Below are positions 1 through 64,000 of a stretch of 64,000 nt of DNA, piece by piece; the first letter of the stretch is position 1; every line of letters begins with the position of its first letter. The DNA is from Mesostigma viride (taxonomy: Eukaryota > Streptophyta > Mesostigmatophyceae > Mesostigmatales > Mesostigmataceae). The notes under the pieces were generated by a model. It did no database searches. It was not told where the DNA came from and was given only the letters and a program-made list of their open reading frames with translations. The stretch covers positions 952,429-1,016,428 of the forward strand of contig RPFO01000256.1 in NCBI GenBank assembly GCA_009746045.1, written 5' to 3'. The translations under genes and the position numbers were made by a program.

Positions 1-1067
1 CCCGAGGTTAGCAAGCTAGATCACAAGTGGCTTGTTCATTCCCTGCTCGAGAAGCTTAACCTTGAGCGTAACACCTTTGCCATGATCACCACAGGCTTGG
101 CCACCCATTGGGAGTCGATGAAAGAGGCTCTCGATTATGTTAAGCTAGCCCTGGGTCCACTGTGTCAGGACTCAGCTCCTCCCCCCTCTACCTCTTCCCC
201 CCTGCTGTCAAGCGGGCCCGGGGGAGGAATCAGATGAGGAGGGTAAGGCCAGGAAGGCCAAGGACAAGCGTCCTGTGACGCTAGGGGAGGTGAAGACTCT
301 TATGAGTCAGTTTGTTAAGAGCCTCAAGGGCAAGGGCAAGGGCAAGGGCAAGGGCAAGGGCAAGGGGCAGGGGAAGGGGAAGGGTAGGTCATCCCCCCAG
401 GGGGAACGCTAACAAGTCTTCTGGGGCTGGGTCCTCCACCCCCAAGAAGGATGTGAAATGTGTGCGTTGTGGGCGTCGTGGACACAGCAAGGACAAGTGC
501 CACAAACACAAGGAGCACCTGGCGCACCTGGAGGTGCTCTGCCACAAGTGCCTGGGACCGCCTCACGGGGACCCCGCCAAGTGCACCAAGGAGCCGTGGC
601 AGCCCCCTAAATGTAAGTCCTCACACCCTCACACGTGTCATGATGAGTCGTGTCCCCTACACCACCCAATATCCAGCTCCACTGCCCAGGCAGGGACACA
701 GGATGGGAGGATGTTGACAGGATGTCAAGTTAACTCTGTTACCTCTCACTCTCCACCTTCATGCTCAGCTGTCAAGGCTGTAAGCAAGGTTGGCAAAGTG
801 TTGAAGTATTACACAGAAACCTCTGACAGTGAACCCAGGTTCACCTCCTTGATACCCAAGGTGTCCAGGGTCATGACCCAAGCTCTTAGTAACATCAGTT
901 ATGAGGAGCTGGCATTGCAACTGCACTTACTGTATGGTCATGAGACATGTGCAGAGGTGGTAGCAGCTGCATTGGGAGGTACGGCACTCAGGAAGGCATG
1001 TCAGCTGATCAGAAAACACTGTCAGCACTGCCAAATGTATGCACCTAAACCACCCAAGTGGCATGTA
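1..1067 (+). pseudogene. Copia copy A, gag C-terminus and start of integrase (5' piece)
   Basis: This piece encodes the end of Gag and the start of integrase. Visible in order are a low-complexity Lys-Gly stretch (about 325-385), a CCHC zinc knuckle CVRCGRRGHSKDKC (about 457-500), a Cys/His-rich linker, and the HHCC zinc domain of integrase ending in CQHCQMYAPKPPK. From the knuckle into integrase the frame is open without a stop, which suggests one Gag-Pol reading frame in the intact family. The upstream frame differs from copy B by small changes in a C-run and a G-run near 393-403. The piece is cut at 1067 by the giant element and resumes at 28207. Confidence 0.8.
1064..1067. repeat. Target-site duplication TGTA, left copy (right copy 28203-28206)
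   Basis: Copy B has a single TGTA (ggcaTGTAgctacacc). Here TGTA flanks both ends of the insertion, which fixes the element boundaries at 1068 and 28202. Confidence 0.85.
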
Positions 1068-1131
1068 GGGTGGTCCCACGCGGAATGGGGTAGATTTTTG
1101 CAAGAAAAAAACGCTAATTTCAATCGTCCGA
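1068..1131. repeat. Left terminal inverted repeat of the giant element (partner 28132-28202)
   Basis: The left end reads inward as GGGTGGTCCCACGCGGAATG and onward. The reverse complement of 28132-28202 matches it over the first 24 bases and again over about 35 bases after a small indel. Just inside both ends are further related AT-rich motifs with GCGCCGAAATT- or CGCGCGAATTT-like words, which may be subterminal binding sites. Confidence 0.85.
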
Positions 1132-1515
1132 AAACCGGACATTGCGCCGAAATTCTTGCCGAAAATTTGGCAGCCGAGCGAATTTTTCGCCCGACGGACT
1201 TTGCGCCGAAATTTTGTGTCTGCCGTGCTTCGAACTCAACCGACTCCTGCTGTTGCGTGCACTTTGTCCGATGCCTGCAGGCCACGCACGAATTTTGCGA
1301 CCGAAATATGACGACTAGACAAGTTTATCGACGACCTACATCGATCTATTGCCACTTTTGAAGTCCTTGGCTTGCTAGCAGCTTTTGATTATCAATGCCG
1401 GGAACAAAATTGCCGAAATTTTTTATTGAATCAGTACATATATGTGCACATGTCCGTAATTTTATCATTCGCAATTTTGACATTGTCGGAGTATTTGACA
1501 ACTTAGGCATTGCGC

Positions 1516-2154
1516 CTAGAAAAAGGTGCCCCATCCGTCGATGTCAAAATCGCCGAAGGAGTACACTCCCTGGTACTGGTCTCCCCTGTAGTTGGGAGGC
1601 TCGCCTGTATACATTTTGGTGTTCCACTTGGCCCCGCCGTTCTCCGCAGCAGCCAGGAACTCCTGCTGGGCCTCGGCCCTCAGGCGCATCATTGATACAT
1701 TGGGAGAGCCCGGAATTTCCGTGCTCTCCACCACCACTCTCGCCTGATTGTCAGGCACGCATTGGTAAGCAGGGTTCAAATCTGAATCGGGTGGCACCAG
1801 ATCGATCATGCCATTGCCGAACGCAATGACACCTGCACCCCACTGTGCAGAAGGTCCGAGCAACTCTACATCAATTCTGATGTTTGCAGCGTGCTCATTT
1901 TTGTCGACCATCACATAGGTATGCTGAGAACCGAAAATATTGCTCTGCTCCATTTGTGACAGTGTTAAATTTCGGCAAGGTTGGCTGCTTGCAATCGACA
2001 GGAAATTGGTGACCCCGACAGCCAGACGCGCAAGGGTTATAACTGCAGGTAGAACCCAAAATTTGTCGATAAGGAGTAATGGAAGGGCACGACCACCAGT
2101 CACTAGTATTCGCTTCACCGGACACCTTTTCAGCTTCCGGATAAAATTCAGCAA
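1516..2154 (-). CDS. Hypothetical protein, 212 codons, with a hydrophobic segment
   Basis: No family was recognised. The frame is open for 212 codons and lies between the left terminus and the transposase gene, transcribed in the same direction as the transposase. A hydrophobic stretch at about residues 24-50 (LLLIDKFWVLPAVITLARL) could be a membrane helix or translated 5' sequence. An internal ATG at about 1951, giving MEQSNIFGSQ, starts a more ordinary soluble protein of about 145 residues, rich in Asn/Gly/Tyr toward its C-terminus and ending DIDGWGTFF. The shorter start may be the real one. There is no similarity evidence for function, and it could be an accessory gene of the giant element. 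Confidence 0.4.
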   Translation of the reverse strand: MLNFIRKLKRCPVKRILVTGGRALPLLLIDKFWVLPAVITLARLAVGVTNFLSIASSQPCRNLTLSQMEQSNIFGSQHTYVMVDKNEHAANIRIDVELLGPSAQWGAGVIAFGNGMIDLVPPDSDLNPAYQCVPDNQARVVVESTEIPGSPNVSMMRLRAEAQQEFLAAAENGGAKWNTKMYTGEPPNYRGDQYQGVYSFGDFDIDGWGTFF

Positions 2155-2276
2155 GAGCAGCGGCGATTAGATACTAAATATTGCGTTATTGGTTCGTACC
2201 GTACCCAGACAAAAATTGTACTAGTGACGCAATTGTACTAGGCGGAATGACAACTGCGCCCGGCAAATAAGTATTT

Positions 2277-2484
2277 ATTGCTCCAACCCCACAAACTTGT
2301 TCCGGAGCTGTTCGAAGCGAAGAGCAATGGAAGGGATCGGACCCGAGCCAGATTTGAGTGCGGAACATGATGGCTGGCCTACCTCACTCCGAACATTAAT
2401 GTGGACCCGGGTTCGAATCCTGTCAGTGCTATTCGCTTCGAACAGTTCCGGAACGATTTTTTTTGTGGGGGTGGAGCAATAAAT
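2277..2484. repeat. Imperfect inverted repeat (MITE-like) with a tRNA B-box-like motif
   Basis: The left arm around 2277-2326 (ATTGCTCCAACCCCACAAAC, then CTGTTCGAAGCGAA) is the inverse of the right arm at about 2428-2484. Together they make a roughly 205-bp stem-loop candidate. The loop side contains GGGTTCGAATCC (about 2408-2419), which matches the RNA polymerase III B box, but I could not fold a convincing complete tRNA around it. A small non-autonomous inverted-repeat element or a tRNA-derived relic are both possible. Confidence 0.5.
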
Positions 2485-2751
2485 TCTCGACATGCAGAAA
2501 CAAATGTCGAAATCCTTATCATTATTTAAATATACAGCATAAAATTATGTTGCAGTAAAAAATAACTGTTAATTGAAGGCCGCAAAAAATTATCAACTAC
2601 CCTTAAACTTGACCACAGAAAGATCTCGAAAAATATATACAATATATGCGGCCACCTTTTTACACCCTACTGAAGCCCCACTCTAAAGATATAATACGAG
2701 CCGAAACTAGGGCGTCGTCTACCCGCAGCGAGACCCCAATTTCTTGTTAAT

Positions 2752-5700
2752 TTAAGTCGGTGCCGGCCCCTCCGGGGCTTCATCCTTGATCACCAGCGTA
2801 GTAAGCCACTTGTCGAGCTCCTTGCTCATCCTGATGTCGGCACACATTCCGTCGCTGCGCACGCGTGCTTCTAGCCGGAGAGCCGGAGCGACGCAGAGAT
2901 AGCAATTCACAAGCTCGGGCTGGCGTGACGGTGGCCAATCCTCAACGTTGAGCGTGAAATGCAGGGGGTCATGCTTATCCCGCTTCCAAATCCGAACGGG
3001 AAGAATGCCGTTCCCGGCGAGGAACAGCTCCTTCTCCCGTCCGTTCCGGCCCTCGACCCACCTCTCGAAGTTCTCGTCTAACACGATCGGCCCGGCTTCG
3101 CTTACAACCTCAGCCAACCAGAACGGGTGGATGGGATCGTGATCCGTGTCCTTGTCCGATGGAACTGCCACATAGTCGTGGAGTCTCATCTGCCGGCCCA
3201 TCGCCTCCCGCTTGTCCTTCAGCTGCTCCCCCCGCGTCACCATGCGAACCGGAGGGTTGGGCTGGCTCGGTGGCAGCAAACGGACAGTTTTCATCGAGCT
3301 TCCTGCATCATTGAACTCGATGATAAACGACCACTCGCTTAGACATCCCTCAAACCGCCCAGCCAAACAGGGCGGACAGTAGCAGGAATAGCGCCTAATC
3401 ATCAAAAGGCCAGGGTCGGACTTGTCCAGTCGCCACCAATGCGCCTTCTTGATGCCAGGCACCTCCTCAACCTCCGCGCGTCGGCCGGACTCGACGTCCT
3501 GTCATCAAATAGTTAGGACAAAAAGAATACCGTTCAAATTAGCAAAATTGACCAAAAACCAATAAAACAGGGTATAGCTGCAGAGAGACCCCTTAAAAAA
3601 AAATTAACGACAAGACATCAAGTGATCAAAATTCGACACAGGGTATAGCTGCAGAGAGACCCCATTCGAATCATAATAACAACGTACGACAAGATATCAA
3701 GTGATCAAAATTCGACACAGGGTATAGCTGCAGAGAGACCCCATTCGAATCATAATAACAACGTACGACAAGATATCAAGTGATCGAAATTCGACACAGG
3801 GTATAGCTGCAGAGAGACCCCTTCATACCGAAAGAACAAGCGAAATTTCATACCTAAAAGAAAAGCAACCCATGGACAGTATATAGGGTCTCTCTGCAGA
3901 GATACCTTTATTGGGTTTGAATTTTTATAGAACAGCGGCAGTTGACGTCTTAAAACCTGAAATAACACAAAATTCCGTACCGGGGGTAAAAGGAAGAAGT
4001 GGCGAGTGACGTTCTCGGCCCGCGCGCGGGCCGACTCCCTGCTCGATGTCTTGCCGCCCTGCCAGTTCTGGTTCAAGTAGGCGACTAGCTGGTGGGTCTC
4101 AAGTATGTGCTGGTTTTCGGGAATCCTCTGCATTTCCCTCAAGACGCACTTGCACTTCGCTCCTTGACCATCCACCTCCCCCTTCCCATGCTGCTCCCCC
4201 ATGTAGTGGAACTCAAAGGCCTGCAGGTCGGGATCCCCCATGAGCAGACCGTTAATCTGGTTAATCACGTACCTGGACTTAAACTGCACCGCGCAGTTGT
4301 CCGAGCACATGTACAGGTTTCGCACCTCTACCCCTACTTCTACCCGCAGGGTTTCCAGAATCTTGCGAAGAGCGTATACGAGTGCGCGCTCGCCCCGCTT
4401 GATACTGGAATCCCCCAGGAAAAAGAAGACGCGCTTTTCCAGCTCGCCGTTGAGCCGATAACGCACGATCATGGGCATCAGGATGTGGCTGCGCTTGTGG
4501 AAGTACTGCGACTGCAGTTGGACGTAGCTGCTGTTCTCGTAGTTCTCGGCCCAGTCGCCGTGCACGAGCACGTCCCCCTCTCTCAGATTCTTCTCCCGAT
4601 CCTTGATTGTATCCGCCTGCGACCAGGCCGTAAAGCAGTGCACGGTGAACTTGTCCCACATCTTAAGAATCTCGTCCCGCAGCTCAGCTGGGGTGGACCT
4701 CATTTGGACTTGCTCGGGCCGCTTCACCTTCTTCGCCGCCCTGCCATCGGTCTCGCCCTGTTTCGCAAAGGTCCGCAGACAGTTTCGATTTGCAATAAAA
4801 TCGCATTTCGATAAGATAACTGCAACTCACAAAGGGTCTCGCTGCAGCTATAGGTCACAAAAAAAAAAGTCAACAACATATTAACGGAGAAATAAAATCG
4901 AAACCAACTCACATTCACCCGTCGGGTCACAGTCTGCTCCACCATCTCGAACTTGAACCAATTCAGAATCTCCGTGGAATTCTTGTCCCGATCACACTGC
5001 ACCCAGTTATTATGGATGCCGCATGATTCCTCAGGACAGAACCCCTCCACACACGCCATCTTCAGTATGCGGTGAACCCTCTCCGTCCTCGGCACCCCAT
5101 CTTCGTCCTCCACCAGCCTCTCAGAAATGTCGAGGTCTTCCAGGTCCCGTCCCCGCCATTCATCTTCCCCCTCCCCCTCTTCCATCCCCCCGCCCATTCC
5201 GCCCCCTTCACGCAGCCCGTTATCCCTGCCGTCAGTCTCGGCGGACACCGGGCAGTGAAAGTGCTTGATCCAGTCCGTCGAGTGAATGGCTTTCCACATT
5301 CCGCAAGTACCGTCCGGCTCTCTGTACTTGGAGCATCCCGCACACTCCGCGCCACACTTGCAGTTCTTGCCGTGGTTCGCATTGGAGTGCTTGGTCCACG
5401 CCCCCATGGCCGACTGCATGGTGACGTGCTTCTCACACGCGCACAGGTTCCTCTCCTTCCACTTGCCCTTGATGCAATCGGGCGCGTATTTGCAGAAGGT
5501 CGTGTAGCCCACGTGAATGCCCACGTCCTTATCATACTGGTTACTCCTTTTGTTCCAGTACGCATGCTTTTCGAGAAAGTGATTGTACATGTCCTCCTTG
5601 GAGGTCATGTAATAGCGCGCTCCCTCAACGGCGACGAGCACCCCGTGATTGCCACGACCCTCCCTGCTGTAAGTGCGCTTGACATCCTTCATCTGGGAGG

Positions 5701-6478
5701 AGGCGCGCGACTCATCATCGTGCATCCACGCGTCCACTATCGCGTCAATCACGAATTGCGGCAAAGGGCGCCCCTTGCGAGCCTGCGCGTGTCTGAGGTA
5801 GTCCAACTTCTGCTGCCTTCGTATCGCGCGAATTCCGCGAATCTTCTTGGCGTCCATCCCCGTCAGGTTCTCCAACTCCGCGGCCGAAAACTCCTTCTCC
5901 AAGTCGTCACCACAGTAAAGCGTGGACATCAGCACCATCCTGACGTCTCTGTCTGCGTCGCTTTTGGTCAGACCATCAAAAAAGCCGTTAATCCGAGCCA
6001 CCCAGAACCTGTTCAGTTCTGCCATCCGCTCCTGATTGTAAAGCTTTTTCGCCTCCTCATGATACTTCCCGTGACCTAGTTCAGCGGCCCTAGAGTTAAA
6101 GCCAGCAATCATCTGGTCGAAAGCCGGCCCCCGCCCCTCGGGTTTTGTCATCGCCTGAGCCGCTTCAAACGCCTGGTCAGCGAAATATTCCCCAATAACC
6201 CTCTTTGATTTCGAGTATTCTCCCGGCCGCTTGACTTCCTTGGCTTCAGGCTGCGCTGGATTCTGGTTCTCATCTCCGAAAACCCTTTTTGCGCCAGTTG
6301 ACTGCTTCGTCCCGGTGTTCAACTTAATTGCACTGAATCCTGGACGACCGGACGCAAGGGCGAAAACTCCCACCCGTTCGCGTGCTGCATGCCATGACGA
6401 CCGGCACAACGAAATCCATGCAAATCGAGTATCGTTGGGAAAAGCGACAATTACAGACAAAGTTCGAAAGTGTATCAT
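2752..6478 (-). CDS. Putative DDE (RNase H-fold) transposase, three exons
   Basis: Predicted exons are 6478-4913, 4757-3981 and 3498-2752, with GT-AG introns (donors GTGAGT and GTACGG) that all fall between codons; joined length is about 1029 residues. Exon 1 encodes a basic N-terminus and a Cys/His-rich region (about residues 330-390, with CACEKH and CKCGAECAGC). Exon 2 carries a candidate catalytic triad: GDWAENY (Asp about 590), CSDNCAVQFKS (Asp about 675) and HGKGEVDGQG (Glu about 716). Exon 3 has a CYCPPC cysteine cluster followed by a mixed C-terminal domain. From memory, similar DxxENY...SD...HGKG arrangements occur in uncharacterised transposase-like proteins of animals and fungi; no search was possible. 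The N-terminal start is uncertain, and an upstream exon may begin at an ATG at 6837. Its place inside matching termini supports a role in moving this element. Confidence 0.6.
3570..3907. repeat. Intronic tandem repeat of about 79 bp, each unit with a CTGCAG palindrome
   Basis: The intron between transposase exons 2 and 3 (3980-3499) contains near-identical units that share ATCAAGTGATC and ATTCGACACAGGG. Each ends in a degenerate palindrome of the form GGGTATAGCTG / CAGAGAGACCC at 3570, 3641, 3720 and 3799. A fifth palindrome in the opposite sense lies at 3886-3907. Confidence 0.8.
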
Positions 6479-6493
6479 TTTTTACCACGATTG

Positions 6494-7260
6494 GGGTCTA
6501 GCTGCAGCTAGACCCTTAGAGGGGCTTTTTCCGTTAGACGAAAAGATTACCTGATGTGGTGAACTTAGCATACCCCGACCAAGATTGGGGTCTCGCTGCA
6601 GCTAGACCCTTCATTGCGGCGTGCGATTGTTAAATCACAGACTTCTGATTCATTAATTTTATAGCAACCATAAAGAGGGTCTAGCTGCAGCGAGACCCTT
6701 GAATTTAAGCTATTGCTTGTGGTTATAAATGGTCTAGCTGCAGAGAGACCCCAATAAGGACGAAAAGATTTCAGGTTTTCCTCACCTTCGCGGCTCATTC
6801 TCTTATTAGTTCTCCCAGAACACTCAGATACCTGCATGGCGAGAATAACAAAAATAACACAGTAGCATTGATAAAATTGTTTATCAGAAAATATATATAC
6901 TAATTACAGTATATTTTGCAAAAGATTTTATAATATATTGTGAATAGCATGGTTAAATTCCACATACTTTAATAATATGGTATGTTAAAGTATATAGAAT
7001 CATTATTTAGTAAATCATTTACAAGAAAAAGTGGTATAGACTATTATTATTATATAGTTCGGCAATCTATGATAGTAAGACGTACCGGATGTCAGGTTTA
7101 TCAGCGGCCTCCAGGGCTATAGCGTCTCGCTGCAGCGTGAGTTTGGTGCTATGACTGATTTCAGTAGATGTGCAGAAAAAAATTTATTTCCATGACCACA
7201 CCAGGAATCGAACCCAGAACCTCATTGTACATTTCGCATGGTAACGATGTCAGCCAAACA
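6494..7260. other. Palindrome cluster and AT-rich DNA upstream of the transposase gene
   Basis: Four palindromes at 6494-6752 lie directly upstream of the transposase ORF, where its promoter or first intron would be. A minus-strand ATG at 6837 followed by a GTGAGG donor-like site near 6785 could mark a short 5' exon. From 6840 to 7130 the DNA is AT-rich with no coding signal. At about 7200-7215 the minus strand reads GGGTTCGATTCC, a B-box match without a convincing tRNA fold. Confidence 0.45.
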
Positions 7261-7567
7261 TCCGAATGTTCCCAGGTAAATGGGCTGGAGGTCGTCTCTT
7301 TTTATACCTGCGGCCACAAGCACGGGTGACGGCATATTGGATGTCGTCCAATCCGCTAGCTTGGTTCCAAAAGATGGGATCGAGCTTTTGCACCAGCGCC
7401 GCGCTTCCAGTTTTCAGTTCCGTGGGGAGGAACGAGGATGCCACGTTTCCAATTTTTTCAATACCGTTCAGCCCTGTGACGCCGCGTCCGTTTTGCGAAT
7501 TGCGACCGTCCCATCGCCCATCGAAAAAGAAGCGCAGCCGCAGAGAGACCCCATAGCTGATACGAGC
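7261..7567. other. Unassigned sequence; overlapping short ORFs only
   Basis: Several frames are open for about 100 codons on both strands, but none shows a recognisable domain, a supported start or splice sites linking it to neighbours. A half-palindrome (CCGCAGAGAGACCCC) lies at about 7535-7550. I see no supportable gene here. Confidence 0.3.
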
Positions 7568-8294
7568 TGCCATATCGTTTCGACGTTTGCATGCTACCTG
7601 CTGGATTATAAAATCCTACGTTGATACCTGCCTGGTGCCGGAAGTTTACAAGGAAATCGGTCTGCTTTCGCCGCACAACGAAAAAAAGGTGAGCTTTTGC
7701 CGCATCCTGGATGGTAGGCTGACTAAAATTGTTCTATCAAAAACGGCAACTAAACAGCGCATGCACGCCGACGACACAGTTAGCCAGCTGGGCGAAGACA
7801 TGTCCTTGCTGCCATCGCAAGAAACTCTATGTTGCAGCAAGAGTGATAAAAATGTCTGGCTTCCTTCTTTTCGTTGCTAGCTAAACCCTGCAGACATCTC
7901 GGTAGAGTCAGCTAAGCCGATCCTAATCCACATCTGGCATCCATCCCTTTAGTCTAGTTGCCATGGAGCGTTTCTTGGTCTCGCACATGTCGATCATGGT
8001 GGTGCTAGGCTTTCACTTGGGTCACCCTTTCCATGTTTGCTATGCCTTTGGTCTGGTTAGGTTATAGGTGTAGATGTGCACATACTGCATTTGCTGCGTT
8101 TCTAATCGGTGCTCCTGTTTGATGCTTTTTTTCCCCTTCATATCGTTTCGACGTTTGCATGCTACCTGCCGGATTATAACATCGGACGTTGCTACCTGCC
8201 TGCATAACGATAGTTTGCAAGAAATCTTCATTTTGCCGAAACACAAAAAAAGGTGATCTTTTGCCGCAACGTGGATGGTAGGCTGACTAAAATT
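7568..8294 (+). repeat. Duplicated segment of about 165 bp (7568-7735 and 8137-8294)
   Basis: Both copies begin CATATCGTTTCGACGTTTGC and end GATGGTAGGCTGACTAAAAT, with point changes and small indels between. They are separated by about 400 bp of sequence with no recognised gene. The second copy abuts the 30-bp minisatellite, so the duplicated segment may have been the seed where the array began. A 97-codon frame through the first copy is not conserved in the second. Confidence 0.7.
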
Positions 8295-9903
8295 GTGCTG
8301 CTACGTATCAATACATGTGGGGGGGTGCTGCTACGTATCAATACATGTGGGGGGGTGCTGCTACGTATCAATACATGTGGGGGGGTGCTGCTACGTATCA
8401 ATACATGTGGGGGGGTGCTGCTACGTATCAATACATGTGGGGGGGTGCTGCTACGTATCAATACATGTGGGGGGGTGCTGCTACGTATCAATACATGTGG
8501 GGGGGTGCTGCTACGTATCAATACATGTGGGGGGGTGCTGCTACGTATCAATACATGTGGGGGGGTGCTGCTACGTATCAATACATGTGGGGGGGTGCTG
8601 CTACGTATCAATACATGTGGGGGGGTGCTGCTACGTATCAATACATGTGGGGGGTGCTGCTACGTATCAATACATGTGGGGGGGTGCTGCTACGTATCAA
8701 TACATGTGGGGGGGTGCTGCTACGTATCAATACATGTGGGGGGGTGCTGCTACGTATCAATACATGTGGGGGGGTGCTGCTACGTATCAATACATGTGGG
8801 GGGGTGCTGCTACGTATCAATACATGTGGGGGGGTGCTGCTACGTATCAATACATGTGGGGGGGTGCTGCTACGTATCAATACATGTGGGGGGGTGCTGC
8901 TACGTATCAATACATGTGGGGGGGTGCTGCTACGTATCAATACATGTGGGGGGGTGCTGCTACGTATCAATACATGTGGGGGGGTGCTGCTACGTATCAA
9001 TACATGTGGGGGGGTGCTGCTACGTATCAATACATGTGGGGGGGTGCTGCTACGTATCAATACATGTGGGGGGGTGCTGCTACGTATCAATACATGTGGG
9101 GGGGTGCTGCTACGTATCAATACATGTGGGGGGGTGCTGCTACGTATCAATACATGTGGGGGGGTGCTGCTACGTATCAATACATGTGGGGGGGTGCTGC
9201 TACGTATCAATACATGTGGGGGGGTGCTGCTACGTATCAATACATGTGGGGGGGTGCTGCTACGTATCAATACATGTGGGGGGGTGCTGCTACGTATCAA
9301 TACATGTGGGGGGGTGCTGCTACGTATCAATACATGTGGGGGGGTGCTGCTACGTATCAATACATGTGGGGGGGTGCTGCTACGTATCAATACATGTGGG
9401 GGGGTGCTGCTACGTATCAATACATGTGGGGGGGTGCTGCTACGTATCAATACATGTGGGGGGTGCTGCTACGTACGTATCAATACATGTGGGGGGGTGC
9501 TGCTACGTATCAATACATGTGGGGGGGTGCTGCTACGTATCAATACATGTGGGGGGGTGCTGCTACGTATCAATACATGTGGGGGGGTGCTGCTACGTAT
9601 CAATACATGTGGGGGGGTGCTGCTACGTATCAATACATGTGGGGGGGTGCTGCTACGTATCAATACATGTGGGGGGGTGCTGCTACGTATCAATACATGT
9701 GGGGGGTGCTGCTACGTATCAATACATGTGGGGGGGTGCTGCTACGTATCAATACATGTGGGGGGGTGCTGCTACGTATCAATACATGTGGGGGGGGATG
9801 CTACGTATCAATACATGTGGGGGGGTGATGCTACGTATCAATACATGTGGGGGGTGATGCTACGTACGTATCAATACATGTGGGGGGGTGATGCTACGTA
9901 TCA
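8295..9903 (+). repeat. 30-bp minisatellite array 1, about 53 copies
   Basis: The unit is GTGCTGCTACG followed by TATCAATACATG and a run of G. Copies are almost identical; a few lose one G, two gain a TACG repeat (near 9472 and 9865), and the last ones change GCTGCT to GATGCT. Because 30 is divisible by three, long ORFs appear in all three plus-strand frames and on the minus strand. They are by-products of the repeat and are not annotated as genes. Confidence 0.97.
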
Positions 9904-11046
9904 TTTATTTATTCATGCCATCACCCCCCCACATTTAATTATTAATGCCAGCACCCCCAACATTCATTTATTCATGCCATCACACCCCCACATTCTTTTA
10001 TTCATGGCAGCACCCCCCACATTTATTTATTCATGCCATCACACCCCCACATTTAATGATTAATGCCAGCACCCCCCAACATTCATTTATTCATGCCATC
10101 ACACCCCCACATTCTTTTATTCATGGCAGCACCCCCCACATTTATTTATTCATGCCATCACCCCCCCACATTCTTTTATTCATGGCAGCACCCCCCCACA
10201 TTTATTTATTCATGCCATCACCCCCCCACATTTAATTATTAATGCCAGCACCCCCCAACATTCATTTATTCATGCCATCACACCCCCACATTCTTTTATT
10301 CATGGCAGCACCCCCCCACATTCTTTTATTCATGGCAGCACCCCCCCACATTTATTTATTCATGCCATCACCCCCCCACATTTAATTATTAATGCCAGCA
10401 CCCCCCAACATTCATTTATTCATGCCATCACACCCCCACATTCTTTTATTCATGGCAGCACCCCCCCACATTCTTTTATTCATGGCAGCACCCCCCACAT
10501 TTATTTATTCATGCCATCACCCCCCCACATTCTTTTATTCATGGCAGCACCCCCCACATTTATTTATTCATGCCATCACCCCCCACATTCTTTTATTCAT
10601 GGCAGCACCCCCCCACATTTATTTATTCATGCCATCACCCCCCACATTTAATTATTAATGCCAGCACCCCCCAACATTCATTTATTCATGCCATCACACC
10701 CCCACATTCTTTTATTCATGGCAGCACCCCCCCACATTCTTTTATTCATGGCAGCACCCCCCACATTTATTTATTCATGCCATCACCCCCCCACATTTAA
10801 TTATTAATGCCAGCACCCCCCAACATTCATTTATTCATGCCATCACACCCCCACATTCTTTTATTCATGGCAGCACCCCCCCACATTCTTTTATTCATGG
10901 CAGCACCCCCCCACATTTATTTATTCATGCCATCACCCCCCACATTTAATTATTAATGCCAGCACCCCCCCACATGCATTTATACATAGCATCCCCCCCC
11001 ACATGTATTTATACGTAGCTTCCCCCCCCACATGTATTTATACGTG
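9904..11046 (-). repeat. 30-bp minisatellite array 2, diverged and inverted relative to array 1
   Basis: Units such as CCCCCCACATTTATTTATTC / ATGCCATCAC and CCCCCCACATTCTTTTATTC / ATGGCAGCAC are diverged versions of the reverse complement of the array 1 unit (CCCCCCACATGTATTGATAC / GTAGCAGCAC). The last units, near 10970-11046, are closest to the array 1 form (ACATGTATTTATACGTAG). Four subtypes recur in a loose higher-order order. The two arrays meet head to head near 9903. Confidence 0.9.
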
Positions 11047-11594
11047 GTCGTAAGGGTCTCGCTGCGGGTAGACCCTCGGAATTTTGTTTTTGTATTGACG
11101 TTAGGGTCTCGCTGCAGCGAGACCCCAAGGAATGTCAATTTTTCATGTTTTCATGATGGGGGGTCTTTCTTTTCTCACCCTTAAAATGATTTGTTTTTGT
11201 ATCGGTGTTAGGGTCTCGCTGCAGCGAGACCCCTACGAATGTCGACTTTTAATGTTTGCAAGATGGGAGAGGGCTTTCTTCGCTCACCCTAAAAATGATT
11301 TGTTTTTGTTTGACGTTAGGGTCTCGCTGCAGCGAGACCCCTACGAATGTCGACTTTTTTATGTTTGCATGATGGGAGGTTGCTTGTTTTCGCTCACCCT
11401 AAAAATGATTTGTTTTTGCTTGAAGTGAGGGTCTCGCTGCAGCGAGACGCCAAAGTTTTGCATTAAACTAAATGTCCCTTTTAGAATCCACGAAAGGGTC
11501 TAGCTGCAGCGAGACCCTCCCCATCGTTTTTCTGCCGGTAATTCAGATTCTGAATGACATTTGTGAAACTTGCTTTTTTGATATTGTTCTGCAG
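11047..11594 (+). repeat. Tandem 110-bp units with perfect CTGCAG palindromes; leader of the long gene
   Basis: Three tandem units (about 11095-11450) share AATGTCGACTTTT, a CTCACCCTAAAAATGATTTG word and one 22-bp palindrome each. Additional palindromes sit at 11054, 11429 and 11496. The block ends at a pyrimidine-rich acceptor-like GATATTGTTCTGCAG directly before an ATG at 11595, so it may be the 5' UTR and first intron of the downstream gene. Confidence 0.7.
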
Positions 11595-12787
11595 ATGTCG
11601 TCCTCCTATTCCGATGCTGTCAAGGCCACTCCCGTTTCACCCAAGATGACGTCGAACACCTCGCCGGACGGAACGGCAACGGAGGCGTTTCCTCCGTTGC
11701 AGTTTGGTCCCGTAAATGCTATTGCGAGGTCCCCCCCACCGAGTCCCCCTCGCCCTCCAAGTCCAACTTGCCCCCCAGCGAGTTGGACAGAATTATACCC
11801 CCCAACCCTCTCGCTGCTGCGTCTCGCGCTCCGTCCCGCTCTCCGCCCCGTAAGTCTCCATCGCCGCCCCCCAAGTCGGCCGGAGCTGCTGCGTCCCTCT
11901 CGCCGAACCGCAAGTCCCCCAAGTCCCCCGCAACTGCGACCCGTTCGCCGAACCGCAAGTCCCCCTCTCCGCCCAAAGTTCCCCCCGCTACCGCGTCCCG
12001 CTCTCCTTCTCGCAAGTCCCCCTCGCCGTCAACCAAGAACCCCGCAACTGCGTCCCGCTCGCCGTCCCGCTCTCCTTCCCCCAAGTCCCGCTCGCCGCCA
12101 CCCAAGTCCCCTGCTTCTGCGTCCCGTCCGCCGTCCCCCAAGCATTCCAGTTCTAAGCGTAAGCCTGCGGCCGAGTGGGTAGAGGAAGACGACCGCACCA
12201 AAGAGCTCAGGAAGCTGAGGAAGTCTATCGGTGAGCTTGTTGAGGAGGACGAGCGCGATCAGACTAACGGGAGGCCTGAAGACCCGGAATCGCCGGTTCG
12301 GGAGTCGCGTCGGAAGCGGTTGTCCGATTTGTTAGCAATGGCCGCAAGCTTTGCTGACGAGTACGCGGCTCTCGACAAGAAGGACATGGAGAAGGAGAAG
12401 GCGGAGAGGGAGGCCATCGAGAAGGCGGAGAGGGAGAGGGTGGAGAGGGAGGAGAAGGAGATGGTGGAGAAGGCGGAGAGGGAGGAGGAGGAGAGGGAGT
12501 ACAAGGAGAAAAAGGCTGCCCAGGAGAAGGAGCACAGGATCCTGGTGGCGAAGCAGAAGGAGGAGGCGAAGAAGAAGACGGAGGCGGCAGCGAAGTCAAT
12601 TCTTGCGGAGGAGGCCGCTCTTTTTTTGCAGATGCGACAGGAGAGGATGAAGGCGGAAGAGGCTGCGAGGAAGGAGGAGGAGGAGGCTGCGAGGAAGGAG
12701 GAGGAGGCTGCGAAGGCGGTTGAGGGGGAGAAGGACGAGAACGTGAAGAAGGGGTGGGCTCCCGAAGGATGTTCAGTCGATTATCAG
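11595..12787 (+). CDS. Long gene of unknown function, exon 1: Ser/Pro/Lys-rich and coiled-coil region
   Basis: The exon starts at an ATG right after a TGCAG acceptor and ends at the donor GTATGT at 12788. It encodes MSSSYSDAVKATPVSP, then about 120 residues of Ser-Pro-Arg-Lys repeats (many SPSRKSPSP-like motifs), then a strongly charged Glu/Lys/Arg helix (about 12370-12740) that should form a long coiled coil. The frame slips by one base in the C7 run at about 11731; an eighth C would make the exon continuous. The composition suggests a nuclear or nucleic-acid-associated protein, but such low-complexity sequence gives no family. It splices in phase 0 to 12980. Confidence 0.55.
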
Positions 12788-13063
12788 GTATGTTTATTGA
12801 TGTGAGACGTACATTTCTCAGATGGCTTTTGAACGGCGTGTGTGTATCGTAGAAAGGGTGGGATTTTATGTCATACATTGATCCTAAGGGTATAGCTGCG
12901 GAGAGACGTTGACTTAGGAGTTAAGGTTGTTGACGACGACGACGATGTGTGGCCTTTTTTTTACTCTTGTTGTCTGCAGCCCTCCACGGTGGCCATTCTG
13001 AAACAGTACCTGGCTCAGACTGAGTCTGAGGCTGGGGTGAGTCGTAAAGCCGAAAAGGGCTTG

Positions 13064-13680
13064 AGTTAACGTAAAGGATTTACGTTAGATGGATAGAGAT
13101 TGTTACGCTCTTTCCAACGGCACCTTGAACGCCTCATTTGGTTAAGGAACGTAAAAGTTATGACGTTTCCTAGGCTGTGCCGACAGTACCCGGCGCGCCA
13201 CTGTGGGCGCGTACGGACACAGGATGTACAAGTGTCACTTTGATAGTCCGCAGGACGTTGACAGGACTTGTACAGGACTTGATGGTCAATTGATAGGTAG
13301 GCGCACTGTAGCGCGCCAGGACCTATGAGACAATTGATGCTGACTAGTGTACGGATAGGTCCACAGGACTAGCCGTATGGACAATTGATAGATCTGCGCG
13401 CCAAAGGCGTGCCAGAGTCTGTGTAATCAATTGATTGACAGTTCAGCTGTGACAGTGCAGCTGAATACTTGGACGCGTCCCTAGTAAGCTATATGAGTGA
13501 CTTGGTCACACCGGGACGCTAGTTCTTGCGTGCACGTTCTCTTGGCACTGCGACCCTGTCGTCTGTGCTGCGTGCAGTCTTGGAAGTGACGTGACTTACG
13601 TCTGTGTTTCCTGATTATTAATAAAGGCAACTTCCTGCAAGAACCATGGCGGAATTCGTGGCATTCTTACCCTCACAACT
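13064..13680 (+). repeat. Copia-2 5' LTR (3' LTR at 20267-20883)
   Basis: The 617-bp repeat holds an AATAAA polyadenylation-like signal (about 13619) and, near its end, an ATG in good context (ACCATGGCG, at 13646). From this ATG the frame reads MAEFVAFLPSQL out of the LTR. One extra A in the AAAAA run at about 13700 would join it to the following MPNSEEFRIP frame, so Gag translation may begin within the LTR. No tRNA-type primer site beginning TGG was found directly after 13680. Confidence 0.9.
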
Positions 13681-14409
13681 CGTATTACACGCTCTGTCAA
13701 AAAGATGCCAAATTCGGAAGAATTTCGGATTCCGGACGATGAGGAAATAGCCGCTCCGCCGGCTGGTTCTTCGTCAAGACCAACTGTGCCGTCGTGGCAA
13801 CAATTGCTCGACGAAGTTACAGTTTCGCTCGACGAGCTTCATCGTCAGCAGCGTGCAGCTCACGCATTGCTCGGGGATAACCCCGAGGACCCCGATTTGC
13901 CAGCACTGGTGCCGGCTCGCGCATTTGGACCAGATTCGAAACATTTTATCGACATTTACGGTCCAGGTGCGGGGAGGTTTGCGGTCGGTGACCGAAGTCA
14001 CGACTGCCATTGAGGAGTTGGACAACGTCCTCTCTTCACTCACCGGTTACCAGAGAAACCTGCAAAACTGGGCATCGCTTCGCACGGGGGGCGCGCCGGC
14101 GGTGTCAACAAATTTGTTTCAGGATCTCGCGCTGTATCGCTGCTCACTCGCGGCGTACGCAGTCGTGAGCGCCAGGTTTTAATTAACCTGGTGGCATTTC
14201 TCGCCTCTGTGCGAGAGTGGATTCCCGCGGGGTGGGAATTATTGACGATCTTTACACATCCTCTGCGCCTCGTCGCGCGTCGGCGCGTCGCAACTTACGC
14301 GGCGGGGAGCACGCCGGTTTTAATTCATACCGGTGCAGGTCCGGAGCTGGATATGGAGGATCGTGAGTTCGTATACACGTACTGCGACTTCAGGGGCCTT
14401 GACTACTAG
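13646..14409 (+). pseudogene. Copia-2 N-terminal gag-like leader ORF, fragmented
   Basis: Successive frames at 13646-13704, 13705-13970, 13970-14182 and 14191-14409 appear to be pieces of one reading frame broken by small indels. They contain acidic and amphipathic helical sequence (WQQLLDEVTVSLDELHRQQR and TTAIEELDNVLSSLTGYQR) as is common in Gag N-termini. No zinc knuckle is present here; that lies in the next ORF. A stop before AATTAACCTGGTGG at about 14180 separates the last piece. The Gag assignment rests on position and composition only. Confidence 0.45.
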
Positions 14410-14577
14410 TCGGCCTAATTTTCTTCTGCAGTACTTGTCGACATTTTTTTGTCGAATTTCGGCGGCAATTCGCGGGGCGGCAGCGACACCGGCGCAGGCG
14501 GCAGAGGCGACACAAAAATTTTGTACATATTTTCTGCTGCTTTGTTAAGGTGTTCTTTGAATAGCTGGTAGTGCAGG

Positions 14578-15692
14578 ATGGCTGAGGGACGCCGTAGCAA
14601 GGGTCCAGCCAGTGGGAATAATAATGGGGGTGCTGGTAGTGGAACCGCTCACGTAGATGACGTGGGGCTTACCGGAGAGATTACCAACCTTCCTCACAAT
14701 AATAATAATGCACAAGCTATTCATGGCTTTGATCTTACCACACAGGGTCTTTTAATTGTCAATCAGTTGCAGCCTGTAACCTCAGACTCCAAGCCTAAGC
14801 AGGCTGAAGAGTTTGTGGAGGGATTGGAAGGGTTCCCTAGCTTGTACGGTGGTACAAATTACTATCAAATCTGGATAGGCAGTAGCACTTTTGGCAAGTG
14901 TACTGACCAGATTAAGGACCTAACCAGGGAGTGCAAAAAGGCCAATAAGGCCTGGGCACTGTACGTGGCTGAGCTGAAGGAGCTGCTGGAGGACCAACGA
15001 AGAAGGTCGGCATCCATTGGCAGGACAAGTATCAAGGGTGGGAGGTCAAGGGGGACCTGATCCAGAACTTTCTCAACTATTGTAAGATGGTTGAGGAGGG
15101 CAGGGCTCACGGCTTTAATGTCGCTGATAACATAGCCCTAACCAACTGGCTCAAGGTTTCTGGGCTGGATAAGGCGACACGTGGCTCCTTAAAAGTCATG
15201 TGTGCCCCACACTCTACCCTGAAGGCCTACAAGGTCATCATTAAACAAGCTCTCGAGGCAGAGGAGCTGTTTGAGGGTGGAGTGCCAGCAGTGAAGGCTA
15301 CCCAGGCAGGCGGGCGTACCCAGGGTGGCTCCAAGACGTCTGAGGCTGACCGAAGCCAAGGAGGGCGTAGGGGCAACCATCACAAGCGCAAGGGAGATCA
15401 TTCACCTGATTCTGACAGGAGGTCACACTCCAAGTCGGTGTTCAGGCGGGTGGGTGGTCAGCCCAAGCAGGGCAACGCGTCTGACAATGGGGGCAGTGGC
15501 CAGGGCAAGTCCAAGATACAATGCTACCTGTGCAAGGGGTGGGGGCACATCAAGAAGGAGTGTCCCAGCTTCAAGAAGTCCCAGGGCCAGGGCAGCAACA
15601 AGAATAACAACAACAACAAGAAGAACAACAACAAGTCCCAGGCAGGCCAGCCTTCAAAGGGCAGTCAGCAAGAAGACAACAAGGAGCAGTGA
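14578..15692 (+). CDS. Copia-2 Gag (nucleocapsid with CCHC zinc knuckle), one frame break
   Basis: Gag forms the particle and binds element RNA. The ORF starts at ATG 14578 (MAEGRRSKGPASG), carries Asn-rich and helical capsid-like sequence, and shifts frame once at about 14995; a missing base near GACCAACGAAG restores …KKVGIHWQDKYQGW… into the 15087-15692 frame. The C-terminal third is basic and has a CCHC knuckle, CYLCKGWGHIKKEC (about 15526-15567), followed by Asn/Lys repeats and a stop at 15690. Pol begins 142 bp downstream in another frame, so Pol would need its own translation route or a lost connection. Confidence 0.8.
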
Positions 15693-15833
15693 CTGTCTGA
15701 GGCAACCCCTACACACCTTAATTCACCCAAGGGGGAGGCCAGGTGCTCCAATGCAGATTTTATATCTGGGCAACAAGAGGGTGATCTCCAGGTTCAGTGT
15801 GGCCCCAGGTCACCTGGAGAGGTACAGGTTCCT

Positions 15834-18800
15834 ATGAAGACGTCCTTGACAGCTGATGCAGCTGTAAGTATGTCTGACCCTATGCATCCTCGTGCTGGGC
15901 ACGAGGGTGGACCTCTCATTTTGAGAGAAACCAATGTACAACCACAGAGGGGTGTGAAGGCCTCTGGTGGTATGCATGTGGTCCCTGCTGGCGGTCCAGG
16001 TGTTGGGCATGAGCAGGGTGACTCAGGCTCTGAGTCAGAACAGGATGGAAGTCAGCATGGTGATGCTGGACAACCTGACAGCACAGTCCTGACTGTGCCA
16101 GGGACTGCTTCCTCTGTGTACCAGGAGTTGGGTGCCCGAATCCACAACATGTTTGGGCATGCCACTTCTCTGTCAAACAACTTTGCCTTCCGTATGGGCA
16201 GGGCACCCCTTCTTAAGGCGTGTCAGCAAGCTGCCTCACGGTGTAAGTGCCAGTTGTCCTCCAACAAGCCCAGGAAATCACATGCCAAAGCTCTACCTCA
16301 GAGCATTGGTGATCTGCAGTGTGATATCCAACACATCAGGGGCATGCAACTGTTGGTGTGCGTGGACAGGTACACGAAATACAAGGTGCTGGAGCATTTA
16401 CCTTCTATGAAGAACAGGTACTTGCTGGCTGCCCTGCAGAATGTAAGAGCCAAGTTTCCTACCACAAGGATCCAGGTGGACATGCAGTTTCAGCATCTCA
16501 AGGGTGATCCTACCCTTCCTGAGTTGCTGGTTACACCTAGGGAGGCTCATGGGCAGCAGGGTGCTATCGAGAGGGCAATCCAGGAGGTCAAGAAATTGAT
16601 CATCTCTGAAGACTGGGTACCCTTGTCTGCACCTGCACTTGTCAGGAGTGCATGGCTGAGGAACGTGGAGCAGCAGCTGAACAGCAGGGTTAACTTCTAC
16701 TATGATGGAGTTGCTGTCAGCCCAATGGGTCTATATCATGGCCTGTGCCCACCACATGTGCTGGAGGGCTGGAAACATGCTGCACATGTCACCTTTGCCA
16801 AGCTGAGGGAGAAGGACCGGGGTTGGAAGATGCTGGAGCCACAAGTGGGTCAGAAGGTCCTAGCTTGGAAGGAACCTAGCCTTTATGGCAAACGTGGTAG
16901 CTGGAGTCCTGGGGTGGTTACCCAGGTTGATGAAGCTAGCCACGCATGCTTGGTCAGCATGGAGGACGAACCAAAGCATGTACACCGGCTGAGTTGGTCA
17001 TATGTCAAGCCTAACCTGATGAATGAGGGCAGTCAGGCACAAGGCTCACAGGATCTGCAGGATTTTCAGGTCCCAGGTGACATCACTGACGCAACGACCA
17101 CATCTGTTGCAGGGGAATCTGTCAGCCCTGGCCAGGTTGCAGAGGTACTTGTTGAACAGGCTGCAAGGTCAACAGCTGGGGAGTCAACTGTCAAGCCCAA
17201 GGCACTAACCAAGCCCAGGGGGACAAGTTTGGCTGGATTGATTGGGGCTCTACAAAGGGCCAAGAAGCAGCCCAAGGTAGCCAAGCTCAGGTGGCATGGC
17301 AATCTGGGGCTGGACACTGCCTTAGAGGTAGACACTAATTCTCAGGTCTCCATTATTGGGACCAGGGCTGCAGCAGGGTACAGCATGTCTGAACCCAGCT
17401 ATCAGTTTGTGTCTGACTTCAGTGGCGGGGTACACGTGAAGGTACTGGGTGAGGTATTCATTCCTATCCTTGGACAGGACACTGCTTTTTGTGTCTTGGA
17501 GGGCTATCAAGGACCTGCTCTTCTGGGGCAGAATTTCCTATGCCAGGATGGGGTAGTGATCACGTCCTCTCTCCTGACTAAGGAAGGGGCTGGTCAGGTC
17601 CCACTGATTAATTTCAGGACCACTCACCTATCACGTGCAGTAACCAGGACGGTTAAGCGTGTGCAAGTGTGCCAGGGGCAGGAGCCCTTGGTTGATGACC
17701 TCATACTGCCAGCTGCTAGTCATCCAAGCAGTTTGGGCATTGGTCCTCACTCACTTGCTGGACACAGCCCTATCAACTACCAAGGCCTGGTGAAGCTCAT
17801 GTCCTCTCCCATTATGTGTCCCCAGGTCACACTGGGTCTGATTAAATCTGGGGAGGACTGGATCTCCAAGAAATGCGTGGAACCTGTCAATGACCTGCCT
17901 CCTGCACGACGTCTACTCAAGCTCAAGTTTGTCATCAAGATGAAGGAGGTGGACGGGGTCAAGGTACCACATGTCAGGCCAGTGCTGAATGAGTTCAAGG
18001 GTACTGGTGAGTGCACTGCTGAGGAGTTGTATACCCCTGGCATGCTGCATGATACTTGGAGGCTGCTGCTGTGTGTCTTTCTAGGCCTTCTCAACAAGGG
18101 CTTGGACTATGGCTCAGTGGTGATAGACTTCAAGAGGGCATTTCTGGAGGGTGATGCAGATGTGGCACAGGAAAAGTGGGAGGGCAAGACGCCTTTCTAT
18201 GTTAGGGTGCCTGCTGTATGGAAAAGGGACATCCACACGGAGTTCCTTAAAATCCTCAAGGGCCTGGAGGGCCTGAGGTCAAGTCCAATAATCTGGAGGG
18301 AGACTCTCAACCGTTTCCTGAAGGAGCATTGCAACTTGAAGGTCTCTCCTGTAGACCCCTGTCTGTTTCTGGGGCAATGGGAAGGCCTGCCAGTGTATGC
18401 TTCGCTGCACGGGGATGACCTACATCTGATAGCTCCCACGTCGTGGCTTAAGGAGCTGATCTCCATCATTAAGTCCAAGTTTCCTCTGGGTAGGGAGCAA
18501 TGGCAGGTGGAGAATGAGCCTCTGCTGTTTGTGGGCATGGAGGCCACACTGGTGAAGAAGGGGGGGAGTGGCGTATGCTGCTGGTGGGGGGCAATGACTA
18601 TCAAGAGACCCTCATTAGCAAGCTTCCTCCAACCATCACACAGGCACTGTGTCCCATGGTGAGGGGCATGGTTGCTTGGGTGGCAGGCATTTCCAGGCCA
18701 GACCTTATGGTCATAGCCAGGTTGCCTGATGACATGCTGGTGGAGCTAGGGTCTGCCAAGGTGGCTGATCAGGTCAGGGCTTCATCTGGCATTCTGTTGT

Positions 18801-19318
18801 CTGCAGTGGATTTATCACAACCCATTTGCATGGAGCTGTATGTGGATAGCTCAATGGACAGCAGGCAGGTCTCCAAGGTCAGGGGCAGGGCTGCAGGGCT
18901 CTTTGTGCTCAGACAGGAAGGCCTGGGGAGTTTGGTGAGCTGGTTTAGTCGCCTGCACAAACGGGTGGCTGTCAGCAGTGATGTGGCAGAATGCAGGGCT
19001 ATTTGTGAAGGCATTCACACAAGCCTTTATCTGAAGGAGTTGCTTCATCAGATGACTTCTAACACTCCTTGGCCACTTCAGGTTACCACTCTTCTAAAAA
19101 CAGACTCCATGGGGATGGTGCAGTTTGTGCACAGGCAGATGGCCAGAAGTAGGGACTTGGATTATCTCCTTCTTAAGGAGTTGTCCTCCTTGGCCAATAT
19201 TGAGCATATCCCTGGGGTTGACAATCCTGCTGATGCTTTGACCAAGCTAGTGCAGAAGGCAGCAGTGCAATACAAGGTTCTTCAGTCTCTGATGGACCCA
19301 TCTCAGCAAGCTGTCTAA
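15834..19318 (+). CDS. Copia-2 Pol with order integrase - protease - RT - RNase H
   Basis: Integrase comes first: an HHCC finger (HNMFGH...CKCQ, residues about 100-140), then Asp about 162 (QCDIQHI), Asp about 213 (QVDMQFQ) and Glu about 243 (GQQGAIERAIQ). A retropepsin-like domain follows at about 490-570, with VDTNSQVSIIG in the place of the usual DTGA motif and PALLGQNFL as the conserved C-terminal strand. RT then shows VVIDFKRAFLEGD (about 763) and HGDD (about 858) where most Copia RTs have YVDD. RNase H shows YVDSSMDSRQ and TDSMGMV and ends with HIPGVDNPADALTK. The frame breaks in the G7 run at about 18560; an eighth G joins 15834-18570 to the 19318 stop. Confidence 0.88.
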
Positions 19319-20266
19319 GCTGGTGCATGGTTATAGGGCATTGGAGAGCAGATTGTGTGGTAGTGTCAGCATTGTGACTGGCATAATACCTGTATTTTAG
19401 TCTGTACTAAGGCTCATGGACCATGGTACACTCACTCTGATTTTAATCAGGATACAGCCAGGTTTTGGCTGGGGTTCATGCTGTTGACTACACAAGGTTG
19501 ACAGGTCCATTACAGACCATGTATTCTATTTTAAAAGAAATGTATATTTGTACATACTCTCACAATGGTCTGGGAACCTTTATTCTGGGGTTTATAGGGC
19601 GGGGTTCGATTCCCTGGTATTATGTTTCTACAAGCTGGCCTGTTCAGGTGTTTGCCTGTTCAGACTTCCCTAGTTCCCCAGGGCAGGATTTAATTGTTGC
19701 CTATGTGTTTCATTTTGTCATTTGTTTGCTGTGGCAGTTTACCATCTGGCAAGTAGACGGGCGCCGTAAGACGGGCGCCAATAGACCCCTGTTGAGAGAA
19801 TGACAGGCAAACTATTGTAATACGCCTTACTTTGTCAAGTGGTATTTTAATTGTCATGGATTTATTGTACTTATATTGAATATGTACTGGGTTTTATGGG
19901 ATTAGTATCTGGGATTAATGTAACTCACCGCCAGAAGGTCATTGTACTGGAGGCTCTACCGAGGTGATGGGATTAATTCCTGGAGAAGACCTCATAGAAT
20001 TAACCTGTATGTATTTAATTTTGTGTGCTTCTAATATCTGGTGGTACTCTGTAATGCCACTTCCATAGGTTTTCTCCATTTCTCATGAAATGGTTTTCCC
20101 TGTGGCAGATCTGTTTCTTTTCCAGTTCCTTAAAAGAAAGGGCTGGGGGAATGGCAATGGCCATTAAAGACATCTGTTCAAGCTTCAAGCTGGAGTGAAG
20201 GACATTTCAAGCTACTTCAAGGGTCCCTGGCAGGGGATGTGATCCCTAAAGAAAAGAAGGGATTGG
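19319..20266 (+). other. Copia-2 3' non-coding region
   Basis: About 950 bp lie between the pol stop and the 3' LTR. I see no ORF with recognisable content. A B-box-like GGGTTCGATTCC at about 19602 lacks a tRNA fold. The region ends in a purine-rich tract, which is the likely plus-strand priming site. Confidence 0.75.
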
Positions 20267-21961
20267 AGTTAACGTAAAGGATTTACGTTAGATGGATAGA
20301 GATTGTTACGCTCTTTCCAACGGCACCTTGAACGCCTCATTTGGTTAAGGAACGTAAAAGTTATGACGTTTCCTAGGCTGTGCCGACAGTACCCGGCGCG
20401 CCACTGTGGGCGCGTACGGACACAGGATGTACAAGTGTCACTTTGATAGTCCGCAGGACGTTGACAGGACTTGTACAGGACTTGATGGTCAATTGATAGG
20501 TAGGCGCACTGTAGCGCGCCAGGACCTATGAGACAATTGATGCTGACTAGTGTACGGATAGGTCCACAGGACTAGCCGTATGGACAATTGATAGATCTGC
20601 GCGCCAAAGGCGTGCCAGAGTCTGTGTAATCAATTGATTGACAGTTCAGCTGTGACAGTGCAGCTGAATACTTGGACGCGTCCCTAGTAAGCTATATGAG
20701 TGACTTGGTCACACCGGGACGCTAGTTCTTGCGTGCACGTTCTCTTGGCACTGCGACCCTGTCGTCTGTGCTGCGTGCAGTCTTGGAAGTGACGTGACTT
20801 ACGTCTGTGTTTCCTGATTATTAATAAAGGCAACTTCCTGCAAGAACCATGGCGGAATTCGTGGCATTCTTACCCTCACAACTGCTTGAGAGGCTTGATC
20901 CGCTTTCTTTCGGCCGAGATAGCGTTTGCAGAGAAGTCCGGTGTCGTCGTGGACCGTCCGGAGTCGGCACACATAATTTGGAAGAACGACCGCCTGGGCC
21001 ATCTTGCATTGTTCGAAGCCACACAGCGAGCCATTCATGGGAAGAGGGTCGTTGGTGACGACATTTATGAGGTTTTGAAGATCGCGCAGTCGTGCATCCT
21101 TAATCTGAAGGAGGATGTCGGACGTTACTTTCCCCGTCGTGCTTTAATATGGTCGACGCTCTTTGATGAGGTTGAAAAGTTCGAGGTCCACATTGGCTTC
21201 ACATGCATCGAGGCTTCCTATATGGAAACCTTGAAAACCACTGCGTTGCATCAGCTCTTTAAACTCATGACTGGAGATATGAGAGCGGATTCGAGGGCTT
21301 CACTGTCGGAAGATGAAGTGTTTGATATTGTCAGGCAAGGATTTGTTGACACGTCCAACAGTGACTTTATCGTAATTGTGCCGGGAAGAATGAATGACGT
21401 AGGAGGATTGGAGGAGCGCGCACATGAAGTGATCGCGCATTTGGACATGGCAAGAGACCACTTACTGCAATCTTTTGTTAAGTGGCGGACTGACTTTCTT
21501 GTTAGCCCGGACGCCAGCCTTTCGCGGGAAGCGGTCGCTTTCTTTTTGGATTGGGCTGGACAGGTGATCCAAAGTTTCCGGCACCGGGAGGACTTCCATG
21601 TTATTCAGACATATAAGCCATACCGGGAAGTCGTCCAGGAATGGTTGGATCAAATCTCGTTGGTTGATTGTCTCCAGAGTATCCGAACCAAGACAGACAC
21701 GGAGTGGTCTGATTTAGAGGCGGGAGGCCATTGGCAGTCCCTCGAGTTGTTCTTCGAGGCGGAATTGAGGCGGCAACTGGAAAAGGAGAGAGCCCATCAA
21801 GTGCCGATATGGCCTTTGGGGAAGATTTTGAGGAGGTGGAAGTTCTACGTTTCGGTACGTTAACTTGCCGATATCGTTTATCGATTTGGGTTGTTTCCAT
21901 TCCCTGAATAGGGCTCTATATGCTGACCAACCTTCATGGTTTGTCCTGTCATATCATGCAG

Positions 21962-22476
21962 GGGGGCTCCATGCCAGGGGACGTATCGGAGGATGTACCG
22001 AATTTGTCAGACTTGGTTGATAAGGTGGGTGCTTGTCCGTCGAGTTTCCACGAGCATCTTACATGGGGTCTAGCTGCAGGTAGACCCTCACCCTTTTATT
22101 GAGACTGACATGTTCGGCTAATTTCAACGGTGCCCCCAACCAATCTGTTGTCTTTTTTCAGGGGGCGGCTGCGGCGATGGCTGTTGACAGTGCTGGTATT
22201 TGGTCTGGACTCGAGATGGAAATGGTAAGCATTAAACGATATCCGGATGTCTGCATTTCGCCTGAAGTTTTAGTGAGCGCATTATGCGAAATATACAAAT
22301 GTCGACTAATTTTGATTTCCAATGAGCTGTCGTATTCGGTGTTGACAGGCGGGGGTTTGGCCTCAGCAGGCGCTGCCGGAGAGGAAGAAAACGCTGGAGG
22401 AGATGAGGATGGGGGGGATGAAAACGCTGGAGGAGATGAGGATGGGGGAGACGCTGAGGGAGAAGTGGCTGTGCAG
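21962..22476 (+). CDS. Long gene, small exons 3-5 (21962-22024, 22162-22224, about 22349-22476)
   Basis: Three small exons are predicted from clear acceptors (ATCATGCAG, TTTTTTCAG, TTGACAG) and donors (GTGGGT, GTAAGC, GTACGT). The first two are 21 codons each and phase 0. The third would be 43 codons if the G5 run at 22350-22354 had one more G; it then encodes a Gly/Glu/Asp-rich acidic tract (EEENAGGDEDGGD repeated) ending exactly between codons. A CTGCAG palindrome lies in the intron at 22066. These exons add an acidic linker of unknown role between exons 2 and 6. Confidence 0.5.
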
Positions 22477-22602
22477 GTACGTTCATCCGCCGCGAGTTCG
22501 TGTGATTTTTTTCGTGCTGAGGGGTATCTCCGCAGAGAGACGATGGTGCAACAATCGAACTGAGGTGAAGTCCCTTCTTGTTCGTTTTTTTTTGTCATGC
22601 AG

Positions 22603-23124
22603 GCGGGGGCTGTCGCTGGGGGTACTGCGGGGGGGAAGGCGGCGAAGCCTCCATTGACTGAGCATGAAAGGGAAAAGCTGGATTCCCGCAAGAAGGTTGC
22701 GAAGGATCATATTATTGCTGTTGGCCTGATCATGCTTAAGTCTCCGCCCGATGGCGTCGATTCGGAGGGACCTGCGGGGTCCGAGTTTCGCAAGTACCTG
22801 ACACGACTTGAGGCGGAAGTCGATGCCGATTTCGATACGGAGGTGTTGGGTGTCGCTACCCTTAATAGTGAATTGGCATATGAATTTGTAAATCTGGTGA
22901 GGTCGAAAGCCACCAAGAATTTCAAGTGGCAGCCTAAGGAGTACTCAGAGGCAAAGGTTGAGAAGATCGAGAAATTCATGAAGGTTGATTTTCGTCGTCG
23001 GGCCGCTGAGGGAAAAAGGGCGCTGAATGCGGTGGCAAAGGCCAACAGTAAGAAGAACGCGGAGGCGAAGAAGGCGGAGAAGGAGAAGGCTAAGGAGGCC
23101 AAGAAGCAGCAGAAAACTGGACAG
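22603..23124 (+). CDS. Long gene, exon 6: lysine-rich helical segment
   Basis: The exon is flanked by a textbook acceptor (a T run then GTCATGCAG) and a GTACGA donor. It has 174 codons in phase 0. It starts AGAVAGGTAGGKAAKPPLTE, has a central region with DTEVLGVATLNSELAYEFVN and ends in a Lys/Glu/Ala-rich helix (KKNAEAKKAEKEKAKEAKK). No family was recognised. The intron before it holds a decayed palindrome at 22522 and the intron after it one at 23147. Confidence 0.55.
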
Positions 23125-23313
23125 GTACGATTGTTGTGAAAATTTAGACCTCTCGCTGCGGGTAGACGCTGACTGGCTGCGGGACTTGGTGTTGAGTGTC
23201 AGTAAGGTATTATTCCAACAGAACTTTGTTCGTCCCTGAACAGGATGTCGTGGTCGGCCTAAATATTACTGACTTGAGCAAATCCTGCGGTCCTTTTCGA
23301 TTTTTTACTTCAG

Positions 23314-24481
23314 GATGACGGGGGGGACGAAGACGCCACGGTGGAGAAGAAGTTACCTGGTCATGACGCCGTGTTCGCGCTGGTGAAGGATATGCTCAAG
23401 TACTGCTCGAGTAGGCGGATGGCGGACGTCGATGACCTGCCAAACTGGCCCGAGTTCTCCCCCTTTCTTGAGCTGCTCCGGTCACTCAACAAGCTTTTTA
23501 AGGAGGGGGTGCTCACGAGCAGTGGGAACCCGGACACCGACCCTATCATTGAAAGCTGGAAGCCTTCGAAAAAGGTCGACTCGAACAAGGAGGTCAGGGA
23601 CCAGAACATCCGGAAGGCCAATTCTCTCAGGGAAACGCGTTGGATTCGGCCGGCCGATTTTCAGCAGACCGGATGTTTCAGTATGCGGATCCAGACGGTC
23701 AACGCGCTTATTTTGCCAGAGGCTTTGAGGCAGCGGCGTTTAAACCTTGAAACCATTAAGGAGAACGGCCGCATTCTCCTCAATGCGCGGGACAACGCCT
23801 TGCACTTCAAGGTTGTTGTCCCGGTCTGGCAGTTCCCTTTCCAGGCGCTTGCCGAATCTCAACCTGACCTGTTCGACAAGCAAATCTTGTGCATGCCGGA
23901 TTTCGTCAAGTGGCTGAAGCATTCACCACGGCGCCAAGATTGACGCGGAGGATGTGGGGTCCAGGTACTTCCGGCCCCTTTCGGATACTGAAGTCGACGT
24001 GTGGCTTAACACGGAGTCCACCACCTCTTTCCTCGCGAGAGGACTTGAGTGGCGTACCTACGCCAGGGTGGACGAGGTGGAAGCAGTTTTGCCTCAGGAG
24101 ATCGAGGGCAGTCGGGATGTTTTCAACCTGCTGTGCAATACTGCGATGAAGTCCTACGATCCGAAATTTTTTGAGGAACGGGTACCGGTACCGTATCTGG
24201 TTCTCCGGTACGCGGTGGTGGATGGGAACCACTACTTTAAGGGGTTAAAGTCGTTTCTCAGGGGGCCGGATGGCGGGTGGGGAGAGGTTCGGGCAATGAT
24301 GTGCGAGGGTGGGGCGGAGTCCAATTTCGCAAAGACTCCTAAGGAGGCGGAGCACGCCTTCCAGGACCTGTTGCGGAAATTCCGTGGTGGTTACATGGGT
24401 ACGAACGTCATTCTTCTCAAGGGTGGCGACCTGCTCCCGTCGTGGAGTGAGCTGCGAAATCTACCTAAGGCAAAAGAAGAT
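23314..24481 (+). CDS. Long gene, exon 7: unknown globular domain
   Basis: After a TTTTTTACTTCAG acceptor the exon reads DDGGDEDATVEKKLPGHDAV and stays open to about 23925, where one extra base (in CACCACGG) shifts the frame. It then continues as AKIDAEDVGSRYF to a GTAAGC donor at 24482. This is the least repetitive and most protein-like part of the gene: about 389 codons with balanced composition (for example FQQTGCFSMRIQTVNALILP and YLVLRYAVVDGNHYFKGL). No catalytic motif is obvious. It is the best query for remote-homology searching. The following intron (24482-24736) contains three CTGCAG palindromes. Confidence 0.6.
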
Positions 24482-24736
24482 GTAAGCTATCTATTTTGGC
24501 AGGGTCTAGCTGCGGGTAGACCCTCGGAATTTTCGTGGTTGTTTTTTGTGTGCGCTTCAAGTTTTTTGCGAGGGTCTCGCTGCAGCTAGACCCTCTCCTT
24601 TTTTTTGTTGGAATTTTCGTTGCGTATTGTCGGCCGTTTCTTTTTCGAATTTTGTTAGGGTCTATCCGCAGCTATACCCCTCGCCTTTTATGACTGAGTT
24701 TTGTCGTTGCTCGCTCGATGTTAATTGATGTCGCAG

Positions 24737-27249
24737 GCGGTGCTGACCGGCAAGCTGGAGAAGCTGTTCGACATCGCCAAGGGGGCGAATTCGGAGGACT
24801 TAGCCGTGGCGGATCGTACGCTGGGCCAGGCGTTGCTTGACGTGTGGAACTACAACAAGCTATATCTATACGGCAAAGTCACGCGTGGGAAGGGCCACTA
24901 TATTGCGGATGGCCACTACACCAATCTGCTCACGTACATCCTCCCGGCTATGCGGCAAGCGGGGGGAAGGGAAGGGAATGTGGAGCCGGCAGCGGTGGAT
25001 GTACACGAGGAGGAAGCAGAAGGAAAGAAAAAGCCGGCCCACAGCATTGCTTCAGTGCATTCCGCTTACAGTCGCACGCTGGCCAACACGTTTCTCCGTC
25101 TGACACAGGAGCAGACTGATGATCCTGCCTCAACGAAACCCGCGCCTGAGGAGGTGATGATGCAAAGGTGCAAATTCGCCAATGCAGAGGGGGAGAAGAA
25201 AGGCCAGAAGGTCTCTTGGACTTCTTTCAGGAACTTGGCCAGCCTTCCTATGATGGACGCCGTGATCGATTGCATCATGAGCTGCCAGGTTGGACCGGAA
25301 AAGCTCACCAAGTTGGTGGAGATCGCCAAGGATGTGCTGGAGTGCCTGCGGCTGACCATTTGCGCCAGATTCAAGGAGGATGTGACGCTGGAAGCGCGAT
25401 GCAAGGACGCAAATGGCAAGGAGTTTGTGGCGTCTCATATTTTCGAACTCGTCTTCAATCTCCATCCTCTCGCTCGGCCGGTCGGCAGGAAGGAGATTGT
25501 GGCCAGATACCGGGAATTTTGGGATGTGGCCGTCATCATAACGAGGAACATCGCCTACCTTCTTAAAGCCAAAAAACACGCCGCACATCTGAGGATTCCG
25601 AGAAAGGATATCAGTAATGGCAAGATCGACTTTCAGGAGATTCTGCTAAAAGAGAGCGAGGACAAGACGGTGGGTTTGGCACTTTTTGCTCCGGAAGCGT
25701 TCAGGAAGTACGCTCCAAAACTTGGATTACTCGAAGGGGGGTGAAGGAGGCGGCGATGAAGGGGCCGGTGAAGGGGCTGGAGAAGGGATCGAAGGGGAAG
25801 GGGAAGGGGAAGGAGACGGAGGCGAAGAAGGAGGAGGAGGAGTGGGACGTGAAGTATGAGTGGCAGAGTGTGGACTGGGGCCGTCGCCGGGTCTGGTTTT
25901 GCTGTCAGTTACTAGACGGTGATGATGATGACAAGTCGCTCGTCAAGCAGGTGGCAGGCGAGGTTGCCTCAGCTTCAGCCCGCCCCTTTCCCTTGGGCTA
26001 TAGGTCCCTTCCGTGCCTGAGCCTGCTGAACTTGGCGAACATTTGGGGTGATAAGTGGAGTAACTTTCAGTCCAGGTGGTGGGCGTTCGGTCCTTGCCCG
26101 AAAGCTTCGGACATTCCCCAACCGGGCGGGATGTACGATCATGTGCTGAAGGCTTGCGCCCACGACTTTTTCTCCAGGTTCGAACCGATGGTGATCGTGT
26201 TTGGTACCGAGACGGAGATTAAGGGGTTTCAAGAGATAGTGGAAAGGATCGGGAAAGGGAGTGAATTGTGGGAGCGGCTTGAACAGGGGGAAGGTGATGG
26301 GGGGCCTAGGCTCGGAAGGGCGAAGAAGCGAAAAGCTTCCCACGAAGCTGGGGGATTGTCCGCCGTGGTGGAGAGGGATGACCAACAGTTGTTGGAGGGA
26401 GGGGATGGAGGGGATGGAGGTCCGGCAGGAGGGTCTAACCGCGGAGAGACCCCCGTCGAGGTCAGAACGCAGCAGGCCGAACAGATACGGGGCCTGAAGG
26501 TGATTCGGATCCGCCTGCGGCGAAGAAGCCCGCTTCTCAAGTGACTCGACGGGCAGTCGTGTCACTTGTTGAGGATGATGGAGGTGGGCCTTCCAAGCCT
26601 GCCGCGTCGCAGCCCGTTTTTCAGGTTCCGAAGAAGCAGCTTCGGGTTCCCGCCGACTCTGCCCACCCCGGCGCCTCTGCCCAGTTCTCAGGTACCGAAG
26701 AAGCAGCTTCGGGTTCCCCCGCCGACTCTGGCCATTTCTCAGGTACCGAAGAAGCAGCTTCGTAAGCCAGTTGTGGCAGTGGCTGATTCGGACGACGATG
26801 CTGAGGAGGAGGAGGAGGAGGAGGACGACGATGCTGAGGAGGAGGAGGGGGAGGAGGAGGAGGAGGAGGAGGAGCAGCAGCCGTTGCTACCAAGAAATCC
26901 GCCAAGGGTGGGAAGGCTGCGGAGCACGTTGCTTCCAAGAAATCGGCCAAGGTGGGGAAGCCTCCCAAGCCTGCCCTGCCTCAGAAACGGCGTCGAAAAG
27001 CAGTTGTGCTTTCAGATTCGGACGATGAGGAGGAGAAGGAGGAGGAGGATGGCGGCGGAGAGGAGGAGGACGGGGGAAAGGAGCGCGTTGCTTCCAAGAA
27101 GTTACCCAAGACCGCGAAGACTGCCAAGGTTGCCGAGCCCGCCAAACCCGCCCCGGCGCCTGCCCCCCACCCCCAGACGGGGTCTACCTGCGAGCAGAGG
27201 TCGAAGGAAAAGGCCAAAAAGGGTAAGAAAAAATCTGCGAGTGAATTCT
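24737..27249 (+). CDS. Long gene, exon 8: unknown domain followed by acidic/Lys-rich tail
   Basis: From the acceptor GATGTCGCAG at 24736 the frame encodes AVLTGKLEKLFDIAKGANSE and about 335 ordered-looking residues. It then shifts in the G6 run at 25735-25740 and again near ATACGGGG at about 26490. Adding one G at each place gives a single frame. The second half includes YEWQSVDWGRRRVWF, ANIWGDKWSNFQSRWWAFG and a bipartite-like basic stretch (RAKKRKASHE). Three VPKKQLR repeats follow, then Glu/Asp runs and TKKSAKGGKAAEHVASKKSA, as in many chromatin-associated proteins. One palindrome variant (26431) lies within this coding stretch. Function unknown; a nuclear role is inferred from composition only. 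Confidence 0.5.
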
Positions 27250-27326
27250 GGTATGTAGAGTGTTTTGATTTTTTACGGTTGGCAGTCCGATTTCTACTAA
27301 CTCGATTTTAGTCATGCGTTGATGGC

Positions 27327-27908
27327 ATGATCGGTTTGCTCGCAGGTAATGAGGATGTGGAGCAGTTACTTCGCTTGGCTAATGTGGCGGTGGGCTTCGG
27401 ACCAGCGGCTGTACATGCTGACACTTCCGGACGGGAGGAGCCTAAGGGGGCGGAAGACAGTCAGGCGGGCGATGAGGATGATGACAAGCCCACGTTGGAA
27501 ATGAGACTTATGGACGGGGAAATGGGGTTCGGAGCACCAGAGGCCTTTTGGTGTGATGGGTGGACTGCAGCCATTATGCAAGCAGGGAACAAGGATACGG
27601 CTACGCCAATGTATGCCAAGCTAGAAGACGTCATGCTTTATGGGCAGGTGTCTGGATACGACACCAAGTGGAGGGACGTCGCATTTAAGTTTTTCGCTGA
27701 GGGGGAGAAGGGAGGGAAGTTGAAGAACAAGTTGTGGTGGATGCCGCTGGACTACGCGATGAAGGTGGTAAAGCTGACGGATGGCAAGAGCTGGAAGGAT
27801 GTGGAAGTCTGGGCGCCTGCAAAGGAGATCGATAAGAAGAGGAGGAACTCGAAAACGGAACAGCAGATCGCGGAAGCGAAATTACGGAAGAGGCCCTCGA
27901 AAGTGTGA
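27327..27908 (+). CDS. Long gene, terminal exon
   Basis: This open frame of up to 193 codons ends at the TGA at 27906-27908, about 290 bp before the right terminus of the giant element. It encodes an acidic N-terminus (EDSQAGDEDDDKPTLEMR), a compact centre with several Trp residues (FWCDGWTAAIM and WWMPLDYAMK) and a basic end (KKRRNSKTEQQIAEAKLRKR). The splice connecting it to exon 8 (donor GTATGT at about 27250) is unclear, since no acceptor gives a clean phase. It could also be a separate small gene. Confidence 0.45.
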   Translation: MIGLLAGNEDVEQLLRLANVAVGFGPAAVHADTSGREEPKGAEDSQAGDEDDDKPTLEMRLMDGEMGFGAPEAFWCDGWTAAIMQAGNKDTATPMYAKLEDVMLYGQVSGYDTKWRDVAFKFFAEGEKGGKLKNKLWWMPLDYAMKVVKLTDGKSWKDVEVWAPAKEIDKKRRNSKTEQQIAEAKLRKRPSKV

Positions 27909-28202
27909 GGGAAAGTTAGCACTTGGACATGCGCTGGCAATGCTCGTCCTATGGTTAATACAAAGGTTAGGATGATGTCGAGTCTCTCCACGTAAAATTT
28001 ACATGAATTACTAACTTTCAAGCCTCTCGATGTGGAATGTACGCTCAAATTGACATGAATTAAGCATTATGACACCAAATTAGCTCGAAAATACGCGATC
28101 GGACGCCAAATTCGCGCGAAAAAAAGATATCGGACGATTGAAACTAGCGTTTTTTTCTTGCAAAATGCGCCAAAAATGACCCCATTCCGCGTGGGACCAC
28201 CC
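27909..28202. other. Right subterminal region and terminus of the giant element
   Basis: This non-coding AT-rich stretch contains repeated words such as TGACATGAATTA (twice) and CAAATT...CTCGAAAA/CGCGAAAA. It ends with the right terminal inverted repeat at about 28132-28202. The repeated words may be subterminal transposase-binding sites. Confidence 0.6.
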
Positions 28203-31200
28203 TGTAGCTACACCACCTATGTGCAAGGGCAGAGTGGTCGGGGATGTGTTCCATATTAAGGGACAGCCCTATCTGGCTTTAAAGGACGCATGGTCCAGGT
28301 ACACAGCAATAGAACCTCTCCCTGGTATGGACAAGTCTCAGTTGCATAGAGCTATATTAATAGCACAAGCCAGGTACTACCCAGTAGAAGCACTGCTGTT
28401 AGATCAGCAATTTAGTTGCCTTGCTGGGGCAGAGGGCTGTGAAGCTATAGACCTGGCTGGGCTAGAAGATCATGAGAGACAAGGTATCATTGAGAGGGCA
28501 ATTAGGTCTATCAAAACCTTGGTAGCCAAAGAAGGTGAGAACCTGTTAGCTGACAGTGGGTCATACGCTGATAGGGCACTGTGGGCTACTAAGATATGCC
28601 AGATACTCAATAGACGACCACTCCTGCAGACACCCTATGGTATTATCACACCAGATGGGTTACAGGCTGGGATATACCCACCTGAGGTACTAGCTGTGTA
28701 CAATGCACAGCGTGCCCACGCTGCCAGCAGATTGGCAGCCAAGGATGCCAAGCATCCACGCCCCTCCTTCAAGGAAGGGGACACAGTTCTCTTCTATAAG
28801 GAGTCAGGGCTAGGGAAGGTTGGGACATGGTTAGGCCCAGCCACTATCCTTAAGTTTTCCAGCACAGGCAAGACTGTGCATGTGAAACACAATGACACTG
28901 GGCATGTGCACAAGTGCTCACCTCACAGGATTAAATTGTATTACACTCCACTGTCAGACGTGGCAGAGGAGGAAGAGCTGATGGTCGACAGCTCAGTACA
29001 GTTGCCTGGTATATCTGGAGTACCCAGTGAGTGGTTGTTTGGAACACACACTGGTGAGTGTGATTATTAGCCACAACACATGTGCACCCCAGGTCATCCT
29101 CAGTGAGCCTAGCCAGCCACAGCAGGTTAGACCACCTGTCAACGAGGGCACTAACCAAGAAGGTGGTCAGCAAGACAGCACACCTTCAGCGGTACCAGCT
29201 CAACCCATACCTACCGTGTCCAAACATGGGCTAGCAGAAGCGGTCCGCATACTGCAAGCAGCGCATAGAGCCAAAGCTCACACTGCTGCAGGGTCATGCA
29301 GCCAAAGTGAGTAGGGCAGGTCACAGCGACAACAATCCAGCTCTAGTCGCGGTTGACACCCAAGCTCAGGTTAGCATCATCAGTGCATTGGCTGTACCAC
29401 ACCTAGAGTTAGAGCCTTCCCCTTGGCAACGGGTGGCTGATTTCTCTGGGCAGGCTAGCTTGACTGTTAAAGGTCAGGTTACCTTAAACATTCTTGGTAT
29501 CCCCACACCTTTTCAGGTACTGGAAGGATACACAGGCAATGCTTTGTTGGGTGATCCATTTATTTCTTACCCAGGTGTCACCATCTCTTGTGATAGGCTT
29601 GAGGTACAGGGCCTGGGTGGGGTGTCACTTGATCATTTTCAGGTACCACTCCAGACTTTGGTTGACACACAGCCAGCCACTGTCAAATTTGTTGCACCAA
29701 AGTATGCACCTGGGCACGAGCCACGTGTGGCAGATTTGGTGCACAGTCAGAAACTGCACCCCAAAGCATTTGGATTGGGAAAGTATGATGTTGCAAAAAT
29801 GTCTCCCCTCTCCTATGAGCAGATTGTCCAGGACTGTCAAACTCAGGAAGGTTTCACTAAGTGGGTTGAAGCTTTTAGAAAGGCTATGGATGAATGGGTG
29901 GTTCCAGATCCACGTAGTCCCACCCACACACCTCCAGTCACTCCCTTAGAGCGTAAGCCCAACGGGAGCAAGCACCTAAGACTTAAGTTCGTGTGCAAGC
30001 ACAAGCAAGCAGCAGATGGCTCTGTCATTTTCCATGCTAGGCCTTGTGTGACTGAGTTTATGTACGGGATCCACTGATTTGACAGAGGCAGACCTGTATA
30101 CACCTGGCATTCAGCAAACTTCTCTTAAAATTTTGCTGTCTGTTTTTCTAGGGCACATCAATCAAGGTGATGATTATGTGTGCAAAGCTACTGACATTAA
30201 ACGTGCATTTCTGAAAGGCTCACCTGAAATAGCTGAGCAAGTTTGGCATGGGAAGGTGTATGTGGTCAACACACCTCAGGTGTGGTCTAAGGATATCCCA
30301 CAACCATTTCTGAAAGCCAACATAGGAGTGGAAGGTCTGCAATCTGCTCCTAGAATTTTCAGAATGTCAGCTCAAGCTGTGTTTGAGAAGCTAGGTGCTC
30401 GTTATGATGACATAGACCCTTGCTTCTTTGTTGTACCTCACCCTCATGGCATGATCATGTTTGTGTGGCATGGGGATGATCAGCTTATTGCTGGGCCTAG
30501 GCAGGCTGTGGATGATTTTATTGCCAACGTGTCTAAGTCTTTTGAGATTGGCAAGCAGCTAGAGCTGGGCACCATTGCTATTAAGTTCTGTGGCACAATG
30601 TTGCAGCTTCAGAAGCAAGCAGATCAGTGGGTCTGTGCAATGTACTCTCCATCAGATTACATGCACAGTTGTAAGGAGGTGCTGCAGACTAAAATCAAAC
30701 CTTGTGACTGTCCCACCATTAGGGGCAAGCTGGGGTGGCTGTGTTCTACTTGTGCACCACACTTGGCAGTAGTCAGCACGGTTGATGATGCAGTTCTTAT
30801 GCAGGTAGGCCACAAGGCTATCAACAAGCTCCTGCAGGCTGGTCCGCCCCTTATCTTGCATTCCCTGGAACTCTTTAAGCCCATTCACATTCAGGCTATA
30901 ATGGACAGTTCCATGGAATCACGGCAGATTACTCAACTGCAGGCTAGGGAGGCTGGCTTATTTTTTGTACAAAATGCTGACAAGCCCATGTCACTCATCT
31001 CATGGTATAGCAGGCTACATAGGCGTAAAGCTGTTAGTAGCAATGCTGCTGAGTGCAGGGCAGTTGTGTCAGCTGTGCTACATGCCAGGTATCTCAATCA
31101 TGTCCTGGTTTGGTTACAGAAGCAAGCAGGCAGCCAGGCTGGGGTGGTGGCTCACTTGCACACCGACAGTCAATCTCTCCTCAGTTTCCTTGACAACCCT

Positions 31201-31858
31201 TATGCTGTGCATACTGATTTGGACTGGGTGATCCTGAAACAGGAGTGCACCTACTGGGAGTCTACCAATCATGTGCCGGACAAGGCCAACGCCGCGGATG
31301 CGTTGACCAAGGTGCCCCAGCTAGCACCTGAGCAGTACCAACTGCTCTATCACATGATGAACCCCTACGGCAAGCAGGCCAGCCTGCCCCCGCCGGTAGA
31401 CACCTAGTCCACCCCTCCCCAGGGAGGGTGGCTAGTCTCCCCACCCCTACTATGGGGCAACCCCTGTCAGGGGGTAGGGGTACCCAGACCCGGGCCCAGG
31501 CCACGGGGTGTCTTATCATCAGCACTAGCTCCTGGGGAGGAGCTGAACCTGTATGCCTTGTAAGCCCTGTTTTATGGTGAATAAAATGGAGTCTCTTTGA
31601 CCTCGTCTCTCTCATGGAATTTCGTTAGCTCATCTCTTGGGAGGTGAGCTGTCATATCCTTCACATTGTGTCATTGTGTCAGTCATGGTGACAGTACTTG
31701 TACATGGCATTGTTATGTGGCTGGGTCATGTTCATGGTTACCTTGTACATGTGCATGTGCATGTGCATGTAGCGTGTGACAGTCTTAGTCCTGTGACTGT
31801 GCCTGTTGTGTTTTATGCTGCCATCTGGTCCCAGGACCTGTGGTAGGGTGATGGGCAG
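28203..31858 (+). pseudogene. Copia copy A, integrase core - protease - RT - RNase H (middle piece)
   Basis: This piece resumes copy A after the giant insertion and is almost identical to 43436-47066. Integrase core, aspartic protease (VDTQAQVSII), RT (ATDIKRAFLKG and WHGDDQLIAG) and RNase H (MDSSMESRQ, HTDSQSLL) are all present, ending at a TAG at 31405-31407. Three short insertions relative to copy B break the frame: a 3-bp insertion creating a TAG at about 29068, a 4-bp insertion at about 29297 and a 4-bp net insertion at about 30061. The ORF therefore survives as 28219-29070, 29307-30077 and 30079-31407. The 3' non-coding part continues to 31858, where the CACTA-ended element interrupts it. 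Confidence 0.88.
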
Positions 31859-32115
31859 CACTATACTATAAACTTACGGCCCGTACACGTATACGGGCCC
31901 CGTATACGGCCCGTAAACGTATACGGGCTCCGTATACGGTACGTAAACTTTACTTCTATTAACCGTGGAACTCCAGGGTAACCAGACTCTTTATTAAAAC
32001 AATGAGTGGAGCACATACAAAAGGCAGGCCACATCCCGGCCGCCGATGCTCATGGGAACACTTATTGCTTGGCAAAGGCTAGCCTTACCCCCAAACACGC
32101 AGGGAGGGTGGGCGG

Positions 32116-32683
32116 GAAAAGAAAAGAGGCCGACCTTAGCTAGGTGGGTTTGTTTTTGTCCTTTTTTGCGTGTCATGCGGCCTTGGCCCGGACGGCATTT
32201 TTTCGCCACGCAAATGTTGCGTCTGAACAAATGACGCAATGTGGCGTTCTAATTGCCGGCAGCTTACGTAAGGCTGCCGGGGCTATTAGGTCACATATTG
32301 CGTGAGAGAAAGAATCTAGATCTAGTTAATCACTACGCCATGAGCCAAGAAACCTAGACAGTGGCAGGTTTATATCTCAACGTAGCTCCTGCCACCTGGC
32401 CAAGAAAAACTGGCCAAAGCTTTGGCCACGACTGATCCGGATCAGGCCGCACCGGCCTCAAAAGGTTGTCACGTGAACCCAATAACCTAGCTATAGCGGC
32501 TACCCTTCCATCTCACTATAAAGAAACTATGTTCAGAGAACCACGATTCTATTAACCGTGGAACTCCAGGGTAACCAGACTCTTTATTAAAACAATGAGT
32601 GGAGCACATACAAAAGGCAGGCCACATCCCGGCCGCCGATGCTCATGGGAACACTTATTGCTTGGCAAAGGCTAGCCTTACCC
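32116..32683 (-). repeat. Split direct repeats A2 and B1 (partners A1 37021-37456 and B2 31955-32090)
   Basis: A2 (32116-32549) repeats A1 with two single-base length differences in A and T runs. B1 (32548-32683) repeats B2 exactly in length (136 bp). The A2/B1 junction reads CCACGATTCTATTAACC, joining the sequences that form the two outer ends of the element, as expected for a circular-junction template. Confidence 0.9.
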
Positions 32684-32755
32684 TTATATCCCTCCCTGGC
32701 GATCCATGCCAGGGGCAAAGAACCTAGCATAATGACAGAGAAATGAACAACCAAA

Positions 32756-35700
32756 TTAGGTGGAGGGCAATTTCAAAATAGCCCGCCAGGCCCGAGGGGG
32801 GCAGGCGGCCATGGCCCGAAGAATAACCTCAGGCAGCTGCACCTCCAAACTGCGGTGCAAGCCCACATAATGGGCAACCGTGGAGCTGCTAAGCCAGCGC
32901 CCCCGGCCCTGGATGTCCCCCATGCTGCGACCCGCGAGGAAATCGTGAGTGGCACCTCCATGCCGCAGCCCGTGAATGGTGAAAATCTGGGCGACCCCCA
33001 AGGCCTGACTCGCAGCCTGCCAAATGCGCCGGAATTGCGGGTAGGTGAAAGGGAACACGGCCTCCCAAGCGTGCTTACCCGCGATGCAGTGACGGAGGAT
33101 GGTTTCAGACATCACATCTTCTACCACCACTGACTGAGTCTTGCCCTTAGAGGTCTTGGTAGACCTCAGCAGTAGGGCGCCCCGTTGAGCCGGCCCAAGC
33201 CGAACGTCAGGCTGGAGGCGCACATGGCCAACACGGAGGTTCAGCGCCTCCGAGATTCGCAGGTAATGGCGGAACACGATGACAACCAGCAGGCCCGCAA
33301 GGCGCTGACCTTGCATGACCATCGTGCTGGCAAGTGCAAACGCCGCCTCCCATGGAATGGGAGGAGGGGCACGGGGGGGCACAAGTGTTTTCCACCCAGC
33401 GAGGACGCCACGGGCCAAGTCCCACCGCTTCACCATACCGGGATAATAAAGTTGCAACCCCATCAAGGCATTGACACACACTTGGCGGCTGTACCCCCGA
33501 AAATGAGCCCAGGCGACATACGCACAAAATGTCTCCTCAAGGGTGTCAGCTCGTGACGATGACCCGTCCGCCCGCCCACCAGCCTCCCACCAAGTCAAGA
33601 GGGAATCAAGACCACGACGGTAGGCCAGCAAAGTAGCCGGCTTTACTTTCCCCTCTAGCAATGGAAGGTAGCTAACAGGTGCAGGGGGCCCCGGGTTAGG
33701 ATGGATGCCTTCCGCGGTCAGGTCGCGCACCCAGCCTGCCAAGAAAGTCGCCATGGATTGGCCGCGAGAAACGCCATCGGCTGGTTGAAGTGCACTCGGC
33801 GTCCACACCCACTGGGAACGACTCCCCGTGGCGAGGGTCAGCGCGCACAAGCGGCGGCACTGCTTGTTGAGCTTGTGGGATGAGGACCGCCCCTTAGCCA
33901 AGCAGCCCAACGCCGCGGTGGAGTCCACCAACCTCACCACCCGCTTGCCTCGGTTTGCCAAGCTGCGCGCACTCCTCTCCACGCCCTTCACTGCAGCCCG
34001 CACCTCCTTCTCGTTGATGTGCATCCCCGGATCCCGCCAACGACTCCGGACCCCAACCCGCCATTGCTGGCTAGTGATTGCTTGTTGCGCCCGCGCGCTC
34101 AGTGGCCTAGGGCCAGCGTAGGCCACCTCACTTGGTATGAGCAAAGTCGGGTACCCCCGCACCTCTCGTGCCCTCGCCAGCTCCGTCACATCGCCCGGCT
34201 CCATGGTTGCGTACACGACACCTTGCCCGTAGGTGGACGCGTCAGATGCAACCACCTCACGGGCCAAAGGTGCGCTTCGGTCAACCCTTAGCATGGGAGC
34301 CAAGGCCAGGGCACACTCTAACTCCTCCCGCACCCCGGCCCACAGCACCCAGGATCGCTGCCCCCACCCTTGCAGGCTGATGAATTTGAAACATTGCTGC
34401 CAAATGGACAAGCAGCTGCGGCTTAACATCTGCAGCCACAACCACCGCCCCAAGACGGCAGCCAGCCCCTCGGCCGTAGCTCGGCCTCGAGTGAGTATAG
34501 CCTGCGTGTGGGCGATCACAAGGTTGAGCTGCTTGACCGTTGGTTCCAGCACGCCGTTCCGTCGGTGCACCACCCCTAGGGCTTCTAGCTCGTCCCCTTC
34601 CAGGCTCGCCATCTTAGTCTTCTCCTTAGACGGCACAAGGTTGTTAGGGAGGTAGCCTTCCTCAATAGCGCGCGTGATGAGCTGGTTCACCGCCTCGCAG
34701 GTCCGCCCGTTGCTGGCCACCAAGTCATCAATAGTGATGGACAGCATGGGGGCAGGGGGGTTTTCCAGGTCAATCTGAAGCTCCCCGGCGCGCTCCTCCT
34801 TGTACTCGATGGCCAAGCGCAGTGGCTGGCCACACTCGTCGCGCACCAAGGTGAGCTCACCTGCGCTTGAGAGGTAGTTGACCTGGCGCCTCGGATCCAG
34901 GGCACCGGTCATGTAGAGCACCATCTCATGGATGGCCTCCCCCAGCGCCACCGCATGGGAATGTCCCATGGCCAGCACCTTGAGCACGGGCCACACCTTC
35001 CGCCTGGGCCCTGCCAGACCTACGCTAGTCGACCACACACTAGGAAGCCCTTGGTAGTCCCACCACCACTCGGGCACCTCGATGGAATAGTAGTATGACA
35101 CGAGGTCGCTCTTGGCGCAGTAGCACCAGCCTTTGATGTAGACCTCCACGAGGATGCCCAGGTGGGGTAGCAGGATCTTGGGGGGGTCCACCCACAGCAG
35201 GTTGCCCAGCTTCCTGTTGACGATGAACCGAAGCTCACCCACCCCCTTGGCCACTCCAAAGCAGCCATCCACCCACTTGGGCCGCCTCTCCCGGAACGCC
35301 ACCATGCCCACGCCCGCTGCCCGGCTCATGAGCTTGCCCCATTCAGCCATGGAGCATCCCCGGCTGGGCTTGGGCACATTCCAATACTTTGCGCTCGCCA
35401 CGACCGCTGGCTTGATGCAGTTCTCTTCGCTGGCATATATCTCCCGCCAGCTCGGCCGCATAGCCAACAGGTCGAGCAGCCGTGCCTTCCCCGCCACCTC
35501 CGCCTTTGGTAGACTCACCGCGTCCGCGCGCAGTTGTTCATACTTATTCTGCTTCCCATATATTGCATCAGCACCTTCTTGCTCCTGGCCTGTCGCAACG
35601 CCCCCTACGCGGCGACTGTGCCAGGTGCAGTGCCTCTTGACCCTCGCAAGGGCCTCCTCCCTCCCCTTAGAGCACGCCCCTCTAGGGTTAGGAGGAGGGT

Positions 35701-35880
35701 CTTGCCCCCCTCCCCACAGCCAATTAAGCCAACGCACTACCTTGCATTGCAGTGTGTACTCGCGGTGGCGGCGCGTGGCACGCTGTCGCCGGCGTGCCGA
35801 TCTCACCCTGCCCCACGCGGTGTACGCTGGCCTAAGTGGGTATGGCAGCGGGAAAAGGGAGCGGTCCCGCTGGGATTCTA
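32756..35880 (-). CDS. YR retrotransposon Pol: reverse transcriptase, RNase H, tyrosine recombinase
   Basis: The open frame runs from 36199 to 32756 (1147 codons), but its first 100 or so codons overlap gag in another frame, so the real start is probably near or after 35880. Residues below count from 36199. RT: AKSDLVSYYYSIEV (about 385) and ITIDDLV (about 491). RNase H: VVASDASTYGQGV (about 650), NEKEV (about 728) and VDSTAALG (about 758). A GIHPNPGPP motif at about 833 resembles the end of 2A-like sequences. Tyrosine recombinase: FRHYLRISEAL (Arg about 980), KTSKGK, HGLRHGGATH (about 1078), GRGRW and HYVG (Tyr about 1110). All catalytic positions of both domains appear intact, so this copy may be functional. 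Confidence 0.92.
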
Positions 35881-36933
35881 TTTCCCTACTTGTTGAGCCT
35901 TGCTGAGCTTGTCCAAGAGGATGGCAGTTTGGAGAGCTGCCTTGACAGCCGGGGTGGCTGACAGTGCAGCCTCCTCCCCCAATGGCAGGAGGTGGCTGGC
36001 CACCTTCCACCCCCCCCCTCCTTGCCCTTCCACCTGCAGCAAGGCCGCCACCACCCTCATTAGGTACTCCATGCCCACAAGCTCCCCGGCTGCTGAGCCC
36101 AGCTCCTTGAGAAGGGTGTCCATGGCCAATGCAATGTTCATGACAATTTTCCTGTTCTCCATGTTCCGCCAATTTCCAGGCTTTACCGTCATGACCCACG
36201 ACCGGATTCCCATCCCATTGTCGCTGGCGTCCTCCAACACCCCCGGCAGCACCCGCTCCGAAACCCGATATTTCACGCTCTTGGCTCGGCTTGGCAGCGC
36301 CACCCCTTTCGAGGCCTTGAAGTGGCTTCCCGCCCCCTCCATTCCTCCCAGCGCTGCCTTCAAACCTTGCATGAATTTCTCGGCTGCGACCTCCCCCTCC
36401 TCGTCCTCCTCGTCGTCCTGATTTTCGGTTTCCGGAGGTGCCCCAACGAATGTCGCCAACCTCGCCCTCATTTCCTTTCCGACAGCCCCCCCACCTGCCG
36501 AAACCTTGGCCGCGCCTTTCGGCTTGGCCATTTTTCGCTGCGCAGGTGTCGTTGGTGGCAGCGCCTGATCCTCCTCCTCGTCCGCCGCGAGATCTGCCAC
36601 GGCCAGCAGTTTTGCCACCAACGTTCCGTTTGGGTCACGTGCGTCCAACACGTCGCCAACATCAACGTGATCGGCCAGCAACTGCACGACAGACTTCAGC
36701 TGGCTCGAGCTCCACGAGCTGGCGTCCGTCACCCAGTCCTCGGCACCGAAGACCTGCTCGACTGCCCCCACCGCCTCTGCGGGGCTGATGCACTTGGCGA
36801 GCAGAGTGGCGAGCTGCTTCTTTTTGGCGCTGAAGGCGACTGGCGCGTGACTGGCGGCAGCAGCCCGCGGTGTGGGCGTCCCGTCCTCCCCGCGCGCTGC
36901 CTGCCCTCCTGTAGCTTTGCGCCCCTTCGGCAT
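35878..36933 (-). CDS. YR retrotransposon ORF1 (Gag-like)
   Basis: This 351-codon frame starts MPKGRKATGGQAARGEDG and ends DKLSKAQQVGK at 35878, immediately before the Pol region. It is Ala/Lys-rich at the N-terminus, has an acidic centre (EDEEGEVAAEKFMQGLKAAL) and a helical C-terminal half (GNWRNMENRKIVMNIALAMD). No zinc knuckle is visible. Position ahead of RT and size match the ORF1/Gag of DIRS/PAT elements; function as a particle protein is inferred from this. Confidence 0.75.
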   Translation of the reverse strand: MPKGRKATGGQAARGEDGTPTPRAAAASHAPVAFSAKKKQLATLLAKCISPAEAVGAVEQVFGAEDWVTDASSWSSSQLKSVVQLLADHVDVGDVLDARDPNGTLVAKLLAVADLAADEEEDQALPPTTPAQRKMAKPKGAAKVSAGGGAVGKEMRARLATFVGAPPETENQDDEEDEEGEVAAEKFMQGLKAALGGMEGAGSHFKASKGVALPSRAKSVKYRVSERVLPGVLEDASDNGMGIRSWVMTVKPGNWRNMENRKIVMNIALAMDTLLKELGSAAGELVGMEYLMRVVAALLQVEGQGGGGWKVASHLLPLGEEAALSATPAVKAALQTAILLDKLSKAQQVGK

Positions 36934-37456
36934 TGCTGCTCAGGGCCAAAAATGGCTCCGACAGTACAGGTTCGTCAAACCAGAGGTTCGTTTCCCCTGG
37001 CTTGCTGTCGCCGCCCTCGTGAAAAGAAAAGAGGCCGACCTTAGCTAGGTGGGTTTGTTTTTGTCCTTTTTTGCGTGTCATGCGGCCTTGGCCCGGACGG
37101 CATTTTTTCGCCACGCAAATGTTGCGTCTGAACAAATGACGCAATGTGGCGTTCTAATTGCCGGCAGCTTACGTAAGGCTGCCGGGGCTATTAGGTCACA
37201 TATTGCGTGAGAGAAAGAATCTAGATCTAGTTAATCACTACGCCATGAGCCAAGAAACCTAGACAGTGGCAGGTTTATATCTCAACGTAGCTCCTGCCAC
37301 CTGGCCAAGAAAAAACTGGCCAAAGCTTTGGCCACGACTGATCCGGATCAGGCCGCACCGGCCTCAAAAGGTTTGTCACGTGAACCCAATAACCTAGCTA
37401 TAGCGGCTACCCTTCCATCTCACTATAAAGAAACTATGTTCAGAGAACCACGATTC

Positions 37457-37760
37457 AATATACGACAAAAAGTATACGGGCCGTAAAGTTTACGGCCCGT
37501 ATACTTTTTGTCGTATACTTTAGTAAACTTTACTTTAGTATACGAAAAAAAGTATACGGGCCGTAAAAATTACTACCGTATACTTTTTGTCGTATACTTT
37601 AGTAAATTTTACTTTAGTATACGACAAAAAGTATACGGGCCGTAAACTTTACGGCCCGTATACTTTGTGTCGTATGCTGCAGTAAATTTACTACCGTAAA
37701 CGACACAAAGTATACGGGCCGTAACATTTACGGCAAGTATACTTTGTGTCGTATGCCTTA
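37457..37760. repeat. Subterminal palindromic repeats of the CACTA-ended element
   Basis: The block consists of alternating GTATACGGGCCGTAAA and TTTACGGCCCGTATAC words joined by AAAAAGTATAC or TTTTTGTCGTATAC stretches, making many overlapping inverted repeats. The same words occur at 31872-31950 and 50925-51270. They are candidate transposase-binding arrays. Confidence 0.75.
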
Positions 37761-39130
37761 CAGGCCATTTTTTACGTCCACTTGGCGTCCACTAGAATTA
37801 ATGTCACGCTACGTACACGCCGCGTACACCGAACCGAGCCTAGTACGGGGCCGTAACCGAAACGGACCCCGGTTACGGTCTTGTTGTTGTTGTTGTTGTT
37901 GTTGTGTCCCACGCCGCACATGGGTAGCAGAGAATCTATACTGGCCGATACGGTTTTGTACTTGTCCCGTTCTAGGTACGGCACAGAGCGGTTGCGTGTT
38001 GTTCTTGTTCTTGTTCTTGTTCTTGTTCTTGTTCTTGTTGTTGGTTCCCACGCCGCGGAAGTTAGTTAGTTAGTTACTTGAATCCCACGCCGCGGAAGTT
38101 GTTGTTGTTGTTGTTGTGTCCCACGCCGCGGAAGTGCAGCAGAGATAAAATAGCAGAGATAAAATATTTGTCGAGGGCCGGATAGAACGGTTGCGTGTAC
38201 GGGACTGGTTTCAGGAACGCCCCCGTACCTGTGCTAGTCGAGTTTGCAGGTGGGGAGTTGTGAACCGCCGCGCCGGGCGAGAACGATTTTTCGAATTTAT
38301 CAACGATCACAAGCGTCTGCCCTTGCAACGCTTGCCTCATAATTAGCCGGCCATGCCGATTTGCAGTCGCCAGCCGGTCAGTAGTGGTGAAAGAATATTT
38401 GGACTAAAAAAGAATCGCGGGCTTATTGCGCCTGAAGAAGAAGAAAGCCAAAGGCGCATTAGAACAAGCCTTTGGAGCCGCAGTTTAGCATGATTGAGTT
38501 ATCATTTTTCCAGCCATCTACAGCGCTCTCTCCGATACAGCTACTAGCCTACCATGGCGTAGTCCTTAGCCAGCTACATCAATTTGTTCGTCTTTGTTCC
38601 TAAAGGAAATTGAAATTTCGTGACATCGTGCGCATGCGGCATTTCACGAAGCTACTGCAATCGCATTACGCTAAACAAAGTAAGCCAATGTTCCTAATCA
38701 GCGCCCGCATATGCATGCCACGTTTAGTCGCAAGGAGTCGCATAGACTATCTGTCTCACACTTTGTTAATCATCGCTCATTTGCTTACTGCTCCATGAGG
38801 GGAGCTGTGTACTACTGATTCTCTATCTTTTATGTATGGCAGTCGACTTATTGTCTTTTGCCATTCTTCAGGAATCCACTCGTTCCCGTCGCTTGACAGG
38901 CTACTAAAGATGCCTTTGAGTTACGCGACATTTTCGGCCTCGTTTACTCTACACCCGGCACATCTGGGCTACTCATTATGTGCCGATGTCCACTGTAAGT
39001 TATTCAAGTTTTTTGCCTTGCATGGTTGTCAGTTTTGCTGGGCAATTTCTCCCCACCGAGATCTCTTCTTTCGCTTTGGCAACGCCATGCTATTGTATGG
39101 TATGCCTTCGTGCCATGCTAGTGGGAAGGT
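37761..39130. other. CACTA-element interior with TTG and CTTGTT microsatellites; no gene recognised
   Basis: Short tandem runs are TTG at 37880-37903, CTTGTT at 38000-38040 and TTG at 38098-38118. The words CCCACGCCGC and GGTAC...ACGG recur next to them, suggesting local duplication. From 38340 to 39130 I see ordinary mixed sequence without a supported ORF. Confidence 0.5.
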
Positions 39131-39561
39131 AGGTTCACGTGCTTGTTCGTTGTCAAGAGAGGAATGCGTGTGGGTGGGTGGGTGAACGCACTTTTTCCCT
39201 GTCAAGGGAGGGATGCATGTGGGGTGGGTGAGTGCAAGTGCTTTTTCCTGTCAAAGGAGGGATGCATGTGGGGTGGGTGAGTGCAAGTGCTTGTTCCTTG
39301 TCAAGGGAGGGATGCACGTGGGGTGTGTGGTTGCACGTGCTTTTTCCTTGTCAAAGGAGGGATGCATGTGGGGTGGGTGAGTGCACGCGCTTGTTCCTTG
39401 TCAAGGGAGGGATGCATGTGGGGTGGGTGGGTGCACGCGCTTGTTCCTTGTCAAGGGAGGGGTGCATGTGCAGTAGGTGGGTGCACGTGCTTGTTTCTTG
39501 TAAAGGGAGGACTGCATGTGGGGTGGGTGGCTGCATGCGCTTGTTCCTTGTCAAGGGAGGG
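39131..39561 (+). repeat. 51-bp minisatellite, left part (continues at 48045-49466)
   Basis: The unit contains GAGGGATGCATGTGGGGTGG, GTGGGTGCACGTGCTTGTTC and CTTGTCAAGG. It is 51 bp, so all frames stay open and produce Cys/Gly/Trp-rich repeat ORFs that are not genes. Copy B is inserted inside one unit, duplicating GAGGG at 39557-39561 and 48045-48049. Confidence 0.92.
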
Positions 39562-39969
39562 AGTTAGCTGAGATACCTCGAGGCTGACTTGTGGCCGGAG
39601 CCACACAGGGGAACATACAGTGTGACCGGAGTTATTCTGGCGGAGACAGAATAACGGTGCCGAGCGCCGGTTGTGGCGCGACGCACACACGTGTACGCAA
39701 GTTACGTAGCTAGCAACTAGTCTAGTGGACGTTGTGCGTAGTAACGTTGCTCCAGGTCTAGAAGCCTCTAGAACCTGGACACGTGGCGGACAAGTGAGCG
39801 TAGTCCAGTTGTCCTAGGGATCTCGTGTGAGTGATGTGTCCACGACATATAATGTGTGCCCACATATGGAGTGAATAATGACAAGGAACGCCCGATCCCT
39901 GGCGTTGCTGCAGCCATCATTCTCACACTGAGTCCCCAACGTCTCCGACGTACATCTATATATCTAACT
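39562..39969 (+). repeat. Copia-1 copy B 5' LTR (3' LTR 47637-48044; copy A 3' LTR 51855-52262)
   Basis: Three 408-bp copies occur in the window. Each ends with perfect 6-bp inverted termini, AGTTAG and CTAACT. A TATA-like CATATAATG occurs at about 39846. The two copy B LTRs look identical by eye; the copy A LTR differs at one or two positions (for example TTACGCAGC for TTACGTAGC). Confidence 0.95.
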
Positions 39970-39979
39970 TGGATTAGAC

Positions 39980-42900
39980 ATGGCGCCGAAGAACTCGGAA
40001 GCTAAGAACAACAATGTCCGTCCCACCCTTCAGCGGGGAGGGGCAGGAAACGGTCGGGGTCGGCCTCCCGCTAACCGGGAGCCCCCCATTACCACGAGAC
40101 TGCCTTTCCCGGCGTCTCAGAGGAGAATTTCTCCTCGCAGTTCCCCACCGCGGGAGCGTGACGAAAATGTCACCTACCGCATGGTGGTGGCGGACACCCC
40201 TCGCCGGCAGCGTGAAGCTGTCGCTGCCGAGGAGTCTGCCCCCCAGGGGAACAGGGGCACCGGGACTCGCAACGAGTCCGAGGTTGCCCCGCACCTCATG
40301 CCACCCGCCCCAGGGCGACAGGTGGAAGAGGATTCCTCCTCTATGGAGGAGGGGGAGGCTTCACCCTCTCCTAGGAGAGAGGTGACCTCCGGCCAGACGA
40401 GGTCCTCGTCTGGCAACACCTCTGTCGGGAGGGCGCTGGCAGGCATGAGCCTCGGCGCGAACCCGACCCCTGCGTCCCAGGACGCAGGTGAGGTTTATGT
40501 TGACGGTTGGGGCCAGCTCCCCTTCAAGATCCCGGTGCGTAATGCACCAAATTTTCTGCCTTTCGACGGCTGGCGACTCCGCCAGCAGAGTACCCTCCCT
40601 GGCGGCTTCGTCCTGACCAAGTTCGCGGTTCAGGCGGTGGCGGCCGAGCTCCCGGAGGACGTCCATTGTCGTTTTTCGCATGTCCAGGTTGCGATTCTGA
40701 TCCGGCTGTATTCTTGGCCGTGAGACAAGGTGTAACTGCTCTCGACATGTATTCGGAGGCTCGCCAGGTGGCAGCGGCCACGGTGGTGGCCAAGCCACCT
40801 CGGCCGGCCGAGGAGATGCCAAGGATGCCACCTGTCGTGCCAGTCGGCTGGGGACCTGCGACGGCATCCCCTGGTTCGGCAGCGACATCGACTGCGTCGC
40901 AGCAGCTGGCTGCAACTGTGTCGCCCCCGGCGTCGGCGGCGACCTTGCCGGCCGCGGCATCCAAGACTGCAGCACCGGTGGGCGCCCCGTCTTCTCCAGT
41001 AGCGACAGCGACAGCGACAGCAGCAGCGACAGCGACAGCGGCAGCGACCCCTAGGCGGGCGGAGGGCAAGCGCCAGCCGCCTCCCCACGACACACCCGCC
41101 GCTGAGTCGGCACCGTCGGCATCAGCCGACAACACCAACGCCATCACCACCCACCCCCCGCGAAGGCGGGTGCTTCGGCACCCCCATCGCAGTCCCAAGC
41201 CCCCGGCAGGGCCGGCAAGGGACCTGCCACGGCCCAGGCCGTGGCAAGGGATCATCCATCTCCCCCAGGGGAGGAGGATGTGGCCATGGAGACAGCCGAG
41301 GCACGCATCCCTGGGGATGACGTCGTCTCACTCCGTGAGCCAACCCTTTGGCGCGCAGTCCAGCGCTGCGCCCAGGGTATCCAAGGGGTGGCCAGCGAGA
41401 GGCTGGACGACAGGTTGGCTGAACACACCAGCCTGTTGTGTGCGATCATCTATCATTTGCTCGATCAACCCTCGATTGAGCCGATGACCAGGAGGATGTG
41501 CGAGGCACTCCTGCCCGCCCTGCAGACCTTGCTGCGAGGCAAGAAGATCAGGGTGAACCTGGCGATGGTGGAGATGGTGCAGACGTTGCACCGGGTGTGC
41601 ATGCAGCAAGCAAGTATGTATCTCCCCACTTGGTTGCGTGTACAGACAGGTAGCCAGCAGGGGGGGACGTGCAGCAGACAAGCTCATCTAGCAGTGAGGA
41701 TAGTGATGTTTCTCTCACCCCTACCTTTGAGCAATGGGAGGCAGCTAGGGCACGCAAGAGGCAGGCACAGAGTCAGGGTGTGCAGGGGGGCATGGACATG
41801 TCATCTTCACCAGCACATGTTGTGCAGGCACCTAACCCCCCAGTGCAGCCAGCCACGCGTAGCAGGCCCTCACAGGTCTCACCTAGCATCCCAACACTGC
41901 CAATGCTGCTACATCCCCAGGCAGGTCTTCTTCTCCCTCTCCCTCTTCACCCTCTCAGGATTGGCCAGTCTATAACGAGCATAGGCCAATTGACAGGATT
42001 ATGGTGAGGGGGCTGCCAGAGGGGTATACTAGGCAGCAGGGTGCTCAGCTTCTTCTCTCTCTCAAGCTCGCTAGGGAGGAGCTGAATATCAAGAACTGGT
42101 TTGGGGCACTCATGCAGGGTGATTTCTTCCACCAATCCAATCCCTCCATCCAGCACTTGGTATCCATATATCAGCAAAGGTATCCCAGGTGGCAGGACAC
42201 AGGGTAGGGAGCCATGGGAGAATTTTCTGCGTGATCTGCATGACCTGCTGTCTGCTCCCACCACTGTTGACATGTACTCTGCGTTTAACTGGGTGAAAAC
42301 CTATAAGGTAGAAACTCAGAACTATGTAGCAGAGATCAAGAAGTGGGAACTTGCAGTGAAGGCCCACCCCGAGGTTAGCAAGCTAGATCACAAGTGGCTT
42401 GTTCATTCCCTGCTCGAGAAGCTTAACCTTGATCGTAACACCTTTGCCATGATCACCACAGGCTTGGCCACCCATTGGGAGTCGATGAAAGAGGCTCTCG
42501 ATTATGTTAAGCTAGCCCTGGGTCCACTGTGTCAGGACTCAGCCCCTCCCCCCTCTACCTCTTCCCCCCTGCTGTCAAGCGGGCCGGGGGGAGGAATCAG
42601 ATGAGGAGGGTAAGGCCAGGAAGGCCAAGGACAAGCGTCCTGTGACGCTAGGGGAGGTGAAGACTCTTATGAGTCAGTTTGTTAAGAGCCTCAAGGGCAA
42701 GGGCAAGGGCAAGGGCAAGGGCAAGGGCAAGGGGCAGGGGAAGGGGAAGGGTAGGTCATCCCCCCCAGGGGGGAACGCTAACAAGTCTTCTGGGGCTGGG
42801 TCCTCCACCCCCAAGAAGGATGTGAAATGTGTGCGTTGTGGGCGTCGTGGACACAGCAAGGACAAGTGCCACAAACACAAGGAGCACCTGCGCACCTGGA

Positions 42901-42980
42901 GGTGCTCTGCCACAAGTGCCTGGGACCGCCTCACGGGGACCCCGCCAAGTGCACCAAGGAGCCGTGGCAGCCCCTAAATG
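39980..42980 (+). pseudogene. Copia-1 copy B Gag, in several frames
   Basis: Gag starts at ATG 39980 (MAPKNSEAKNNNVRP), ten bases after the LTR. The coding sequence passes through the frames at 39980-40723, about 40680-41240, 41241-41620, 41669-42000, 42001-42190 and 42101-42604, then 42642-42977. Early regions are Pro/Arg/Ala-rich; a helical capsid-like part includes LLRGKKIRVNLAMVEMVQTL (about 41535-41594) and KWLVHSLLEKLNLDRNTFAM (about 42393-42452). The C-terminus has Lys-Gly repeats and the knuckle CVRCGRRGHSKDKC. Several slips are repaired by one added base, and a GTATGT...CAGCAG pair at 41614-41670 could be a small intron. Either the gene is decayed or the bases are mis-called. Confidence 0.65.
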
Positions 42981-45900
42981 TAAGTCCTCACACCCTCACA
43001 CGTGTCATGATGAGTCGTGTCCCCTACACCACCCAATATCCAGCTCCACTGCCCAGGCAGGGACACAGGATGGGAGGATGTTGACAGGATGTCAAGTTAA
43101 CTCTGTTACCTCTCACTCTCCACCTTCATGCTCAGCTGTCAAGGCTGTAAGCAAGGTTGGCAAAGTGTTGAAGTATTACACAGAAACCTCTGACAGTGAA
43201 CCCAGGTTCACCTCCTTGATACCCAAGGTGTCCAGGGTCATGACCCAAGCTCTTAGTAACATCAGTTATGAGGAGCTGGCATTGCAACTGCACTTACTGT
43301 ATGGTCATGAGACATGTGCAGAGGTGGTAGCAGCTGCATTGGGAGGTACGGCACTCAGGAAGGCATGTCAGCTGATCAGAAAACACTGTCAGCACTGCCA
43401 AATGTATGCACCTAAACCACCCAAGTGGCATGTAGCTACACCACCTAAGTGCAAGGGCAGAGTGGTCGGGGATGTGTTCCATATTAAGGGACAGCCCTAT
43501 CTGGCTTTAAAGGACGCATGGTCCAGGTACACAGCAATAGAACCTCTCCCTGGTATGGACAAGTCTCAGTTGCATAGAGCTATATTAATAGCACAAGCCA
43601 GGTACTACCCAGTAGAAGCACTGCTGTTAGATCAGCAATTTAGTTGCCTTGCTGGGGCAGAGGGCTGTGAAGCTATAGACCTGGCTGGGCTAGAAGATCA
43701 TGAGAGACAAGGTATCATTGAGAGGGCAATTAGGTCTATCAAAACCTTGGTAGCCAAAGAAGGTGAGAACCTGTTAGCTGACAGTGGGTCATACGCTGAT
43801 AGGGCACTGTGGGCTACTAAGATATGCCAGATACTCAATAGACGACCACTCCTGCAGACACCCTATGGTATTATCACACCAGATGGGTTACAGGCTGGGA
43901 TATACCCACCTGAGGTACTAGCTGTGTACAATGCACAGCGTGCCCACGCTGCCAGCAGATTGGCAGCCAAGGATGCCAAGCATCCACGCCCCTCCTTCAA
44001 GGAAGGGGACACAGTTCTCTTCTATAAGGAGTCAGGGCTAGGGAAGGTTGGGACATGGTTAGGCCCAGCCACTATCCTTAAGTTTTCCAGCACAGGCAAG
44101 ACTGTGCATGTGAAACACAATGACACTGGGCATGTGCACAAGTGCTCACCTCACAGGATTAAATTGTATTACACTCCACTGTCAGACGTGGCAGAGGAGG
44201 AAGAGCTGATGGTCGACAGCTCAGTACAGTTGCCTGGTATATCTGGAGTACCCAGTGAGTGGTTGTTTGGAACACACACTGGTGAGTGTGATAGCCACAA
44301 CACATGTGCACCCCAGGTCACCCTCAGTGAGCCTAGCCAGCCACAGCAGGTTAGACCACCTGTCAACGAGGGCACTAACCAAGAAGGTGGTCAGCAAGAC
44401 AGCACACCTTCAGCGGTACCAGCTCAACCCATACCTACCGTGTCCAAACATGGGCTAGCAGAAGCGGTCCGCATACTGCAAGCAGCGCATAGAGCCAAAG
44501 CTCACACTGCTGCAGGGTCAGCCAAAGTGAGTAGGGCAGGTCACAGCGACAACAATCCAGCTCTAGTCGCGGTTGACACCCAAGCTCAGGTTAGCATCAT
44601 CAGTGCATTGGCTGTACCACACCTAGAGTTAGAGCCTTCCCCTTGGCAACGGGTGGCTGATTTCTCTGGGCAGGCTAGCTTGACTGTTAAAGGTCAGGTT
44701 ACCTTAAACATTCTTGGTATCCCCACACCTTTTCAGGTACTGGAAGGATACACAGGAAATGCTTTGTTGGGTGATCCATTTATTTCTTACCCAGGTGTCA
44801 CCATCTCTTGTGATAGGCTTGAGGTACAGGGCCTGGGTGGGGTGTCACTTGATCATTTTCAGGTACCACTCCAGACTTTGGTTGACACACAGCCAGCCAC
44901 TGTCAAATTTGTTGCACCAAAGTATGCACCTGGGCACGAGCCACGTGTGGCAGATTTGGTGCACAGTCAGAAACTGCACCCCAAAGCATTTGGATTGGGA
45001 AAGTATGATGTTGCAAAAATGTCTCCCCTCTCCTATGAGCAGATTGTCCAGGACTGTCAAACTCAGGAAGGTTTCACTAAGTGGGTTGAAGCTTTTAGAA
45101 AGGCTATGGATGAATGGGTGGTTCCAGATCCACGTAGTCCCACCCACACACCTCCAGTCACTCCCTTAGAGCGTAAGCCCAACGGGAGCAAGCACCTAAG
45201 ACTTAAGTTCGTGTGCAAGCACAAGCAAGCAGCAGATGGCTCTGTCATTTTCCATGCTAGGCCTTGTGTGACTGAGTTTAAGGGATCCACTGATTTGACA
45301 GAGGCAGATCTGTATACACCTGGCATTCAGCAAACTTCTCTTAAAATTTTGCTGTCTGTTTTTCTAGGGCACATCAATCAAGGTGATGATTATGTGTGCA
45401 AAGCCACTGACATTAAACGTGCATTTCTGAAAGGCTCACCTGAAATAGCTGAGCAAGTTTGGCATGGGAAGGTGTATGTGGTCAACACACCTCAGGTGTG
45501 GTCTAAGGATATCCCACAACCATTTCTGAAAGCCAACATAGGAGTGGAAGGTCTGCAATCTGCTCCTAGAATTTTCAGAATGTCAGCTCAAGCTGTGTTT
45601 GAGAAGCTAGGTGCTCGGTATGATGACATAGACCCTTGCTTCTTTGTTGTCCCTCACCCTCATGGCATGATCATGTTTGTGTGGCATGGGGATGATCAGC
45701 TTATTGCTGGGCCTAGGCAGGCTGTGGATGATTTTATTGCCAACGTGTCTAAGTCTTTTGAGATTGGCAAGCAGCTAGAGCTGGGCACCATTGCTATTAA
45801 GTTCTGTGGCACAATGTTGCAGCTTCAGAAGCAAGCAGATCAGTGGGTCTGTGCAATGTACTCTCCATCAGATTACATGCACAGTTGTAAGGAAGTGCTG

Positions 45901-46623
45901 CAGACTAAAATCAAACCTTGTGACTGTCCCACCATTAGGGGCAAGCTGGGGTGGTTGTGTTCTACTTGTGCACCACACTTGGCAGTAGTCAGCAGGGTTG
46001 ATGATGCAGTTCTTATGCAGGTAGGCCACAAGGCTATCAACAAGCTCCTGCAGGCTGGTCCACCCCTTATCTTGCATTCCCTGGAACTCTTTAAGCCCAT
46101 TCACATTCAGGCTATAATGGACAGTTCCATGGAATCACGGCAGATTACTCAACTGCAGGCTAGGGAGGCTGGCTTATTTTTTGTACAAAATGCTGACCAA
46201 CCCATGTCACTCATCTCATGGTATAGCAGGCTACATAGGCGTAAAGCTGTTAGTAGCAATGCTGCTGAGTGCAGGGCAGTTGTGTCAGCTGTGCTACATG
46301 CCAGGTATCTCAATCATGTCCTGGTTTGGTTACAGAAGCAAGCAGGCAGTCAGGCTGGGGTGGTGGCTCACTTGCACACCGACAGTCAATCTCTCCTCAG
46401 TTTCCTTGACAACCCTTATGCTGTGCATACTGATTTGGACTGGGTGATCCTGAAACAGGAGTGCACCTACTGGGAGTCTACCAATCATGTGCCGGACAAG
46501 GCCAACGCCGCGGATGCGTTGACCAAGGTGCCCCAGCTAGCACCTGAGCAGTACCAACTGCTCTATCACATGATGAACCCCTACGGCAAGCAGGCCAGCC
46601 TGCCCCCGCCGGTAGACACCTAG
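42829..46623 (+). CDS. Copia-1 copy B Pol with order integrase - protease - RT - RNase H
   Basis: The 1264-codon frame is probably the 3' part of a Gag-Pol fusion; its first 50 codons are out of frame with the zinc knuckle because of one missing G at about 42890 (copy A has CACCTGGCGCACC). Integrase: HHCC finger (HLLYGH...CQHCQ, about 155-195), Asp about 213 (GDVFHIKG), Asp about 267 (LLLDQQFSC) and Glu about 297 (RQGIIERAIRSIK), then a C-terminal module with GTWLGPATILKFSS and SPHRIKLYY. Protease: VDTQAQVSIIS (about 581) and NALLGDPFIS (about 645). RT: ATDIKRAFLKG (about 860) and WHGDDQLIAG (about 953). RNase H: MDSSMESRQ (about 1097) and HTDSQSLLSF (about 1184). Ends ...NPYGKQASLPPPVDT. Confidence 0.93.
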   Translation: MCVVGVVDTARTSATNTRSTCAPGGALPQVPGTASRGPRQVHQGAVAAPKCKSSHPHTCHDESCPLHHPISSSTAQAGTQDGRMLTGCQVNSVTSHSPPSCSAVKAVSKVGKVLKYYTETSDSEPRFTSLIPKVSRVMTQALSNISYEELALQLHLLYGHETCAEVVAAALGGTALRKACQLIRKHCQHCQMYAPKPPKWHVATPPKCKGRVVGDVFHIKGQPYLALKDAWSRYTAIEPLPGMDKSQLHRAILIAQARYYPVEALLLDQQFSCLAGAEGCEAIDLAGLEDHERQGIIERAIRSIKTLVAKEGENLLADSGSYADRALWATKICQILNRRPLLQTPYGIITPDGLQAGIYPPEVLAVYNAQRAHAASRLAAKDAKHPRPSFKEGDTVLFYKESGLGKVGTWLGPATILKFSSTGKTVHVKHNDTGHVHKCSPHRIKLYYTPLSDVAEEEELMVDSSVQLPGISGVPSEWLFGTHTGECDSHNTCAPQVTLSEPSQPQQVRPPVNEGTNQEGGQQDSTPSAVPAQPIPTVSKHGLAEAVRILQAAHRAKAHTAAGSAKVSRAGHSDNNPALVAVDTQAQVSIISALAVPHLELEPSPWQRVADFSGQASLTVKGQVTLNILGIPTPFQVLEGYTGNALLGDPFISYPGVTISCDRLEVQGLGGVSLDHFQVPLQTLVDTQPATVKFVAPKYAPGHEPRVADLVHSQKLHPKAFGLGKYDVAKMSPLSYEQIVQDCQTQEGFTKWVEAFRKAMDEWVVPDPRSPTHTPPVTPLERKPNGSKHLRLKFVCKHKQAADGSVIFHARPCVTEFKGSTDLTEADLYTPGIQQTSLKILLSVFLGHINQGDDYVCKATDIKRAFLKGSPEIAEQVWHGKVYVVNTPQVWSKDIPQPFLKANIGVEGLQSAPRIFRMSAQAVFEKLGARYDDIDPCFFVVPHPHGMIMFVWHGDDQLIAGPRQAVDDFIANVSKSFEIGKQLELGTIAIKFCGTMLQLQKQADQWVCAMYSPSDYMHSCKEVLQTKIKPCDCPTIRGKLGWLCSTCAPHLAVVSRVDDAVLMQVGHKAINKLLQAGPPLILHSLELFKPIHIQAIMDSSMESRQITQLQAREAGLFFVQNADQPMSLISWYSRLHRRKAVSSNAAECRAVVSAVLHARYLNHVLVWLQKQAGSQAGVVAHLHTDSQSLLSFLDNPYAVHTDLDWVILKQECTYWESTNHVPDKANAADALTKVPQLAPEQYQLLYHMMNPYGKQASLPPPVDT

Positions 46624-47636
46624 TCCACCCCTCCCCAGGGAGGGTGGCTAGTCTCCCCACCCCTACTATGGGGCAACCCCTGTCAGGGGGTAGGGGTACC
46701 CAGACCCGGCCCAGGCCACGGGGTGTCTTATCATCAGCACTAGCTCCTGGGGAGGAGCTGAACCTGTATGCCTTGTAAGCCCTGTTTTATGGTGAATAAA
46801 TGGAGTCTCTTTGACTCGTCTCTCTCATGGAATTTCGTTAGCTCATCTCTTGGGAGGTGAGCTGTCAATCCTTCACAAGTGTGTCATTGTCATGGTGACA
46901 GTACTTGTACATGGCATTGTTATGTGGCTGGGTCATGTTCATGGTTACCTTGTACATGTGCATGTGCATGTGCATGTAACGTGTGACAGTCTTAGTCTTG
47001 TGACTGTGCCTGTTGTGTCTTATGCTGCCATCTGGTCCCAGGACCTGTGGTAGGGTGATGGGCAGTCCACCCATTCGCCATGTGCAAATCAAGTGGAGAA
47101 CCAGTTCCCCTTGTCAGTTGCCTGTGCTTACCACCATGTGGCACTCACAGGTATCTGGCTGCTCTGGCCCAGGTCAGCAGTGGCAAAACATCAGGTCCTA
47201 AGCACCTGGGGAAGACCTCTGGTTTCACTAGAGTCATCCCATTGGTTTTTGGGAAGTGGATGTTGCATGGGGTTCCATCCACAAGTGGCAATCAAGCCCC
47301 CCTTTTTCTACCATCTGCAGTGACAGATGCCAGGGAAATGACGACAATTCGCTCCTTCAAAGATGGAAACTGGGCACTCCTTATATGCTGTGACATGTGA
47401 CTTGCATGACGTCCTGTGTGACGAATGGCCGCAGTACCTCATTTATGTTTTCCCCACTATTGAGGGGGAGGAACCCCCGTAGTGCTTGGCAGGGTTAAAT
47501 CAGCAGTCAGCATCAGTATAGTCCGTTTCTGGGGCCCTTCTCTAATCCAGTTGTGACTGTATGGGCTCTGGTTGCCTTGCAACGGTTGGTAGGTCAGACT
47601 TGGAGCATGTTCCAATCTGAAAGAAAACATAATGGG
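46624..47636 (+). other. Copia-1 copy B 3' non-coding region
   Basis: About 1 kb lies between the pol stop and the 3' LTR. It contains an AATAAA-like signal (GGTGAATAAATGG at about 46790), a GCATGT hexamer run (46955-46978) and no recognisable ORF. It includes the exact point (47066/47067) where the homologous site in copy A is interrupted by the CACTA-ended element. Confidence 0.8.
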
Positions 47637-48044
47637 AGTTAGCTGAGATACCTCGAGGCTGACTTGTGGCCGGAGCCACACAGGGGAACATACAGTGTGA
47701 CCGGAGTTATTCTGGCGGAGACAGAATAACGGTGCCGAGCGCCGGTTGTGGCGCGACGCACACACGTGTACGCAAGTTACGTAGCTAGCAACTAGTCTAG
47801 TGGACGTTGTGCGTAGTAACGTTGCTCCAGGTCTAGAAGCCTCTAGAACCTGGACACGTGGCGGACAAGTGAGCGTAGTCCAGTTGTCCTAGGGATCTCG
47901 TGTGAGTGATGTGTCCACGACATATAATGTGTGCCCACATATGGAGTGAATAATGACAAGGAACGCCCGATCCCTGGCGTTGCTGCAGCCATCATTCTCA
48001 CACTGAGTCCCCAACGTCTCCGACGTACATCTATATATCTAACT

Positions 48045-49466
48045 GAGGGATGCATGTGGGGTGGGTAGGTGCATGCGCTTGTTCCTTGTCGAGGGAGGGA
48101 TGCATGTGGGGTGGGTGGGTGCACGTGCTTGTTCCTTATCAAGGGAGGGATGCTTGTGCATTAGGTGGGTTCACGTGCTTGTTTCTTGTAAAGGGATGGA
48201 TGCATGTGGGGTGGGTGGGTACACATGCTTGTTCCTTGTCAAGGGAGGGATGCATGCGCGGTGGGTAGGTGCATGCTCTTGTTCCTTGTCAAGGTAGAGA
48301 TGCATGTGGGTGGGTGGGTGCATGAAATTGTTCCTTGTCAAGGGAGGGACGCAGGTGGGGTGGGTGGGTGCACATGCTTCTTCCTTGTCAAGGGAGGGAT
48401 GCATGCGCGGTGGGTGGGTGCATGTGTGTGTTCTTTATCAAGGGAGGGATGCATGTGGGGTAGGTGGGCCCACATGCTTGTTTCTTGTAAAGGGAGGGGT
48501 GCATGTGGGGTGGGTGGGTGCACGTGCTTGTTCCTTGTCGAGGGAGGGATGCATGTGGGGTGGGTGGGTGCACGTGCTTTTTCCTTGTCAAAGGAGGGAT
48601 GCATGTGGGGTGGGTGAGTGCACGCGCTTGTTCCTTGTCAAGGGAGGGATGCATGTGGGGTGGGTGGGTGGGTGCACGCGCTTGTTCCTTGTCAAGGGAG
48701 GGGTGCATGTGCAGTAGGTGGGTGCACGTGCTTGTTTCTTGTAAAGGGAGGACTGCATGTGGGGTGGGTGGCTGCATGCGCTTGTTCCTTGTCAAGGGAG
48801 GGATGCATGTGGGGTGGGTGGGTGCATGCGCTTGTTCCTTGTCAAGGGAGGGACGCAGGTGGGGTGGGTGGGTGCACATGCTTCTTCCTTGTCAAGGGAG
48901 GGATGCATGCGCGGTGGGTGGGTGCATGTGTGTGTTCTTCATCAAGGGAGGGATGCATGTGGGGTAGGTGGGCCCACATGCTTGTTTCTTGTAAAGGGAG
49001 GGGTGCATGTGGGGTGGGTGGGTGCACGTGCTTGTTCCTTGTCGAGGGAGGGATGCATGTGGGGTGGGTGGGTGCACGTGCTTGTTCCTTATCAAGGGAG
49101 GGATGCTTGTGCATTAGGTGGGTTCACGTGCTTGTTCCTTGTCAAGGGAGGGATGCATGCGCGGTGGGTAGGTGCATGCTCTTGTTCCTGTTCAAGGTAG
49201 AGATGCATGTGGGTGGGTGGGTGCATGCGCTTGTTCCTTGTCAAGGGAGGGACGCAGGTGGGGTGGGTGGGTGCACATGCTTCTTCCTTGTCAAGGGAGG
49301 GATGCATGCGCGGTGGGTGGGTGCATGTGTGTGTTCTTTATCAAGGGAGGGATGCATTGCAGTAGGTGGGCCCACATGCTTGTTTCTTGTAAAGGGAGGG
49401 GTGCATGTGGGGTGGGTGGGTGGGTGCATGCGCTTGTTCCTTGTCGAGGGAGAGATGCATGTGGGC
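48045..49466 (+). repeat. 51-bp minisatellite, right part
   Basis: About 28 units continue the array seen at 39131-39561. Units fall into subtypes (for example ...GTGCATGTGTGTGTTC and ...CCCACATGCTTGTTTC) that recur in the same order twice (about 48330-48560 and 48850-49070), so larger blocks of several units were also duplicated. Long ORFs on both strands are repeat artefacts. Confidence 0.92.
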
Positions 49467-50330
49467 CGCTAGCTTCCCTCCCCTCCCCTCCCTTCTTAGC
49501 TTCCCTCCTTCCTTGCATTACTTAAGTTCCTATAGCTTCCTTCCCCTCCCCTCCCATGTCCCATAGCTTAATGCCCTCCCCTTTCGTCCCTCTCCCTTAG
49601 TAGCTTTCCTCCCCTTCCCTTTCTTAGCTTCCCTCCTTCCTTGCAGCACCTAAGATCCTTTAGCTTCCTTCCCCTCCCCTCCCACGCCTGAGCTTCCCTC
49701 CCCTTTCGTCCCTCTCCCTTAGTAACTTTCCTCCCCTTCCCTTTCTTAGTTTCCCTCCTTCCTTGCATTACCTAAGTTCCTTTAGCTTCCTTCCTCTCCC
49801 CTCCCATCCCTTAGCTTCCCTCCCCTTTCCTCCCTCTCCCTTCTAAGTAGCTTTCCTCCCCTTCCCTTTCTTAGCTTGGGGGCTTCCTTGCATTACCGAA
49901 GTTCCTTTAGCTTCCTTCCCCTCCCCTCCCATCTTAGCTTCCCTCCCCTTTCCTCACTCTCCCTTAGTAACTTTCCTCCCCTTCCCTTTCTTAGCTTCCC
50001 TCCCCTTTCCTCCCTCTCCCTTGGTAACTTTCCTCCCCTTCCCTTTCTTAGCTTCCCTCCTTCCTTGCATTACCTAAGTTCCTTTAGCTTCCTTCCCCTC
50101 CCCTCCCATATCCCATAGCTTAATGCCCTTCCCTTTCCTCCCTCTCCCTTAGTAGCTTTCCTCCCCTCACTTTCTTAGCTTCCCTCCTTCCTTGCATTAC
50201 CTAAGTTCCTTTAGCTTCCTTCCCCTCCCCTCCCATATCCCATAGCTTAATGCCCTTCCCTTTCCTCCCTCTACCTTAGTAGCTTTCCTCCCCTCCCTTG
50301 CTTAGCTTCCCTCCCTCGTTGCATTACCTA
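49467..50330 (+). repeat. Pyrimidine-rich (C/T) degenerate tandem repeat
   Basis: About 860 bp are almost pure C/T, built from CTTCCCTCCCCTTTC, CTTAGCTTCC and CTTGCATTACCTAAGTTCC words in units of roughly 110-130 bp. The asymmetry of purines and pyrimidines is extreme. No coding content. Confidence 0.85.
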
Positions 50331-50924
50331 AGTTCAAAGAGCTACTTGGGAGCGGCGGGAGCGATGCCGACGAAAGGGCTGGCTGCGGCAAGAACGTCGT
50401 CCAGCGACCGGGTTTCTGGGGCGGCAGGTGTTGGTGGGGCCTCCATAGCTACGGGGAAGATGTCGAATGCTGGGGCGGGGGGCGCAGGCGTGCTATTCAC
50501 GAAGGGAATGCCGCCATATCGAGTCGAAAATAGCGATATCTGCTGGGCAGGCCGAGGTCGAGAACGTACGAAATCGGGGACGATAGCTGCCGGAAATTAT
50601 ACCAGCGTGTTTGTCATCAGAAGACGAGTCGAATGCAACAAACCCGACTAAATTTCATGGCCTGAGTCGAAAGTTATGAGCATTCTCGGCAGCCATAGCT
50701 CGGCATATTTTCGCGTACGTCGTTGAGCTGATGCTCTGGGAAATTTGAATGATTGATAAGGGTTAATTCAACTAGTGTGTTTCTTAGTAGTATAATGTGT
50801 TTCTTCATTAATTTGAATGATTGATAATTGATTAATTAATTTGAATTATTGCCACATGATGTTTCCATGAAGTCAAATGACAACGCAAATCACAATACAC
50901 TAGGTTGGACAAATCACAAGGTTA
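50331..50924 (+). other. Unassigned sequence; weak ORF and AT-rich spacer
   Basis: A frame from within the pyrimidine tract reads to a stop at 50651. Its unique part (about 100 codons, TKGLAAARTSSSDRVSGAAG and onward) is low in complexity and has no recognised family. The remainder to 50924 is AT-rich with a repeated TTTGAATGATTGATAA word (about 50744 and 50813). Confidence 0.35.
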
Positions 50925-51280
50925 CGGCCCGTATACTTGTCCAGTATACTGGCCGTAAACTTTTACTACCGTATACTTTTTCTAGTATACTGGCCGTAAA
51001 ATTTACTTCCGTATACTTTTTCTAGTATACTGACCGTAAACTTTACTTTCGTATACTTTTTCTCGTATACTGGCCGTAAAATTTACTACCGTAAAATAAT
51101 TCTCGTATACTGGCCGTAAAGTTTACTACCGTAAATTTTACTGCCGTATACGAGGAAAAGTATACGGTAGTAAATTTTACGGCCAGTATACGAGTGGTAA
51201 GTATATGCGTACGAACGCAAAATTTACGGCCCGTAAAAATTTCCGTATACGTGTACGGGCCGTAAATTTATAGTATAGTG

Positions 51281-52262
51281 AGTCCACCCATTCGCCATGT
51301 GCAAATCAAGTGGAGAACCAGTTCCCACTTGTCAGTTGCCTGTGCCTACCACCATGTGGCACTCACAGGTATCTGGCTGCTCTGGCCCAGGTCAGCAGTG
51401 GCGAAACATCAGGTCATAAGCACCTGGGGAAGACCTCTGGTTTCACTAGAGTCATCCCATTGGTTTTTGGGAAGTGGATGTTGCATGGGGTTCCATCCAC
51501 AAGTGGCAATCAAGCCCCCCTTTTTCTACCATCTGCAGTGACAGATGCCAGGGAAATGACGACAATTCGCTCCTTCAAAGATGGAAACTGGGCACTCCTT
51601 ATATGCTGTGACATGTGACTTGCATGACGTCCTGTGTGACGAATGGCCGCAGTACCTCATTTATGTTTTCCCCACTATTGAGGGGGAGGAACCCCCGTAG
51701 TGCTTGGCAGGGTTAAATCAGCAGTCAGCATCAGTATAGTCCGTTTCTGGGGCCCTTCTCTAATCCAGTTGTGACTGTATGGGCTCTGGTTGCCTTGCAA
51801 CGGTTGGTAGGTCAGACTTGGAGCATGTTCCAATCTGAAAGAAAACATAATGGGAGTTAGCTGAGATACCTCGAGGCTGACTTGTGGCCGGAGCCACACA
51901 GGGGAACATACAGTGTGACCGGAGTTATTCTGGCGGAGACAGAATAACGGTGCCGAGCGCCGGTTGTGGCGCGACGCACACACGTGTACGCAAGTTACGC
52001 AGCTAGCAACTAGTCTAGTGGACGTTGTGCGTAGTAACGTTGCTCCAGGTCTAGAAGCCTCTAGAACCTGGACACGTGGCGGACAAGTGAGCGTAGTCCA
52101 GTTGTCCTAGGGATCTCGTGTGAGTGATGTGTCCACGACATATAATGTGTGCCCACATATGGAGTGAATAATGACAAGGAACGCCCGATCCCTGGCGTTG
52201 CTGCAGCCATCATTCTCACACTGAGTCCCCAACGTCTCCGACGTACATCTATATATCTAACT
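51281..52262 (+). mobile_element. Copia copy A, 3' piece with 3' LTR (51855-52262)
   Basis: After the CACTA-ended element and the duplicated AG, copy A resumes with TCCACCCATTCGCCATGTGC, matching 47067 onward in copy B, and runs to the end of its LTR. Differences from copy B are few (for example CCCACTTGTC for CCCCTTGTC, GGTCATAAG for GGTCCTAAG). Confidence 0.9.
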
Positions 52263-52920
52263 TACATAGGAAGGAGTGACTATGTACTCCACACTATGTA
52301 CTCCAAGAGTACATAGTGTGGAGTACATAGTGTCTCCAATGCAGCAGCACTCCGCTATGATCCGGGATTTCCGAATAGGGGACTGCCGACGCGGTGTGAC
52401 ACGCCCGTATTACATAGGAAGGAGTGACTATGTACTCCACACTATGTACTCCAAGAGTACATAGTGTGGAGTACATAGTGTCTCCAATGCAGCAGCACTC
52501 CGCTATGATCCGGGATTTCCGAATAGGGGACTGCCGATGCGGTGAGACACGCCCGTATTACATAGGAAGGAGTGACTATGTACTCCACACTATGTACTCC
52601 AAGAGTACATAGTGTCTCCAATGCAGCAGCACTCCGCTATGATCCGGGATTTCCGAATAGGGGACTGACGACGCGGTGAGACACGCCCGTATTACATAGG
52701 AAGGAGTGACTATGTACTCCACACTATGTACTCCAAGAGTACATAGTGTGGAGTACATAGTGCCTACAATGCAGCAGCACTCCGCCATGATCCGGGATTT
52801 CCGAATAGGGGACTGCCGACGCGGTGAGACACGCCCGTATTACATAGGAAGGAGTGACTATGTTCTCCACACTATGTACTCCAAGAGTACATAGTGTGGA
52901 GTACATAGTGCCTCCAATGC
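52263..52920 (+). repeat. 148-bp tandem repeat, five units, each with a 24-bp perfect hairpin
   Basis: Units start TACATAGGAAGGAGTGACTA at 52263, 52411, 52559, 52693 and 52841 (the last is partial). Each contains a stem whose arm begins CTATGTACTCCACACTATG, a CAA loop, and the exact inverse arm (unit 1: 52280-52303 and 52307-52330). Unit 3 has lost part of its right arm and is 134 bp. Copy A ends exactly at the array start. Confidence 0.92.
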
Positions 52921-53041
52921 AAGCAGGTATTCTCTGTTGGTTTTTAATATAGTTGGATAAATCTTTATAGGGAGGGGGGGAAGCTGCCGGCGCAGCTTAA
53001 CGTTGATCACCGGCTGAGCGGCTGTTTTATTTCGCAGGACA
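52921..53041. other. Flanking host DNA with an acceptor-like end
   Basis: About 120 bp of unique sequence separates the tandem repeat from the Gypsy-like element. It ends CTGTTTTATTTCGCAG/GACA, a good splice-acceptor pattern, just before the LTR. The GGACA at 53037-53041 is duplicated at 61552-61556. Confidence 0.5.
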
Positions 53042-53709
53042 TGTTACGTCCCAGCCCAGACACTCCTAGCCTGAGCTACGTAGCGAAAGATCTACCATGC
53101 CGGAATTAGGAAGATTCAAGGTGGCCTAATGCAGATTGCGCTTCACGACTGGGGTCGTGAGATATCTGGCACCGCGACTTGATGCCAAGCTAATTAATAC
53201 ACACTTATAATGGCTAGCAATACCAATTACAAATGGATAGTTGCCCCAGGTTTAATGTGTAGGCGTATTCGCACTTATCATTCATCAAACCAAGAGGACG
53301 AGACTCTCGTCCTCGGACCAATTTCACCTAGGTCTGCCACTACGCTGGCAAGGGGCGCCGACATGGCGCCGACCTTCCAAAGCATGCAGTCCACACAGGA
53401 TCCTCGGGTCGACATCGACCCTCGCCTACAGAATCCACGCATGAGTACAATATCTCAACTAGCTATAAAGTACGCAGCGCGGTGCGACTGCACCGGCCCC
53501 TAGAAGATACACGCATACAACAACCTAGGCCCAAAATAACTGGTCCGAATCACACAAACTGTCATAGTTCCATACAAAAGTCCTGACCAAGGGACAATTC
53601 CCAAATTAAGTCCCGAAATGAGTCCCGAAGTCCTACGGACCATGACAACAAGTCAAACTACATAATTTATTCCATTGTTACGTCCGTCCAAAAGGGCCGG
53701 GACGTAACA
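53042..53709 (-). repeat. Gypsy-like 3' LTR (5' LTR, in coding sense, at 60880-61551)
   Basis: The two LTRs differ by a 4-bp ATTA insertion (after CCAAA at about 61530) and isolated substitutions, so the insertion is fairly recent. A 97-codon frame inside each LTR (53210-53503, 61048-61341) is identical in both but shows no family signal. Confidence 0.92.
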
Positions 53710-56130
53710 CTCCTCCCCCCCCACGGGGGTCGGTAGTCCCTACCGTACAAGAGATAGAAAGGAAACAAGTAAGCTACTATAAGAGTACTATGTCCCAACC
53801 CCGGTTCACCCGCGGGTTAGTAATACCAATTCCTCTAGAGGTTGATACACAAGACCAACCCTGACGTAGTAGCATGAAACAGGATGACAGGATAATTCCA
53901 CTATCCGTCATAAAACTCTCACAACCATCTCAGCGACCGCCGTTGTTGGCGCGCCGATCCACTGGAACCATCTTAGGGGGCGCCACCGCGTGCCCTATCC
54001 CATCCACATAATTATGCACAGTCCATGTAATCCCGCGCAACTAGTCCCGAGGTCCTGAGCAGCCTCAAACTTGATGAAATGTTGACCATAGGGGTACTAT
54101 GTCCCAGCCCTTGTGCACCAAAGGGCCAGTGAAACCAGGTCCCCCCAGACTTGCCACGCAAGGGCAACTCTTTATATAGCCAATCGGGACTGTCAGCAGG
54201 AGGGAATATTTTTCATGCATACAACTTGATGATCCGGCCGACGAGGTGGCCAGTCATGTATCCCATCCAGCCGAAACCCAGTCTTACAGCGCGACTGATG
54301 CGCGTGATCACACGGCGATTAAGAGTACTACTAGCGTCGAAGACTGTGAGGCACAGCATGCAGTGCAGGCTCCATGCTCAGAAGCGAGGGCGTGCACCAG
54401 AAGAAACTGATCCATCGCCTCACTACCGACGGCTGTACGCGTCATCTCAAATACAGGCGCGCTGTGAGCCAACCGGCCATGCAACGTGGCCGTCCCTGAC
54501 CGCCGCTGGAGTGGCTGTATAGCGGGGGAAGCCCTAGCGTGGCCGCTAGAGTGCGCCTCCCATGCACCTGCGAACGCATGCAGGTGTCCGCAAGGCCCTA
54601 GTGTGTCCACTAGAGTGCGCCCCGCCGTCTCTATCCAGCACAGGAAACAGTCAAAGTCGATCAACACCGGAAACTTGGATAATATGGCACGTTAAGTGCC
54701 CAAAACTAGCAGGGCCCCAGCGTGTCCACTGGAGTGCGCCCTGCCAACTCCTCCACGAAGCTGCAGTAGTTTAGGCACAACACCACTCCGGCCGACGTGC
54801 ATAGACCGGAGCAGTCGCCGGTCCCCGCATTCCTTACTGCCAATGTGCCTGAACTCCACCGCAAGCGAGGGAAAACTCCTCAGCTCGCAGTCACACCCTC
54901 CGTGACACTTGCACAGCAAGAGCACGGTTGATGTTTGCGTAGGCCATAAGCATGTGATGCTCAAGGCCGCCGACGTGGACTGCATAGCGCCCGCAATGCC
55001 CGCACTTATATAATGCAATGGGCAGGTCGGGGAGTGACACGCCTTGCAGGAACTGCCGTATCAGTAACGTTGCCCCTGCGAGACACCGTGCTGCTCATGA
55101 AGTAGGGCCGAAACAACCCCGCAGTCCCCAACAAGAGCTCCTCGGGCTCGATCGCGCCCAGCCCCCAGGTGCTCAAGCACATACAGCGATCGTGGACCGG
55201 GGTCAATGCCGCGCACGACCGATCACCGCCTGTCCACCCCGCTTGACTGTCTTGCCCAGGATCCCCATTCCCGCAACAGAAACACGTCCCTAGGTATGCA
55301 GTCCTCACCGCGCATCGCCACATCCCCCACTCGAAGCTTGAAGGCCTCTCACCACCCCTGTACCAGTGCATGGCCATGGAGTAGAGTACGTTTTAAAGCC
55401 CACACAGCCCGCCCGCCATGCACATGGAACGCCCTGCTCTGAGTCCCTCATCCATGCAACCTCGTAGGCGCGCGGACACGAGCCACTTGCAAATCACGCT
55501 CGATCGGCCTCCACCAGTGGTGCAAGGAACAACTCCCTACCGAGCTCAGCCCACAGGAGGGACGCGAACACTGCGCGATGGTAGCCATGCACAGGGTCCT
55601 CTTCGGGACGACCCGTTCAAGCCCACCGCCAACTGCAGATTATCCCATAGAGAATATATCATGCAGAAAATATATTACATAGAAAATAGAGAATATCGAA
55701 AATATATAATATCCGCACGCTGGCGCATCGATCCCTGGCATGGCAGTAGAAGGGTCGTCGGATCCACGCGCGGCTGCGCATCGATCCCTGGCATGGCAGT
55801 AGAAGGGTCGTCGGATCCACGCGCGGCTGCGCGGTGGATTCCTACATAGATGGCCGGCTCGATCCAAAGCCGAACCGTGCCGATCATACAGGAGCTAGAT
55901 ATAGTTAAGAAGAGTATGGTATCATAAAGAAGTGTAGTGGACCAGTACAAGTACTTAGTATATAAAAGGTAGGTATAGTAGAGAAGTATATGGTATTATT
56001 AGTAGCCATCTGGTTTCATACGCTCTGCGACCCCTCCCCTTCCCCCGGGGACGACGCGTCCACGCGATCGTCCAATTACTGCCAAGGAGTCAAGGATGCT
56101 GGACCGCCGGGCGCTCGTGTGTAATGCTAT
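53710..56130. other. Gypsy-like element, distal region without recognisable genes
   Basis: This 2.4-kb region occupies the position where RT and integrase would lie. Short frames exist on both strands, but none contains RT, RNase H or integrase motifs. A motif like GTGTCCACTAGAGTGCGCC recurs near 54540-54560, 54605-54620 and 54725-54740. A 53-bp unit containing TCGATCCCTGGCATGGCAG is tandemly duplicated at 55727-55832. Confidence 0.6.
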
Positions 56131-56134
56131 GTGC

Positions 56135-56470
56135 CCTATACTCGCTGTCAGGGCACCAAAAGGAACCATCGGGAAACCAAACCACTCGCCGGCGCACGCG
56201 AATGTCCACATCCTGCGCGTCCAAAGTCGAGCCCAATGATGATGTCCGCTGCGCCCAGCGGTGCGATGGTCGCAGCCAGGTCGAACGGGGTGCCTTGCAG
56301 CACACCTTTGATCTCTGCCAGACCGGGCGATTGGTGTTGGCGACCATCCGAGTGGGTCAAATGCACGGCCGTCCGGTGTGGGGGCTGGGCGTCAGGCCCA
56401 GCCGGCGCACTAGTGCCGCGTTGAGGAAGGACGTGGAAGCGCCTGCATCAAGTTTCGTTTAAGTGGCCAG
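56135..56470 (-). pseudogene. Gypsy-like aspartic protease fragment, frame-broken
   Basis: On the minus strand one frame reads KLDAGASTSFLNAALVRRLG (about 56456-56397), where DAGAS corresponds to the DTGA/DSGA active-site loop. A second frame further on reads TIAPLGAADIIIGLDFG (about 56270-56220), the typical C-terminal strand of Ty3/Gypsy proteases. The two are separated by a stop and a frame change. In Gypsy elements protease follows gag, as here. Confidence 0.65.
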
Positions 56471-56544
56471 CCGGAGCGGCTGCTTAGGTTTTAGCGGGCA
56501 AGTGTTCGAAGCGCGTCATTGGTGAATTACTAGGGAACTTGGGT

Positions 56545-57060
56545 TTCCCCGCGAAACTCCAACCGCACGTTCAGATTTCCAAATCTCAAGTAAAGTTCGG
56601 CGCAACTTTCTGAACGGGGGCAGTTGACGAGCAGCATTCCTCCGGACGAATGAATTGCGTTCCATACTTGCGCAAAATTTTGAAAGGTAGCTTGCGTGCA
56701 GCCCTACTAAAATTTGCGCGCACGTTCAGATTTCCAAATCTCAAGTAAATTTCGGCGGAACATTCTGAACGGGGGTAGTTGGCGGGCAGCGTTCCTCCAG
56801 ACGAATGAAATGCGTTCCATACTAGCGCAAAATTTTGAAAGGTAGCTTGCGTGCAGCCCTACTAAAATTTGCGCGAAGTGTGGGACTGAAAATTCGTAAC
56901 GGAAACTTTTTGGTAGTTGCCGTCACTTCCTCTTGTGCAAACGTGTGGGAGTGAAAATTCGTAACGGAAACGTTTTGGTAGTTGCCGTCACTTCATTCTG
57001 CGCGAGTGTTGGGCTGAAAATTCGTAACGGAAACTTTTTGGTAGTTGGCGTCACTCCCTT
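56545..57060. repeat. Short direct repeats between gag and protease
   Basis: Two copies of a roughly 160-bp unit (starting GCACGTTCAGATTTCCAAAT, about 56563 and 56720) are followed by three copies of a unit with AAAATTCGTAACGGAAAC and TTTTGGTAGTTG. They fill the gap between the gag and protease fragments and are non-coding. From 57060 to 57700 nothing recognisable remains. Confidence 0.7.
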
Positions 57061-57752
57061 TGGTTCGACTGAAAATTCGCTGAAATTCGCTGAATTCGTA
57101 CCGTAGCCTAATTTTTAGTACCTCGAAGTGACGGGGCACCTAAAAATTTGCCCACAAGTACACTTGGCAGCGCGCTCACCGGGAAAAATTGTACAGCCGC
57201 TCCGGCGGGCCACTTGAACGAATTGTAATGGTGTCGACCAAAAACTAGGCATCCATGACGGTTGGTTGGCCGTGTCTGAATATATTATTACAATCTCATA
57301 TATAAAATATCCCATTACCGCCAACGGTACCCTATATAAAACCACTAGTGCTAGACGCCTAATAGTAATTTCCCATTACCGCCAACGGCGTCTATGCATG
57401 GGGTCAGTGTATGATTCCAAACACCCCCCTTACTGCTGATAGCATGATAACAGGGTGACCTGCTACTGTGCAGGACCAATGCACCCTTGGTATTTGGTAC
57501 AGATGTGGGGCAAAACAGACACCCCCCCCTTGCCCTACACAGGTGGGCATTCTCAGAATGGCTAAGGTGGCCAGCCACTAGGACTGGAAAAGCGCACCGG
57601 AATGAACATATTATAAAAATATAATTATTAGTTAAATATACTAATATAGTAATATATATTATAGTATACTTCCCAGCGGCAAACTCGTAACCGGCCACTG
57701 CTGGTGACTCAAAGGTCGCACGCTGTCCGGAGGCTAGTCGTGAGCCTCGATC

Positions 57753-59395
57753 TCAATGACCGCGCGCAGCACGCCCTTGGTAGAACTCATCGCTGGCGGC
57801 CGCGGCTGCTGGTGCTGAGTCGTGAACTGCCGGGCCTGCTGGCGCCCGCTCATCCGCGTTGCGGGGCTTGTCCCTTGGGCCGGAGGAGTCCGGGCGACTG
57901 CCGAACGCCGGGCCTGAAAACCTGGGCTCGGTCTCCCCCGTGCCACGTCCAGCGTGCCTGCTACGGAGTTTGGGGCAGTCGCGCCTGAGGTGACCCACCT
58001 CAAAGCACATGAAGCAACGGGCTTTACTCGCGTCGATGGCGTTGAGGCCATGGTCAGCGTTCCCGTCCTCCAGGTCATCGGGGGAGTCCTCGTTCCCCTC
58101 GCCGTCGTGCGGGGGACCTGATCGGAAGAAACGACGCACCGATGGTGCGCGCCCGCGAGCCACGACGTCGGCCACCTGCAGAAGATACCTCTGGATATTC
58201 AAGATGTCCCACTCCTTCCATGGGACCTCAGCGTAGTGTTTGAATACCTCGTCCTGCAGCTCGGGACAGAGTGCCTCGATGAACCTGATCTTGTACTCGT
58301 ACCAGGTCATGTCGGTCAGATAAGCGGCGCTGGACTCAAACTTGGACAGAAACTCGCGATATGGGGTGGTCCCCTGGCGCAGCTTGCCGAAGGCGAGTCG
58401 CTCGTGGAGCTCCGCGTCTGGGGGTATCAACTTGCGGCGCACCCGGTCCATCAGCTCCTCCACGGTTTGCGGGTATGACTGGGATGCGATGCTCTCACAG
58501 TTCAAGATGCTCACCACCGAGGGGTCCATGCAGGTGTTAACCACGTGCGGGATCAGATCACAGGTGGCCAGCTGCCAGCTGTGCATGGTGATTGCGCCAG
58601 ATGGTATACTGCTGTTGCCACATGCGTCCGGGCCATTCGTCGACCTCTCGCGGTTTCATATCCGCGTGCAGCTTGGGTACATTCTTGAAATTGGGCATCG
58701 GTGGGGCCTTTACCGCGTTGGTGATGGGCCCACCGACGTCTACGTAGGGGATGGAGCCGAATGCGGGGGGCTGCGACCGGGGGAGAGATCCGGACCTAGA
58801 CGGCGTACCGTGAATCCCCCGCACCTGTACCGATGAGGGATGTTCGTACCCCGGGTCATCCAATGCCACCCTGCTGAAATTAAGATTGCTGACGACCGCA
58901 GGCGAGTGGACCATGCTGCTGTCCTGCGCCCGAGGTCGCTGCGGTTGGGGGACGTGTCGCTGGACGGGTGTCTGAGTCCCCTCGTCGTGTGCGGTGGCGC
59001 TGCTTCTGTCACCCCCTAGCCGGACCCGTGGCCTATGAGCTCCAAAGGGTGGGTCCTGTGCCCCTGGTTCCTCGATATCCTCCACGGCCCCCTCCAAATC
59101 GCCGAAATATTCGCCATCTGCCCCGGTGTCCTCACCGTCATCCTCAGAGTTCCACAACACCATGGGTAGTAGGGAAGCACTGCCAAAGGACACTCGACGC
59201 CTGCCCCGGTGTGTTGTGGCCGGCGGAGGTCCCATGGAGCGGCCGCGCCCAGCCCAGGGCTGCGATGGTCGCTCCGTGGCTGGCAGAGCATGATAACGGT
59301 AGCATGCGTGTTTTCATTCTCGTGCCCTGTCTGCTCAGGATACCGCGGCGGCCGCTGTGGTCGTTGCTGCTGTTGCTGCGGTTGCTGCTGCGGTA

Positions 59396-59434
<39 letters not shown>

Positions 59435-59748
59435 GCCGATGCTGCTGCTGCCGCTGCCGCTGCAGCAGCTGCTGCTGCTGCTGCTGGAAACCCCCCTGGA
59501 GCATCTCCTGGCTGCGCCCGTCCCCCCCTTGTTCCAACCTGGAGTCTGGACTGTCACCATCTGACTGATGAATCTCTGCGGCCCTGGTCTCTGAATCCTG
59601 GGGAGCCTTCCGCAGGTCTCTCCATGACCTCACCTGTACCTGTCCCTACTTGGACGTGCGGTGGTACCTCTACCACCTCTATACCTTGCTCGTGGTTGTC
59701 TCCCTGTTCTATCTCGCTGTTGACAGGTTCTCTCCGTTTTCGTGGCAT
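57753..59748 (-). pseudogene. Gypsy-like Gag with polyglutamine tract and CCHC knuckle, frame-broken
   Basis: Translation probably starts at 59748 (MPRKRREPVNSEIEQGDNHE) and passes through three more frames, 59633-59240, 59235-58560 and 58586-57753. A CAG-rich stretch (about 59370-59490) encodes a long Gln tract. The last frame has a retrotransposon Gag-type capsid region (YPQTVEELMDRVRRKLIP and LRQGTTPYREFLSKFESSAA) and a CCHC knuckle, CFMCFEVGHLRRDC, near 57985-58030. Ends in Pro/Ala/Ser-rich sequence. The frame breaks mean no full-length Gag can be made from this sequence as given. Confidence 0.75.
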
Positions 59749-60879
59749 GGTGCTCGTACCGATACCTTACACAGCAGGCAACACCTCCCCAGAAAGAAAG
59801 AGAGAGAGGGAGAGAGTGCAACCACGTGCTATAGATCTTATATATGTAGGACCTAGTACTATTCCCTATAGTAATAATCCCCTCTATTGTCTGCTAGGGC
59901 CAATGGTCAACTGAGAGAAGGTAACTGTAACTGCTGTCCCCTCCCCCTGACTGCTGATCGTGGGTGGCTTGGAGCATTCATGAGTGGTGTGCATCCCCTC
60001 AGGCAATGGCATGTGTTCCCTAACAAACCTATCTGCATCTGTAATGTTATCAAACCCCTTCCACCTGGCAATAGAGCCCTTATCCTTAATGTATTCCTCA
60101 CATGCCCTGTAGGGACGTAATGCATTATAGGCTAGCAGAAGCTTGCAAGAAGGAAAAGGGGAATCCCAGGAATACCTCTAAGTGCAGTGCAGTTACCACA
60201 TAACGCAACGAGGAAGAAGACGGAATCTAACACAGCACACGCCCCAGCCTTCCGCGGCAAAGGGCTATACAATTTATAAGCACACGGAGGTAGACACCGT
60301 CAACACAGTCGGCAACAGCCAGACGGTATCCACCCCCACGACAGGTCAAACAATGAATGGTCGTCATCCGCAACTTCCATTCGCACCAACGACATTCACA
60401 ACCTATGGAGGCACAACGTATAACAAGAACCCCCTACGCGTGCGGACCCGGAGAGAAAGCGAGCACGCCAGCTAGCCTTCCACAGGCATAGCTTGCAAAG
60501 AAAGAATCCTAACTATAGGGGACGTACCATCGTCGATGACGTAAATCCCTCCTGAGCTGGCCGCCACCCGGTGTCGTTGAAGGCAAGCCCTGGCCGCCAC
60601 TGGATGTCGTTGAAAACAGGAGAGATGAGCGCTATCGTTGACAGCACCTCACCACAGGACTATTGCTAGCCCCGCCGAGTATCCCGGACTGGCCGCTTGC
60701 TGCCTAGGTCGTCGTTGAATCCCTTTACGGGCTGGCCGCCGACCTGTCAGCAATCGTTGAATTCCGGAACCTCTATCTACGCCAAGCACCGCCCTGGTTT
60801 CCTAATTGGCTTCCCGAACCCTCGATCTCCGCGAGAGTTAGCTGACCTCTCCAGCACATTTCCTCCGATAACCATGCAG
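59749..60879 (-). other. Gypsy-like 5' leader between LTR and gag
   Basis: About 1.1 kb without recognisable coding content. It includes short repeats around GGCCGCCACCTGG/GTCGTTGA words (60540-60770). No clear TGG-starting primer site was found next to the LTR. Confidence 0.55.
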
Positions 60880-61579
60880 TGTTACGTCCCAGCCCAGACA
60901 CTCCTAGCCTGAGCTACGTAGCGAAAGATCTACCATGCCGGAATTAGGAAGATTCAAGGTGGCCTAATGCAGATTGCGCTTCACGACTGGGGTCGTGAGA
61001 TATCTGGCACCGCGACTTGATGCCAAGCTAATTAATACACACTTATAATGGCTAGCAATACCAATTACAAATGGATAGTTGCCCCAGGTTTAATGTGTAG
61101 GCGTATTCGCACTTATCATTCATCAAACCAAGAGGACGAGACTCTCGTCCTCGGACCAATTTCACCTAGGTCTGCCACTACGCTGGCAAGGGGCGCCGAC
61201 ATGGCGCCGACCTTCCAAAGCATGCAGTCCACACAGGATCCTCGGGTCGACATCGACCCTCGCCTACAGAATCCACGCATGAGTACAATATCTCAACTAG
61301 CTATAAAGTACGCAGCGCGGTGCGACTGCACCGGCCCCTAGAAGATACACGCATACAACAACCTAGGCCCAAAATAACTGGTCCGAATCACACAAACTGT
61401 CATAGTTCCATACAAAAGTCCTGACCAAGGGACAATTCCCAAATTAAGTCCCGAAATGAGTCCTGAAGTCCTACGGACCATGACAACAAGTCAAACTACA
61501 TAATTTATTCCATTGTTACGTCCGTCCAAAATTAAGGGCCGGGACGTAACAGGACACACGGGTGTTTTCAACAGGAAAG

Positions 61580-61914
61580 ACGCAAGGTATGGCTCGAAAG
61601 CCCAAGCATAATTGAGCCGCTTCGGCTGGCGGCAGCAAGGGAAAGGGTCCTATGAAGAAAACGCGCCCCAGTGGTCCTCCTGGCCGTAAGGGAAGTGCGT
61701 CGTGTGATCCCAATGACTCATCGATCCCAATGACGCCAGGCGCCAACGTTATTGTGGTTCCAGAGACAACGAGCGGTAACAGCCGGGACGTTCAGACTTC
61801 CGATCCTAACAAAACTATACTTTTAGACGAAGCTTGTCCCAAAAAGAATTGCTGCTGCGCTACTTGCAACGCTGACGTACATGTGCATATCTGTTTGCAC
61901 GGAATGACAAAAAG
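61580..61914 (+). pseudogene. Small host-like exon with an in-frame TGA
   Basis: From ATG at about 61590 the frame reads MARKPKHN, a TGA, then AASAGGSKGKGPMKKTRPSG and 80 more residues to a GTAAAC donor-like site at 61915. The C-terminal part has a Cys cluster (CPKKNCCCATCNADVHVHIC) that could bind metal. The Lys/Arg/Ser/Gly-rich N-terminus resembles the start of nuclear proteins, but no family is recognised. It lies just beyond the Gypsy-like insertion, which sits at a likely splice acceptor (…TTTCGCAG), so this may be the remnant of an interrupted exon. Confidence 0.4.
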
Positions 61915-62035
61915 GTAAACACTTAATCCCTGCCTCCACCCTCCCTCGGCAGCAGGCTTCTTCCTTACTCCGCTCCCTTCTTCCCTACATTGAATTCTTC
62001 CTTGCATAAACGTTGGCATGCTTGTGTGTTTAGGT

Positions 62036-64000
<1,965 letters not shown>

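Follow-up and report, generated by a model that had tools for sequence, protein, structure and literature searches.

To our knowledge, arrays of short motifs that are read by transposon proteins are described in few cases. The TnpA sites of maize Spm/En, like other subterminal repeats, are repeated short motifs, some of them in inverted pairs, that are bound by a protein of the element. These sites lie near the ends, whereas those of the large Mesostigma element described here are internal and largely intronic. The VANC21 motif of VANDAL21 in Arabidopsis is, in the cited parts of Hosaka et al. 2017 (PMC5735166) and Sasaki et al. 2023 (PMC10398659), highly enriched in one family and rare in other transposons, lies mostly in non-coding DNA (introns, intergenic and terminal parts), and is multiplied by tandem repeats in numbers that vary between copies. 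By analogy with these descriptions, the layout of the Mesostigma palindromes resembles that of the VANC21 motifs more than that of end-binding transposase sites. The palindrome is likewise specific to its family and concentrated in the non-coding DNA of the element (50 exact sites checked), and it is also multiplied in tandem with a varying number of units, most of the other sites not being tandem. On the other hand, the VANC21 motif has 9 bases in a single orientation, whereas the Mesostigma site is a 22-bp palindrome made of inverted pairs. The element is of another kind and belongs to an alga. For VANDAL21, the cited parts of these papers do not mention elements that lack genes and carry a fixed pair of sites, as found in Mesostigma.

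The window, i.e. the whole 64-kb stretch of DNA that was analysed, contains a 27-kb DNA transposon inserted into a Copia-type element (Table 1). A second, uninterrupted copy of this Copia (42368-47065) shows the empty insertion site of the transposon. A 4-bp target duplication is present in the six full copies with both ends (window, A, B, C, D and S3 + S1), where the stretches S3 and S1 are counted as one split copy that probably represents a single element. Sola DNA transposons, reported in moss, have 4-bp target duplications and terminal inverted repeats and a usual size of 2-9 kb, with some above 15 kb mentioned (review PMC10741241, as cited in part). Compared by description, the Mesostigma element shares the 4-bp duplication and the terminal inverted repeats (6/6 full copies and 9/10 of its MITEs), and differs in being 27 kb long, or ~19 kb without the nested Copia, which is above the usual size.

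Table 1. Features of the 27-kb transposon, in positions of the window
Feature	Position	Strand	Basis and remarks
27-kb DNA transposon, ends GGGTGGTCCCACGCGGAATGGGGT, target duplication TGTA, inside Copia-type element	1068..28202		terminal inverted repeats
Palindrome, weak left half, just past stop of minus-strand gene	2715..2736		half-site scan
Transposase-like gene (putative function), 4 exons, ~1002 aa, introns 6385-6785, 4758-4912, 3499-3980	2752..6798	-	splice model
5 palindromes (3570, 3641, 3720, 3799, 3886), intron 3499-3980	3570..3907		scan, splice model; 4 or 5 units in other copies
Palindrome, weak right half, intron 4758-4912	4834..4855		scan, splice model
4 palindromes (6494, 6588, 6677, 6730), intron 6385-6785	6494..6751		scan, splice model, copy comparison
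Two weak sites (~7122, ~7531), intergenic	7122..7552		half-sites, by eye
6 palindromes (11054, 11104, 11211, 11319, 11429, 11496), upstream of plus-strand coding region	11054..11517		scan; 5 in copy D
Second gene region, introns 12788-12979, 21855-21961, 22025-22161, 22225-22348, 22477-22602, 23125-23313, 24482-24736, 27223-27345	11595..27908	+	splice sites and reading frames; introns from splice-site reading alone
Palindrome, weak right half, intron 12788-12979	12888..12909		scan, splice-site reading
Palindrome, intron 22025-22161	22066..22087		scan; identical in 9/9 sequences
Weak palindrome, intron 22477-22602	22522..22543		scan; identical in 9/9 sequences
Offset weak site, intron 23125-23313	23143..23164		by eye, absent from scan list
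3 palindromes (24502, 24572, 24658), intron 24482-24736	24502..24679		scan; identical in 9/9 sequences
Weak palindrome, sole exonic case, in coding sequence	26431..26452		scan

The splice model of the minus-strand gene is 100% identical to the separate gene model P0001 over the 76% that is covered, and the introns agree. The identity of its product to further protein models is 58% (P0002) and 40% (P0003). Invariant aspartates are found in A2. The fold model of the protein is poor (pLDDT 36), and a PDB search gave no match. Ten reading frames of the element have no match in Pfam at E 0.1; P0002 gives TniQ (E = 0.11) and DUF7869 (E = 0.12), both far below the cut-off. Neither relatives of the transposase nor exact copies of the palindrome were found in viral contigs. 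Two features interrupt the plus-strand gene region: the nested Copia and, near 23.92 kb, a frame change in an exon (~23920) that is possibly an assembly error or decay. The nested element, read by eye, is a Copia-type retrotransposon with long terminal repeats at ~13056-20883. Between the divergent genes lie two abutting blocks of ~30-bp tandem repeats (8295-9903 and 9902-11045), and the length of this stretch (8295-11045) seems to differ among copies.

The palindromes of the window are approximate copies of a 22-bp consensus, GGGTCT[C/A]GCTG-CAGC[G/T]AGACCC, and number 25-27 in the 27-kb transposon. A scan with a degenerate half-site model, allowing ≤4 departures, finds 25, all within the transposon. 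The list used for placement has 27, namely the 25 sites of the model minus 2035, plus three weak sites seen by eye (~7122, ~7531 and 23143). The initial annotation had counted about 26, which agrees with both lists, and had confined them to 3570-26452 of the giant element; they do lie inside it, and their true span, from 2035 to 26452, is slightly wider. Their absence from the nested Copia and from the rest of the window also held: the degenerate half-site scan finds none in the nested Copia and the left flank, and positions 28401-64000 (35.6 kb) are without a palindrome. No known RNA family reaches its gathering score in the window, and the two papers on the Mesostigma genome (PMC6947507 and PMC7027972) do not use the word stem 'palindrom' in their main text. 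Among 20 first-order Markov controls, 18 contain no palindrome, one contains 1 and one contains 2. These controls, together with the reversed control of the genome-wide search, rule out a chance origin.

Some of the palindromes are tandem copies and hence not independent sites: a ~79-bp unit carries those at 3641, 3720 and 3799, and a ~108-bp unit carries those across 11104-11440. Palindromes that are not part of a tandem array have flanks unrelated to one another. Although 62% of the usable element is exonic, 26 of the 27 placed palindromes are outside exons (17 intronic and 9 in other non-coding DNA), the one exonic site (26431) having 3 departures. The binomial probability of this avoidance is 2e-10, or 2e-8 when tandem units are collapsed to 22 sites. 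Introns are in turn favoured over other non-coding DNA (15/21 with tandem units collapsed, 36% expected, P = 0.001). Introns of genes on both strands and intergenic DNA thus carry the sites, as the initial annotation had noted, and within the element of the window the distribution between introns and exons is not random. The minus-strand introns 6385-6785, 4758-4912 and 3499-3980 hold 4, 1 and 5 palindromes, respectively. In the plus-strand gene, palindromes are found in 5 of the 8 introns (first, third, fifth, sixth by eye, and seventh) and 3 are without.

The search for the 22-mer in the 440-Mb assembly, with ≤2 mismatches, returns 3019 places and its reversed control returns 0. Confinement to the element group was checked site by site for 50 exact sites (contigs C1, C2 and C16), and all 50 are inside copies that align to the element; none lies outside, where copies would be the hallmark of a mobile palindrome. 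Intact copies hold 16 or 17 such exact sites, and stretch A holds 19, two of which are in a neighbouring MITE. With 466 terminal repeats genome-wide and 16-17 sites per intact copy, the total of 3019 is roughly explained by the element group. By this estimate, in which the totals agree roughly, nearly all sites of the genome are in this group of transposons.

In the window and ten fetched loci the palindromes keep the same places, and the copies compared have no clear differences of presence or absence. The number of tandem units differs by one in intron 3499-3980 and in the region 11046-11594, and in copies C, E and F some sites are altered by a single base or by small indels. The comparison of copies that had been proposed therefore gives conserved positions, with differences in tandem units and small changes. 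Averaged over pairs of copies, the difference is 0.0086 for palindromes and 0.0202 for the spacers that share their regions, a figure that includes the sites used for finding the copies; insertions led to the exclusion of copy B from intron 6385-6785 and of both B and S2 from 7480-7600. The ten loci were selected by exact palindromes, and the count of constraint was restricted to regions and sites not used in the selection. In this count 7 of 286 palindrome sites are polymorphic versus 89 of 1418 spacer sites (circular-shift P = 0.046). Introns that carry no site have diverged just as little (0.0083) as the palindromes, which weakens the test, and the intron site at 12888 is more variable than its own spacer (0.028 versus 0.017). 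The signal of sequence constraint on the palindromes within copies is thus weak (P about 0.05).

The same ends occur on other elements. Thirty places were sampled by exact terminal repeat (the first 30 listed, contigs C1-C58, several of them being ends of the same ten loci): 11 are MITEs, 16 mark an end of the 27-kb element, 2 mark the two ends of a 10.3-kb element and the remaining one is unclear. The MITEs (L027, L028, L029, L032, L034, L035, L036, L041, L044, L051 and L026) are 585-588 bp long (~586), contain no genes and share the ends of the 27-kb element; one has an insertion. The 4-bp target duplication is found in 9 of 10, the tenth being off by one base. Each of the 11 carries two palindromes and all 22 are exact, at 134 and ~360 in uninterrupted copies. 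No stretch of the MITE interior longer than 60 bp matches the 27-kb element, which also lacks a palindrome near +134, where the MITE has one; the MITE sites are consequently not simple remnants of an internal deletion. The alignment of 10 MITEs has 37 variable columns, none of them in the palindromes (P = 0.05); L026, the copy with the insertion, was omitted and its palindromes are exact. When the palindrome is left open in the MITE pattern, 50 places are found (reversed control 9). Of these, 22 are readable (10 MITEs already aligned and 12 new), with 18 exact palindromes and 4 with one change. The 10.3-kb element (C36:18339-28652, L049 and L050) shares its terminal repeats with the 27-kb element, to which its right end is partly related, and five more pairs are assigned to it by spacing alone. 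Over 1.5 kb at each of its ends, one weak site is seen on the left and none on the right. At L052, an unclear element that has one terminal repeat, no palindrome is present in the 1.5 kb examined.

The palindromes are probably double-stranded sites for a dimeric protein that acts in trans on the transposon group. The two halves vary independently, with 78.5% of cells paired versus 79.4% in shuffles (18 palindromes, 16 distinct), which agrees with the free mixing of half-sites described in the initial annotation. Its reading of a dimeric protein site gains from these independent halves and from the retention of the sites in gene-less MITEs. Independent halves, carriers with and without genes, and placement in non-coding DNA and tandem arrays all fit a trans-acting dimeric DNA-binding protein. 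One subunit of the dimer would bind each 11-bp half. The protein that binds the palindromes may be encoded by the element and, once bound, could open or activate the chromatin of the element, either by anti-silencing or by transcriptional activation. We propose that introns carry the sites because arrays fit there without disturbing the coding sequence. A more specific version, advanced tentatively and somewhat doubtful, is a sequence-specific anti-silencing system that evolved independently in this early-diverging streptophyte alga, in which the element-encoded dimer would read intron-borne palindromes and keep the group and its MITEs unsilenced.

The subterminal repeats of other transposons serve as sites of the transposition complex, and the transposase or an accessory subunit could likewise bind the palindromes, which would act as internal enhancers or as places of assembly. 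MITEs need only cis signals in order to move and keep two sites each, which favours such a role. However, the outer 2.5 kb on the left and 3.5 kb on the right of the 27-kb element hold only weak sites (2035, 2715 and 26431), which speaks against simple end-binding, and ~25 sites across introns exceed the needs of a transposition complex. This role is thus rather unlikely. RNA hairpins that aid the splicing or the stability of element transcripts would account for the preference for introns over other non-coding DNA. On the other hand, the pairing of the arms is not above shuffles, there is no surplus of compensatory changes, and palindromes also occur in non-intronic DNA and, as two exact copies, in MITEs that have no genes. 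Splicing hairpins, one of the roles first suggested, are therefore disfavoured and appear very improbable.

Mobile palindromes have a precedent in the PstI-type palindromes of fungal mitochondria. A small mobile or gene-converting palindrome may have spread through the non-coding DNA of the group and be now fixed and functionless. The unrelated flanks of different sites outside the tandem arrays are compatible with a past spread, and the MITE carries sites at places that are empty in the large element. The fixed positions in copies and the 50 of 50 exact sites inside the element disfavour a palindrome that is mobile at present, so that of the tiny mobile palindrome suggested earlier only a past spread could apply. 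As the copies compared have no clear difference of presence or absence, 0 of the 50 exact sites lie outside the group and the palindromes are exact in 11 of 11 sampled MITEs, we consider this explanation improbable.

The 27-kb elements and gene-less MITEs that share one palindromic site are a clean test system, and the MITEs reveal which cis signals are required. Should an anti-silencing protein be recruited by the sites, systems of this kind would have evolved more than once among green plants, and placing the sites in introns would be a general means of carrying them.

The window contains further features. A reading frame of 1292 aa (32756-36634) resembles, by eye, a DIRS-like element with reverse transcriptase and tyrosine recombinase. 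A minisatellite of ~50-bp units occupies 48045-49465, and positions 62001-64000 form an extreme pyrimidine strand with a GC content of 0.74 and an AT skew of -0.98.
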